Assembly (NCBI GenBank): GCA_017506865.1
Contig: JAFCMP010000002.1
Span: 744,001 to 808,000 of the forward strand
Direction of reading: 5' to 3'
Source of the DNA: Tribonema minus
Taxonomy: Eukaryota; Sar; Xanthophyceae; Tribonematales; Tribonemataceae
DNA: 64,000 nucleotides
Shown: positions 1 through 64,000 of the stretch, one piece after another
Position numbering within the stretch: the stretch's first letter is position 1
How the letters are laid out: the number at the start of each line of letters is the position of its first letter
The notes under the pieces: model-generated
The model's input: the letters and a program-made list of their open reading frames with translations, nothing else
The model's database searches: none
Told to the model about the DNA's origin: nothing
Made by a program: the position numbers and the translations under genes

Positions 1-3000
1 GGCAAAGGAGCTCTGCACGCGCGTCCCGGCGCTGCTGCCGCCCACGCTGCAGCTCCTGCACGCGTCGCTGCTGCAGCGGCGCGCCGCCGCCGCCGCTGCC
101 GCCGCCGCTGTTGCTGCAGCTGGCAGCGACGGCAGCGGCGGCGGCGACGGCAGCGCGCCTTGCGATGTGCAATTGATCAGTGGTGCCGCTGCGGATAGCA
201 TTCTCGGCGCTTTTGCTGACCTGCTTGCTGCCGCGGCAAAGCTGCCCACTGATGCCATCACCGCCGGCTGCGGCGGCGGCGGCGGCGGCGGCGGTGACGC
301 TGCAGCCATTCTGCAGCAATTCGCAGACGGCGCGTCGCTGCCGCCGCTGCTGCGCGCCGCCGCCGCCGCTGCTGCCGCTGATGACACCAGCGTGAGCGCC
401 GCCGTCGCCGCTGCCGTGGCGCGCATCACGCGCACGTGGGCACGCTATCTGCCTGCTGACCGCAGCTGCGCGCTTCTTGAGGCAATTGTTAGCGCATTTG
501 TCCGCGGAGAGCTGCCGCCGCCGCTGCTGCCGGCGCTGGCGGCAGCGCTGGAGGCGGCGCCGCCAGATGCGCCAGCGCTCAGCGCGCCGCTGCTGCTGCA
601 GGAGGCTCTGCCGTTGATGCTCTCGACTGCAGCTGGCAGCGGCAGCAGCAGCGGCGGCGGCGCCGAGGCTGGACGCAGCGCCGCTGCTGCCGCTGCTGCC
701 GCCGCCGCTGCTGCTGCTGCTGCTGCTCAGTGCGTGTGCGCCGTGGTGAACAAGGCTCCAGACGGCGACGCTTTCGATGGCGCCGTTGACGCGTGCCTCG
801 CCGCAGCGGCGCGGAGCACAACAATGAGTGGCAGCAGCGACAGCAGCAGCGGCGGCGGCGGCAGCAGCGGCATCATACTCGTGGCGCTGGTGCGCGCTGT
901 CGCCATGCGCGGCGGCGCCGCTGCGCAGCGGCGCCGCGGCAGCGCGCTCGCTGCGCTGCGCGCAGCGATCTGCGGCAGCAGCGGCGGCAGCGGCAGCGGC
1001 GAGCTTGAAGCCATGAACATCAGCAATGGCGAAGGCAGCGGCAGTGGCAGCGCAGCGGCGGCAATGGCCGCGGCGGCGGCCGTGGCGGCGCTCATGGCGG
1101 ACGCTGATCCCGATGCGCGTCTGCGCGCCGCGCCGGTGTGGCGGCAGCGCCTGTTTGCAGAGCTGTTCCCGGGGCTGGCGGCGGGGGCGCCGGCGCGCGC
1201 GCCGCTGCTCGCCGCGCTGCACCTGGTAGGCAGCGCTCCGGTGAGTTGAGCGCTGATGTAGTTGAGGAGTGATGCTATGTATGACGTTGCAGTGAGTGAA
1301 GGCAGCGAGTGAAGCCGCCTGAGTGGTAAGCTCCATGTGGACAAGTGTATTGGGGTTTGGGCGCATGAAGTTTTGGGTGCGTCTGCGTAGGCGCCGATGG
1401 TGCGGGCTTGAAGTTTGGGTTAGGGTTAGGCTTAGGCTTACGGTTAGGTGTAAGTCTAACCCGGAGATCTCACAGCGAGCTCGAGGTGGCTGATGACGTG
1501 GCTGATGACAGTCTTCTGCTGTCGCTCGCACAACACGCTTCTGATGCGTGAATTTCAAATGGACGAAACACCCACTGGTCACATGTTATATGTCATACAC
1601 ACGTTAATGGGCGCCGTACACGGCATGTTGTTTTTTGGTATGCGAGCGCGCGGACACGGCGTGCGCGTGCGCGCTGCGCAGGTCTCGCAGCGGCTCAAGA
1701 TAGCCGATGACAGTCTTCTGCTCTCCCTCGTGCAAGACACTTCCAGGCATGAAACATCCACAAGCGTACATATATCACCCTAACCCTAACCCTAACCCTA
1801 ACCCTAACCCTAAGCAACCGGCACATCGCATACATTTGAATCACATGCTAATGGCTGCCATTCGCTTGAATCGCACGCTAGTGGCTGCCATTCGTTTGAA
1901 TCACACGCTGATGGCTGCCATCCGTGGCATATTTGTTTTTCTGGCGTGATGCAGGCGGCAGTGGTGTGTGAATACGCCGATGCCGCGTGCGTATGCGCGC
2001 TGCAAGGGCTCGCAGCGGCGGATGCGGCAGTGCGCTCCGCAGCAGTGCTCGCCCTTGGCATCTTCATCAAAGACGACGCGCTGCTGCAGACTCTCGCGCC
2101 CCACACGGGGACCCTGGCGCCCAGGTATCAGAAGTACTTCAAGTACAACATCCCTGCGTAACGTCTACGATAGGGAATGAGCGCTGCTGCAGGTGCTCGC
2201 GCCCCACACGGGGACCCTGGCGCCCAGGTCCTGCAACGTATTTTAGTGTGTTGAAGTGCAGTTGTTGAAGAACGCGACTTGTGAAAGCAGTGGTGGCTGT
2301 CGCTGCATAAAACGTAGGCTCAGGTCTTCATCAAAGACGACGCGTTGCTGCAGACGCTCGCGCCACACACGGGGATCCTGGCGCCCAGGTATAAGAAGTA
2401 CAACATTTTAAAAGTGTTTCTTTTTTTAAAATGCAGTCGCTCAAGTACCTGTCTCGTGAACGCATGGTGGCTTTCCCTGCGTCGAGTTCAGTTTTAGCAT
2501 GATGGCTGTCCCCGGGTTGAAGTTACATTTAGGTCTTCAACAAGGCATAAGCGCTGCTGCAGACGCTGGCGCACCACACGGGGACCCTGGCGCCCAGGTA
2601 TTAGAAGTACAACATTCCTTAAGTGGTTCACTTCGTGAAACGCAGCTGTTGAAGTACGTGTCCATAGGAAGCAGGGTGGCTGTCCCTGCGTTGAGTTCAG
2701 TTTTGGTAGAATGACTGTCCCTGTGTTGAAGTTAGAGTTAGGTCTTCATCAAAGACAGCGCGCTGCTGCAGACTCTCGCGCCACACACGGGGACCCTGGC
2801 GCTCAGGTACTGCAACATTTGCAATGTTTCACTTCATGAAACGCAGCTGTTGAAGTACACATTTTCTGGAATAATAGTGGCTGTCCCTGCGTTGAAGTTA
2901 GGGTTAGGTCTTCATCGAAAACGGCGCGCTGCTGCAGACACTTGCGCCACACACGGGGACCCTGGCGCCCAGGTATTGCAATATTTGAAGTGTTTCATAT

Positions 3001-3836
3001 TGTGCAATGCTGAATCGACTGTCTTGTGAAAGCACTGCAACAGTTGCAGTGTTGCACTTATCTGTACTTTTGTAAGCATTGAAACTGATTTTTAGACGAC
3101 ATAACTAATCAAGATTCAAGACATAGCAAGCACGATTGTGAACACACCCTCCACTGCAGAGCATCACACCTGCAAGCCCCCACTTACACCGTGCGTCTGT
3201 CACAGGTTAGTGGACGTGAGCGCTGATGCGTTTGCAGTGACAAAAACTCAAGTACTTTGCATGTCAGCATGGGTATTTATTTGTAGATGGCAACAAGACA
3301 TTATCTTCCATGAAACAGAAACACGATCACAAACAACCCTCCGCTGCAGCGCGTCACGCCCGCACGCCCCCATCACGCCGCTCGCCTGCCACAGGCTAGT
3401 GGATGCAGCGCTGCACGCGCCGCGGGCGCTCACGCGCGTTCAGTGGTGAAAAACTCAACTATTTGCATGCAAGCATGCGTACTTATTTAAAGACGCCAGC
3501 AACTCGTCTACTTTCAGGAACACGACCACACACAAACTCTTCACTGCAGAGCATCACATTCCCGCGCCCCCAATCACAATGCTCATCGGTTACAGGCTAG
3601 TGGACGCAGCGTGGCACGCGCCGCGCGCGCTCACGCGCGCGCAGGCGCTGCAGTGCCTCATGGCCCTCGCAGACCTGCCCTACGCGCGGCTGCACCCGAT
3701 ACGGAGCGCTGTCACGCGCGGACTCGCAGCAGCGCTCGACGACCGGCGCCGCGCCGTCCGCCAGGCCGCCGTGCGCGTGCGCAACCGCTGGCTGCTGCTC
3801 GGCAGCGGCGGCGGCGACAGTGACAACATCGCTTGA
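1..3836 (+). CDS. MMS19: MMS19 C-terminal part (cytosolic Fe-S assembly, HEAT-repeat protein), 5' end outside window
   Basis: Three exons can be placed: 1-1240 (open at its 5' end, frame starting at base 2), 1952-2124 and 3596-3836 with a TGA stop. Their phases join cleanly (0, then 2+1). The final exon reads ALQCLMALADLP, then AALDDRRRAVRQAAVRVRN, and ends RWLLLGSGG. This matches the MMS19 C-terminus (ALQCMHAL, LDDKKRLVRKEAV, WFLLGS in the human protein, from memory). Exon 1 ends WRQRLFAELFPG, then LLAALHLVGSAP, also MMS19-like. The family is an adaptor that hands Fe-S clusters to DNA-repair and replication enzymes in cytosol and nucleus, and its C-terminal HEAT repeats bind CIAO1/CIAO2B. 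Exon 1 is inflated by Ala, Gly and Ser runs. Both introns are filled with copies of the neighbouring exon edges. Another HEAT-repeat protein is possible but less likely given the ordered C-terminal match. Confidence 0.82.
1400..1925 (+). repeat. Interstitial telomere-like repeats and 32-bp tandem repeat in MMS19 intron 1
   Basis: TTAGGG-like units lie near 1420-1450, and a clean CCCTAA tract lies at about 1778-1813. Right after it, three copies of a roughly 32-base unit (TGGCTGCCATTCG core) occupy 1840-1925. A phrase containing GATGACAGTCTTCTGCT occurs twice, near 1500 and 1705. Confidence 0.85.
2060..2976 (+). repeat. Exon-edge array: six copies of the 3' edge of an MMS19 exon with its splice donor
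   Basis: The true exon ends at 2124 with CTGGCGCCCAG followed by GTAT. Five further decayed copies of its last 50-65 bases, each ending in CAG plus GT, lie downstream near 2178-2231, 2326-2392, 2533-2600, 2740-2808 and 2908-2977. The shared core CACACGGGGACCCTGGCGC is almost unchanged. Sequence between copies differs in length, so only the edge, not a fixed monomer, is well kept. Confidence 0.93.
3188..3650 (+). repeat. Exon-edge array: copies of the 5' edge of the last MMS19 exon with acceptor
   Basis: Two decayed copies (near 3205-3240 and 3390-3448) precede the true exon start at 3596. Each keeps the acceptor ACAG and the following (G)TTAGTGGA or CTAGTGGA coding start, and each is preceded by a related GCAGAGCATCAC or GCAGCGCGTCAC segment. 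Confidence 0.88.
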
Positions 3837-3880
3837 GCGACATGTTCACAGCGGGACCCAGTGGCTGCTGCGGCGGTAGC

Positions 3881-3916
<36 letters not shown>

Positions 3917-4032
3917 AGTGACATGGCATGTTCACAGCACAAGTGCTGGCTGCTGCTCGGCAGCGGCGGCGGCGACAATATCGCTTGAGCGACATGTTCA
4001 CAGCGGGACCCAGTGGCTGCTGTGGCGGTAGC

Positions 4033-4071
<39 letters not shown>

Positions 4072-4480
4072 AGTGGCGGCAGCGGCGGCGACAAAATCGC
4101 TCGAGTGGCATGTTCACATCACGAGCGCTGGCTACTGCTCAGCACCGCCGCGGCGGCGGCGGAAGAGGCGGCGGCGGCAGAGGCGGCGGCGGCGGCGGCA
4201 GAGGCGGCAGTGGCGGCAACGGCGGCGACAACATCGCTTTTGAGTGACATGCTCACAGCGGGACCGCTGGCTGCTGCTCGGCAGCAGCGGTGGCAGCGAC
4301 GGTGACAACATCGCTTGAGTGACATATGCACTGTGCTACCACTGGCTGCTGTGAAGCAGCAGCAACGGTGACGGCGGCAGCGCCAGCGGCGGCCGCGGCG
4401 GTGGCGGTGGCGGCGGCTGCAGCAGAAACATGGCATGAGTGAGAAGTTCACAGCACAGACGCGTGCTGCTGCTCGGCAGC
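3784..4480 (+). repeat. Copies of the MMS19 terminal exon edge, stop codon included, with GGC triplet runs
   Basis: The segment coding RWLLLGSGG and the TGA stop is copied after the gene end near 3941-4000, 4120-4180, 4250-4325, 4335-4400 and 4455-4500. Long GGC runs (around 3888-3915 and 4038-4072) separate them. Several copies retain AACATCGCTTGAG around the stop. Because a coding-end/3'-flank junction is copied here, the duplication is not limited to splice-site edges. Confidence 0.85.
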
Positions 4481-6883
4481 GGCGACCGCGGCGGTCACAT
4501 GCTCACTGGGGTTAGCGTCCAGGATTCTGCATGTGGCAATGAGTTGCAGCGCCGCTAAGCCACGGGCGCTGTGCGTCGTGCCGCCATGCTCAACAGCGAT
4601 CGGTGACTGCTGCTTGGGCAGCGACGGCAATGGCAATTTGCCATGAGGATCAGGGTGGGGGTGGGGGTTGCTAGTTAGTAGCAGCTTCCTCCTCCCCCCC
4701 CCGCCCCCCCGCACCAGGAGTTGCCACTGCTGTCCACGTTTGCAGTGATTGGCTGCAGCTGCTTGACAGCGGCGGCAGCGGCAGCGGATGCTCAGCAATT
4801 GCGGCAAGTCAGCGCCACTATTGTAAGCCGGTCAGAGGGGTCAGGAGCTCTGTGACCCTCGCAAACTGTTAGACCTCTGCTGGCCCGGCAACAGCCGTGC
4901 TTGTTGCTGCCGCAGAGCGTGCGCTTTGAGTCGCTGCTTGCACACAGCGGCTGCGGCTATGCAGCTCGTGGCCGCTGCATATCAGGAGCAGCGGACGCCG
5001 CATCACATTGATAGCCTTGCGGAAATCAGTCCTGTACTGCTTACTGCAGTGCTCAGCAAGAATGTTGGCAGCGGGACAGCTGATGAGGAAGAAACACAAA
5101 ATGCTGCCAAGGGCGCTGGCCATAGGGTGCTTGCCTTTGGTGGCCTTCATGCGGTGCTCACCATTGTGTGCCACTGGCACGCATCGGAGTTTGGCTTGGG
5201 TGACAAATGCCGTGTGCAGCGCTCGCGTGCGCGTTGACCGCTGTTATGGTTGCTATGGCGACGAGGTGGCCACGTGGACTTTGTCTCTGCATTTTGTCTC
5301 TGCAAATGGATCGCTGACTGGAGTAGGAGCTGGCAAAGCCAGGGAGAAGGCGGCCTGAGGTGCGCGCGCGCTGTCGGAAGTTCACATATCACAGCCTCGC
5401 AACATACCTGGCAGTCTTCCACTGCGCAGCTACATAAATGCAAATCAGGCGTCACCGGCTAGGCCGAACTTCAAGCTTTAAGCTATGTGCCGCCGCCGCC
5501 CCCGGTGCTGTACTTGCTGCCGATAGTTGGGTGCTGAGCACTGAATGCTTGTCACCTACAACCCCCCTCCACCATGTTGCACAAAGGCATGTCACGCGGT
5601 GGCCATGGCTGATGTTTCCGCCGGCCTTGCAATAATGGAGAACCGCTGTTCTCAGTGTCGTCTGCTTGTAAGCGCGCCCGGATCCCCTGGGTGGTAGATT
5701 TGTGTGCAATCTCTCCTGCCCTGCACTTTTTGTCACCGCGGCTTGAATCGTGTTGTGGCAATGATATGCAGGAGCCTTTGTTAATCCCTTGCAAGGCATG
5801 TATGCCATGAGTGATGGTAATGCGCATTGAGATGCTTTGCCACAAGGGACTTGCAAACTTTGGCAGCAAGCTTGACATCATTCGTCTGGGCTGCTCGTGC
5901 GCCAAGTGAAAAGTAACACATTCCTCGCATCTGCAGTAAGTTGAGCAACTGACACAGTGACAGCATTTGGCAAACTGAACACACATCATCATGCAGACAA
6001 ACAATGGCCAGCGGTAGCAGCAGCAGCAACAGCAGCAGCAGCCCCACTCCTTCTCTGCGCTGCATTGACTATGGAAACACTAGACTTACAGAAGGACTAC
6101 AGATTTTCAAAGGAACAAGCTAATGCACGGCTCTCCACACGCCAGCGACTGCTTATAAATACTTCAACATGGTGCACTTCGACTACTGGGTGCAGCCACT
6201 GAAAGGCTCATCTGCTGCAGGTGAGCCCGGGGGGGGGGAATGTCCCTCTCGCTATCATCAGTGATTCTCAGCGAAGGGCAGCACACCCCCCACACTCATG
6301 TCAGTGACAAGCCCTCAAGCCCCCTTGCACCCGCCCGTTGCCTGCCCAGTGCTCTCCATATCTGGGAGTGGTTCTTAATATTCTGACAGAGTAAGTGCAC
6401 ACCAGCGCGCGCTTTAAGCGGCCCTTCCTTCAGCTGCTGAATGTGCACGCAACACGAGCAGTGCCGCATAGACACAGGGGCGGCGATCCCGCAGTTGCGG
6501 CCGATCACACGCCTCTGGCCGTTCTTCAAGAAACACCATCACTCTACAACTTGAAGTACAGGACATCTACCACCTGCACCGCCCCGGAAAGAAGACAATG
6601 GACCGTACCCCGCTCCCCCGTCCCATGCCCCCATGATCATCGCCCCTTGACCCCCCCCCCTCCCCCTTCTTAAACCCCCCCAACCCCCCAAGCGCCCATA
6701 AAAACATCAGGCATGGTCCAACGGCGGCAGCGGACAGCAGTAGCAGCAGCAGCAGTGCCCAACAGGACTGCTGCCACACGCTTGAATCAAGCACCCACAC
6801 TGCCACTGCTGCCGTTGTTGCCGCGGCACGCCACTGCCGCTGCCACCACATCACCGCCACCTCTCTCCCTCCCCCAAACACAT
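4480..6883. other. Region between two converging genes, no gene recognised
   Basis: This stretch separates the stop codons of MMS19 (plus) and the FAD enzyme gene (minus), so it should hold both 3' flanks. It contains C-runs near 4690 and 6650-6685 and short CAG runs near 6020 and 6740. Its open frames are short and show no recognisable domain. Confidence 0.6.
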
Positions 6884-9800
6884 CTAGTTGAGGCCGCCAA
6901 CTTTGGCCCCCGAACCGCCCACTGTTGCCGACGGCGCGGAGGCATTCGTGATGAACTCCTGGAACTCTGCCTGCTTGGCGAAGAGCTCCGCGTCGACCGT
7001 GGTGGTGGCTACACCGGGGCGCGCGGTGACAGTTACGTTCTTGGCGTTGAGCACTGTGCGGCCCGCGGTGGTGAAGAGCTCGTCCTCACAGGCGATGCGG
7101 TCCCAGAACTCCTGCCAGCCACGCTCCATGGCGTAGACGCCGTACAGCTGTAAGGAGGGTTAGGGTTAGGGTTGGGTAGGTTAGGATCAGGTTGAGAGTA
7201 GGGGTAGGGTTGGACGGATCAGGTCAGGGTTAGATGGTTCGTGGCATGACTCAGACTCAGAACTCCTGCCAGCCGCGCTCCATGGCGTAGACGCCGTACA
7301 GCTGTAAGGAGGGTTAGGGTTAGGGTTGGGTAGGTTAGGATCAGGTTGAGAGTAGGGGTAGGGTTGGACGGATCAGGTCAGGGTTAGATGGTTCGTGGCA
7401 TGACTCAGACTCAGAACTCCTGCCAGCCGCGATCCATGGCGTAGACGCCGTACAGCTGTAACGAGGGTTAGGGTTAGGGTTGAGATAGGTTAGGACCCAG
7501 CACCAGAGTAGGGTTTAGGGTGCGAGTGGGGGTAGGTTGTTGTAGGAGAGGGTTAGGATAGGTGAGAATCAGGGCTAGAGGAGGGTTGGAGAGCAAGTAG
7601 GGTTAGGGTTGAGGTCAGGGGTTAGGTTCAGAACTCCTGCCGCCCGCGCTCCATGGCGTAGACGCCGTACAGCTGTAACGAGGGCTGGGGTTAGGGTTGT
7701 TAGGATCAGGGCCAGAGTTGTGCTAGGGTATGAGAAGGGGTCGGGTTAGACATTTGAGGTCAGGTTCAGGTTTAAAACACCGTACAGCTGCGACTAGGGT
7801 ACGAATTCGACCGAGGGCAACAAGGATATGTGGGGGCAGGTTGAGAGCAGGGGTACACAGGAATAGTCGGTTCATTTGCTAGGGCAAGGGTTGCGGTAGG
7901 GTTTGCGCTCAGACACAACCTAGGGTTAGGGTTACATGCAGGCTGCGCTTCATGACGTAGACTCTGTTTTGACTGTGGTCAGGGTTAGGGCAAGATGTAG
8001 TGAGGGTAAGGCTGCAAGGATTTCGGCATGTCTGCCACTGACCTTCTGGTCGGGGTTGATGCCCCAGAACAGCCACTTGGCGCGGCTGCACAACTGTACC
8101 TGTTGTCAAAGTTAGAATGTTGAGTAGTTTCGGATTTTTGCGATCTATTGCGGGTTTGCTTCAGCCTTTAGCACATGGGTGTATAACTTTCCGGTACAGA
8201 AGAGTTCATCCAGACTTCACAGTCACCTCTCGCATATGCCAAACGCAAGCACTAACCTTCTGGTCGGGATCGATGGCGGTGATGCCTGAGAATAGCCACT
8301 TGGCGCGCTTCGGCAAGTGCTGCCAGATAGTGGAGTAGGCGCAGGCCCACAGCAGCGACGGCGTGAGCCACACGAGGGCGTAGTACGCCGAGACGTGCTC
8401 CAGGTCGCAGTAACCCTGCGGCGGCAGCGGTTACACGAGCAGTTACAGATTTAACAAGTGAAGTACGCGGAGGCGTGCTCCAGGTCGCAGTACCCCTGTG
8501 GTGACAGCCGTTACACAAGGCGGTTACAGATTTTAGCAGGTGAAGCAAGAAGCGTAAGGGCGTAGTACACGGAGACGTGCTCCAGGTCGCAATACCCCTG
8601 CGACAGCAGCAGTTACACAAGCAGTCAGTATGTGAAATGTGCGTCCACAGCAGCGACGGCGTGAGCCATACGAGCGCGTAGTATGCGGAGACATGCTCCA
8701 GGTCGCAGGACCCCTGCGACAGCAGCAGTTACATGAGCAGTTACAGATGTACCAGGTGAAGCTGACATCAATGCACAACAGCAGCGACGTGCGTGCGGGC
8801 GCAGCATGTGGAAACGTGCTCCAGGCTGCAGTAGCCGTGTGACGGCAGCAGTTATGAGATCGGTTACAGCAATGAAGGCGTGAGCCGCACGAGGGCATCA
8901 GTGGGCAAAGACGTGCTCCAGGTCACAATACCCCTGTGATGGCAGCCGTTACACAGTGGAACAGAGTTGAACGCGTGCCCAAAGCAATGAGGCGTGATGC
9001 ACACACAAGTGTGGTAGATGGAGGCGCGCTCGAAGCTGTACCCCTGCGGTGGCAGCCGTTGCGCAAGCTGTTGCAGATCTCCCATATGAAGAGACATCCC
9101 ACAGGTTTAAGTACCCCTGCTGCAGCGGCTGTTTCATGGTTTGCCATATTAACGCTTCTCTCCAACCCATCATACTCTGAGTTCAGAAACCTCATCAGGT
9201 CAGGAGGCGCGAAAGGAGTTGGTATGCATGCAGGTACTTTCTGTGGTCTCTGCTCGGGGCAAACAAAGCCCCGTCTCTATCAAAATGCGCTTTCAAGGCA
9301 GCCCTCAATTCAATCTGTTAAGAGGGCTTCAAATGCACAGAGACTTCCCCCTCTACAACACCACCAACTGTCCACAATCAAATCGCAACAAGGGTGGCCC
9401 CACCGTGCACCTGACCACGCGCCTCATGTGTGGCATGTGCGGTCAGAGTCGTCAAGATGTGTACACCATTGTGTACTTCTCTGTATACTGCAGTACCTTG
9501 AAGTACTTCCAGAAGTTGATGCATGAATACTTGATTGAGTCGTCAAAACGTATACTCCGAAGTACTTCTCGTATTACTACTTTGAAGTTCGTCTTCCAAG
9601 AAGTGAGCACATGAATACTCGATTTGATTGCACACTACACACCATACAATACATGCCTGCACGGAGTAGTTAGTCCATCTATACCGCGAGTACACGAGTG
9701 CTTGATTGATTGTACACAATGCATGCATACTATACATACCTGCACGGAGTAGCCGTATGTGAACAGGCCGCGCAGGTTCAGCAGACCGTTCTTCTCCAAA

Positions 9801-9982
9801 AACTCGTGGATGGTCCACTCGTACTTGAAGTACTTCGTCTCTTTGATCTGCTTCTCGGGGATAGGGTACCCCTTCAGGTTGCCCATGAGCTTCTCGTGGA
9901 TGTCCGCGTACGAGCGCATCGAATACCATACACGGAACAGAACCCAGAACTCGACGTAGGCGGTGAGTTCGCCTGTGGAGGT

Positions 9983-10015
<33 letters not shown>

Positions 10016-13000
10016 GCTCAGTGATTACGAGCGCATCGACCACGGACCACAAATGATAACCCACAGCTCAACGAGGGCGGTGAGTTCGCCTGTACGGAGC
10101 AGCAGCAGCAGCGGCGGCGGCGGCAGTGTTCAGCAACTTGAGGGGAAGTGCGGGTAGGGCATAGGGTATGTAGGGGTGTAGGGTACATGTGTACTTGTGC
10201 TCAGCAGCAGCAGCAGCAGCAGCGCTCAGCATTTCACGGGGCGGGGGGTTCAACGCCATCTGTCACATCCCTCTGTTCCTCTCACCTTCACCGCTGCAAC
10301 TTCAAGTTAACGCCTGTACTGCAAACCACCTCAAAGTGCGGCGCACTCTCGACGTCACGCCACCACTGCTTGGCGGCGAGGCCCCGTAAACAGGAGGCGT
10401 TAATGCCTGCCCTGACTGACACACCGTCTATTTGACCTGCAACTTCATACCTGAACTGATAAACTTCAACTTCACATCTGCACACTCACCGCGCGGCGCG
10501 AACTCGATGGTCTTGAAGGCGTGCCACCACTTCTTGAACTTGGCCTTCATCGCACCCCACGTGAGACGTTTGCGGCACTCCTCGTTGCTTGCCTCCGCGA
10601 CTTGCAACTTCAACTTCACACCTTACTATAAACAAACCTCAACCTGTTTTAAGAGCGCACTCACCGCGCGGCGCGCACTCGATGGTCTTGAAGTCGCGCC
10701 ACCCCTTCTTGAACTTGGCCTTGACGCCCAACATGTTCTCGCCTACGCGACTGTCAACTTCAACTCCAGCTTCACATTCTGGCAATACAAACTTCAACTG
10801 CAAGTTGACACTGCTGCTTCAAACTCACCGCGCGGCCGGAACTCTGCGGTCTTGAAGTCGCGCCACCACTTCTTGAACTTGGCCTTGACCGCGCCCCACG
10901 TGGAGTTCTCCTTGGCGGTCCTCTCATCGTCCGTCAGGCCATCCGGCCCGACCAGCAACACGCCGTCGAGGTTCCCGTCGTGAATGGCGGCGACCATGAG
11001 GCACCACAGGGGGAAAATGATGCCCTCGATCTTGGACTTGTACTCCCCCGCGTAGGGGATCATGTCGGGGTCGATGACGCCGCGGTAGGGGGGCGAGTAC
11101 TTCTCGCCCTCCAGGTTGAAGGGGGTGCCCGCCTGCGTTGAAGTTGAAGATGCAGGTGCGGTGAGAGGCAGCAGCGGGGGTGGTGATGAGCGGTAGGGGG
11201 CGGAGTTCATCTAGGTAAAGGGAGTGCCGGCCTGCATGGGAGCTGCAAGTGTTCTGGTTGGTGGTGAGGTCGGGAGGCAGAAGTGCTGATGAGCGGTTGT
11301 GAAACGTGCGAATGTGTGTTGCATTTGTACGTGCAGAGTATGCAACTAGCGCATTGCTGAAGTTTGGGAAGTCGTTGCGCTTGCGACGCAAGCGTGTGTA
11401 CATCGACGTGAAGGAAACCAACATTGACTATGGCGCTTCTTGTTTGAAACGTGTGTCATGGGGGTTAATCTATGCCGGCCACCAAAGTCCTCGCGTGGCG
11501 TGCGCTGCGCGCGCGAGTGCTGACTCTAATCCTATGCTTAAACCTAACCTTCCACCTATTACCCACGCTTTGGAATGGCAAGCACTGCTCAGTAGCCCAC
11601 ACGTATCACAAAACCCGCAGCCGCACCACGCAATGTCAATGCACCATCGCCCATAGCACAGGCCACAAAACACGTCCATCACCGCGTGTTTAAGCCTGTA
11701 CATATACGTACATACCCGCCACTTGAGCAGTGTGTGCCAGGCAGGCCTCATACACTAGCTCCCTCAGGCGCTACAGATCGCCGGCGATCACAATTAGCGC
11801 GCTACGCAGCACGGTGACGCAGAGCTTCTCCAACTTCACCTGGTACTTGAACATATGGTTGTGTACGCGCCGCGGTGCAGAACAGGGTTTCTGCCCCTCA
11901 AGCGGAAGTGAATAAAGCACTCGTGCATGAGCTCGCGCAGCGACTGGAAGTCAGTGCTCAGGCAGACGAAGCCGTCACTGGAGCGTCACCAACTTCGGAG
12001 AGTACTCGAGCATGAGCTCAGTAGTCGGTGCTCAGGCAGGCGGAGCGTCACCAACTTCACCTAGCACTTGAGCATGAGCTCAGTAGTCAGTGCTCAGGCA
12101 GACATGGAGCGTCACCAACTTCACCTAGAGCTTAGTAGTCAGTGCTCAGACAGACATGGAGCGTCACCAACTTCACCTGGTACTTGAGCATGAGCTCGCG
12201 CAGCGGCTGGTAGTCAGTGCTCAGGTAGCACGTGCCGAGCTCGCACGGCAGCAGCATGGACTGGTTGGTGGGCGGCACTGCGTACACGGTGCGGGTCTTG
12301 CCACCCAGGTTGCCACGCGCTTCGAGCAGCTTCACGTTCGTGTAGCCTGCAAAAGCACAGGTTCGTTAGGGGGTGGGTTGTAAGGGTATGTATAGGGGCA
12401 GAACTGGGGTATGTATATGATACACGGTGCGGGTCTTGCCGCCCAGGTTGCCGCGCGCTTCCAGCAGCTTCACGTCCGTGTAGCCTGCAGGGGCGTTGCG
12501 CACGGGGGGGTTTAGAGTACATGGCGACTAGGGACATGATTGCCATCTATATCGGATAAATCGTGTGCGTCGTGGCGCCCAGGTTGCCTCGCGCTTCGAG
12601 CAGCTTTACGTTCGTGTAGCCTGCGGGGCAGTTTATGGTAGGATAAGTTAGGGCATGGGGGGTTATGTATATGACCAAGCAGTGGGGTACGTATAGCGTA
12701 CACGGTGCGCGTTTTGCCACCCAGGTTGCCGCGCGCTTCGACGCAGCAGCGCGCCTTCCGAAGGGTGGCTGGTGCTGAGCACTTCCTTGAAGTTACGATC
12801 AGGGTCAGTCTGGTGTCACAACCTCAGACCCTCGTGACTTGAAGCACGGTTTCATTTCGGGGCAGACAAGAGTCTTAGCCAGTGGCCTCACAACGAAAGT
12901 GCACCAAAGCATTCATGCGGGCTATGCTCGGTGTCATCCATGACTTTGATGACAAGTACGACATTGTTGAAGTTGAGAGAAGTTGACGCACCTCTCGCGA

Positions 13001-15283
13001 TGAGCTGCTGCGTGGCGAACAGGATGCCCGACGGCCCGCCGCCCACCACCGCCACCTTGATGTCGGCCTTGTTGGCGTACTGCGTGGTGAACACGGGGTG
13101 ACTCTTCTCGAGACGGTCCATGACCATCTTGCCGTAGAGGTAGCAGTGGAGCACGGACTCGAAGCACGTGAAGGACGCCACGTACGCCGTGTTGCTCTCG
13201 CCCTGCGCTTGCGGTGCGCGCGCGGTGGTGAGTCACTGTTGAAGTATGCATTTGCGGCGAGTCACTGTTGAAGTGCGCAATGCGGGCACGGGGTGCGCAT
13301 CGCCGCAAGCCGCTGTCGCCCGCTGCGATGAGGTTTGCCTACGCGCTCTGGTCAGACACTGTTGAAGTACGCACGATTGGAGAGTCGCTGTTGAGGTGGG
13401 TGATGCGAGGCGAGGCACGCAGCGTTGCACTTTGCTCTCTGAGGCGGCATTTGCACGCGAGCACTGCGATCCCAGTACAATTCGAAGAGCGAAACGGCTT
13501 TGCCGCAAGTGTAGGGGGAACGCAAACTCGTCGCCTTGCAATTGCAGCCGTCGCGTGCGCTTCTGACGTATGGCCAGATGACTGTTGCATGCAGCGCGCA
13601 GTTGCTTTCTGTTACAGCAGCACTCAGTTGAGCGTTGCTGCGCGTCGCCGCGGTGCACTCAAACACGATCCAATCATACAAGTGTACGCATCCATGAACT
13701 TCTGCGCAATGTGCTGCTCCACTTCACGTGCACATACACGCACACATACCACATACGTACAAAACCAAAGTGCTCGCCTGTCTTCCTTGCATACACATGC
13801 AATTTCATACACGTGCAATTTCTCGAAGTGTTACTGTTGTACCTGTGCCTCCAGGACCTTCCAGATGATGCCATTGTCGAGATCTTCGTACTCAAAGTGC
13901 GGAAAGTAGTCCTCCACGAGCTGCTGCTTGCGGTGCAGCTGTACTTTGTTGTCGGCCGCTGTCTTTGTCGCGACTTGAAAGTCCACCCACTCGAGCTTCT
14001 CCGGAGACTCCTTGTACAGGTCTGCCAACACGCAACGTGAAGGAGATAGAGTCACACAGTTGTTGCAAGACGGTCACACAGTTCTTTGCCAGCTGATTCG
14101 GAGCATTACTTGCATCCAGCAGTAATTGCCAGAATGGTGCAAACTCAACCTGGCACCGATTGGTGGCTGTGACTGAAGTCCCAGAGTGCCAGTGGCTGCT
14201 ACGTCTAGCATTCCAAAGTCTCTGAGTCAATGGGAGGGTGGCAGCATTGATTCGACTTCAGGTTGCTTTAGCTGTTGACCTCACTGCTTGGATGGATGGC
14301 CCTCAGGCTGGCTGGCATAGTTGACCTTCCTCAGTGTCTGCTTCAAGTTGAGCTGAGCGTCGACTGACACAGATCCGAACAGCCATTCAGGCATCTCCAC
14401 GGTAGGAAACAGACCGTGCTTCGCTCACGAATACCCTGCAGAAATAGTATCTGTTGCGTGCGAAATGTACGTGCGTTCGCAGCCGACTCACCCTTATGGA
14501 ACGTGTCGTTGAGCCTGCGGGTGATGTCGTCCGGGTCGCCATTCAACAGGGATCCGTAGTGGTACTGGTAGCAGGTGATGAGGGTCTTGTTGCCGCTGTT
14601 GCCGGGGGCTTCGTTCTTCTTGCTCTCGGGCCAGTCCCTGCAGTGAGCCCTTGCCTGAAAATCCGGTGCGCAAGTGCAGAGAGCATAGCGAGGCGCAGAC
14701 AATGACAATGTGTGTCGGTTCAGGCTCACCTGTGTCTGATCCAGCATCTATCTACAGCAGCAGTGCTGCACGTGATGGCATGGCAACAGATCACAGCACT
14801 GTACGTTATGCGTGCTCCATAGGCTCGTCGCAGCAGCGCAAGACAGCGACGAGCAACATCGTGTTCCCCAAAAGATACAGTGTGCATGCGCAGCAGCAGG
14901 CACGTGCATTCATGTTGCGCTGCGAAGCTGTGTCACCAGCTCAAAAAACAGCATGCCATAGGCCGTCGTAGAGGGCATCTGATGGCACGTACCTCGTCTC
15001 TGAATATGAACATGTGCGACTCTGCCTGTGCGTTGTCGGGATTCTTGAGATTGGCAGGGCAGAAGCGGGAGGCAAAGGGGGCGCCGCGCTCGCGCTCCAC
15101 CTCGAACAGGGAGGTGCTGAAGATGTTGGAGGTCAGCTTGCCCATCACCTCCTTCTCGTTGGCAGTGCGGCCAGTCATGCGGATGGCTCGAGGATCGCAG
15201 GCCACCACGAGGAAATCAAAGGTATCCGTCTTGGTGACGCCATTCTCCTCCCAGGAGAGCTTGACTGGCTTGGCCGCGGTCAT
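6884..15283 (-). CDS. FAD-dependent amine-oxidase-like oxidoreductase with circularly permuted order of its halves
   Basis: Nine exons on the minus strand: 15283-14993, 14637-14492, 14021-13843, 13202-12992, 12346-12177, 11132-10829, 9972-9740, 8415-8257 and 7147-6884 (stop). All junctions after exon 2 join in phase. The exon 1 to 2 junction does not, so a small exon may be missed. The family is recognised from the Rossmann motif VAVVGGGPSG, the LLEARGNLGGKTRTV second strand, and the C-terminal NTAYVASFTCFESV signature of flavin amine oxidases. Oddly, exon 1 starts with the middle of the fold (VKLSWEENG, then FDFLVVACDP). The usual C-terminus in exon 4 runs straight on into the Rossmann N-terminus. 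The last exon ends just where exon 1 should follow. It may instead be two truncated neighbouring genes fused. Substrate is unknown. The first ATG (15283) is chosen because it directly precedes the homologous segment. Confidence 0.85.
7080..7790 (-). repeat. Exon-edge array: acceptor-side copies for the last exon of the FAD gene, mixed with TTAGGG repeats
   Basis: The 5' edge of the last exon (coding LYGVYAMERGWQEF, acceptor TTACAG at 7148-7150) is repeated upstream in the intron near 7256-7311, 7410-7466 and 7626-7681, with a short scrap near 7775. Between copies lie TTAGGG and GGGTAGG variants; the first two units are near-identical with a period of about 163 bases. Confidence 0.93.
8035..8315 (-). 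repeat. Copy of the 3' edge and donor of FAD-gene exon 8
   Basis: The true exon ends at 8257 (coding ITAIDPDQK, then GTTAGT). A second, decayed edge lies downstream at about 8038-8100, with the same CTTCTGGTCGGG donor side and the AKWLF coding stretch. Confidence 0.85.
8365..9065 (-). repeat. Exon-edge array: about six acceptor-side copies of FAD-gene exon 8
   Basis: The phrase GACGTGCTCCAGGTCGCAGT (plus strand) marks the exon start GYCDLEHVSAYY at 8415. Decayed copies recur near 8470-8505, 8570-8605, 8685-8722, 8810-8840, 8905-8950 and 9030-9060, each followed by a CCTGYG acceptor and a GGCAGC-type tract with an AGTTAC or CGTTAC tail. Confidence 0.92.
9640..10100 (-). repeat. Edge copies flanking FAD-gene exon 7
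   Basis: The true exon is 9740-9972. Its donor edge (CCTGCACGGAGTAG on the plus strand) recurs at about 9655-9672. Its acceptor edge (GGCGGTGAGTTCGCCTGT) recurs at about 10078-10096. A run of about nine CAG/GCA triplets lies at 9981-10013 and shorter ones at 10098 and 10202. Confidence 0.85.
10330..10900 (-). repeat. Exon-edge array: donor-side copies of FAD-gene exon 6
   Basis: The exon 6 end (coding GAVKAKFKKWWRDFK, donor at 10829) is repeated downstream at about 10655-10735 and 10487-10570, with a weaker copy near 10335-10385. Each keeps the CACCGCGCGGC donor block and the TTCTTGAACTTGGCCTT segment. Confidence 0.92.
11825..12240 (-). repeat. Exon-edge array: donor-side copies of FAD-gene exon 5
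   Basis: The exon 5 end (coding LSTDYQPLRELMLKYQ, donor at 12177) has further copies near 12080-12175, 12010-12070, 11920-11990 and 11825-11855. GTCAGTGCTCAGGCAG and CACCAACTTCACCT are the conserved plus-strand phrases. The copy near 11770-11990 keeps a longer open frame and could be an alternative exon. Confidence 0.85.
12270..12745 (-). repeat. Exon-edge array: acceptor-side copies of FAD-gene exon 5
   Basis: The exon start (coding YTNVKLLEARGNLGGKTRTV, acceptor at 12347-12349) is repeated upstream at about 12422-12490, 12562-12625 and 12700-12742. The copies retain most of the GGKTRTV coding motif and the TGTAGCCTGC acceptor. Confidence 0.92.
12992..13202 (-). CDS. Fusion exon joining C-terminus to Rossmann N-terminus of the FAD enzyme
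   Basis: This uninterrupted exon reads GESNTAYVASFTCFESV, then YGKMVMDRL (usual end of the flavin domain), a linker of about 20 residues, then ADIKVAVVGGGPSGILFA (usual start, dinucleotide-binding GxGxxG) and LIARG before the donor. It follows acceptor AAGCGCAG and joins in phase with the upstream exon ending VLEAQ, giving the Q-G pair typical of the family. It is the key piece of evidence for permutation or fusion. Confidence 0.9.
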
Positions 15284-15289
15284 GGTGCT

Positions 15290-17050
15290 GGATCGCGAGG
15301 GATGCCACTGCCTCGCAACTGTTATCTCGCGTTGTGTCACTGTTTTGTGGCCTGTTGCAACTCAATTTGCAAAAAAAGAAGGTCCGAGGATGAGAAATTT
15401 CTGCTCACCAGCGTGTGTGTAGCTCTTGAAGAGATGGCGGTGAAGAGATGGTGGTGGCGTAATTATCCAGTCAAAGTGGCAAGGCAAGCCTTTTGCTTAC
15501 AGCTGGCTGCCTGCTCTGGCTGTGTTCCGTCAGCAGCATTACGCCGCAAGTTACGCTTTTCGCCGAGCCAGTTGTTGAAGTGCCGCAAGAAGATCGCTGT
15601 AGTGTAGATGAGCGCTGTTACGGGCTTTCTCTTTGAGCTTCCTCATCAAAAAGCTCTGATCGGATGTATCATATTCAAAGACGCACAAGAGCCATCGTCA
15701 TGTGAGATCTTCCACGTAGTACTACAAACTTCAAGCTTAAACAACCGCCGAAGGTGCTCGTGTATCTGTGCCATGGCGGCATGGAAGTTTAACCTCACAG
15801 TGTCAGTGAAGTTGAGAATTGTCAATTGACTCGTCAAATGCCATCTATGCACAATCGGAATGACGGCCGCACTCAAAAGTTTATCTTGCAGGGAGCAAAC
15901 CTAAGACTTGCAGATATAGCACACGGCTCGAAGGCAAGCCCCCCTGACTCAGAATCTGAGAGTGCAAATTTGTAGTCATTACACCCAGACTCATCCACTG
16001 GCAGGTGTGGCTCACTGCAAGTGCGGTGCACTTGTTGCTGATGCTCTCACTGCTCCCGTGTGCAGGCAGAGACATCCTGTACTGTACGTCACGTAACAGT
16101 ATCGCACTGTACAGTTAGAGTCAAGAATTCGAATTCTCAAGCTATTTACAGTGGCGTCCTGCACTGCCAGTGACCCTGCCCATAGTATCCCTGACCCTAG
16201 CCGCTGCACTACGTTGAGCTTGAGGTTCCCAGTGGCTAGCCGTGTCAGCGCCCCTTCTCTGTAATCTGCACCAACACACAACAGACAGCACACATACGTC
16301 ACGCAGATGCACCAGGTGAGTAGTTTTCTGTTGCAATGTAGCTGCTGCTCACTGACAGCCTGTTGCTCCACACCGTCGGAGGTAATACGCATCATCGTGG
16401 CCAATGCTGCTAGAAGCGAATGTATAGTGTTGCGGTGTGTACCGCCAAGTGTAACTGCCGTAACCGTCAAACGTGCAAAGGGCAACAGAGGCATGTGACT
16501 GCCATATGCTCCAACACTTTTAAATTACTTCTATGAGCATGGCGAGTTCTGGTTGTAACAGCAAACATGTATACTTCAAAGTTGAAGATACTCCAGTAGT
16601 ACTGTACTGGTGGTCGCCTCTGTTTGTGCTTCTTGGGAGTTGAAAGGTATTTTGTGTGTGTGCACTGATTGGAGACGCAGCTTGTAACATGCAAATAATC
16701 AAAAGACAAGGATCGGTCAATTGGTTGTCAACCAAATTGATTGCTGCAAATTTCAAATCCAGCGTCAAGCGCTTTTTGTGTCAAGCTCGTGATATGCAGC
16801 GGTAACTGTTGTCAGAAAGCACTGCAGGAAACATTCTAGTCCATGCAGCAGCAGCAGCCCTGCTCACTTGGGACCGCAAACGCGCGATTGCTGACGCTTT
16901 GCTGAGCACATCTTTCAATGCATGCACACTCCATGTTGTGACCACCATTGGTGATTGCAACTGAAGTGGATACGTAGTGACCACAAGCCGCGTGCCTCTG
17001 TGCCATGCCTTTCTTGCTGAGCAGTGGACTCAAAGGCTTTCAAGCAATTG
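15290..17050. other. Region between eIF2D 3' end and FAD-gene start, no gene recognised
   Basis: It should hold the eIF2D 3' flank and the FAD-gene promoter, both for minus-strand transcription. No open frame here resembles the missing N-terminal half of the FAD enzyme; that absence supports the permuted or fused arrangement. Short TTGAAGT-type words recur. Confidence 0.55.
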
Positions 17051-17051
17051 C

Positions 17052-20000
17052 TCAAAGGCTTGCTCGTACCTTGACAGTGTCGACTTTCTTCTCCAGCAAG
17101 AAGGCCTTGATCTGGTCCGCGTACTTGCCCTGTAACTGCAGACTCCACAGGGCCTGCGCATCATATTGGATGTCATGAACGCAAGTTAGCATTATTAGCG
17201 TTAATCAGCGCACGGCTCACGAGGTGCACTCTCATGTCAACCAAAAAGAGACTCTGAGTATGCACAGTGATACCTTGTGATTGTACAAGAACGCTTCCTG
17301 TTCTTCAATTTTCAGAACATCTAAAGTGAAACGAGGGCCCTGCAGCTGCTGATCAGTGGTCAGGGTCGCGCGAGCTTCAGATAGTAGAACATGAATGCAT
17401 CGACAGAAGCTGCGTGCCCGTAAACATGGCTGAGCATGTAACAGGGCACAAAAGCTTGACACAACGTGGAATCATGGTCAGCTTGCGAATGACGTGCACT
17501 GCCAGTCTACACTCCAAAGATTTCCCCTTATGACGGATAGGTAGGCACAATGTGCCTCCACTCGAAGTAGAACCGAGCTTCATACCAGACAAGTAGTATC
17601 AAATATTACTTGACGTCCTAAAGTAGTATCTTGCGCATGTTGACTAGGCTTGACACCAACTGGGCTATTTTGCGCCCCCAGCAAGAACTAATGATATAGT
17701 CCTTGAAGTAAAAACATTAGCTTCAAAGCAACTTCAAGTCTTTGACGCTACTCAACGTCGTGCTGTACCTTGCGGTTGCTGCCAGCTTCGCTGCCTTGAC
17801 GCAAGCCCACGCACCTGGCACTACTTGAAGTAGTACCATGAGCCCACTTGAAGTACCCAAAATTTACTGAAGCAGTTACTGTACCTTGCAGTTGGTGCCA
17901 GCTTCACTGCCTTGTCGCAGGCCCGCGCACCTGGCACTACTTGAAGTAGTGACCTAACCCTACTTGAAGTAAATGACGCTAAACCTACTGAAGTAGTACC
18001 TTGCGGTTGCTGCCAGCTTCGCTAACCCTGATTGAAGAACCCTAAACCTACTTGAAGTAGTACCTTGCGGGTGCTGCCAGCTTCGCTCACCCTAATTGAA
18101 GTACCCTAAACCTACTGATGTAGTACCTTGCGGTTGCTGCCAGCTTCGCTGCCTTGTCGCGGGCCCACGCTCGCACTCGTGCTAAAGCGGCGCCGCAGCT
18201 CTTTCGCAAGCTCCCCAAGGCTCTCCTGCGCGCATCAGCAGCATGTGGAATTGAAATTGTCGCTCAGCTAGGGTTAGCACTGTGGATTAGGGTTCGTGCT
18301 GAAGCGGCATCACAGCGCTTTTGCAAGCTCCCCGAGACTCTCCTGCGCGCATCAGCAGCAGGTGGGGTTAGGGTCAACTAGTACTTCAAGAAGTTGGTAG
18401 TACTGCAGGGGGTTGAAACGAGGGGTACTCCTGCATAAGGCAGGAACTCTGTTCAGTTGAAAGCGAGAGTTTTGCTCAGCTAGTGTTAGCAAGCAAGGGA
18501 GGGGCATCGCTCAGTCAGGGTTAATCGCGCAGCTAGGGCTAGCACTAGGGTTGCTTTTGCTAAGCGGAGCCGCAGCTCTTTTGCAAGCTCCCCCAGGCTC
18601 TCCTGCGCGCATCAGGGGCATGCAGGGTTGTGATCAACTACTGTACACTAGGGGGTTCAAACTAGAGATACGCCGTCGTGAGGCTGGGGGGCATCGCTCA
18701 GTTGAGATTAAAAATTGTTGCTCAGGTAGGGTTGGCATTTGTGTTAGGGTTCGTGCTGAAGCGGCGCCGCAGCTCTTTTTGCAAGCTCCTCGAGGCTCTC
18801 CTGCGCGCATCAGCAGCATGTGGGGTTGTGGTCGACTAGTAGTACTGTAGGGGGGTCAAACTAGGGGTGTGCCGGCGTGGGGGGCGGGGGCATTGCTCAG
18901 TTGAAATCAACATGGTTGCTAAGGGTTAGCATTTCGGCGTGTGAGAGTCGTGAGCAGCCATGCATATATACCCTCCTTGGGTTTGTGATTCGTGCTGAAG
19001 CGTTGCCGCAGCTCTTTCTTAAGCTCCCCACGACTCTCCTGCGCGCATCAGCAGCATGTGGGGTGTGATCAACTCCTGTAGGGGTTCAAACTAGGGGTAC
19101 GCCGTCGTGAGGCTGGAGGGCATTGCTCGATTGACAGTGAATTTATTTTTCAGCTAGGGTTAGTATTTGAGTTATGTAGGGTTTGTACTGAAGCGGCGCC
19201 GCAGCTCTTTTCGCAAGCCCCCGAGGCTCTTCTGCACACATAAGCAGTATGGGGCGGGGAGTTGGTCAGCTAGGGGGTTGAAACTAGCGGTACAGCGGGG
19301 CGGGGGGAGGGGGAGGGGGGGGGCATCCCTCAGAGGGAATTCGGGATTCATGCTCAGCTAGGTCAACTTAGGGCCGAGGCTTGTGTTGCTGAGGCGGCAT
19401 TGCAGCTCTTTAGCCAGTTCCCCAACGAAGCTCGACGCTTCTGCACTTCCGGGCACATCCACGCATACATACATACATACATACCTTGGTGTAGCCCCAC
19501 GAGTCCAGGTTGTCCACGACCGTCACGTTCTTCCCGCGCACCTTGCGCACCGCGACCAGCACCACCCCCCCCCTCTTTGCCGCCACCCCCCTTTTCCCCC
19601 CATCCCCCTCCCCCTCCCCCCCCTCCCCCCCCCCCTCCGCCACCTCCTCGAACGGCGGCAGCAGCGCAAAGTCCACCGCCGCAATCTCGACGACGCCCGG
19701 ACGCGGCTCGCGCAGCGTCACCGCCCCCGCCGGCAGGTCCGACAGGAACGCCGCCGCGCGCCGCCACCGCGTCGCCTTCACGCCGCCGTCCGCGCCGCCG
19801 CCGCTGGTGCTGCTGCTGAGCGCCGCCGCGTGCGCAAAGACCGCGTTGGCGAGCGCCGGCGGCGGCGCGCGCCGCAGCGCCGTGAAGACGGCGCGCGCGA
19901 AGAGCGCGTCGCGCGCCTCCTGCGCTGCCGCCGCCGCCGCTGCCGCCGCTGCCGCCGCTGCCGCCGCCGCCGCCGCTGCCGCCGCCGCTGCCGCTGCCTC

Positions 20001-20206
20001 CGCCGCTGCCTCCGTGTCGGCGTCGCGCGCTGCGGCGGCGGCGGCGGCGCCTTCCGCGTCTCCATCATCAGAGGCGGGTTCGTCAGCGGTGGTGGCATCG
20101 GCGGCGGCTGCGCTTGCAGTCGCGGCGGCGGCGGCGGCGCTGAGCGCGCTGAGTTGAACATCCGAGCCGTTGCGGTCCACCACCACCCACTCCGCTTCGT
20201 CATCGC

Positions 20207-20281
<75 letters not shown>

Positions 20282-23200
20282 TGTCATTCTCAACGCGTAC
20301 TTCCTCGGGTGTCGCCTCCTCCCAGCTGTCGAGCACTGGTGGGGGCTCAGAGCTGAGCGCTGCTTCCAGTTGCGCGAGTTCCGCCTCTGCTGCCGCCAGT
20401 TCGCCGCGCAGCTCCGTTTCTTTTTGCAGCTGGGGGGGGGGCGGAGGGGGGGGCGGGGGGTGGGGGGGCTTGAGTGCGTAGGGTTGAGATTGAGGTGTAG
20501 GTGGTGACATGCAGCAGTACCTACTTGCCCCCCGATGATCACTTGAACCACGGTTTCCTATACCTATCATACACATACTTACAGACAAACACTGCCCCCC
20601 CATGATCCCTTGGACCATGGTTTCCTACACCTATCTACACACTTGCTGGACAAACACATGCGTACGAGCGCGTGTGCGTCGCGTACAGGCGGCAAAGCCC
20701 CTCACATCGGCGGGGTGGACTGTAAAGAGAGCCTGCTCTGCACGCCTGTTCATGCATGTGTCAATCCGCGATCATGAGTTCACACCCATGAAATCATCGT
20801 AGCAAGGTACGGCTGTTGTCGTCATCGCAAAAGCTGGGGCTGCGTCTGATCAAACTGAAGAGCGCTTGAAGTGTGGTGTGAGGGTGCAAGGCTGAAGTTT
20901 TGGGGGTCGCTGGCTTAAAACTTCACCTTGGCCTGTTGATCTTCATTCATGGACGCTCCAGTGCTGGCCTTCGCACGCAGCTCCTCCACCTGGCAATATG
21001 TAGGTACGATGGGATGAAAACGCGGAGCACTGATGGCATGTAGCTAGCGTATGCACGTTTGAAGTGCAGAGCACAGCGGACGGCTGAGTATCATGTACAC
21101 CACTGATGACGAGACAGGCATGCGGAGCGCTGAGCAGAGTAGCACATGCAGGTAGGTAGGTATATGTGACACAGTAGGATCGAAATGCGGAGCACCGAGC
21201 AGGGCAGCACATGTATGTACAGTAGGTATGGTGCGAACGCAATGCGGAACACTGAGTAGGTCAATGCGTGTGAAGAAGGAACGTCCGCAAGTACAAGGAG
21301 CGTTCGGCAAATGGCGTTTCATAACCACCCACGCGTTTCTGAGCTACTGTAGTCCTGTTTGGTGCCAGTGGCCCAAGAGAATGGAGTAGGCAATCGAACG
21401 CACACGACAAGCAGTGCTCAAAAGGCGTGCATATATACTTTGGTACACAACGCAGGCGTGCAGCAGTCAGACGGTGCAAGGGCATGCTGCAGAGCGCATG
21501 ATACATACACTATGCACGTGCAGAAGAATTCTCATTCCCGTGCACCCAGTCCCAACTTCAACTTTAAAGTGCCAGTACCTTCTCAGTCCCCACTTGCGCA
21601 CCTGGTCCGAAACTCCAAATTCAAGTGTGCCAGTGCCTACCCAGTCCCAGCTTCAACCTCAGTGTGCCCACACACGTACCTGTCGCAGGAGCTTCTCGAC
21701 GCGCTTGCACCTGCGGATGAGGGCCTCGCGCCGCGCGTCGCGATCCGCAACAGCGCTCGCCGCTGCACGTTCCCGCTCCGCCTGCCGGATATACGCAGCG
21801 TCGGGGCGCAACATCAACATGCCGAAGCAGAGTGCGTTTTCCCACTGACCCTGCTTTACGAGTATGCAGCAGGAAAAAGATGGTGCACGTAGCACACACA
21901 ACATACTGTCCCTGACCTGCGTCCAGCAGTGGTGCGCGGGGCGTACTTCAACATGCTCTTGCAGTTCACAAAGTGCAAGTACGTATGCCTCTCATCGGCG
22001 CCGCGGCCTCCGCGTCTGTCGCGCCGCGCGCCGCGTTGCTGCGCCAGCGCGTCGACCGTGCCTGGCGGCGGCGCGAACCTCATTCTGCAAAAAGCTATTG
22101 TGGCATAAATACGTACTTCAAGTAGAAGTATCGAGTTTGAATATCGCACCTGCGCCACAGCCTCCGCCCTTGGCGCGATGCGCGCCGCATTGCTGCGACA
22201 GCGCGTGTTCCACAACGAGGCGGCGGTGCGCGTGCGCGGTGTGCTTCAACGCTATCTTGCAGTCGGCATAAGTTGAAATATGCATAGTGCCTCATCCGCG
22301 AAGCTGCCTCCGCATATGATGAAGCGCCGCGTACAGCAAAACTGCACAACAAGTGTCAAAGCTTGCATGACTTGATAGAAGGTTCCTCACCTGTGCCGCA
22401 GCCCCCGCCTCTGCCACGATGCGCGCTGCGCACTGCGCCAGCGCAATCGTCCGCGCCCGGCGGCGCGGAGGCATACTTCAACATAATGTTGAAGTTGACA
22501 TGAGCGTAGTGCCACATCTGCGTCGCTGCCTCAGCATACCACGTACCGCAAAACTGCACAACAATGTTGCAGCTCGCGGTGGTATCATGTACTGGTAGGC
22601 ATCGCACCTGGGCCGCCGCCTCCGCCTCCGCCGCGACGTGCGCCGCGTACTGCGCCAGCGCGTCGTCCGCGCCTCGCACCTCATAATGCGAAATGCTCTT
22701 TGTCGCATGAATGAGTACTTCAAGTAGAAGTCTTTTATACTAAAAAAATGAACATTTCACCTGTGCCGCAGCCTCCGCCTCCGCCGCGACGCGCGCCCGC
22801 GTACTGCGCCAGCGCGTCGTCCGCGCCTCGCACCTCATAATGCGAAATGCTCTTTGTCGCATGAATACGTACTTCAAGTAAATTTTTTTGTATATACTAA
22901 AGAAACGAACACTCACCTGTGCCGCAGCCTCCGCCTCCGCCGCGATGCGCGCCGCGTACTGCGCCAGCGCGTCGTCCGCGCCCGGCGGCGGCGGTGCGCG
23001 CGCAGTGTACTCCAACATAATCGAAGTTGACATATGCTGCGTTGCGAAGCACCTCATACTGCAAAACTGCATAACAAATGTCTTATTTAAAACAAAGCTT
23101 GCGTGTAATAGGTTATTCCTCACCTGTGCCGCAGCCTCTGCCTCCGCCGCGATGCGCGCCGCGTATTGCGCCAGCGCGTCGTCCGCGCCCGGCGGCGGCG

Positions 23201-26200
23201 CGCGCGGGCGGCGGCGCGCGCGTGCCGCTGTCCCACAGCGCATCGCCCTCGTGGTGCAGCACATCGACAGCGGTGCCGCGCTCAAGGCCCCAGTCCATGA
23301 CTGCGCGCGGCGGCAGCGTGCATTGCGGGCGAGGGAGCGGCAATGTTCAGTCATGAAGCACCCGCGCGTTATGCTGGCTCACTGAGGGTTTCGTTCAGAC
23401 TCTAGGAACTTTCTGATTCTGACGATCGTCAACAGAGGCCTCAGTCCATCACTGCGCGCGGCGGCGGCGCGGGTGAGGTGCGTCACATGGGTTGAAGTTC
23501 AAAAGTTCAAGTGGCAGCGCGTCGCCCTCGTTTGTGCAGCACGTCGACCGCGGCGCCGCGTTTGAGGCCGCAGTCCATGACCATGCGCGAACGAGCGAGC
23601 GCGAGCGTCTTCGGTGAGGCGCCGCACGCTTGTACTTCAAGACGATCTCTTGAAGTTGACATATGCGTACTGTCTCATTGGCGTCGCTGGCTTGTACATG
23701 TCGTCGTTTCGTTCACCGTGCGAATCATCAGCAGCAGCAGCTCATTGGGTGCTGAATGGTACAGCATATCGGCCAAGGTGCTGCGCTCGAGGCCCCAGTC
23801 CATCACTGCGCACGGCAGCGGTGCGTTTGCAGCAAGTGAGCTCATGAAGCACCACACGTCATGCTGGCTTGCTGCGACAATAAACTTTCTGGCGCTGATT
23901 ATCGGCATCAGCAGCTCATTTACTGGTGAATTGTGCAGCACGTCGACCGCCGTGCCGCGCTGGAGGCCCCAGTCCATCACTGCGCACGGTGGCGGGGTGA
24001 GGTGCGTCACACGAGTTGAATTTCACAGTGCAAGCGGCCCTCGTGGTGCCCATGGCGTTCGAGGCCCCAGTCCATCACTGCGCGCGGCGGCGGCGCACTT
24101 TTCAGTAAAGGAGCGGCACTGCCACCAAAGGCCGTATTCGAACCGCTCTCGGCAGCACGAAGACTGCCATTTGGTCAAATGGAAGCTCCTTGTTGAAGTA
24201 GCTCAAACATAGCCTTCCTACCATTGTCAAAGGCCATGGCGAGTCGTCCTACTGCGCACGGCGCCCATTTGCCCGTTCACAATATACTTGAAGAGATTGT
24301 TGAAGTAAGAACATGTTCCCCGTCCGACGGTTCTGGCCCGCTGTACGTAGGCAGCCCCCCCATAAAATACGCAGAAATGGTAATTCTCGATCAGCGACGC
24401 GAGCATCACGAGCGTTTCCCACCGTCGCCGAAGGCCATGGCGAACCGCCCCACTGCGCGCGGCGCCCCCGGTTGCACTGTTGAAGTTATGTTTGAAGTAG
24501 AGGTGACGAATAAGACCTTCACCATCCTCAGGCCATGGTTCGCCGTCAGCAGCAAAGAAAAGGTATTGTACAACGACACAAGTGCCTGAGAGGCAAGTGC
24601 CACATTCGTTTCTCACCATCGTCGAAGGCCATGGCGAACCGCCCCACTGCGCACGGCGCCCAGTTGCCCTGCGCCACAACGCAGCACAGCTCGCCCTTGA
24701 CCCAGGGGCCCCCAAACACAACCTCCGGCCACCGTGGCCCCACCTGCACACATGAAACGTCAGCAGCAGGTAGCGCAGCGATTGCTCAACTACATCAAGT
24801 TGAAGAAAGACCTACATCAAGTTGAAGATAGACCCCAAAACACAACCTCCGGCCACCGTGGTCCTATCTAAACGCGGAGCGCGAAGGCACATGGAGTGTC
24901 ATTAGATAACGGCCTGTATACCTCAAGTTGAAGTAACAAACAATTTATGTGCAGTGCATGACTCCGCCCACCGTGCCCCACCTGCACATGGGCACATGCC
25001 ACGTGAAACGTAGCAACAAAGCACAGCAATTGCTCGTCTATTTCACATTGACGAAAGGACGTCCGACCACGACTTGCGGCGACCGCGGCCTCACCTGCAC
25101 GCGGAGCGATGGCACACCTGGAGTGTCATCAAACAATGGCATGTACACCTCAATTTGCAGTGAGCCCGGCTCAAACTGCATGCGTAGCGATGACACGTGG
25201 AGTGTCGTTAAACACGTAGAATGTACCTCCAGTTGAAGTTACTCTCCCCGAACACTACCTCTAGCCGCTGCGCGCCTACCGGCACCCGGAGCGATGCTTC
25301 CTGTAGTGTGTCGTCAACAAGCAAACGACGATGGCATATACTGGAAGTTGAAGTACCCAGGACTTCCGGAATTGATACGCATGTTCAGACGTAATAGATG
25401 CGGTGCGCAGTACACATTTGTACCATCGGATATGTACACGTGGTACAGAGGTGTCAACCAACGGGTTGCACACACGCCTCTGACAGTAGGTTCTGCGGGT
25501 GCACAACAATTTTTTAACCAATCCTAACTCTACCCCTAACCCTAACCTAACCCTAAATTAGCAAGAATGCCGGCAAAGACGTGTCTACCACTAGGCACAC
25601 AGATATATAGTACTCATGTCCATCACTACGTGGTCTAGACATGTATAAAGGTACCGCCATCGCCAGCGCCGACAGGTCCGGCGGGTGCACGACAGTACAC
25701 ATGTACACGTCACTTAGGGTGAACCCTAACCCTAACCCTAAGGCATGTGGACACCTCAATGTCTACATTAGGTGGGCAGGTTACTAACGTCATTGGGCAT
25801 GTTGGTACCTGCAAGTCGACATGATTTAGGCAGGTACCTATACTCATGTCTATGAGAAATGTAGGTACCTCCATCGCCAGGGCCGACAGGTCCGGCGGGT
25901 GCACGACGCCAGGGGCAAAGACGTTGGCGCCGTTCTTGATCTTGCCCTCCACACCTGCGTAGATGGTCACGGCGCGCAGTATTTGCGGCGCCACGTGCAG
26001 CGTGTAGCACGTGGGCACCAGCAGCCCCTGGCAGGGGAGGGGGGTCACGAGAGGGGGGGGGGGGGGGGGGCAATGGAGGGGGGCAAAATGAGGCTTGAAG
26101 GGGTTGTTCAGGAATGGTTACGCATGGAACTGATGGATGACCTGGGATAGGTGCAGGGTGGCACAGGACAGTATTTGCGGCGCCACGTGCAGCGTGTAGC

Positions 26201-29181
26201 ACGTGGGCACCAGCAGCCCCTGGCAGGGGGGGGTCGCAAGGGGGGGGGGGGGGGGGGGGGGGAGGGGGGCGGTATGAGGCTTAGTAGGGTTTAGGGTTGG
26301 TCATGCACGGAACTTGGGGTAATCGGGGCAAGTATAAGGTGGCACAGGACCCCATGTGCACGACGCATAGGATGTTCACGTTCGCCCTGACCCTACCTGT
26401 AACCTTGAATGCAAAGTCCGACCCTACGCAAACCCAGATTGTGCAATAGGTTGGGCATCTCAGGCATTGCTGAGCTCGGAACTAGCCTGAGTGTGCTCCC
26501 GCCTGTGCCAAAGCAGCCAAGACGTGTTAGATAAACTTCTCAAGGCCTCCTGCGATCCTGAATCCTAACTTTAACCCTTCCCCAGAGTCCCCCCCCCCCT
26601 GCCTAACCCAAACCCTGCCCTAAATCAAAGCCAAAGGCGGTCTGCCGCCCTGATCTGCCACAGGCACTGCTCGCCTTTGAATCGTCGACTGTGAAAATGT
26701 GTAACCATCATACTTCGTGGTAGTACCTCACAATTACATAAATGCTGGGCTTGTGCGGCACTACCTATATACTGTACTCGTCTGCGCTGATAAGCCTTGC
26801 GCGTGTGCAAGTATACCTACCTACCTGCTGTAAAACGAAAAAGCCGTGCCCCCGCGTACATGACGCAGGCAGCCAAGTCATACCACGAGCGACAGGTTCC
26901 CAGTCCTACCTGTAATTCTTACCTTGACACCAGCGACCACGCCTTCAACTTCAACTTGCATCTCATCCGCCATGAAGAACCTTATGCAGCTCCTCACGGT
27001 GAGGCATCTCCACAGCAACTTCCAACTTCAAATTGAAGTTGGCCCTTGTGCCCCAGCCCCCAAAGTTTCAGCCTACCTCATGCGCCGCGGCAAACACCCC
27101 GTACAGCTTCTGGCGGTGAAGTCCTTCAGTTTAAGATTTCAACTGAGTTGGCTCCCACATGTGCTCATTAACCTTGTGATCTTGTCTAGCGTGATGTCTG
27201 CAAGTGCCCATTTGAGGTTGTGTCACTTCAAACTTCAAATTGAAGTCGACTGCACTCACCTCGATCCCGTCCGCCGTGAAGAACACCGGCTGCGAGTCTG
27301 CCCCCCTCCCCCCTGTTGTTTACGTTGAGTTTTGCAACTTTACCTTTGAACATCAAATTAAAGTTGGCCGCGCTCACCTCGACCCCGTCCGCCGTGAAGA
27401 ACACCGGCTGCGAGTCCGGCCCCGCCCTGTACTGCTCCTCGCGCTGACCGAGCTTGACGACCTTGAAGTTGGCACTGACTTCAACTGCTCACCTCAATGT
27501 TATACTGAAATTCAAGACCGTGAAGCTGACACTGAACACACTGAACTTCCCAAATCGCTCACCTCGATCCCGTCCGCTGTGAAAAAGACCGGCTGCGAAT
27601 CCGGCCCCGCCCTGTACAGCTCCTCGCGCTGACCGAGCTTGACGATCTTGAAGTTGACAGTGACTTCAATTGCTCACCTAATACTAAACTTCAGTACCTT
27701 GAAACTGCACCTTTCATCTTCAAATTGAAGTTGGCTGCGCTCACCTCAACCCCGTCTGCTGTGAAGAACACCGGCTGCGAATCCGGCCCCGCCCTGTACA
27801 GCTCCTCGCGCTGACCGAGCTTGACGACCTTGAGCTCATCCGCCTTGCCGGGCGGCACTAGCGCGTCCAACTGAGCCGCGGACAGCGTCGGGAACTGCGG
27901 CAGTGATCAGAGAACATGAAGTTGGGATGTGAAGTTAGGGGTCCAACCGGGTCGTGTCCGACTGAGCCCCGGACAGCGTTGGGAACTGCGGCAAGTGGTG
28001 AGTTGATGCGAAGTTTGGATGTAAAGTGGGGGTCCAACTGAGCCATGGACAGCGTCAGGGACTGCGGCAGTGATCAGAGAACATGCAGTTGGGATGTGAA
28101 GTTGACCTTGAGCTCATCCGCCTTCGCAGACGGCACCAGCGTGTCCAACTGAGCCGCGGCAGCATCGGGAATTGTGCGGCAGTGATCAGATAACATGAAG
28201 TTGGAAGGTGAAGTTGGAGTTGGAAGATGAAGTTGGGTCCAACTGAGCCGCGAGAGCGCCGGGAACTGCGGCAGTGATCAGATAACATGGAGCTGGGATG
28301 TGAAGTTGGGGGTCAACAACTGCGTTGCGAAGATCATCAGGAACCTGTGGCAGTGGTCAGAGAACATTAAGTTGGGATGTGAAGCTGGGGGTCATCAACT
28401 GAGCCGCGGACAGCGTCGGGAACGGCGGCAGTGATAAGAGAACATGTAGTTGGGATCTGAAGTTGCGGGGTCCAACCGAACCGTGGAGAGTGTCGGAAAC
28501 TGCGGCAGTGATCAAAAGAACATGAAGTTGGAAGTTGGGATGTGAAGTTGATTTTGAGGAAGTGCGGCAGCCATCACACACCATGATGCATCTAAGTGGC
28601 AAGCCCGCAGCACCCCAGGCTCCGTTTGTGAGCACTAATAAGGCGTCATCACGTCTTCAAACCAATCAGGAACAAACTATGAATAGCTTCATGGATTGTG
28701 CCTACAGCTGAGAATGAGAGCAGCAGCCAAACTTAAGTGCTGGTATTTGGACGATTCAGATGATCGGCACAATGTATATTTGGTTTGCGCGGGGGAGAAA
28801 CGCAAGCACGCCATAAACACTTGCCGTCATTGATGTTGATTCAAGATGCGGCTTGCCGTGCTCGCCAATGCAAAAGGAAGTGGCAAAAGTGGCGAGCACA
28901 TGAACTGATCAATAAAAAAATCTAAACTCGCACAGCACGTATGTTCTAGATAATCTGTACGTCATGCACGATTGCTGGAAGCTCACTTGCCTCCGGTGTA
29001 AATTCATCTACTGGACACTGTCAAAGGAGCTCGTGCAACTCCGTCCTGAGGTTGGTCAGCTGAGGTCAGCTGAGGCAGCATCACACACCTGGGTCGCAAC
29101 TCGGTCTCTGAACTTCCTCTTGTCGCTCTCCCTCGCACGCGACTCCCTCCCCTTTGGCAGCGACTTTTCAAACAGCGGCAT
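17052..29181 (-). CDS. EIF2D: Translation factor eIF2D (ligatin-type), SWIB/MDM2 region apparently absent
   Basis: Eleven exons are placed: 29181-29089, 27894-27745, 27109-27077, 26027-25869, 24743-24617, 23300-23124, 21850-21680, 20989-20927, 20429-19485, 18225-18127 and 17135-17052 (TGA). Nearly all junctions are in phase. In order they code an eIF2D N-terminus (MPLFEKSLPKG, then SDKRKFRDRV); FPTLSAAQLDALVP; a PUA-type domain (LVPTCYTL, ANVFAPGVVHPP, GNWAPCAVGRFAMAF, VDVLHHEGDALWDSG); a helical charged insert; a winged helix (RWRRAAAFLSDL, VTLREPRPGVVEI); and SUI1 (KNVTVVDNLDSWGY, SLGELAKELRRRFSTS, QGKYADQIKAFLLEKK). The family delivers tRNA to the ribosomal P site and recycles 40S subunits. 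Between winged helix and SUI1 only about 25 low-complexity residues remain, where animals have a SWIB/MDM2 region. The reading frame inside the 23300-23124 exon is unresolved. Splicing beyond the last donor-like AAG-GTACG is possible. Confidence 0.9.
17765..18180 (-). repeat. Exon-edge array: donor-side copies of the eIF2D SUI1 exon
   Basis: The true exon end is at 18127 (coding GSEAGSNRK, then GTACTA). Further copies of ACCTTGCGGTTGCTGCCAGC (plus strand) lie near 18062, 18000, 17883 and 17768, with increasing divergence. The spacers are built of CTTGAAGTA-type words. Confidence 0.93.
18180..19430 (-). repeat. Exon-edge array: about eight acceptor-side copies of the eIF2D SUI1 exon
   Basis: The true exon starts at 18225 (coding ESLGELAKELRRRFSTS after acceptor GCGCGCAG). 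Copies of this 60-70 base edge recur near 18300-18362, 18550-18622, 18752-18825, 18993-19060, 19185-19245 and 19390-19450. Several keep an open SLGELAKEL-like frame. The copy at 19390-19450 is the most diverged and sits next to the preceding exon. Confidence 0.93.
19485..20429 (-). CDS. EIF2D: eIF2D exon with winged helix, Gly/Ala runs and start of SUI1
   Basis: The exon is 315 codons, phase 0 at both ends. It opens with a helical stretch (LRGELAAAEAELAQLEAAL). A glycine run of over 20 residues, coded by the CCG repeat at about 20203-20282, and long alanine runs (20120-19920) follow. The winged-helix part is LFARAVFTALRR, RWRRAAAFLSDL and VEIAAVDFALLPPF. After an acidic Gly/Glu linker the SUI1 domain begins, with the junction at WGYTK. 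The antisense frame is open across the triplet repeats and is judged a shadow. Confidence 0.88.
22010..23205 (-). repeat. Exon-edge array: about six donor-side copies of eIF2D exon 6
   Basis: The exon end (codes ALAQYAARIAAEAEAAAQ in one frame; donor at 23124) is repeated near 22915-23000, 22758-22835, 22605-22675, 22390-22465, 22147-22215 and 22010-22075. Nearly every copy keeps CACCTGTGCCGCAGCC (plus strand) with the GT donor intact. Two copies (22,840 and 22,690) also share a downstream TCGCATGAATACGTACTTCAAG tail. Confidence 0.93.
23270..24105 (-). repeat. Exon-edge array: acceptor-side copies of eIF2D exon 6
   Basis: The true exon start (coding MDWGLERGTAVDVL, acceptor at 23301-23303) is followed upstream by copies near 23438-23470, 23530-23585, 23772-23825, 23930-24000 and 24055-24100. 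All contain CAGTCCATSACTGCGC-type sequence; two extend into the VDVLH coding part. Confidence 0.93.
24218..25290 (-). repeat. Edge copies on both sides of eIF2D exon 5
   Basis: The true exon is 24617-24743. Donor-side copies (AAGGCCATGGCGA with CGCCCCACTGCGC, plus strand) lie near 24415-24475 and 24220-24275, with a scrap near 24525. Acceptor-side copies (CCGGCCACCGTGGCCCCACCTGCAC) lie near 24840-24872, 24960-24995, 25063-25108, 25160-25200 and 25250-25292, progressively weaker with distance. Confidence 0.9.
25495..26350 (-). repeat. Edge copies on both sides of eIF2D exon 4, telomere-like repeats and G-runs
   Basis: The true exon is 25869-26027. A donor-side copy with GTACCGCCATCGCCAGCGCC lies at 25650-25695. 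An acceptor-side copy (CAGTATTTGCGGCGCCACGT) lies at 26171-26228. CCCTAA-type repeats occur at about 25525-25558 and 25722-25742. G-runs of more than 15 bases lie at about 26053-26071 and 26237-26262. Confidence 0.9.
26945..27830 (-). repeat. Exon-edge array: donor-side copies of eIF2D exon 2, embedding the 33-base exon 3
   Basis: The true exon 2 end is 27745 (coding SQPVFFTADGVE, then GTGAGC). Copies lie near 27560-27630, 27378-27450, 27258-27312 and 26955-27000. The 33-base exon 27077-27109 (coding KLYGVFAAAHE) sits within the same array, and its flanks also resemble edge copies. Confidence 0.9.
27860..28525 (-). repeat. Exon-edge array: about seven acceptor-side copies of eIF2D exon 2
   Basis: The true start is 27894 (coding FPTLSAAQLDALV after CTGCCGCAG). 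Copies of CCAACTGAGCCGCGGACAGC plus GGAACTGCGGCAGTGATCAG recur near 27965, 28030, 28147, 28235, 28390 and 28475. Each is followed by an AACATGAAGTTGGGATGTGA-type intron tail. Confidence 0.93.
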
Positions 29182-29278
29182 GCTTGGATAGTATGCTACA
29201 GTACTATGTACACCTTCACACAACACAAACTTCAACTCTAACTTCAAATACAGCGACCCTTCGTGCCCCCCACCCTTC

Positions 29279-31114
29279 GTGCCCCCCGACCGCCTGGTGG
29301 CGGAGCTTGTGCAGATGGAGGATGTGCAGGCTGCCTTCTCCATTCTGCGTCTTGCCGTCCCCGCCCGCGCAGGGCATGTCGCGCGCAACACGGCACCATC
29401 CCTTACGCACGAGGAGCTACGGCGCTTCGACGCCATCACGCTAGCGGCCGTGGCCGCGCTGGCGCAGGAGCCATCGGCGGGTCTTACGCCGCCGGCCCAC
29501 GAGGGCGCGCCTGCGGCGGGTGACGACTGCCGCGGCCCGCCGGCGGTTGCGGCGGCAGCGGCGCCGCCCTCTCTGTGGGCGGCGGCAGTGGCATGGGTAC
29601 GCGGCGCCGACTGGGGTGGCGAGGCCCCAGTGACGCTACCAGCACATCAGCAGGTACGCGTGCATCTGCGGCTGGGGAGCGGTGGCTTTGGCGTGCTGGG
29701 CGCGGCGCCCCGTGCATGTGCCGCATTTGCTGCACGTACCCTCAAGTGCATGGGACCGGCACTGGCGGCGTTTCCAGTCGCGGCACGCAGCCGCGTCCTG
29801 GAGCACGGCCGCTACGGCTTCACCTTCACACAGATAGCTACCTGCCTGCAGCAGCTGCGCAGCGGCAGCGATGATGCCGCAGCGGCGCTCGCACTGCTCC
29901 TGCCCTCGGTCTGGTACCGGGACTAGCGCCAGGACGACGGCGCATGGCGGGCGCTGCGCGATCTGCTGCAACTTGTTGAACGGGCAGGTGGAGCTGCGGG
30001 GTTGGGCATGCGGACTCGCGCCGGCGCGCGCTGCGCTGCGCCAGCGGTGGCTCACGAGCCAGGCTCTGCCCAGACCCCGCCGGCCGCCGTGCTGCCGCGG
30101 CGTCAAGCGGCGCTATCACGGGTGCTAGACGCAGCGCTCGCCGCCACGCAGCTGCGCCGGCTTGAAGCAGCAAATGAGTTGGAAGCAGTCGCGGCGTGGC
30201 GCAGCGGCGCCTCTAAGGGGGCCATGGGTTTCTTGGCGCAGTTACCGAGCACTGACCCAGCAGAGACCATGTCGCCGCCAGAATTCCGCGAGACGATGCG
30301 GCGCCACCTGCCAGTGGGCGTGGAGCGCCCCGCCCCCGCTGCGGCGCGGTGCCCCAAGTGCCATAAACCAGTGGACTCGGGCGCCCACCTGCGCCGCTGC
30401 ACACAAGGGCTTAACGTCACGCGACACAACTTGCTCGCAGACGCGCTCTTTCAGCTGCTCAAGCAGGTGGCCCACCTCCGCGGTCTCGACCGGGACACCC
30501 TTGCCCCCTTCCGCCGCTACGCGGCGCGCCACGGGTTCAACAAGTTCATGGACATGGTCTTCGGCAGCAACCAGGTTTGCCTTCCAGTTCCTAGAGTGCA
30601 GCCGAGCGCAGACGCGGTAGCGGCAGGCCGGTGCACTGCACTGCGCGGCGGCATTGAAGTAGCTTGTTGCATAGACGTCACCATACGTGACAGCTCATGC
30701 CCCTCCCGCCTCCGTCAGGCTCAGGGGGGCGCGCGCGATGTGCAGCGCGTGCTTGAATCGGCTTCGCAGGAAAAGATAGACACATATGTAGTCTCAGGGG
30801 CTCTGGACCCCACTACACACACCCTATTTTCCGCAGCCTTTGACCACTTCGGCGCTATGTCACGCGACACCCAAGCGCTGCTACACGCACTCGTCGAGCA
30901 GAGCTCGCAGGGCAGCTACAATCTCGCGCAGCGCGTTGCCTTCTGGCGCCGCCGCACCTCTCTCGCGCTACAGCGCGCGCTCACACGTGTCGTGATCGAC
31001 AACTGGAACGCAGTCATCGCCCCTGATGGCAACGTCAGCGCTTACCGCCGCATCGCACTGTTGCAAGTGCCGCGGCCCTCGCCGGCCAGCGCCGAACCGC
31101 CGGCCCCTCCGTAG
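29279..31114 (+). mobile_element. 5'-truncated LINE remnant (CCHC knuckle plus endonuclease-like domain)
   Basis: One reading frame runs through 29279-31114 except for a single in-frame TAG near 29924. No reverse-transcriptase palm is present, so only the C-terminal third of a LINE protein remains. Visible parts are a GSGGFGVLG segment like the post-RT region of the larger LINE here, a knuckle CPKCHKPVDSGAHLRRC (near 30350), and an endonuclease-like stretch CCIDVTIRD (near 30665). The knuckle and nuclease order is typical of LINEs with restriction-like endonucleases. Similarity to the 45-48 kb element is of layout rather than close sequence, so it is a different family. It begins about 100 bases from the divergent eIF2D start. 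A domesticated host gene is possible but unsupported. Confidence 0.7.
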
Positions 31115-32084
31115 ATTTAGTTATTGCAAGCCCGATTTATCGTGCGCTCAGCCCATGCGGTCCAGGACATAATATACAACTTCAAATACCACTGTGAAAA
31201 AACTGGTGAATTAAACACGCAGATGTGCACGCTGCGCTGCGGCGATGCGTGCCATGAGCCGTGCGCTGCGGTCGCATACCAGCCGCCGACTGATTGCACA
31301 ATAAATATGCATCAGGTTCGTTGTGCTGAGATCGCGCGCACGCTTGCGGCGGTGTGTCGCCTGCGACGCGCAGATGAGCGTGGCAGCGGAGAGCTGGACG
31401 TTCGCAGCGGCTAGCTGTGGAACGCAACCGCAAACTGTCATCAGCCTACGCGATGTCTTCGCGCGCAGCAGTGCGCGCATGCAGGCAGCGCGCCTCGTAG
31501 CTAGCCTCAAATACAACGGGAGCGCATCAAATGCCATGAGCAGGAAAGAAACGGCACGCAATCCTCCGCAGGCTCAAATTGAAGAGAACAACAAATTTGT
31601 ATTGTGTTTGCACAGAACACAGTTTCTCCACCCCCTTCTTAAAAGAGACAACAACCAAACGACACCCTACCTCCTGACCTTCTACTTGCCCACTCTGTAA
31701 AGGCGGCCCCACCATCGGCGAAACCTGCGTAATGACAATTGCTCACTTTCAAATGGACAATGAGCACTGTGCAAGCCAACATGATTGATGTCAGGATGCG
31801 GCTGGTGTCTGCACGCGTCCACCCCCCATCACGCAGAATATGACCCCGATGCTGCCGTCTACAACTGCACACGCGCGCCTCCCCCCGCATTCCCGCCATA
31901 CCTTCAGAGCACTGCGCGTGTGGCACCACAAGCACGGTGTGCCGTTGCGCAGCTGCCGCAGCTGCCCATGGCTGGTGCCTCTCAACGCTGTCGCCGGTGA
32001 CACACTTCAAGCAAAGATCGACCTGACGTTGAGGAGGTCCAACTGCAACTCAACAGCCGGCCGAGAGTGCGCCTAGCGCCACCA
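31115..32084. other. Flank between LINE remnant and the first M8 gene, nothing recognised
   Basis: Both neighbours end here (LINE on plus, M8 on minus). Open frames are short. No terminator-like or repeat structure stands out apart from CAGCGC and TTCAA words. Confidence 0.5.
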
Positions 32085-32680
32085 CCGCGGCGGGACATCG
32101 TCGTTGGCACGGGCCGTGTCACGGAGTCGCTTGAAGTTGAGCTTCAACTTCAAGTGAAAGCTGTGTTACAGAGAGAGCGTCACAACCGCCGTACGCCTAC
32201 AGGCGGCGGCGGGACAGCGGCGTCGGCACGGGCCGCTTCACGGAGTCGCTTGAAGTTGAGCTCAAGCTTCAAATGTCAAAGCTGCACTCACAGCCACCGC
32301 ACGCCTACAGGCGGCGATGGGACGGCGGCGCCAGCACGGGCCGCTTCACTGCGTCGCTGCTCCACATGATGGTGCCGCTCTGCGCGATCTTGCAGTTTTC
32401 GGGGTTGAAGTTGTCGGCCTCGCTGTAGTCAACCTGCGTGAGCAGAGGCGGGAGAGGCAGACTGGTGTGAGTGCTCTTGAACTTTGGAAAATTTAGACTC
32501 GAAGCAGGACTTCGAGCTGCTGTGGTGCCGCTCTGCGCGATCTTGCAGTTTTCGGGGTTGAAGTTGTCGGCCTCGCTGTAGTCAACCTGCGTGAGCAGAG
32601 GCGGGAGAGGCAGACTGGTGTGAGTGCTCTTGAACTTTGGAAAATTTAGACTCGAAGCAGGACTTCGAGCTGCTGTTCGA
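32085..32680 (-). repeat. Edge copies around the terminal M8-A exon and a 153-base tandem duplication
   Basis: The 3' edge of the last exon, including the TAG stop (CTACAGGCGGCG on plus), is repeated near 32200-32250 and 32088-32135. Upstream, 32372-32524 is repeated almost exactly at 32525-32677. This duplicates the acceptor and the VDYSEADNFNPENC coding start, a much younger event than the decayed arrays. Confidence 0.92.
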
Positions 32681-35600
32681 GCTCTTGAGGCGTGAGTTGG
32701 TTGCAGCAACATGCAGTGAAGCCCTCGGATCTCGAGAGGCCGTCTTTGGGATGCGCACATGCAGCAGGACTCGCTGGCCTTATGGATAAATAATGAATCT
32801 ATAAATAAAAACCAGCAGTGCCGCCTGCGGGCACGGTGAACAGCGTCTTCGCGCTGCAGGCTCCCTGCAATCGTGTATAGAATGTCAGGGACTGTACCCG
32901 ATGCAGCACCAACAGTAGGTGCTCTCAAAAGTCAGCCACTGATTATTTCAACACCTCACACACAAGCTCCAGCAATCAGAATTCACGCTCAAGTGCCAGC
33001 TCATGGCTCTTTGTGATGTTATTTATGACGCTGTGGGACATGAGACCATGGTGACGTATAACATTGCACCTGCTTGGTTTTTCATGCACTCATGTTGTGA
33101 GCGCTGTCGTGAGATCCGTGAATGCGGCAGTTTGCTGCGCACTGCACACGCATGCAGCCGGAAGTCTGACAGAAAATCGAGCCTGCAGCATGCGTGTGCC
33201 TACCAAGACCCACAGTCAATGTAAACAAACAAAAAACAAGACCCACAGTCAAAAAAAAAAAGTTCTGGCAGCATCAAAAGCGCCAATCAGGCGGTCTTTC
33301 CGGTGGCATTCGTACCACGAATGGTGTTGAGTAGTGCGGCCAATCACTGTCCACGTTGAAGCTGCATTATCTGCGCTGGCAATTGACCCTGTGAATGTGT
33401 AAACGCTGCCTCTTTGTGCTGATTCAACAGGAGCAAATGACAGTTTTGCTGCCAAGTGTAGGGGTAGGGTCAGGGCCAGGGCCAGTGCCACGGCCAATAC
33501 CACGGTGCGGGTTAGGGCAAGTGTTAGCATTGAACTGTTGTGGGGCACCTCACCTGGTACCCGATGTCCTGTAGCCCCCCGCTGGCACAAGGCAGAAGAA
33601 ACCAAAATGGAGCACAGAAATGGTATGGTGAGACTCAATGAAACACATTTGCGAAACGCGGTTCCTGGGCTGTGTCGCAGCACCAGCGTCCAAGCTCTCA
33701 GGCTGAAGATGCAGTGTCGATTAGTAATTGAATTATACTGCATACATGGGATGCAAACCCTAGGAAACCCCAGGAATACACCGGACACCCGCCTTCCCTT
33801 GGGGCTTCTGTACATGTGTATATACAATCCATGAGTACCGTGTTGCATGTCGATCTGTGGGGGAAAAAATGCAGTAGAAGGGCATCTGCCTGTGGCACAA
33901 ACATGGCTGGAATGCATGCCGCAAGCAGCCACTTGCACATCAGTCTATAGCAGGTTCAACGCTGGCTGCCTTCTACATTATGATGCTTGCAGCCCTCGGG
34001 TGCATGTCGTGCTCTACCGTCCTGCGTATGATGATGGTAGGTGAGCACTGCTGTAGCACTGAACGCTGCGCGTGAATGCGTGAATGGGCATGTATGACTT
34101 CATGGACGTGGTTTCACGGAACGTGTGGCTCGTTGCCTCTGAGGTGCTCCAACCACTTTTCATTGAATTTTCGCTTAGGGCGCGAGAAAGCCCTAACCCT
34201 AACCCTAACCCTAACCCTAAAAAGCCCAGATGGTGGATGTCCAGCTTGCAATGAGAATCCACATGTGTCTTGTGAACGCCCTGAAAGTGTCTCAATGCGC
34301 ATTGCCCATCACGTCTAAATGACATCGCCAAGTGCTACTCCAAGCACCGGTGGAAGAGGGTCGTGTGCGCGCCATGGCCTACCCCTGATCCTAACAAAAT
34401 GGTATGGTGTGCGCTCGCGCCCCCGCAAAAAGTACAAGAATAAACGCAGGTGCGTGCTCACACAGTTCATAGTCATGACGATGTGAATGATACGTCGAAG
34501 AACACGTCCTCACACGGGAGCAAATGCTGCTGAATCCGGTCAGCAAACTTCACGTGTACTCTGATGGTGCATGTCTATACTGACGTGCTGAAGTTAAGTT
34601 TGGTCTTCAAGAAGCCAAATCATGCTTTTGTATCATGGTCCCCAACGTAGGCATCGGGGACTCACATTGTGAGGATGCTCAGTGAGTGTCATCAGGTTGT
34701 GACTGATTAGAGATCACACATGTAGGAACAAAGCTGCAAAATCAGATTATCAAGGCTCATGTGCGCGCCTCGCACTTTGATTATGTCTGTTGAAGTTGCT
34801 AGAGCCAAGTCAGGTTCCACAAGTTGCAGACAGCACTTACACCCTCGTATCAAGCTCGCAAATGCTGGCATAGGCGACTCACATGGTCAATGAGTTGATG
34901 TCGCCGCTGTTGAGGTACCCTGTTGAAGTTGCTGCAACTAAGTAAGGTTCCACAAGTTGCAGACAGCACTTACACCCTCGTATCAAGCTCGCAAACGCTG
35001 GTGTGGGCGACTCACATTGTGATGATGCTCAATGAGTTGACGTCGCCGCTGTTGAGGTACCCTGTTGACAATGCCCAGACCCCGGGAGAAATAGCGCAGT
35101 GGTCAGCAAGCACAGTTCACGTGGCTTCTGTGGCCATCGCAGGCGGAGTTTAAGCGGGTATGTGTTGTAAGGTATGAGCATGTACTCGTAGAGGTACACT
35201 GATAGCGGAGAGTGTCTGTGTATGCTCCCAGCAGGGAAAGTGCACACAAGCTCAATAGGAGCCTACATGTATTGTATACTCAGTAGTACTACGTGGTGCA
35301 GAATAGGGCGTCCGCCCCTCAAGCAGATGTAAATAAAGAACTGCAGTGCATATGTTCACGGACGCTGCAGCGCCGCGCATCGGTCTAATTATGCATGCCG
35401 GCTTGATCTGCGGGCTTTGCTTGCAGAGCTTCGCCCCTGAAGTTGAAGTCAATACAGTATATTGCATCTTGAAATATTGTCATCTGGTACAACCATACAT
35501 GCCGTCACTCCTGCAAGCATGTCATGACATGCTGGTTCATAGTTTGTGTGTGCATGCCGTGTGTATTGTTTTCCTGCATGACGCAACACCTCTGATTAGG

Positions 35601-38600
35601 CATGCAGCTTCTGCTTCTATTTTCTGTAACACATTTGAAGGGCATATACTTCAATGTTGACTTCAAGTTTTGGGCACGGGCACGTCACACTCGTGACATG
35701 GTCACCCCTGCAATAGCGGCTTCAGCTCAGCATGCGTGTATGGCACCAGGTAGCTGAATGTACTTCGAGTTCAGGTACACCATGCAGGTAGTCAGTGCTC
35801 ACCTGTCATGAGCTCCGAGCACAGCTGAGTCTGCAAGCGTACAGTCGGAGCGGGGAGGATGGCACAAGAGTCAGTGCAATACATCCGCAGCATGGCATAG
35901 TCTACTCGAGTTTTAATGAAAAACTTCAAGTCCTCACCCATGTGCATGCTGAGCCTGGCGTCAAAGTTTTGAAGCATGCCTGACACAGTGCACGTACTTT
36001 CTTTATTTCTGTTTGAAGGGCAGAAAGGCTGTGAAACATGCAAGAAATTAGGTATGCAGCTCTCATGCTCGCGCAATGCGTGGGCTTACAGCATATCTGT
36101 ACTGCCTATTTAGCTCAGCTGAAAGCAAGCATTACCTGTTGACATTATACTGATCATGGTTGAAAGTGCACTGGCAGGCATCGGACACGCTTAGCATGCT
36201 ATCGGCGCTTCTCTCGCCTAGTTGGCTCAGCTGCAAGCAACCTTACCTGTATGACATCGTACTAATTTATGGTTAAAAAAGTGCGCCGGCAGGCATCGGA
36301 CACGCTATGCATGCGGCCGGCACTCCACTCATCTCAGACGCGGAGCATGCAGTGATCTGCTGGCGTATCGGCACCAGAAGGCGAGAGGAGCTGACTTGCC
36401 ATGTTGGCAGAGTCTCAAAAACTGGCCTGATCATGGGCCTTCTCGACCACCGAGGCTTTCAAGCACAGCACTCAAATCCATTGGGCGCGCCGCCTAAATC
36501 TATACTGATCTCTAACCTCATGAGCTGCAGCCCTAACTTCATCAGACACTTCAACAACTCATAGCCCTTGCTTTGCTCGTCCCAGCGGGCGCATGCCGCC
36601 CTAAACCCTGATGCTACCGTAACCTCAACCGCGGCTTCAAGAAAAACTTCAACAGTTCACAGCCCCCTTACCTCATCCCAGTGGAAGCAGGCTGTCCCCG
36701 GGCCGCCGTCCGTCTCTGTCCAATAGTGCAGCACTCAGCAGTTGGCAAGCAGTCAGGGCACGGCCACGGAGCCACTTGAGAAGCCGACAAATGAGGATCT
36801 AACCCTAATCCTGAATTAGCACAAATCAGGGTCTAACCCTAGCCCTAAACAAGTCCGACAGCACAGCGCTCAGCAGTTGGCAAGCAGTCAGAGCACGGCC
36901 ACGGAGCCACTTTGAGAAGCCAACAAATGACATCCTGGCCCTAGTCTAACCTTATGTTTGCACTTGTGACCTCAAATGCCACATTTTGCAGCAGAGACAA
37001 CGGGCGAGCTACACCGAGCCTTCAACTTCAACTTGAAGAGGGTCTGGAGACAACAGCACAGCGAGCAGCAGATTGGCAAGCAGCAAGGGCACGGCCGCCG
37101 GACTCTCTTGAGAAGCCGAAGAATGAGGGTCTAGCCCTAACCCTCGATTAGCACTGGTTACCTTGAGAGTTTGAGTGTGTGTGTGTGTGTGTGTGTGTGT
37201 TTGCAGCGTAGACTTTGGTGATTTAGACCAAGCCTTCAGGTTGGTGTGGTCATGAGAAGGCGACCTCTAAAAAAAAGTGCTGAGCATCGTCAGGCAGAGT
37301 GTACCTCACCAGCCGATGATTGGGGGGACCACGCGGCATGTATATACCGCACGCCCATCCTTTCTTGTCCCGTGCTGTAAACCGAATGTACTTTTTATTA
37401 ATTCTCGCTCAGGGCGTATGTACTTATGGACTTGTGTTTTGCATAACCGAATGCACAAGTTGGTAGGCAGGAAACATGCAACAAATTCTCCAAGGACTGT
37501 TTTCTCTGGGCTGGTTGCATTGCCGCATGCCACAAAGATTGTACTGACGTGTATCCAAAAGCATTGCTTACTTTGAGGGGCGGTACTCAAGTACCGCTCC
37601 CAGGCAAGTGGTCTGAGACCAGGGACACGTATAGGACGCGAGGCAGCTACATGCATACACAAATACATATGTACACCTGCATTTGCTGATGCTGAGTGCT
37701 GCCACAAGAACTGCCGGGGCCCAACTCACCTGGCGCGCATGGATTGTATGTAGAAGTATAGTAAATCGTATAGCGTCAAAAGAAGCTCCAGGGCTTTCCT
37801 GGACGATCGTAAACAGCCGCTTCAAGGACAGTTTGTGTGCTGAGCATTGAGCTGCGCATGTGTCCCATCGGCACGGGAGCGTGGCAGAGTGCTTCATGCT
37901 TCTGCAGTCGCTTGTACTGGCACGTCATCTTTGGATGCCCCTGAAGTGTGTGCTTTGAAGTATTCAAACACCTCGGAGCATACAGCAAACACTCAGCAGA
38001 TCTGCTGGCAAAGCCCAAGTACCTCAACGACACAGGCGCATAGGAACTTGAAGTTAAGCCAAAGCGTCGCAAACTTGAGACTTGCATGCGCATCATTTCC
38101 GCAGGGGGAAGCGCTCACCCATATCAAGGCGGTCTAACCCCTAGCTCGCTGTCATGATCTGAGCGTAGCACATGCCTGGTCATTTCTGCACCCTGACACT
38201 ACAGGCTCATAGATCTTACTAAACGAGAAGTTGCATGTTTTTCTTCTTGGAAAGAAAATACAGTAGAATAGAAAGGGCTCACCTAACTCAAGGGTGTCTA
38301 CGCCCAGCAGCGCCGCCATCTTCTGGGGCGTAGCACTTGCCTAGCCAATTTGGCACCGGAATAACTCTTGTTAAGCGAGAAAATTTCCATACCACAGTAC
38401 AAGTAGAATACAAAGTACAAAGTGCCCACCTATTACGAGGTTGTCTAGGCCCAGCAGTGCTGCCATCTTCTGTGCGTAGAACTTGCCGGACCGTTTCTGC
38501 ACCCTAATAGCTCTCATTAGGCAACAATTTTCATAACAAGAAAAAAAACAGTGCAACTGGAAGCGCTCACCTATCTCGAGGGTGTCTACGCCCAGCAACG

Positions 38601-41600
38601 CCGCCATCTTCTGTGCGTAGCACTTGCCGGTGCTGCCATCGGCGTAGAATGCGCGCACAGCGTTCTCGTCGCAAATGGTGCCGCAGCGTGCCTTACCCAG
38701 GCCATATTGCCACAGCCCGAGGCCTGCAAGGGTACGCATGTATTGTACACATGTAAGTAGTCGCGCATGCCAAACCGCTCAACGCGTTCATTGATGCCGC
38801 AGATGCATAGTGACTTTTCCACAGTTCGCCACAGCCCGAGGCCTGCAAGGGTAGGTATGTATTTTGCACATGCAAGTAGTTGCGTGTGCCAGACCTCTCA
38901 ACGCGTTCATCGACGCCGCAGACGCTAAAGCAGATTCGCCTGCATCGTGCCTGAGGGTAGGTATATGTATAGTGACTTTTCCACAGTTTGCCCGGAGCAG
39001 GTGGGCGCATCCCCAGATTTGTGACTTCATCAGCTCCAATGGTGAACAGAAGACCTCCATATTCGCCAAGAGGATGGATTTTATCCCCTCACTAACAAGT
39101 TTGACGCAGGTGCTGTCCATAAAAGCGGGTACATCATCTTGCATCAAATCTCAGAATGCTCAGCACTAGAACCTCAACTCTGAAATCAGGCGACTCATGC
39201 AAGACGGACCCCCATCTTGTGCATGATCACCTCGACGAAATTGCCATATCAATCAGGCCGATGACATCGCCTTCACAACTTCAACGAAAAACTTCATGAA
39301 GCGACTCACCCAGGACGTGCCCCATCTCGTGCATGATCACCTCCACGAAGTTGCCATCGTCAATCAGGCCGCTGACATCGCCTTCACAACTTCAACGAAA
39401 AACTTCATGAAGCGACTCACCCAGGACGTGCCCCATCTCGTGCATGATCACCTCCACGAAGTTGCCATCGTCAATCAGGCCGCTGACATCGCCTTCACAA
39501 CTTCAACGAAAAACTTCATGCTGTGACTCACCCCAGGACGTGCCCCATCTCGTGCATGATCGACAAAGTTGCCATCGTCAATGAGGCCGCTGACATCACT
39601 TTACAACGTCAGCAACAAACTTCATGCTGTGACTCACCCAGGACGTGCCCCATCTCGTGCATGATCGACGAAGTTGCCATCGTCAATGACATCACTTTAC
39701 AACTTCAGCAACAAACTTCATGCTGTGACTCACCCAGGACGTGCCCCATCTCGTGCATGATCACCTCCACGAAGTTTCCGACGTCAATGAGGCCACTGAC
39801 GTCGTCTATATCAAAGTGCATAACGCCGGATATCGGCAGGTCGCTGTCGTCGCGCAAGCGGATGGGGCCTGCATACCCCAGTACGTTGTTTGGTCCATCT
39901 GCTTGCAGCGCGTGCAAAGGGGGTTTGGGGGGGAGGGGGGAGGGGGTATCGGTATGTATGACGTGTGTATGTCCGTGCACATGGAGGCACAAGTGTTCAG
40001 TAAGATCATGTCAGTGTGGCAGTTTGAGGGGAGGTGGAGAGGGGGGTTGGCAGAGCACATGTGAACTACACGCAAATAATTTCAGATGTGTCGGTGTGGA
40101 CATGAGTGTGTGTGCGGCTGCGAAGCCGTCAGGTTTGCCTACATGCGGCAGCCTCTGTGTAGAGGGCTGGTGTGGCTGGTCGGGTGGGTAGGTAGGGGTA
40201 TGCACTTCACTTTTGTGTCCATGGTGAGGGGGGGGAAGGTCACAAGACCTGTAGTCTTTGAGATTACTTGTTGTTGTTAGCTGAGTGGCGGAGACCCTGT
40301 GAAGCGTCATGCCGTTTTTGACACCGTGCTGTGGCACATGCTCCCATAAAGCTTGTGCACGCCATCCCTCTCAGCTGCTGCGAGCATACATGAATGCCTA
40401 CTACTACCAGACTTACAGCTGCATTACGCATCCAAATATCTCTGAAGGCAGCATTTCTGGTTGCTTGAAGGACTTCTAAAGTACACATTGTTGCTGCTAG
40501 GTGTCAGTGGCCAGTGATGTACCACATGCTGGTTCTGCAGCTCTGATTGCTCGTGAAGCTCATCATGAGTGATTGAAGCTCGCTGAATTTCAGTTAAAGC
40601 GAAGTTCATACTACAATTTGAAAGTATATATATATACTTCTAGAAGTATATACACAACTTCGTAAGCGCCGCCTGCAATACAGTCTGCCTGGCAAGCACA
40701 CTTGCCTATATGAGCCACTTGTGCTGCGATCACGATGTCGTCAACGGCGCCCTGCATCAGAGCAGAGCACAAGTCACGAGTCATGAAGTCATCAGCAATG
40801 AGTCAATGAGTCAAGAAACCAGGATATAAAATAAGCGCCCCAGGCACACATCCTATGAGCTCTTGCAAATGAAATAAGAAGGTCAAGTGGAAGGTGGAGA
40901 TGCCTTGCCAGTCTGCACAACGTGCCCGCAGCAGGCATCGAGGGCCTGCAATCAAGCCCTCATTCTGAGCACTGCTTCCCCCTCGCCTGAGCACTGCTGA
41001 CATCCCTCCTTCATGAGCACTGCCTCGCCTCAATGCCTGAGCGCTGTTGGCAAGTCTCATTTCCTGAGTGCTGCCTTGCCTGATCGCCTGAGCGCTGCTG
41101 ACGACCCTCCTCCTGAGCGCTGCCATCACCATCACCTGAGCGCTGCCATTGCACTCACCACCTGAGCGCTGCCATCGCACTCACCATCTGAGCGCTGCCG
41201 TTGCACTCACCATTGGAGCGCTGTCACCTGAGCACTGCCTCACCTGATTGCCTGACACCCTGTCGATGATCCTCATCATCGGAGCGCTGCCACCACACCT
41301 GAGCGCTGCCATTGCACTCCCCATTGGAGCGCTGCCATCGCACTCACATCAGAGCGCTGCCATCGCACTCAACCCTGAGTGCTCAGCTGCTACCGCACTC
41401 TCACCATCCGAGCGCTGCCATCGCACTCACCATCTAAGCGCTGCCATTTCACTCACTCACGGCGTGAAAGCCTCTCCTGAGCGCTGCCATCACCGTCATC
41501 TGAGCGCTGCCACCGCACTCTCACCATCGGAGCGCTGCCATTGCACTCACCGTGTACGGCGCAAAAGCCTCCCCGCGGAACCAGTCCGTGCCATCCGACG

Positions 41601-44080
41601 GCACGTCAGGAACGCCGGCGGTGATGACGGACTGCCACCTGAGCCGTGGCACACATGCAGAAGCAGCGCTCAGTAATGAAGCAGGAAGAAAGAAGCGCTG
41701 TGTGCGCTTACGGCTTCAGGCGCCGCTTGAGTGTGTGTACTGCCACGCCGCTTTGCGTGCCCATGATGGCTGCGCGTGACGGTCAGCAGTGCTCAGTCGC
41801 TGGTGCATTGCAGGCTGCAAAACAAAATACAGTACTCTACTAAAGACTTTGTTCAGAGTGCACGGGTACTGATTCAGCAACGACAGAGCTGCCACCTGAG
41901 CAGCGCCACATGCGCTGAGACAGCGCTCAGCAACAGAGTGGCACAGCGCAGCCTCAGAATGAACCATGCGCTTTTCGAAACCCTTGACCGTGCGAGAGCT
42001 TGTATACGTTGGTGTTTATCCTGATTCATTTATACTTCGAAAAGATGCTTTGCATGCATCAACACAACACACGCCAGATGTCTATGAATATGTGCTTCAA
42101 ATGCGAAGAAGTAACTTGATTTCTTGGGAGAGAAGGCGGAGTGACTTTAAAAAGTGTTGGTGTGCTAATTCAATATAGAAGTAGTGTTCTATTTTCAGCA
42201 ATGCGCAGGTCGAAGCGCTGATGACAGCTTTGCGCTGCCGCGAGTGCGAGCGCACAGGGCAGATCATGCTGCAACAAGGCGAGCGACGTGCGCTGATACC
42301 CTGCAGCATTGCTCAGTATTATCTCACAGAGCCCGGCAAAATCCATATTTCACTGGAAGAGCTTTTCGCTAACTCAAGTATGCGGTGCGTGCTGTGTTGC
42401 AAAGAAACAGCGACGAGCGGACCTTCGCAGCGCATTTGCGGATATTGCACCACCCCACAGCAGCGCTCAACCTCACCTCCGCCGATCAAATACACACTTC
42501 AGTGGACGAGCGTGGTTCCCTCTCAAGCACTCCACTTTTACCGCGTCGCGCTTCACACCGCATCTGCGGGTACCTATTGCACACTCGACCGCAGCGCTCA
42601 GCAGTCTCACCGAGCCGCGGCCTGGCGGAACATGCTCTTAATGGCGCCGGACGTGCCGGGGGCAAATACGAGCTGGATGTTGAAGCCCGACTTTTCGCTG
42701 AGCGCTGCTGCCGTTGGCTGCCGCGTGGGCCGCCGCGTCGGCTTCTGGGTGACCACCGTGGCGGTGGGTCTGTTGAGCGATGACACAAGCGCGTGACAGA
42801 GACGCTGTTATCACGGATGCTTTGTAAGCATGGTGGGCCTGATGAGCGTTGCGACATGGAGGCGCTGTTAATAAGCCTGTTGTCACCGTGACGGATGCTT
42901 TGTAACTATGGTGGGCCTGATGACCAATGACACAGCGCAGCGGAAACGCAGTCGTCACGGACGCTTTCCAAGTATGGTGGACCTGATGAGCGATGACACA
43001 GCGCGTCAGCTTGTAGGTGGTCACCGCGGCGGTGGGACTGTCGGGCATTGCAACAGCGCGACAGAGACGCAAAGTCGTCACGAATGCTTTGTAAGCATGT
43101 TGGCCTGGTTGAGCGTTGCAACAACAGCGTGACGGACACGCACAGTCGTCACAGGCGTTTTTCAAGCATGACGTGGCATCGTTGAATCAATTCAGTCTGA
43201 GCGCAGGAGCTGTTGTGTGCCATAGACGCTGTGTAAGCATCACGTGTTGGTCGTTGAATCAAATCGGTTTGTGCGGAAGGGCTGTTGACAGTGTGGTGTG
43301 CGTGGCGGGCCAGTTGAGCGCTGCCACAGCACATGAACGAAGACGCTGTCATTCAATTGTTTACATTTGCTCTCCCTGAGTTTGTGCGGAAGACATGGAA
43401 GACACGGCAGCGCAATAACTGTAAGTGCACACACAGTAGCCATCTCAGCGTTTGAATCCAGGCAGAAGCATGCCAATCTGAGGTAGGTGCATGTGCAACT
43501 GCAGATGCCATGCCGGCGGTTGGCAATGGCTGCTGCGGCTACTGGGTAGTTGTGTGCAAATCAGGACATGTGACTCCATGTTCAATACTTGAAGTAATAT
43601 ACAGTACACATGCAGTACAGGACAGTCCACACACACAAGTGGGCTGCCGGGCCATCCCTCACTGCACTACGCATAAACCTTCACTTGCCAATGCGCTGTG
43701 ACGGTGAATCACCCACTCACTTTGCTGTTGGCTTGGTGGTAGTGGGCTTGGCCGTAGGCTTGCTAGTCGTCCGCTCTGCAGCAGCGGGCTGGCGAGTTGT
43801 TGGCCCACGAGTCATCATGGGCTGAGGCATGGGGAATGGCAGCCACAGAGCTATTTGGGTTATAACCGGTTTGTAGAACATAATATTGGCGCTGTGTTGC
43901 AGCACCAGTGTTCAGCTTCTTAGGACGCAGTGCAGACTGCATTGCTGCGTACGTTGTGAGCTGTAGCAGCCCGCTGAACACCCTGCCCCTTTCGGGGGGG
44001 GCTGCTACAGCGTCGATGAGCAAAACATAAGCCAAAACCAGGTGCCGACAGGTGAGGAAGATGGCGGCAACGAAGACCAT
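32305..44080 (-). CDS. Leishmanolysin-like zinc metallopeptidase (family M8), copy A
   Basis: Exons, all phase-compatible: 43821-43721, 42769-42610, 41638-41551, 40751-40706, 39898-39734, 38723-38571, 36715-36672, 35830-35803, 35061-35016, 33581-33554 and 32433-32305 (TAG). A likely first exon starts at 44080 with the signal peptide MVFVAAIFLTCRHLVLAYV; its donor is not settled. Next come a Pro/Thr linker (KPTAKPTTTKPTAKPTATVV), FNIQLVFAP, WQSVITAGVPDV, DDIVIAAQVAHIDGPNNVLG and the zinc helix HEMGHVLGLGLWQYG. Then GGPGTACFHWDE supplies the distant third His, ELMTG the Met-turn, and YLNSGDVNSLSIIT and LQDIGYQVDY the C-terminal part. Known members are secreted or surface-bound zinc endopeptidases. 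Two exons are only 28 bases. The intron after 40706 begins GC rather than GT. A tandem paralog lies at 53.9-64 kb. Confidence 0.93.
33662..33722 (+). mobile_element. LINE 3'-end scrap
   Basis: The phrase CTGGGCTGTGTCGCAGCACC followed by AGCGTCCAAGCTC matches, with gaps, the last codons and stop region of the 45.2-48.6 kb LINE (CTGGGCTGTGTTGCGGCGCC). It lies in an M8-A intron. Confidence 0.6.
34165..34225. repeat. Interstitial telomere-like repeat within a dispersed GGGCGCGAAA element
   Basis: Five CCCTAA units (34190-34220) interrupt a dispersed element. Before them is TTTTCGCTTAGGGCGCGAGAAAGC and after them AAAAAGCCCAGATGGTGGATG. The uninterrupted version occurs near 50165-50220. Confidence 0.75.
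34620..35065 (-). repeat. Exon-edge array: donor-side copies of the M8-A exon at 35016-35061
   Basis: The true exon (coding YLNSGDVNSLSIIT, donor at 35015) is followed downstream by copies at about 34870-34930 and 34640-34690. The stretch TTCCACAAGTTGCAGACAGC with its flank is also repeated, with a period near 130 bases. Confidence 0.88.
36105..37135 (-). repeat. Intronic repeats beside the M8-A exon coding GGPGTACFHWDE
   Basis: Donor side: a segment of about 90 bases occurs twice (36117-36205 and 36228-36318), and a weaker edge copy with CTCGTCCCAGCGGG lies near 36570-36600. Acceptor side: a segment of about 75 bases with CAGCAGTTGGCAAGCAG occurs near 36729-36803, 36858-36935 and 37055-37130, each followed by CTAACCCTAA-type repeats. 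A GT dinucleotide run lies at 37175-37201. Confidence 0.82.
38095..39005 (-). repeat. Edge copies on both sides of the M8-A exon at 38571-38723
   Basis: Donor-side copies (coding GKCYAQKMAALLGVDTLE) lie at about 38425-38505, 38277-38365 and, weaker, 38105-38190. Acceptor-side copies (CCACAGCCCGAGGCCTGCAAG, here split as two short words) lie at about 38820-38855 and 38970-39000. Confidence 0.92.
39200..39800 (-). repeat. Exon-edge array: six copies of the HEMGH-coding exon edge with donor
   Basis: The true edge (39734 upward) is followed by five copies near 39635-39690, 39530-39600, 39415-39505, 39300-39385 and 39205-39270. Each has CACCCAGGACGTGCCCC or a slight variant and CATCTCGTGCATGATC (plus strand), so nearly every copy still codes the HEMGH helix and retains its GTGAGTC donor. 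Two copies are almost identical, indicating recent turnover. Confidence 0.95.
39734..39898 (-). CDS. M8 copy A catalytic exon with HEMGH zinc site
   Basis: The exon codes DGPNNVLGYAGP, then VGNFVEVIMHEMGHVL and a split Gly codon before GTGAGTC. The two His are zinc ligands and the Glu is the catalytic base of the metzincin motif. The Gly is completed by the next exon to give HVLGLGLW. Phase and the DGPNN start fix the acceptor at 39899-39901. Confidence 0.93.
40960..41560 (-). repeat. Array of about 15-20 short donor-bearing units next to an M8-A exon
   Basis: The true donor is at 41550 (ACG followed by GTGAGTGCAATGGCAGCGC). Downstream on the minus strand, a 24-35 base unit with GAGCGCTGCCAT and GCACTCACC (plus strand) is repeated over about 500 bases. 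Most units keep a GTGAGT or GTGAGA decoy donor. Copies closer to 40960 are more degenerate. Confidence 0.9.
42765..43350 (-). repeat. Exon-edge array: about eight acceptor-side copies of the M8-A exon at 42610-42769
   Basis: Units of 70-85 bases carry GGTGGGCCTGATGAGCG-type sequence (plus strand), which is the exon start ACCCACC with its upstream CAG read in reverse. A conserved ATGCTTTGTAAGCATGGTGG block occurs in most. They run upstream from the true exon and fade beyond 43300. Confidence 0.88.
43885..43942 (+). mobile_element. LINE 3'-end scrap
   Basis: The phrase GGCGCTGTGTTGCAGCACCA, then GCTTCTTAGGACGCAGTGCA, resembles the final codons and stop of the 45-48 kb LINE. It lies upstream of the Pro/Thr exon of M8-A. 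Confidence 0.6.
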
Positions 44081-44559
44081 TTTCAACCTAACCACCTGGA
44101 AGACGGACAATGTTTGAAGTGCCTTGATATCCGTTGAAGTCGTGCTTTAAAGAGTTTTGCGGCTAACAGTGCAGAGGCGCCCTATGTGAACAAGGGGAGG
44201 GAGCACATGCTTCGAGATCTAGCTGCGGTTCAAGGTCAAGCCGTGCATGGAGTTGCCGCCGCGGTGTTAAACAAAAGTAACTGTGTGTGTGCGTGCATAC
44301 AAAATCCATAAAACAATCACTTGAGCAATGCATGCTCCTCTATCAAGTCATGACATTTGTCAAAGCTTGAAACTCATTGTACCATAGTGCACGAAAGCAA
44401 ATGGCAGCTTGCAAGCACGGCAGCTTGCAAGCACGTGACCTTTTTTTTTTGCGAACACCGTACACCGCATGTTGTACGTCTTCAATTTATCACGGCCTCA
44501 ACGGAGGCCATGTGTCCTATGCATTCGTAATGTTTACTCCTATGCAGCAGCCCTGTCTC

Positions 44560-44635
44560 TGCACTGCACCCTACGAGCTTGGACACCAGAGCTGCAACAC
44601 AGCCCAGCATCCGTGCTCATCAGAATGTAGTGCAT
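44560..44635 (-). mobile_element. LINE 3'-end scrap, reverse orientation
   Basis: Read on minus, GATGCTGGGCTGTGTTGCAG, then CTCGTAGGGTGCAG, matches the same LINE terminus. No other part of the element is seen beside it. Confidence 0.65.
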
Positions 44636-44738
44636 GCAAAACAAGGTTGCGATCACATGCTGCATTTGCACCCGAGTCAAGTGGTCCACCTCAAATCATC
44701 ACTAGCTTCACGCGCAACTTCAAGTGCATCACGCTCAC

Positions 44739-45059
44739 CTTGGCCGTACTGGCAAGGAAGCGTCGATCGGGGGCGGACGAAGGTGCCGCCGCCGCTGCCG
44801 CATCAGATGATTCATCATCAATTGCGTCGCCACACTTGACCATAGGCGCAACTGCCACTTCACTACCATCGAGCTCATGAAATGGCGCAGGTGCGTCGTC
44901 ATCACCGTTGATATATTCAACAGCCAGCACCCCTGCCGACTTGAGTTTCTCGGGCTCATCACAGCGCTCGGCTGCTGCCACTTCGCCCTCACCAACGTTG
45001 TCAAGTGCCGCTGTGGTCACTTCAACATTCCCGAGGTCGTCAATGTCGCCAACAAAGTC
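44739..45059 (-). CDS. Acidic 107-codon exon of unknown gene
   Basis: An open exon in phase 0 at both ends, with acceptor CGCTTGCAG and donor AAG-GTGAGCG. It codes an acidic, Ala-rich segment (DFVGDIDDLGNVEV, AVEYINGDDDAPAPF, DAIDDESSDAAAA, then RRFLASTAK). No domain is recognised. It lies 660 bases upstream of the proposed M8-A signal peptide and could be an earlier M8-A exon, or the last visible part of another gene disturbed by the LINE inserted about 190 bases away. Confidence 0.5.
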
Positions 45060-45252
45060 CTGCAAGCGTGAGAATTGATCACAGTTGCATCAGGCAGGAT
45101 CCATTGCATGAGAGGTTTCAGCACTGACAGTAGGCACCAAACGCGCCTCGCAGCGGGATCAGCTTCAAGTCAGCAATGGTAGGAAATACGTCATTGTTTG
45201 AAGTGCTTTACCGCCTGAAACTGGCACCCGGCCCGGGGTAGTCGATACGCCA

Positions 45253-48200
45253 ATGGAGCAAGTGCGCGGCCTGGTACGCGACGCCCGGCGGCACTGCTTG
45301 CACGGCGCAGGGGTGGCAACGACCGCCGGGCCCGCTGGCAGCGGCAGTCCCGTCTTCGAATCGGGTCAGGCGCATGATCGCAGCGATAGGCCTGAGGATG
45401 CTGCCAGCGCAGCCGGACGGCGCCTCGAGGTGGAGGCGACAGACATACTGTCGACCTTGTCCGCAGCAGGGGCGGGGAAGGCAGGAGGGCTGGACGGCCT
45501 ACGCTATGAACACCTCTTGATGGCCGCTGGGCCTGGTGCACCAGTGAAAGCAGCCACCCGCCCCGTGGGCAGTGCCTCGCCAGGACTAGCTGGTGATTCA
45601 GAATCGGATGTGATGGAACCGGCATTCGCCCATCACCTGGCCAAGGTGTTCACGACGCTGCTTGTTGAGCCCGAACTGCTGCCGGAGCAATCGCAACGGC
45701 TTCTCCGCGCCGCGGCCCTCTCAGGCATAGGACAGAAGCGGCGTCCGATCGCCTGCTCCAGTGTCTGGCGCAGACTCCTCGGGTCCACAGCGGCACGGGG
45801 TGTCAAGGGCAAAATATCGGGGCTGCTGGCCTCCATGTCGCAGTTTGGCGTAGGATACCGGTCTGGCGTCGAGCATGTGGCAGCGCGCGCGCGCGTGTGG
45901 CACGAGCTGTATGGCACCACAATCCAGCTGGACTGTGAGAACGCATTTAACAGTGTGGATCGCGCCGCCATTGTGCGGGGACTTATGCTCTTCTGTCCGG
46001 AGCTGCTCCCGCACTTTGAGTCCGTATACTGTGGTGACACTGCCCCAGAGATGCGAGTGGAGGTGAACGGTGAAGCTCGCATTATCTGCTCCCACCTAGG
46101 GTGCCAGCAAGGGGACCCTCTAGGGCCGCTGTACTTTGCAGTGGCAGCGGCATTCCTACTCTTCTACCCTGATGGAGTGAGTGCGACGCCCGGCAGTATG
46201 CCGGCCTACGGCCACAGCACAGCGGAACCGCCAGCCCCGCACTGCGCTTTCCTGGATGACCTCAACGTGCTGCAAGCTGCCTACTTCGACGATGCAGCGG
46301 CCGCTGGGGTGGCAGAGGTGATCCGTCGGCTTGCGGCAGGGGGCCTACGCGTTCGACCAGACAAGTCGCTGGCCATTGCCATGCGCGGCACAGTGTTTGA
46401 TGAAGCGGCCAGAGCACGCCTGCGCGCCCTTGACATACCGTTTGTGGACGCCACCATGCCAGAATCCAGTCAGGGCTTTACGTCGGTCGGGGTACCGGTA
46501 GGGCACCCAGCCTATGTGCATGCTGCCATGAGCAAGCATCTTGTTGACGCAGGGACATGGCGATTGTCGTGGCAGCTAGCTGGGATGGCGCGGCATCACC
46601 TACAGGCAGCACAATTCATTCTGCGCAGGTCACTGACAAAGCGCATGGGCTTCTTAGCTCGGGTCGTTGACACGGCTTTGAGTGAGACATGGCTGCACGC
46701 ATTTGACGGGTTCTGTGCATGGACGCTTGAACGCATGCTGCACCTGCACGGCTGCGCTACCGCGGCAGTCATGAAGTCACACCTGCTGGCCGCCTGCACT
46801 GCTGGTGACAATGAGGTAGCCAGCAGTGGCAGCGTGCTGGTATTGCCGCGCTTGGGCCCGCCAGAACTCACGGACATCGCAGTGCCACTGCGGGCGTCAC
46901 GGTTGCCGGAGCGACGAGGCGGTCTGGGCATGCCGCTTTTGGGGCTACTGGCACCAGCCGCATACACGGCCCAGGCATGCACAACACTGCGGCCTGCAAT
47001 AATTCATGCCACTGTGGCAGCAGGGGCCCTGAGGCTCGGCACTGACGAACACGGCGCAGTCACCTGGTTCGCGCAGCACTCATGCGCAATACGCGAGGAC
47101 CAGGGACTGCCGCCAATCATCGAGGCCGTGCGACGCTCTACGCGAGCGCTGACAGCTGATGGCGGCGAAAAATCACGCACAGCTGTGGCCGAGCAGCTCC
47201 CAGCATCGTTGCTACGGTGGGCAGCGGATACAACGGCCGCAGCGTCGACGCTCCCCACTGCGGTGCAAGCGATCTACGCCGCAACTGCCGTCACGGAGAC
47301 GGGGACCACTGAGCCAGCCCCACACACCCACGGCATTGTGCCTGGCGCCGAGGCGGCCGCTGCGGCGGCGACCGTACCTGGCCCTCAAGCCGCTGCCGCG
47401 GCTGCCTCTTCCACGCCCGCTAAAACACAAACTAGCGCGGAAGAAAGCAGCTGCAGCGGCGGGCAGGAGGACGACGACGACGACTGGGAGGCCTATGCTG
47501 ACGAGATCTGCAGAAAGGTAGTGCCCCGCCGCCGGCGCGGTCACTTCACGCACGGACTACAAGCCGGCCTTTCAAATGTTCTTCGACGTCAATACGAGGA
47601 CTGCCTGGTGGAGGACCTAGAGGCTGCCTCGGCTGGTGCCGTGGGCAAGCCGACGCAGGCTACACTTATTGGTGACTTGCGTGACACCAGCCGCCGCCGC
47701 CAACAGGCTAGCGCGCGGGTCCTGGCGCAGCTGCGCAGCCAGCGTGCGTCCGGGGCAATGGCGTGGATGAGCGTGCCACCCGCTGCCAATGACCGCCCGG
47801 GTGCGGCGCCCATGTCCAGTATGGCAGCAGCCACGATGATTATGGTTGCGATCTTTATAGACGGGTGGGGCATACAGGGCGAGGTGTGCCCATGGCGGTG
47901 CAGTGACGTGAGCCCCACCTCCACGCATGCGATCAGCTGCCCCAGCCAGCACATACGGGGGCACAACGCGACACACACTGCCCAAAAGCGGTGCCTACAG
48001 CGCATCTTGAGACAGCACCATGTCTCTATTGTCCGCAATGAGGACGCTAGCGTCTTCAAGGTACCGGGGTATCGGGCGGACACAGTCATTGACCCAGGGT
48101 GTCTGCACTTTAGCAGTGCATACCGTAACAAGGGAATAGTGCTAGACACAAGTGTGCGCGCACCCACAGCGAGCTCGTACCTGACAGGCAAAACAAATGC

Positions 48201-48561
48201 CTCGAACACGGACGGCTATGCTGCTGGGGTGGGGGAGGACGCGAAGGTCAAGCACCACACCGGCACCTTGACGTCATCTTGGGCTTTTGTGCCATTCGTG
48301 CAGGAGTCGTACGGACGGCTGGGCAAGCAGACAAGCCTTTTTGTTAAGGAGTTGGCAATGCACTCAGCACTGTGCTCAGGGGGGGGGAAGGCAGATGTGT
48401 TACGCAAGGCCGGGTTAGCTAAGCGTCAGATCCACATTGAGCTGAGCATATCGCTGGCGCGGGAGTTGGCGGAGCGCGTCATGGCATACACACGTGGAGC
48501 GCGAATGCTGGGCTGTGTTGCGGCGCCGGTATCCAAACTCCTAGGGCACAGCGCAGACTAG
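45253..48561 (+). mobile_element. LINE (non-LTR retrotransposon) with intact 1102-codon reverse transcriptase frame
   Basis: The frame holds a reverse transcriptase, then a zinc knuckle, then an endonuclease-like domain. RT landmarks are GGLDGLRYEHL (near residue 80), RRPIACSSVWRRL, motif A QLDCENAFNSVD (near 225), motif B QQGDPLGPLYFAV (near 285), and motif C FLDDL (near 332) in place of the common YADD. A CPWRCSDVSPTSTHAISC knuckle lies near residue 880. The C-terminus (GIVLDTSVRAP, VKHHTG, FVPFVQESYGRLG) fits a restriction-like endonuclease of the R2/CRE kind, though the catalytic set is not proven. No LTRs or protease were seen. The true start may lie upstream. The 3' tail continues to about 48660 with a TTTATAAATACAAGTCC end that recurs elsewhere in the window. 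Whether it is active is unknown. Confidence 0.85.
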
Positions 48562-51500
48562 GCTGCTGCGTTGACGCAAGCTTTTCGATTGCATAGGCAA
48601 CCCGGCCTCCCTTGGGCCTTTATAAATACAAGTCCATACGTGCTTTACCGCGTGTGGGGCAATAATATAAGAATGCGTCATGTCGGAATATTTCAGATTC
48701 ACCGCACCAATTCTCTGCGCAAAACCCAGACAGACGCTGCACGCTGCACTGCTTCTATGTAGATATTAGCGCAAGATGGACCCTTAGGTGCTTATCCACC
48801 AAGATCGCGACTAGAATTGACTCGTGTCATGCAGCAGATGCAGCCGCCTTCGCGTCTCGAACGCGCCAAGAACTGCTGCAGCAGCACACTCAACAGCCAT
48901 ACATGGTGCCGCTGACAGGCAAGCGGTCGCAAGTGGCAAGTGATACAGAGTGTTGTTGTTAACTTGCAAAGGACGAGCACACAGAATCAGGCACAAGTCG
49001 TGCCAAAGCAGACGGTCCCCGCGGTGTTGTTGAGTGTGCGAACGCGAACACTAAAAACGTTTCCACCGCGTAACGTAAAGCCAATCGCGCGTGACAGGTG
49101 AAAACAGTGTCGTCACGAACTTGCAAAGGACGAGCACACAGAAATGGGTACGGGGACGCGCCAAAGCAGATGGTCCCCACATATATGAAGTGCATAGGTA
49201 TGTTCCTGGACGCGGATACTGTCACAAAACCACCACGCGCTTGTTTCGTGCAAAAATTTGCGGTGTCGTTACAAAACGTAACGTTGGGGGCATGGGTCTT
49301 ACATTGGACGCGAGGCCATGGCTGCAGCTCAACGCCAGCAGCAGAGCCAGCAGACGGATGGTGGCGGTCATGGCTGCGAGTACGTAGTTCTGGTATTACA
49401 TGGGGATATGTCGTTCGCTCTGCGCTCTACCTCGGAGAGCCAGCGTCAAGCTGTTTTTGAAGTTTTGAGCAGCCGTAGCTCTGTGCGCCCGGAGAGACGC
49501 TGCGAGAAGGCAAAAGCTCGGCTGCCTGATCATTGTCAAGCTATTGTAGGTTGTCACCGTCAAACGATAAAAAGGGGCCTGGCGCGGCACAGAGATGCGA
49601 TTGCAGAAGCACCGATGATACTGACTCTCATTCAGATTCTGGTTTGCTTGGGAGATTGGTTGGTATGCACCACATCCTGGTGCTGCAGAAAGTCTGCGGT
49701 GAAGCAGCAACAGTGGCACGCAGCTGTGGTGCTTAGTGTTTTGAACCAGAGCCTGTCTTGATTCTCGTTGTCATCATCTCATGACTATCTGTAATTTGTT
49801 CAATCTCTCCTTGTGGAACGCCACCTGTGCGGCTCTGTGAAGCGCGAGACCGTGACGTCAAGGCGTGCCTTGAGGCACATGACACGACCATTCACAGCAA
49901 AAATTGAACTTGAAGGGGCCAAAAGCGCGCCATGCGACACAGGGCTAATCGACGAGGACCACACGCCATTCAAGGCATCATCGCATGATGATCGCAAAGG
50001 GACATTGTGCCGCTTGCAGACGCCTGTTCAGTCGCTTTTTGGGTCGCCGGCTCCCACAACCCAACACGCGCGTTTCCAGTCGCGATACGCATCATCTGCT
50101 TCAGGGCATAGGCGCACTAGCAGGCCGCAAAGAGCGTCTTGAAGTGCTGCAGAATGGCGCAGCTGTACTTTCATTAATTCTCGCTCAGGACGCGAAAAAG
50201 CCCAGATGGTGGATGTCCATGGACTTGCAACCAGAATCTCCATACGCAGCACTACTGCCATGGCCAAGAGACGACCAATCAAACCCTGACTTCAGGTCAC
50301 TATGACCGGAACAGCTGCAAACTTGCCTCTTCAGCAACAGTGTCATTAGGTAGCATTGGGGCGGAGGTGCGGGAGCTGCTGAATTCGGTCGCTACCATGT
50401 ACGCAAGCAGGATGCACTGGTGCCCGGAGCAGCCAGTCCTCTAGCCTTGAATGGCACAGAACTGGTACATACACGCTCACTTTTTACTGCCGCGCTCGAC
50501 ACATGGCGTACTCTTTGCAATTAATGACACCCATCAATAAAACCCATGACTTAGGCCAAGCGTCCATGCGTATTGAGACAGTTTCATGATTTCACCAGAT
50601 ACATGTTGATTCTGGCAGAAGGCTGGCCATCCACCAAATGGGCTGTCTCAGGCCCTTGGTGGGGATGAATAAAGTGTTTAGAACTGCCACACCTTAAAAG
50701 TTGTCACAGATCAACACAACTTGAAACTGCACAAACTGTTGCTGCAGACTTTTGGGCAAAAACTATTTTGGGCAAAAACTAGTACACTGCATACTTTCAG
50801 GCGCAGTGATACTCAGTTACCTTGTCTAGTGTCCCCTTTTGCTTTGGGCGCCAAGAAACCCACATTAAAATAATGACATATCAGAAGCGCCCAAACTCTC
50901 AAGAGAGCCCCAATGCGATCGCGTATGTTGCAAACTGTCCCTGCCCCCTCAGCAATTTCCATATGCAATGCCGCAGCATACTGCCTGAGGTGTCCGTGCA
51001 GCCTGATTGACCGCCACGAACACCTGCGACATGACTCGATGGCATTCGGACACCGACCGCGCTACATTACCTCAAGGTTCGTACTTTTATTAATTTCGCT
51101 TCGCAAGGGGCGCGAAAAGCCCTCTCTTTGGATGTGCACTCAATGCAACATTCCTTCTCCGAAGAGAGACTCAAACGCAATCAGGCTTCCCCCTCTTCAC
51201 ACTACCACCAACACCCCACAACCAAACCCTACTTAGGGTTGCCCAGCCGTGAGGCACACTTGTCCCGTCTTGAAAAAGATTTATGCAGGCCTGGGTCGCC
51301 TTTGACAGCGCCCAGAACTGAGGACCATGCTGACACGTCTGAATCACACCTCTAGGCAAAATGATCACTGGGCACCAGGCACTGGTGCTAAGGGTATCAA
51401 TGCTGTTGCTACGAAGAGTCCGACCCAACCCCAACAAACCCCACCCAAACCCCGATCGGTCCCCACTATCATGCTGCACCAAAGTGCCTAAGCTACTGCC

Positions 51501-51900
51501 TCTACACGACCAGACCCACTTTGAGGCCTCCCGTGTCTCTGCCAAAATGGTCCTAACCGTGAACAGCTTTATGCAGGCCTGGGCTACTGGTAGCAGCGCC
51601 CAGAACTGAGGACAATGGTCATGGATCACTAAGTGCCAGGCACTGGTGCTGCAAAGGCTGATGCTGTCACTCAAGCAAGCACATCTACTAAAAGCCGCCC
51701 TTCTATTTGCTAGTGTTACCCCCCCCGGTGTCCCCGGCCGCACACTGGAACCCCTGCTGCGAACTCCTCCCTCCTGCTGCTCCTGCTCCTCCTCCTCCGC
51801 GCCGCTCCCGCCAAGCAGCTGCCGCCGCCTGCTCCGTCGCCGCGCACAGGCGCCGCTCTCTAACCACATGCCTTGGACAACACTCCGCAGAGTTGTATGA
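48562..51900. other. LINE 3' flank and unassigned sequence
   Basis: Up to about 48660 this is the LINE tail. A segment containing CTTGCAAAGGACGAGCACAC occurs twice (48962 and 49120, with the AAAGCAGAYGGTCCCC phrase), a direct repeat of about 160 bases. A dispersed GGGCGCGAAAA element lies near 50160-50240 and 51080-51130. A segment with TTTATGCAGGCCTGGG and CGCCCAGAACTGAGGACMATG occurs near 51280-51335 and 51570-51625. No gene is recognised. Confidence 0.55.
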
Positions 51901-52640
51901 CTAACAATCAAGGGTGCCGCGAGGCCCCAAGATAGTGTCCTTGTGTCGGTTGTGGGTTAAAGGCGTGCGCCATCGCCGGCGGCAGGGACGGCGGCGGATA
52001 GGCTCCAGTCTTCGACGGTGTGGTTGCAGGTGTTGGTGTTCGCGTTGATGATCTTGGCGCAGCAGGCAGCAGGCTTGACACTCGGCCGCTGCGTCGGCGT
52101 AGGGCACCAAGCAGGCGAAGCCGCCACCTGCCTGCGCCGTCGCCGCATCGCTGACCCTCCCCACGGACAAGACTTTGAAAGAGTGTGTGTAACAACAAGC
52201 AAGGATACCGCTAGGTCCCAAGATAGTGTCCAGATGTGAGGTGCTGGGGCAAATGCGGTGTACGGCGGCAAGTGCTGGTGGAGGCAGCGCAGGTCCGATG
52301 TCCACAGTCGCCGATGCAGCAGTCGGGGCCAGAGGTGCCAGCAGAAGCTGCGGTTCGCCGCCACACGAACAACACTCCATAGGAGTAGGGTCAACAATCC
52401 AGGGTGCCGTGAAGCCCCGGGATAGTGTCCTTGGTGGCGAACTTCAAGCGCAGGTTGGTCGGCACATGGCGGAGAAGGCACGAGCTCTGGCGACGGCTGA
52501 GCAGGCGGAGTCTGCAGCAGCTGCGCACAGCTGCATGAGCCCCCCTCCTTCTGCTTCAGCCACGGATCAGCTCAAAGAGCAATTGGTATGACAATCAACG
52601 GTGCCAAAAGGCCCGGAGATAGTATCCTTGGGTGGCGTGA
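51900..52640 (-). repeat. Four copies of a 50-base edge of an unidentified minus-strand exon
   Basis: Copies near 51903-51950, 52195-52240, 52390-52435 and 52590-52640 code, on minus, the pattern KDTILGPRGTLDC with variation (DTILGPSGILAC, DTISGPFGTVDC). The layout resembles the exon-edge arrays of the other genes. No true exon could be chosen and the protein is not recognised. The last copy extends upstream into SFAVRLSSSTSSYFPPLTPP. Confidence 0.65.
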
Positions 52641-53855
52641 GGGGAGGGAAGTAGCTGCTCGTGCTGCTTGAGAGGCGAACTGCAAAGCTTTCCATGTCCT
52701 TGCCGATGCCGCGAGCTCGAACGTAATGCTCCTCTGGCCTGCTGGTGCTGTGTGATAAGGGGCTCCAAATGTGCGGCTGAAATGTGGCAGGTGCTGCTGC
52801 GGCGCGCCAGATGCACCATGGCTGGTGAAACATGCTAGGCGCGCCAGACAAGCAGCCCCCACCCTCCACTTCATGGCGCTGCCACACCTTTCGATGTTGG
52901 CGAGCTGGCCGGGGGGGGCAAATTTCCGTATGTACCCGCCACTGCTACCCCTCGCATCTTCGCACCAACGCCTTGAAAGTTCTGCGAGTTGTGGCATGCA
53001 TGTGCCGTTGAAGTGATGCAGCAGCGCGACACTCCAGGCCACATTTCCCAGTGTAGCTGCGCTTCACTGCACTCGGGGTTTGCAAAGTCATGGACCTCAA
53101 ATGGTTCCAACAGACAGTGTTTGGCGCATACACACAAAAACATCATGATCGCATGCATGTTATACAAGAAAAAGGCACCCATATGATGGCGCTTGTGAGC
53201 CGTGAAGAGACAGAGAGGACAAAAGGGCGCAGCTGTAGCATTTGAGTGTCAGCTCGATTGTGATAGTCGGAACCTACTGCACACCAAAGCCGCCTCGGCC
53301 CGTCGAAATGAACTTCAAGGATAGCGCCAAGAGTTGGCGCAATTGGAAGGGCTGGCTTCAGTGTCCTTCTTGTGATCAAGCAGTGCTGCTGTGCTTGTGA
53401 TACGAGCCCCTCCATGTAGCCTGTGTCTGCCCGCAGAGCAAGGCTCGTGACACCAGTGGCGAATTGCCCAACCATTGGGTAGCTGGTACATAACCTACGA
53501 GCAGGGGAGTCTAAACCCCTGTGAATGCATTCACACATAAATTGAGAATGTGTCCTGCCAATGGTGCAGTTCGACGCCTCCATGCAAAAACTGGACAGCA
53601 CATCTCTGTTGCTGCAAAAAAATCTTCTCAATATCCTTGCGCAGAGGGCGTGCTACCCCCAGCAACACCCCCCTCGCCAGAGTGCTCCCCTGCTACACCT
53701 CCCCTCCCCATCGCTCCCAGAGGGGCACAGGCGCCACCTCTGGCTCCCATCATGACCGGCGCGCCGCTGGCAAGAGTGCAACAGTTGAAGTGCGTACCCC
53801 GTGGAGTACAACTTTAGAGTTGAAGTGCAAGTTCAACTTCAAGTTGCACTTTGGT
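52641..53855. other. Region downstream of the second M8 gene, no gene recognised
   Basis: This holds the 3' flank of M8 copy B and perhaps parts of the unidentified minus-strand gene at 51.9-52.6 kb. Open frames are moderate and have no recognisable domain. Confidence 0.45.
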
Positions 53856-56800
53856 CTAAGCGCGGGCCGGCGCCACGCGCGGCGTGGGGCGCACGACCTG
53901 TTCGCTGTTCCAGATGATGGCACCTTCGTCGCGCGATGCACTGGTGCAGACGGCCGGGTCGAAGGCGTCCGCCTTGGTGTAGTCCACCTGCGGCAGCGCT
54001 CAGCAACGGAGATGCATTGCTTTTGTCAGTGCAGAATGGGCGCTGTCACATGCGGTGTGTGGCCTCTGAAGAGCGCAGCTTTGCTGGTACTCACTGGCAC
54101 AGGGCCCCAGCGAGGCGGGATCTGAGGTGCACGCGTGCAGTCTAGCCGACAGAGCTACTAGTATCTTTGTGTGCACGCCGCTGCCGAGAGAAGTCGGCGA
54201 TTCGTAGGGTCATTGCAGCGCGCACTGCAGGGGGCGGGTGTCCGTGCGAGCACGCAAGCCGTTGACCGGGAGCAGCGATTGCTTGGCAGCGATGCACAGG
54301 CGCGCCGCCCAGGACGCCACTGCCAGTGCATCAGCGACATTCGAGTGCGACACCAGACTTTGATGATTTGAAGCTTGGTTGTACGGCGCGTTGCTGTTCT
54401 TGAGCACTGAGTCAGACAATGCAGTTTCATGATGCGCATGTGCTGCGCACGACTGCTCCTTGCCCTGTGTGCAGCAGTTGAAACACAGGCGCTGCATCCT
54501 CTAGGCAATCGATAACTCCACAAAATTCAGGTCCTGCAACGTATAGGGATCACTCTCCGCCGGCCGATTGCGCGAGCTGACTTGTAGCACGCTGATGTGC
54601 AAGCTGCTGCTCAAAGGTGCTGCTGCTGCTGCTGCTACTGCTGCAATAGAGCCAGTTCAAGTTGCCAGTGTTTTAAGTTTGTAGGGCGCAGTGCAGACCA
54701 GGCTGCTGCGTAGGGGCAAACTTCACGATTGCATAGGATACCAGGCCTGCTTTGGGGGGCTTGATAAATACAACTCCACAAGTGCAAGTTTACACAACCT
54801 ACTGCGTGTGTAACTGCTGTAACTGCTGCTACTGCGACAAGGCCATTTGCGGTGGCAAGCGCGCTCACCTGGTACCCCAGGTCCTGCAAGCCTCCACTGT
54901 AGAAGCAGAAGACACCGACAAGCAGCAGCAGTGCTGTCAGATTGGTACCAAGTCTTGTGGGCTCATATTTGGGAAGGCTCCACTGGTGTCCTATGTGGTC
55001 CTTCTTTTTTCGCCCTCGAGCAAAAGCAATAAAGTACTCTTGCCATTTGGCGGTGGCGGCGTTTGAGTGGTCGTCGTTGAGACACGTTCAGACTGTCACA
55101 CGACATGTAGATTCCGTACAGCAAGCTTCTAGTTAGATGCCATTCATCTGCGCTTTTTCGCGCCCTGAGCAAGAATTACTTAAAGGTACTCTTGCAGCAT
55201 GTCATGTGCATGAACAGGTACCAGAAGGCGGGCTGATGCACACGGTCTCGCAGGGCGCTGCGGAGACTTGGCCTGTTGCAGCAGCAAAACAAATGTCGTA
55301 GCCTCACGCACCCTCGGCTTAGATTTGAACCATGTGTGATAGCATCGCGTGTGCCCTATGCTTAGCGCTTGCTGAGCAGTGACCAGTGGGAGCGTCACCT
55401 GCCTTGCCTGCACTTGCACAAAGATCACTCTTGCATGGATCTGGTGGTGTGCGGTGTACTGTTGCAGCAGGAAGAAAATGCCGCATGCCTCGCGCGCACA
55501 CGGCCAACGTTTGCACCATGCTCTACTTTAATTACTTTCGCTTGAGGGGCGAAAGTTCTACTAAAGTACAAGATGGGGGGGGCACATGGAGGAGGACGTA
55601 GGGGAGGATCCCGAGATGCCATTTAGCGGCGGCGGCATTTGAGTGGTTGTCGTTACGACACTTTCAGACTGTCATACGACATGTAGATTCCGTACAGCTA
55701 GATGCCAATCATCTGGGCTTTTTCGCGCCCTGAGCGAGAATTAACAAAAAGTACAAGATATGCAGCTCTTGTGCACCATCATTCCTGGCGGAAGCGCCTG
55801 ATGACTTTTGTGGTTTGGGCTGCCAGAACGGCGACGGCAATGAAATGTCAACTGAGGCTGAAAGCAATGGCGTCACATGATGCAAGCAGCCCTAACCCTA
55901 ACCCTAACCCTATAGACTATAGGGTTGGCAAAATCCGTATTTCTGAAAACCATATACTGATAAAATACCGTATTTTGCCGTATTTTCCGTATATACGTAT
56001 TTCTAAACCGTATCTGACAAACGCATATCACCAGTACAGGCGTTCAAACTTCAACTTCAACTTCAAAAGTGAAGCAGCTAAACCAGACACTTGTAAAACA
56101 TAAATACAAGCAAACACACTTGAAAATAACATCATGTATGTGCGTAATTAGCCTAGTGTAGATATTGCCCTACTCCTTCATCCCCCCATCTGCATGTTAC
56201 ATGTTGACAACCTCTTCCTCCGCCGCCTCCATCACTGTAAGCATGACTTCCTCATCTGTCTTGCGCTCAGCAGCCTTATCATTGCCTTTAATGAACACTA
56301 GCTTCTCACCACGCTCAAGTGCAAGCCTGCTGCGGCACTTAGGGTACACATTGCCCCACAGGGACCAGTTGCGCTCGGTTGCACATGCAGTCACGTGGAA
56401 CGACAGCAGGCGCACTGCCACCCGCGACAAATGAGGAAAATGCTCGCGACCATAGGTCTGCCACCAGCCGCGGCGCATGCTGCTGTCAGCGAGCTCAACC
56501 TTGCCCTTAGGCAGCGATGTACGCTTGGTCAACGTAGGCAACGCAGCCCACATGGGCTCGGGAAGGGGTGCAAGCTGCAACTTGACAAGCTCAGCCTCAA
56601 CAGCCTCTGCATGCTCCCCTCCCCCCAGCTCCAGAAAGCACTCTTGCGCACCCTTGCTCTCTAGCCTGCTGAGTTTACTGAAAGGCAGAAACCACTCCCC
56701 ATCAACCTTATAGGCGTAGACAGGGTCAAGCACATATGCTGCAGGCCACGACTTGTCGAAGTGAGTGTTGTAGCGCCGCTCAAATAGTGGCAGCACAGGG

Positions 56801-59800
56801 GAGCGCTCGACATTGTCAATGTGGTCATCGAAGTCTGCCGCATGCTGCAACAGCTGCTTCCAGATCGGCAGCATCTGACTCAACAGCGGCTTGTCGCTCT
56901 CAACCTGGTGAATGGCATCAGACACAGGCTGCACTAGCTTCTTCAGCGCTGCTGCCTCATCGAAAAAGTATATGCTGCCGCCCGCCCCCGTGCTGGCTCT
57001 ACTGTGGCTGCAGTCGTAAACGCTGCCGCATGTGTGGTGCCCTCAGACACTTTACCCCAGCTGCGGTCGCCAACCATCAGCTTGATGGCCTCCTCGGAGT
57101 CGAGCAAGTCGGAGCAGATGAAGTGCAGGATGGCGAAGCGCGTGGGGCAGTGAGAGCGGACGGCCTTGACTTTGCCGTACTTGAACTTCTGCTGCTCACG
57201 CAGGGCGCTGTGTATGGTCTCTGAGCCGTTGATGGTGTTGGACATCATCAGCGCTTTGCCGTACGCTTTCTTGGACCAGTCGCATCGCGCATTCTTCTCG
57301 CCGTGTAGATCCTTGATGAGAAGGGCCAGTGCGTGAGCCTGGCACCCCAGAAGCAGCCAAGTCGGGTGCTTCTGCTTCATCAGGTCCAGCGCCTTACGAT
57401 TTGCCTGCAAAGTTATTGCAGGTGATGGAAAACATCATGAGGCACTGCAGGCATGTACCAAGATTTGCTCCAGTTTTTATGGCCACAACATGTGCATTTG
57501 CCAGCATACTATCAATTCCTGTGTGAGCTGTGCTACTAACCACGTGTCAAGCGAAGAAAGGGAGCATCTGGATAAGCGCGCAAGCGTGGGGAGCTGGTTG
57601 ACTTGCTTCCATTCGATTTATTACAATGATATGCTGCATTGCATGCACTGCTGGACTTATTGTAGCATATATTGCTGTCATTGCATGCAAATGACGCACT
57701 GGCAAAAAACTTTCACACACCGCAGCAGCTTCTACAGCAGCACGTACCTTGGTATTGTCCATGACCATTCCCAGCAGCCTGTCCAGGTTTCCCCTGGTGA
57801 CCTTCTTCGCCCACCGCATGTGCAGCTCCTCGATCCACTCCGCATTCTTGCAAACGCCTCGCGCTGGCTCCGTTGTCACGAAGTAGGAACCGCCCTTTGG
57901 CAACAGTGCGCAAAGGTTAACCAGCGGAGTGCCGTCTCCGCAATGCTTGCGCCTCCACCCATCGCTGGCAAGCTGGACGAGGTGCAAGGCATCGATCGCT
58001 TCCCAGACGTCGCGGCTGACGCGGTCGTGCTCCTTGTTCAGCATTGTCCCGGCCAAGGCTTTGCGGTTAGGCAGGTCGGCGCCAAGGGCAGCGAATGCTG
58101 CAACCAAGTCCTCCTGCTCAATCAGGTGGAACGCCACCCCGGACTTGTAGAAGAAGCGGGCAAGGCTGTTCCGTGCTTGAGTTATCTGGCCTGATGTAGC
58201 CATGTAAGGTGTGATGCCAGCAGCACCGCGGTGGCGTTTAGTGCCAGTCACCTCTACTTCCTCCTCGCCATCGCCAGCAGCAGCAGCAGCAGCGGCTGCT
58301 GCTTCGGCAGCAGCAACAGCTGCTGCACTGGCAGCAGTCGCTCTGAGGCATGCCTTGCTCTTAAGATGGTCGTTTGCTGCGCGCGAAGGGTTGCTGGCAC
58401 CTAGCTTGGCTGAACAACGAAGGCAAACAAGCCGCACCTCGTGCTTCACTGAGTCCAGCTCGACACTGAATGACCCCCACCAGCCCGCCTGACCTTGGCG
58501 CTTTTGATCACAACGCTTTTGATACAATGCTCTGGCCTGCTTGGCCAGGTCGGGGCCAGGATCGGCGGCATCCGCCATGCTGCACTGCTCTGTGTGACTT
58601 GAAAGAAGGAAATACGGCAAAATACGAATTTTGGCGCGCCAGAAATTGACATACGGCGTAGATACGGCGTATATACGGATGTACGGTGTATCTACGGAAT
58701 ACGGTGTTGCCAACCCTACCTATAGTGCATGCAACTAGGTGTACACAGGCACCACGCAGGCGGCCGCGCTGTCAGAGCCCTATTTCATGAATGTGCGTCA
58801 ATGGCATTTGCTTGCAAGGCTAAAACCTTGTGCAACGCTTACTATACAGGGAGCTGTACTAGGTTGTGCGCTGCCACTAGGCCTCTGATGAACTGATGGT
58901 TGCAGCTGCCAGAAAACACCGCGTATGAGTAGCAGTCCAGGACTGACGGTCAGTGTTTCAACTCGACGTGAGACGAAACTCACATGGTGATGACGCTCAG
59001 CTCAGAGCCCGGGCCGTTGAGGTAGCCTGTTGAAGATGTAGGCGGATGATGCGTGTCGCGTGATTAGTGGCATACTAGTGTGCACCAGGATGACAGATGC
59101 GTGTTGGCAGCATTGAGCATCTCTTTGACGTGGCAAGGGCCGGCTTTGAGCGCTGAGGCGCCAGGTTTTGTACAGGTGCATCGCCAGTTGGGTGGCAGCA
59201 CTGCTCGACTGCTTCACTATGCTTGGTCCTGTGTAATGAGGGTTCAAGACTGAGTGCAGCGTAACAGGTAGCGCCACAGTCTCAACAAGGGTGCGCACAC
59301 ATGAATTGTACACCGCTGTGTTCATGAATTCACGGCTGCGCTGATTAAACTCCTCCATGCACAAGCATTAATGCAATTGCAGATGTCACAGGCGGCAAGG
59401 GTGACAAGAACCATCTGGATTTTCTCATAAATCGTTGGAAAACGCAAATAGCACTGTGCGAGCATGACCTAGAAGGATGGGCGGCACAGTTCTCGGTGAT
59501 GTAGTCACTCTCCATGTGTGTATGCTTTGAATTTCTTGATTGCATTAACGTTGTAGCATACATTATCGCACCGTTGGATACAGTTGGATACACAGCGTGA
59601 CGGGTACTTGACTACAGCAGAGTTCTTCTGTGTTTGTGCGTGTAGAAAGCTCACGCTGCTCACTGCTGCAGCACACAGTATGAATGCATAGTGGCATTGC
59701 AGCACTGTCGGATGGATGCATGTCATGACCTGCAGTGACCTACAGCAGTGCTTTTCATAAGCATGCATGTAGAATGCGCGCGCTGCTCACTGCTGCAGCA

Positions 59801-62800
59801 CGCGGCGCGTACGGTATGTATAGAGACCTCACCTGTCATGAGCTCCGTGCACAGCTGGGCCTGCGTGTGTGCAACGAAAGTAGGCCAGTTTACGGCAGAT
59901 GAGGTGGCGTTTTGGCGCTGCATGGCGGCAGCAATTGGGTGCCTGTTGGCTTCCAACATCTTCAAGTTCAACATCATAACTGTAACATTGCAGCTCAACA
60001 CTGAAGTACGGTCAAGGGCTTCGTGCAAGCTTGTTGGGCACGCTATATGCTGTACGTACATGCATGCATCGGAGGCCATGTCTCCCCCCACCTCCAGTTA
60101 CAGAAGTAGCAGGCCGCGCTTCCCTCCACTACTAGTTACAGAAGCAGCAGGAATGTCAGCACAAGGCATCTCCCCCCCTCCCCCCCCCCCAAACTGTAAG
60201 CTGCGCGAGTGCTTCCATGCCAAGCACTGCACTCGTCAACTTGAAGAAGAATGGGCAAAACGCGTCTGTGTGCCCCCCCCGCCCCCCTATCCACCAGACT
60301 TCAACTTGAAGCTGCGTGAGTGCCATGCTAGCACTGCATTCGTCAACTTGAAGAAGAATGGGAATTCACTTGCATGCCAGGTGAGCACTGCACGATCGAC
60401 GTTGATGCTTGTTGCGCTCAAACACACTCCTCATCTGTCTCGGCACGTCATGTGCTTCGTCCAATGACAGTTGACAGCAGGCTCAAAAAGTGCATGGCAC
60501 CCCCTCATGCTAAAGGCAGCGGTTGTGCGGTCAATGTATACATACATACCACCCCCACTATATGTGTGTTGAAGAGTAAGAACTGATAATCCATACGGCC
60601 TGAATGCAAATAAACATAGAGTAGCTGGCACGTCAGTGCACATCGGGAGAAGAAGACGACACCATGCGGGCGGCACTGCTGTTCTATGACACACATTGTT
60701 CGAACCGAGTGGCAGCCTTCAGCATCATCACGTAACCCAGCCCTTACCCTTATATAGTTGTAACCCTCAGACTTTCAGTGAGTGTGCCCTTTCTCTACCC
60801 TAATATTACTACCAAGTACTTTGAAGTATTATAAATATCAGGCTATAGAAGTAGATTCTTTCAACTTGAAGCCCTGTGAGGAGGTCTTAACAACACCTTT
60901 GTCTGTGGTCATAGAGCCGGCGGAATACGCTATCTACTGCAGCAGTGCTCACGCAGTACTTGACCCTGCCACTATCCCCCCCCCCCCCCCCCCCTCTTCC
61001 AACGCACCCTGTGGACATAAAGTAAGAGCTTGCACACACAAGTCTTTTCGACCACTGTGGACATGGTGGCACTGTGTGACACGTGGCCGATGACCGCAGC
61101 AGCGGCGACCACGGATATTGGTGGAAGGCACTGGCGGCTCACCACACTTTGTCGCCTAGAGCTCTACGATCTTTTGATTCGTTTCCCCAAAGTATGGCCA
61201 GAGGGTCAGGGTTAGGGTTAGGGTTAGGGTAAGGGTTAGGTGGTGATGCTCACCTCGTCCCAGTGACCACACGCAGTTCCGGGTCTGCCATTTGCCTCTG
61301 CGCAACAAGAGAGGCGATCGATGAAAGGGGAGGTTTCAGCTTTACAGGCAGACACCAGACGCATATTCATCATTTATGTATCGCTGAACCCAAGCAGCTG
61401 AGGGTGACAGTCCAATGCGTTGGTAGCGAGCACCACCGTAACGTTGTATACCGCCGGTAGTTCTGGTGACACATATGCCGTACAGCAAAGTTCAAGTTGC
61501 TGAGTGCAGCACTGCCAATAACAGTGAAAACTGAGCACTGCTGCTGTTGTGCCTGCCTGACACACCAAAGAGTTGTATACCGTCCACAGTACTTGTGGAC
61601 TTGTGTTTATAACTGCCCAAGAAAGGCCGAGTTGCCTGTGCAATTGAAGAGTTTGCTCTAACGCAGCAGTCTAGTCTGCACTGCGCCCTAGGAACTCGGA
61701 TACCGGCACTGCAACACAGCCCAACATTCGCGCTCCGCGTGTGTACGCCATGATGCGGTCTGCCAACTCCCGCGCCAACGAGTACTGCGCCCTAGGAGCT
61801 TGGAGACCGGCGCTGCAGGACAGCCCAGCATTTGTGCTCCGCGTGTGTACGCCATGATGCGCTCCGCCAACTCCCACGCCAATGAGTTCTGGTGGCACAT
61901 ATGCCGTACGGCAATATTGCTGAATGCAGCACTGCCAATAACAGTGGGAGCTGCTGTAGCTGAGCACTGCTGGCAATCTTACCTAGTTCAAGTTGCTCGA
62001 TCCCCAGCTCCGCGGCCTTCACTTGAGCGTAGCACGTGCCGGTGTGGCCGTCGTCGTAATAAGCACGGGCAGTCGTGGTGGAGCTTGAGCTTGGGACCAC
62101 GCACATACCGCCGCAGGAGGCGGTGGTCGTGGGCCAGACCGTACCAACGCCTGCGCAGCGCTCAGCGTCGGTCACAAAGCCTTATTAGCGTGCATCAGGA
62201 TGCTAGATGTGTGCAGTGCTCAGCGTCATTCGGTCACGAAGCTTACTAGCGTGCATGAGAATGCTAGATGCGCGAGGCGCTCAGCATCGGTCCCGAAGCC
62301 GCTTCTTAGCGCGCATCAGGATGCTCGATGTGCGCGGTGCTCAGCGTCGGTCGTGAAGCGGCATATTAGCGCGCATCAGGTTGCTAGATGTGCGCAGCGC
62401 TCGGCGCCAGTCAGGTTGCGGCTTGTTGAAGCGCATCAGGATCCTACATGTGCATATCAATGCCCGCGCAGCGCTTGGTGACGCGTCACATTTGGCATGC
62501 ATCACGATGACAGCTGGATGCGCGCATGTTGAAGTCCAGGGGCAGTTACGTGCGCAGCGCTTCTGTGAAGTGGCACTTGAACGCGCACGCGGTTGATGAC
62601 TTTGTGTGCATCGGGGCACGAAGCGCGCGTGAGCGCCGCTGCAAGGCCGGCGCAGTGCTCAACGCTGGGCGTGAAAAGGTATACTTCTGAAGCACTCCCG
62701 AAGTAGTAGCGTGCATTAGGAGGATGGCCGTGCATGCGTGTTGCGGGTGCACGAGATGCAGGCAGCCACGGCTGCAAGGCCTGCGCAGTGCTCAGCGTCG

Positions 62801-64000
62801 GCCACACTGCGAATTATTAGCATGCTTTGGGAAGATGGAAGGCTTGCGCCGTGCTCAGCGTCGGCCATGAAGCGGTACCGAAGCGGTACATCAACGATTG
62901 CATCAGGAGGCCAGGTGCGTGCGTGTGTGCTAGCAAGACGATGCACGTGGAACGCTGTTGCGTGTTGCCTGTGTTGCGGCGCCTGTCACGAGCGGCACAG
63001 GATGATACATTTGTATATCTGTGCGTGTGTGTCTATGTACGCGTAGTGAGTGACAGTGGCGAGATCGATGCTGCCTAGTGCGCCTCACTTCTGCTGTCAA
63101 CTGCAGCCCCGCTCCATCCGATTTTGAAACAGTGGATCGAGGAGACGTGTAGGGATGTCAGAACAGAGCCGTACCAGTGCGCAGTGCCCTATGGCCTCAG
63201 CACTGTCACACAAGATGACCGCATGTGAGTGCGGTTCGAAGTCACCGTACGCATTGCAATATAATACGTGCCCACAGGCATCGGTGACATCGAGTCTACG
63301 CAAGCAAGCCGTCGTCTGTTTGCGACCACATTTTGGTTCGGCGCCAATGTGCGGCAGCGGGGCTACTGGCACTTGTACAGTTTACTCATTCTAAAGCGCA
63401 GTGAAGCGGGTGTTGTCACGACGATTGCATCAGCGGACTAGTTCATATGATTGGCAGTTGTTGGAGCTGGCACCACGCTCAACCGCACGGTGTGAAAGCA
63501 GCTCAAAACGGATGCATACAAGGCGTGGTCACAAGGCAATCAGACAACTGATTGTCTACAGTAGGAGTCCACACCTGACCGCCAATGCCTTTAGGAGTAC
63601 CCGAGGACTTGGGGACACTTTTAAGAATGTACACATCAAAGGAGTATCTGCAAAGGCCCCAGAGGAGGCAGGGTATCCTTTGCGCTGCAAGGATTTGATC
63701 CGATACTTTGATTTTCTTATATTGTGCACTCAACTCTCATTCAATATGAAGTTCAAGCTGAGCATCATCAGTCCATACTCCCCTCATCTGACCATCTCAC
63801 GCAGGATAGCTTTGCCAAGAGAACCATTTGGCACGGGCACCAGTAATACTTGACTCTTATCCCAAACGTTCAACATCTCAACTTCAAGATGAGGCCAAGT
63901 GATCCACCAGGACATGATGGCCCATTTCGTGAAGCACAACACTGAGGAAAAAGTTGTGGGCAATGGGCCTTGCGATGACGACCTGGCATCCCATATATTC
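53856..64000 (-). CDS. Leishmanolysin-like zinc metallopeptidase (family M8), copy B, 5' end outside window
   Basis: Exons: about 64000-63917 (open), 62150-61983, 61297-61254, 59860-59833, 59026-58984, 54896-54869 and 53987-53856 (TAG). Phases match, and several lengths equal those of copy A (44, 28 and 28 bases), so the genes are tandem duplicates. Landmarks are VVIARPIAHNFF followed by HEMGHHVL; VGTVWPTTTAS with a Cys/Ser/Thr-rich stretch; GRPGTACGHWDE; AQLCTELMTG; YLNGPGSELSVIT; GGLQDLGYQ; and VDYTKADAFDP. Spacing after the second zinc His differs from copy A by one extra His, which may alter or reflect a shifted donor. Introns hold a hAT transposon, LINE 3' scraps and an acceptor-type array. 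Function is inferred from family: secreted or surface proteolysis. Confidence 0.88.
54640..54785 (+). mobile_element. LINE 3'-end fragment with tail
   Basis: The run GCGCAGTGCAGACCAGGCTG, then GATTGCATAGGATACCAGGC and TTGATAAATACAACTCC, parallels the stop region and 3' tail of the 45-48 kb LINE (GCGCAGACTAGGCTGCTGCG, then TTTATAAATACAAGTCC). It lies in an intron of M8-B. Confidence 0.8.
55005..55760. repeat. Direct repeat of about 130 bases with dispersed TTTTTCGCGCCCTGAGC element
   Basis: 55045-55185 and 55620-55755 share GAGTGGTYGTCGTT, GACATGTAGATTCCGTACAGC and, at their ends, GCTTTTTCGCGCCCTGAGC followed by GAGAATTA. A third, partial copy of the end motif is at 55518-55565. Related elements occur near 11890, 34160, 35305, 37385, 50165 and 51085. 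Confidence 0.85.
55885..55918 (+). repeat. Interstitial telomere-like CCCTAA tract beside the hAT element
   Basis: About four CCCTAA units end at CCCTATAGACTAT, directly next to the left inverted repeat of the transposon. Confidence 0.85.
55920..58718 (-). mobile_element. hAT-family DNA transposon with terminal inverted repeats
   Basis: The ends are inverted copies: left TAGGGTTGGCAAAATCCGTA (from 55920) and right, read inward, TAGGGTTGGCAACACCGTAT (from 58718). Subterminal sequence on both sides is rich in CCGTATTT and CGTATATACG. An imperfect 8-base duplication (CCTATAGA at 55909, CCTATAGT at 58719) is a candidate target site, offset by three bases on the left. It carries a transposase on the minus strand and sits in an intron of M8-B. 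Confidence 0.92.
56197..58578 (-). CDS. hAT transposase (BED-like finger, DUF659-type core, C-terminal dimerisation region)
   Basis: Exon 1 is 58578-57748, starting MADAADPGPDLAKQ; this ATG is preferred because upstream codons lie in the terminal repeat. A GTACGTG donor and TTTGCAG acceptor join it to an exon from 57404. Features are a Cys/His finger (VCLRCSAKLGAS, DHLKSKACLR), the catalytic Asp in VQLASDGWRRK, a second Asp in GMVMDNTK, LLGCQAHALALLIKDL, and the C-terminal hAT block RRGWWQTYGREHFPHL and TACATERNWSLWG. Near 56950 the frame changes by one base inside a G-rich run. The downstream frame (FFDEAAALKKLVQP onward) continues to the stop at 56197, so there is a frameshift or a tiny intron. 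The domain set is otherwise complete, about 670 residues. Confidence 0.92.
59635..60370. repeat. Short direct repeats in an M8-B intron
   Basis: GCTGCTCACTGCTGCAGCAC recurs at about 59652 and 59779. A segment of about 65 bases with CGTCAACTTGAAGAAGAATG occurs near 60195-60255 and 60305-60360, and C-runs precede both copies. Confidence 0.75.
61205..61245 (+). repeat. Interstitial telomere-like TTAGGG tract
   Basis: Five or six GGGTTA units lie a few bases from the donor of the M8-B exon at 61254-61297. Confidence 0.88.
61480..61890 (-). mobile_element. LINE 3'-end fragment, terminal segment present twice
   Basis: On minus this codes ELADRIMAYTRGARMLG and then VPVSEFLGRSAD, close to the end of the 45-48 kb LINE (ELAERVMAYTRGARMLG). 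A second copy (MAYTRGAQMLGC) lies directly upstream at 61790-61890. The AT-rich 3' tail follows to about 61560. It is a dead 3' fragment with an internal tandem copy. Confidence 0.85.
62150..62900 (-). repeat. Array of about ten acceptor-bearing units upstream of an M8-B exon
   Basis: Units of 60-65 bases contain GCGCATCAGGATGCTAGATG and GCGCAGCGCTCAGCGTCGGT (plus strand). On minus each ends in the pyrimidine-poor GCTGCGCAC or GCTGCGCAG that matches the true acceptor at 62151-62153. Copies fade towards 62900. Confidence 0.88.

Follow-up and report, generated by a model that had tools for sequence, protein, structure and literature searches.

Single cases of duplication at an exon edge have already been published. 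A potato RdRp gene gained an intron and an exon when one of its intron-exon boundaries was tandemly duplicated, and a second duplication, of 83 bp, lies inside the first intron (PMC4974935). Novel intron positions in Drosophila have been attributed to sliding or tandem duplication (PMC2891723). Small tandem duplications also result from fill-in and end-joining at double-strand breaks, which possibly stem from nearby nicks on opposite strands (PMC8355091), and introners remodel introns genome-wide in protists (PMC9860276, PMC7789003). The DNA analysed here, a 64,000-nucleotide stretch of Tribonema minus (hereafter the window), can be set beside each of these systems. The potato case is one event, whereas many edges are affected here, on both sides and often by more than one copy, with the outer copy apparently turning into intron (PMC4974935). 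As in Drosophila, coding sequence was tandemly duplicated and one copy would then have been intronized; however, the Drosophila cases concern new intron positions at proto-splice sites, whereas existing introns are lengthened here (PMC2891723). The break-repair products are likewise small tandem duplications, but in the part of the source cited they are short insertions (<100 bp) with no tie to exon edges, and the unit here is about 150 nt (PMC8355091). The remodelling of introns is shared with introners, but these form dispersed families, whereas the matches listed for three probes from the present genome all lie at the locus of their own exon (PMC9860276, PMC7789003). No report of genome-wide exon-edge arrays appeared among the results listed in searches of open-licence PMC papers.

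Many introns in this DNA are partly composed of fading copies of the neighbouring exon edge, including its splice site. Twenty exons of the window were tested with 40-nt matches at their 40 edges, namely nine exons of an FAD-oxidoreductase-like gene, which are supported by homology, two of an MMS19-like gene, placed by continuity with a Pfam-matched exon, and nine that come from the gene finder alone. Copies on the edge's own side were found at 23 of the 40 edges (67 copies in total), against opposite-side matches at 0/40 and exon-centre matches at 3/40, while an alternative count of ungapped matches within 1.6 kb gave own-side copies at 26/40 edges. The original prediction held that the nearest edge is copied with its splice site and on the same side, that this is not whole-exon duplication, and that introns are lengthened in this way; all three statements are upheld, the second also by unit starts that mostly lie 30-99 nt inside the exon. 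Edge copies were present in all eight spans that it had singled out as clear cases. Its arrays at more than 20 exons are real as arrays, but the number could be verified at 15 of the 20 window exons, which carry copies of at least one edge. The statement that the exon centre is never copied was too strong, since copies that extend 30-99 nt into the exon can cover the centre of a short one, and the centre is occasionally matched.

The same-side pattern extends through the 200 kb flanking the window. The window with 100 kb of flank on either side forms 264 kb of continuous sequence, in which a seeded home-made gene finder predicted 730 exons; 120 of these, at least 110 nt long and passing a coding-score filter, were retained, and 45-nt pieces were matched at 29/45 or better within flanks of 2 kb. 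The 5' edge had a match upstream in 45/117 cases and downstream in 7/116, and the 3' edge had one downstream in 50/116 and upstream in 12/117. Exon centres matched in 10/117 cases upstream and 14/116 downstream, and control searches in random 2-kb stretches matched 20 of 2294 5' pieces, 42 of 2284 centre pieces and 30 of 2287 3' pieces, or about 1-2%. A replicate was provided by 22 exon loci on 12 contigs taken from a Pfam search for ABC transporters, several of which are close neighbours and hence not all independent. Here the 5' edge matched upstream at 6/22 loci and the 3' edge downstream at 8/22, with opposite-side and centre matches at 0/44 each. Six of the 22 exon models contain in-frame stops, so that their frame or boundaries are approximate, and they supply 7 of the 14 same-side matches; leaving them out, the values are 2/16 and 5/16. 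A helicase search also found, in one gene on contig C157, an exon hit followed downstream by two shorter hits to the same end. Same-side matches are in excess over opposite-side and centre matches in both the 264 kb and the ABC loci; same-side exon-edge arrays in introns are confirmed as real, and the phenomenon extends beyond the window. The splice junctions in use are inferred from the sequence and the exons come mostly from the home-made gene finder, to which exon-edge copies resemble real exons, so that copies of coding edges may themselves get called as exons. The TRF, splice-dinucleotide, intron-extension, outward-polarity, synonymous, splice-signal and modulo-3 counts given below are based on 105 exons, the 120 less 15 whose centres are repeated, whereas array-versus-edge enrichment, the masked-exon and away-from-edge counts and the random-duplication model used all 120 exons or named subsets, and the unit-start count and spacing profile drew on exons of 150 nt or more, to which no centre filter was applied. 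The spacing, unit-start and local-array counts passed over windows of low complexity, which were kept in the 264-kb, ABC and 20-exon edge tests.

The MMS19-like gene occupies positions 1-3833 on the forward strand; its frame 2-1246 matches Pfam MMS19_C with a score under the curated cut-off, and neither of its exons in the edge tests has a Pfam hit of its own. Its next-to-last exon (1955-2124, boundaries from the gene finder) is the source of a 3'-edge array, in which five copies of the edge and its donor lie in the downstream intron at 2188-2972, starting at 2188, 2349, 2558, 2767 and 2933 and matching at 37-38/40. The last exon (3596-3832) has a single 5'-edge copy at 3395-3434 (36/40). Beyond the gene, six GC-rich copies of the end of this exon follow at 3951-4796 (27-33/40), of which the weaker ones may be low-complexity. 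By eye, the stop codon lies just after 3832, so that this array copies the stop-codon end rather than a splice junction. Such arrays may therefore extend beyond splice junctions.

The FAD-oxidoreductase-like gene lies on the reverse strand at 6884-15287 and has at least nine exons, nine of them with clean splice sites. A protein assembled from seven exons resembles metagenomic FAD oxidoreductase-like proteins (three of the 18 matched proteins were inspected), with 42% identity to P0001 over 46% of the query and 33% to P0003 over 69%. In a comparison by eye, P0001 also agrees with the order of the nine exons, two of which were outside the query. Exon 6884-7147 has three copies of its acceptor and 5' edge at 7262-7672 (37-39/40, with a period of 154 nt), exon 8257-8415 has five 5'-edge copies at 8456-8933 (29-36/40), and exon 9740-9972 has one at 10050-10089 (30/40). 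Exon 10829-11132 has two copies of its 3' edge at 10490-10704 (33/40 each). Around exon 12177-12346, the 40-nt edge test found two 5'-edge copies at 12445-12620, a further member of this family lies at 12678-12739 (85% to the copy at 12400-12461), and a 3'-edge copy lies at 11914-11953 (32/40), beside a TRF array at 11980-12178.

The arrays at exons predicted by the gene finder alone also lie on the reverse strand. Three 3'-edge and five 5'-edge copies surround predicted exon 18127-18225 (array 17769-19432), six and three surround 23124-23300 (21996-23979), two and two surround 24617-24743 (24222-25094), and three and five surround 27745-27894 (27260-28499), while predicted exon 25869-26027 has one 3'-edge copy and one identical (40/40) 5'-edge copy (25655-26219). 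At predicted exon 32309-32433 (32082-32676), two 3'-edge copies accompany a duplication of the 5' edge at 32370-32676, which is 153 nt long, 100% identical and present in exactly 2.0 copies with 1 nt left over. Predicted exon 38571-38723 has two 3'-edge copies at 38283-38469, and predicted exon 39734-39868 has five at 39200-39677 with a 111-nt period. The predicted exons of 38571-39868 contain an HEMGH motif, which we take to be metalloprotease-like.

Copy spacing peaks at 100-180 nt, and of the 64 repeats that start in an exon, 56 begin 30-99 nt inside it, three deeper and five shallower. Among the 30 nearest copies that match at 40/45 or better, 18 have an intron score of at least 29 and exon and intron parts that add up to 0.9 of the spacing or more, by a permissive scoring of intron extension in which the 95th percentile of random controls is 76 nt. 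Examples of such full-length units are 70 + 51 for a spacing of 120 and 68 + 87 for a spacing of 157. In another 10 the homology falls well short of the spacing (for example, 68 + 11 for 147), and the last two reach it but with weak intron scores. When 41 copies matching at 41/45 or better were considered, 18 matched the intron flank of the original and 27 matched either that or the flank of another copy; for copies without a recognisable flank, plain duplication needs later rearrangement. Adjacent direct copies with homology about equal to their spacing, the mark of small tandem duplication, were thus found in 18/30 cases and in the exact 153-nt case, and the single nucleotide left by the latter is suggestive of break repair with little homology. 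Judged from the sequence, the copies look like mostly tandem duplications of about 150 nt that run from inside the exon across its edge into the intron. The original prediction had instead suggested a process that repeatedly copies the junction outward. This finds no support in the most recent nearest copies, of which the same 18/30 look like plain tandem duplications, nor in the duplications of similar spacing away from exon edges or the array at the MMS19 stop-codon end. Its statement that copies are most alike near the exon stands only as a weak tendency, the nearest copy being closer in 21 arrays and the farthest in 13, with 7 ties (p = 0.05), and at 39210-39804 the outermost copies are most alike and the far end looks youngest.

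The outer copies behave like intron, because their splice dinucleotides decay with the rest of the sequence and their spacing ignores the reading frame. In copy classes of falling similarity, the splice dinucleotide is kept in 37/41, 28/34, 18/32 and 21/51 copies, compared with about 0.91, 0.75, 0.62 and 0.49 predicted by our own arithmetic from identity squared, and young copies fall 17/15/17 into the three classes of spacing modulo 3. The idea that introns are filled with decoy splice sites thus holds in that the splice site is copied along, but the near-neutral decay lends no support to a decoy function. One result is not predicted by neutral decay, namely the synonymous excess in young copies. 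Copies matching the exon at 38/45 or better in the 264 kb differ from it at 150 synonymous and 90 nonsynonymous sites, a synonymous share of 0.62 against 0.42 expected for a neutral copy and freely evolving synonymous exon sites. The share is 0.59 in single-copy and 0.64 in multi-copy arrays, and in less similar copy classes it is 0.47-0.51 against 0.42-0.45 expected. The codon-phase control in intron flanks was flat. Comparison of copies with one another gave 228:256 overall and 28:17 among the closest. A mutation-spectrum or CpG cause was rejected, as correction for base and CpG rates leaves the excess. Its source would be either coding constraint on some copies or exchange from a copy to the exon edge, for which gene conversion is a possible route.

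Tandem-duplicated arrays are over-represented at exon edges. TRF arrays touch long-exon edges in 15/50 cases against 5.8 expected, and local arrays do so in 60/99 against 18.7; with a stricter exon set the values are 27/82 against 13.6 (two-fold), with the FAD and MMS19 exons 8/10 against 2.6, and at the ABC loci 12/29 against 4.75. When exons were masked, which leaves copies outside exons as the only ones compared, 50/113 arrays still held an edge-derived copy, against 14.2 expected by random overlap, 6.6 in the random-duplication model and 5/113 for the exon-centre control. Edges thus carry 2 to 7.5 times more duplications than random placement. The other 63/113 arrays have no copy of a long-exon edge, and 45/113 are free of any predicted exon, with a median spacing of 144 nt compared with 158.5 nt in edge arrays; like the array at the MMS19 stop-codon end, these speak against a splice-specific cause.

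Same-side copies, the size and placement of the unit, the local origin of the probed units and the excess at edges are direct observations, and we consider it probable that small tandem duplications, over-represented at exon edges, survive there because the outer copy is lost in splicing. Such duplications, about 150 nt long, would arise repeatedly in the genome, presumably by break repair through staggered or paired nicks, fill-in and end-joining, and many would straddle the edge of an exon, with a part that is mostly 30-99 nt of exon and another that is the neighbouring end of the intron and its splice site. With the copied splice site on the intron side, the original junction could stay in use, as we infer that it does, and the outer copy would be spliced away, so that the reading frame and protein would remain unchanged. 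The duplicate would then decay as intron, and further duplication or unequal exchange among copies may produce arrays and longer introns. Within this account, we favour a general tandem-duplication process with some excess at exon edges over two other readings. According to the first, exon-intron boundaries would be true mutational hotspots for one roughly nucleosome-sized unit, with some 65 nt in the exon and 85 nt in the intron and with nicks that might arise around the junction, for instance, via chromatin phasing or transcription, and this would be a main source of intron growth in the lineage. We regard this as possible but doubtful; if true, spare splice sites would be repeatedly supplied, and exchange between exon and copy would speed synonymous change at exon edges. 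The second reading, that duplications fall at random, that exon-internal ones are purged and that edge-spanning ones are tolerated and stay recognisable longer, with no hotspot at all, we hold to be rather unlikely as a complete explanation. It agrees with the 45/113 arrays that lie away from edges and predicted short exons with a median spacing of 144 nt, with the array that copies the stop-codon end of the last MMS19 exon, and with the stricter exon set, in which enrichment is two-fold and no more. This is about what the longer visibility of exon-anchored copies, 1.5 to 2-fold by our own estimate, could give, and the limit on the exon part could stem from the need for enough intron to make a working acceptor. 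However, selection alone would produce same-sided copies, since exon-internal ones are removed and edge-spanning ones spliced out, but no excess over intron interiors, whereas with exons masked the excess of edge-derived arrays is still 3.5- to 7.5-fold. Nor are the remaining arrays due to missed short exons (18/63 overlap a predicted short exon, with 15.3 expected), and the clustering of unit starts 30-99 nt inside the exon is at odds with the expectation that smaller exon parts should be tolerated equally or better.

Other explanations are improbable to different degrees. The copies could be functional alternative exon ends or cassette mini-exons under selection, which the synonymous excess and the 28:17 ratio among the closest copies would fit, as would a few copies between a plausible acceptor and donor, one of them a 3'-edge copy lying some 9 kb upstream of the window. 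At the inner boundary of 3'-edge copies, acceptor-like scores above 2 occur at a rate of 0.65 compared with 0.45 in controls (n = 40), rising to 0.80 compared with 0.49 for the closest (n = 20), and 6/9 donor-like boundaries of 5'-edge copies are in phase 0. However, strong opposite splice signals (>4) at 3'-edge copies are as frequent as in controls (0.07 vs 0.07), the lengths of these copies show no preference for multiples of 3 (7/26), spacing modulo 3 is flat, splice dinucleotides are not clearly kept beyond the neutral expectation, and the synonymous share is just 0.52 (33:30) when the FAD and MMS19 exons are taken alone, so that we think this explanation improbable. The mini-exon idea had been prompted by three example copies, and bulk support for it was slight and mixed. 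Introners or another mobile element carrying splice sites deserve mention because introners are reported to be disproportionately common in aquatic lineages (PMC9860276). We searched the whole genome (158 Mb in 554 contigs) with three probes: two edge units, one of which has at least six local matches, and a spacer, whose one listed match was to itself. No dispersed copies of the unit were found among the matches listed for these probes, which hit at least their own home loci and no other, and what is repeated is sequence of the adjacent exon itself; a mobile element is thus very unlikely. In the Rogers model, an intron is gained by tandem duplication of an AGGT-bearing exon segment, and although tandem duplication is clearly involved here, the model expects the end of the upstream exon at the 3' end of the intron and the start of the downstream exon at its 5' end. 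The matches are mainly same-side and many include intron sequence, which contradicts the model. In a comparison of each exon edge with its own other flank, rather than of intron ends aligned across the intron, Rogers-type opposite-flank matches numbered 0/44 at the ABC loci, 0/40 in the window, and 7/116 and 12/117 in the 264 kb, and we give this model hardly any weight. An assembly artefact, suggested by identical copies such as the 153-nt duplication, is scarcely credible, as most copies diverge to graded degrees with private differences and same-side copies occur at loci on several other contigs.

Intron growth and the origin of splice sites have mostly been argued from single cases, whereas a layered record is present here in many introns. 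The conserved exon serves as a built-in reference, so that duplication rates, unit sizes and survival are measurable. The arrays also raise the question of how the spliceosome chooses among several nearly identical splice sites, and they are a warning for annotation, as copies of exon edges mimic real exons in gene finders.

Several other features were observed. A minisatellite array of 26-nt units at 41063-41551 touches no predicted long-exon edge. Telomere-type CCCTAA/TTAGGG repeats lie inside the contig at window positions 1777-1813, 7155-7180, 34191-34220 and 61202-61240, some of them in introns; they form the upstream tract at the acceptor of exon 6884-7147, and contigs C2 and C3 begin with the same TTAGGG-type repeat. 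Remains of transposons include a reverse-transcriptase frame (PF00078) at 45202-48558 and a hAT dimerisation domain (PF05699) at 56200-57042. A chlorarachniophyte, with a GC content of 27% (PMC12730881), does not fit as the source. An alga with a red-derived plastid is the probable one, in agreement with the TTAGGG-type ends of C2 and C3 and with two decayed rbcL-like fragments, L025 and L026, which lie on non-plastid contigs (C334 and C112) and which, from their motifs, we take to be red-type.
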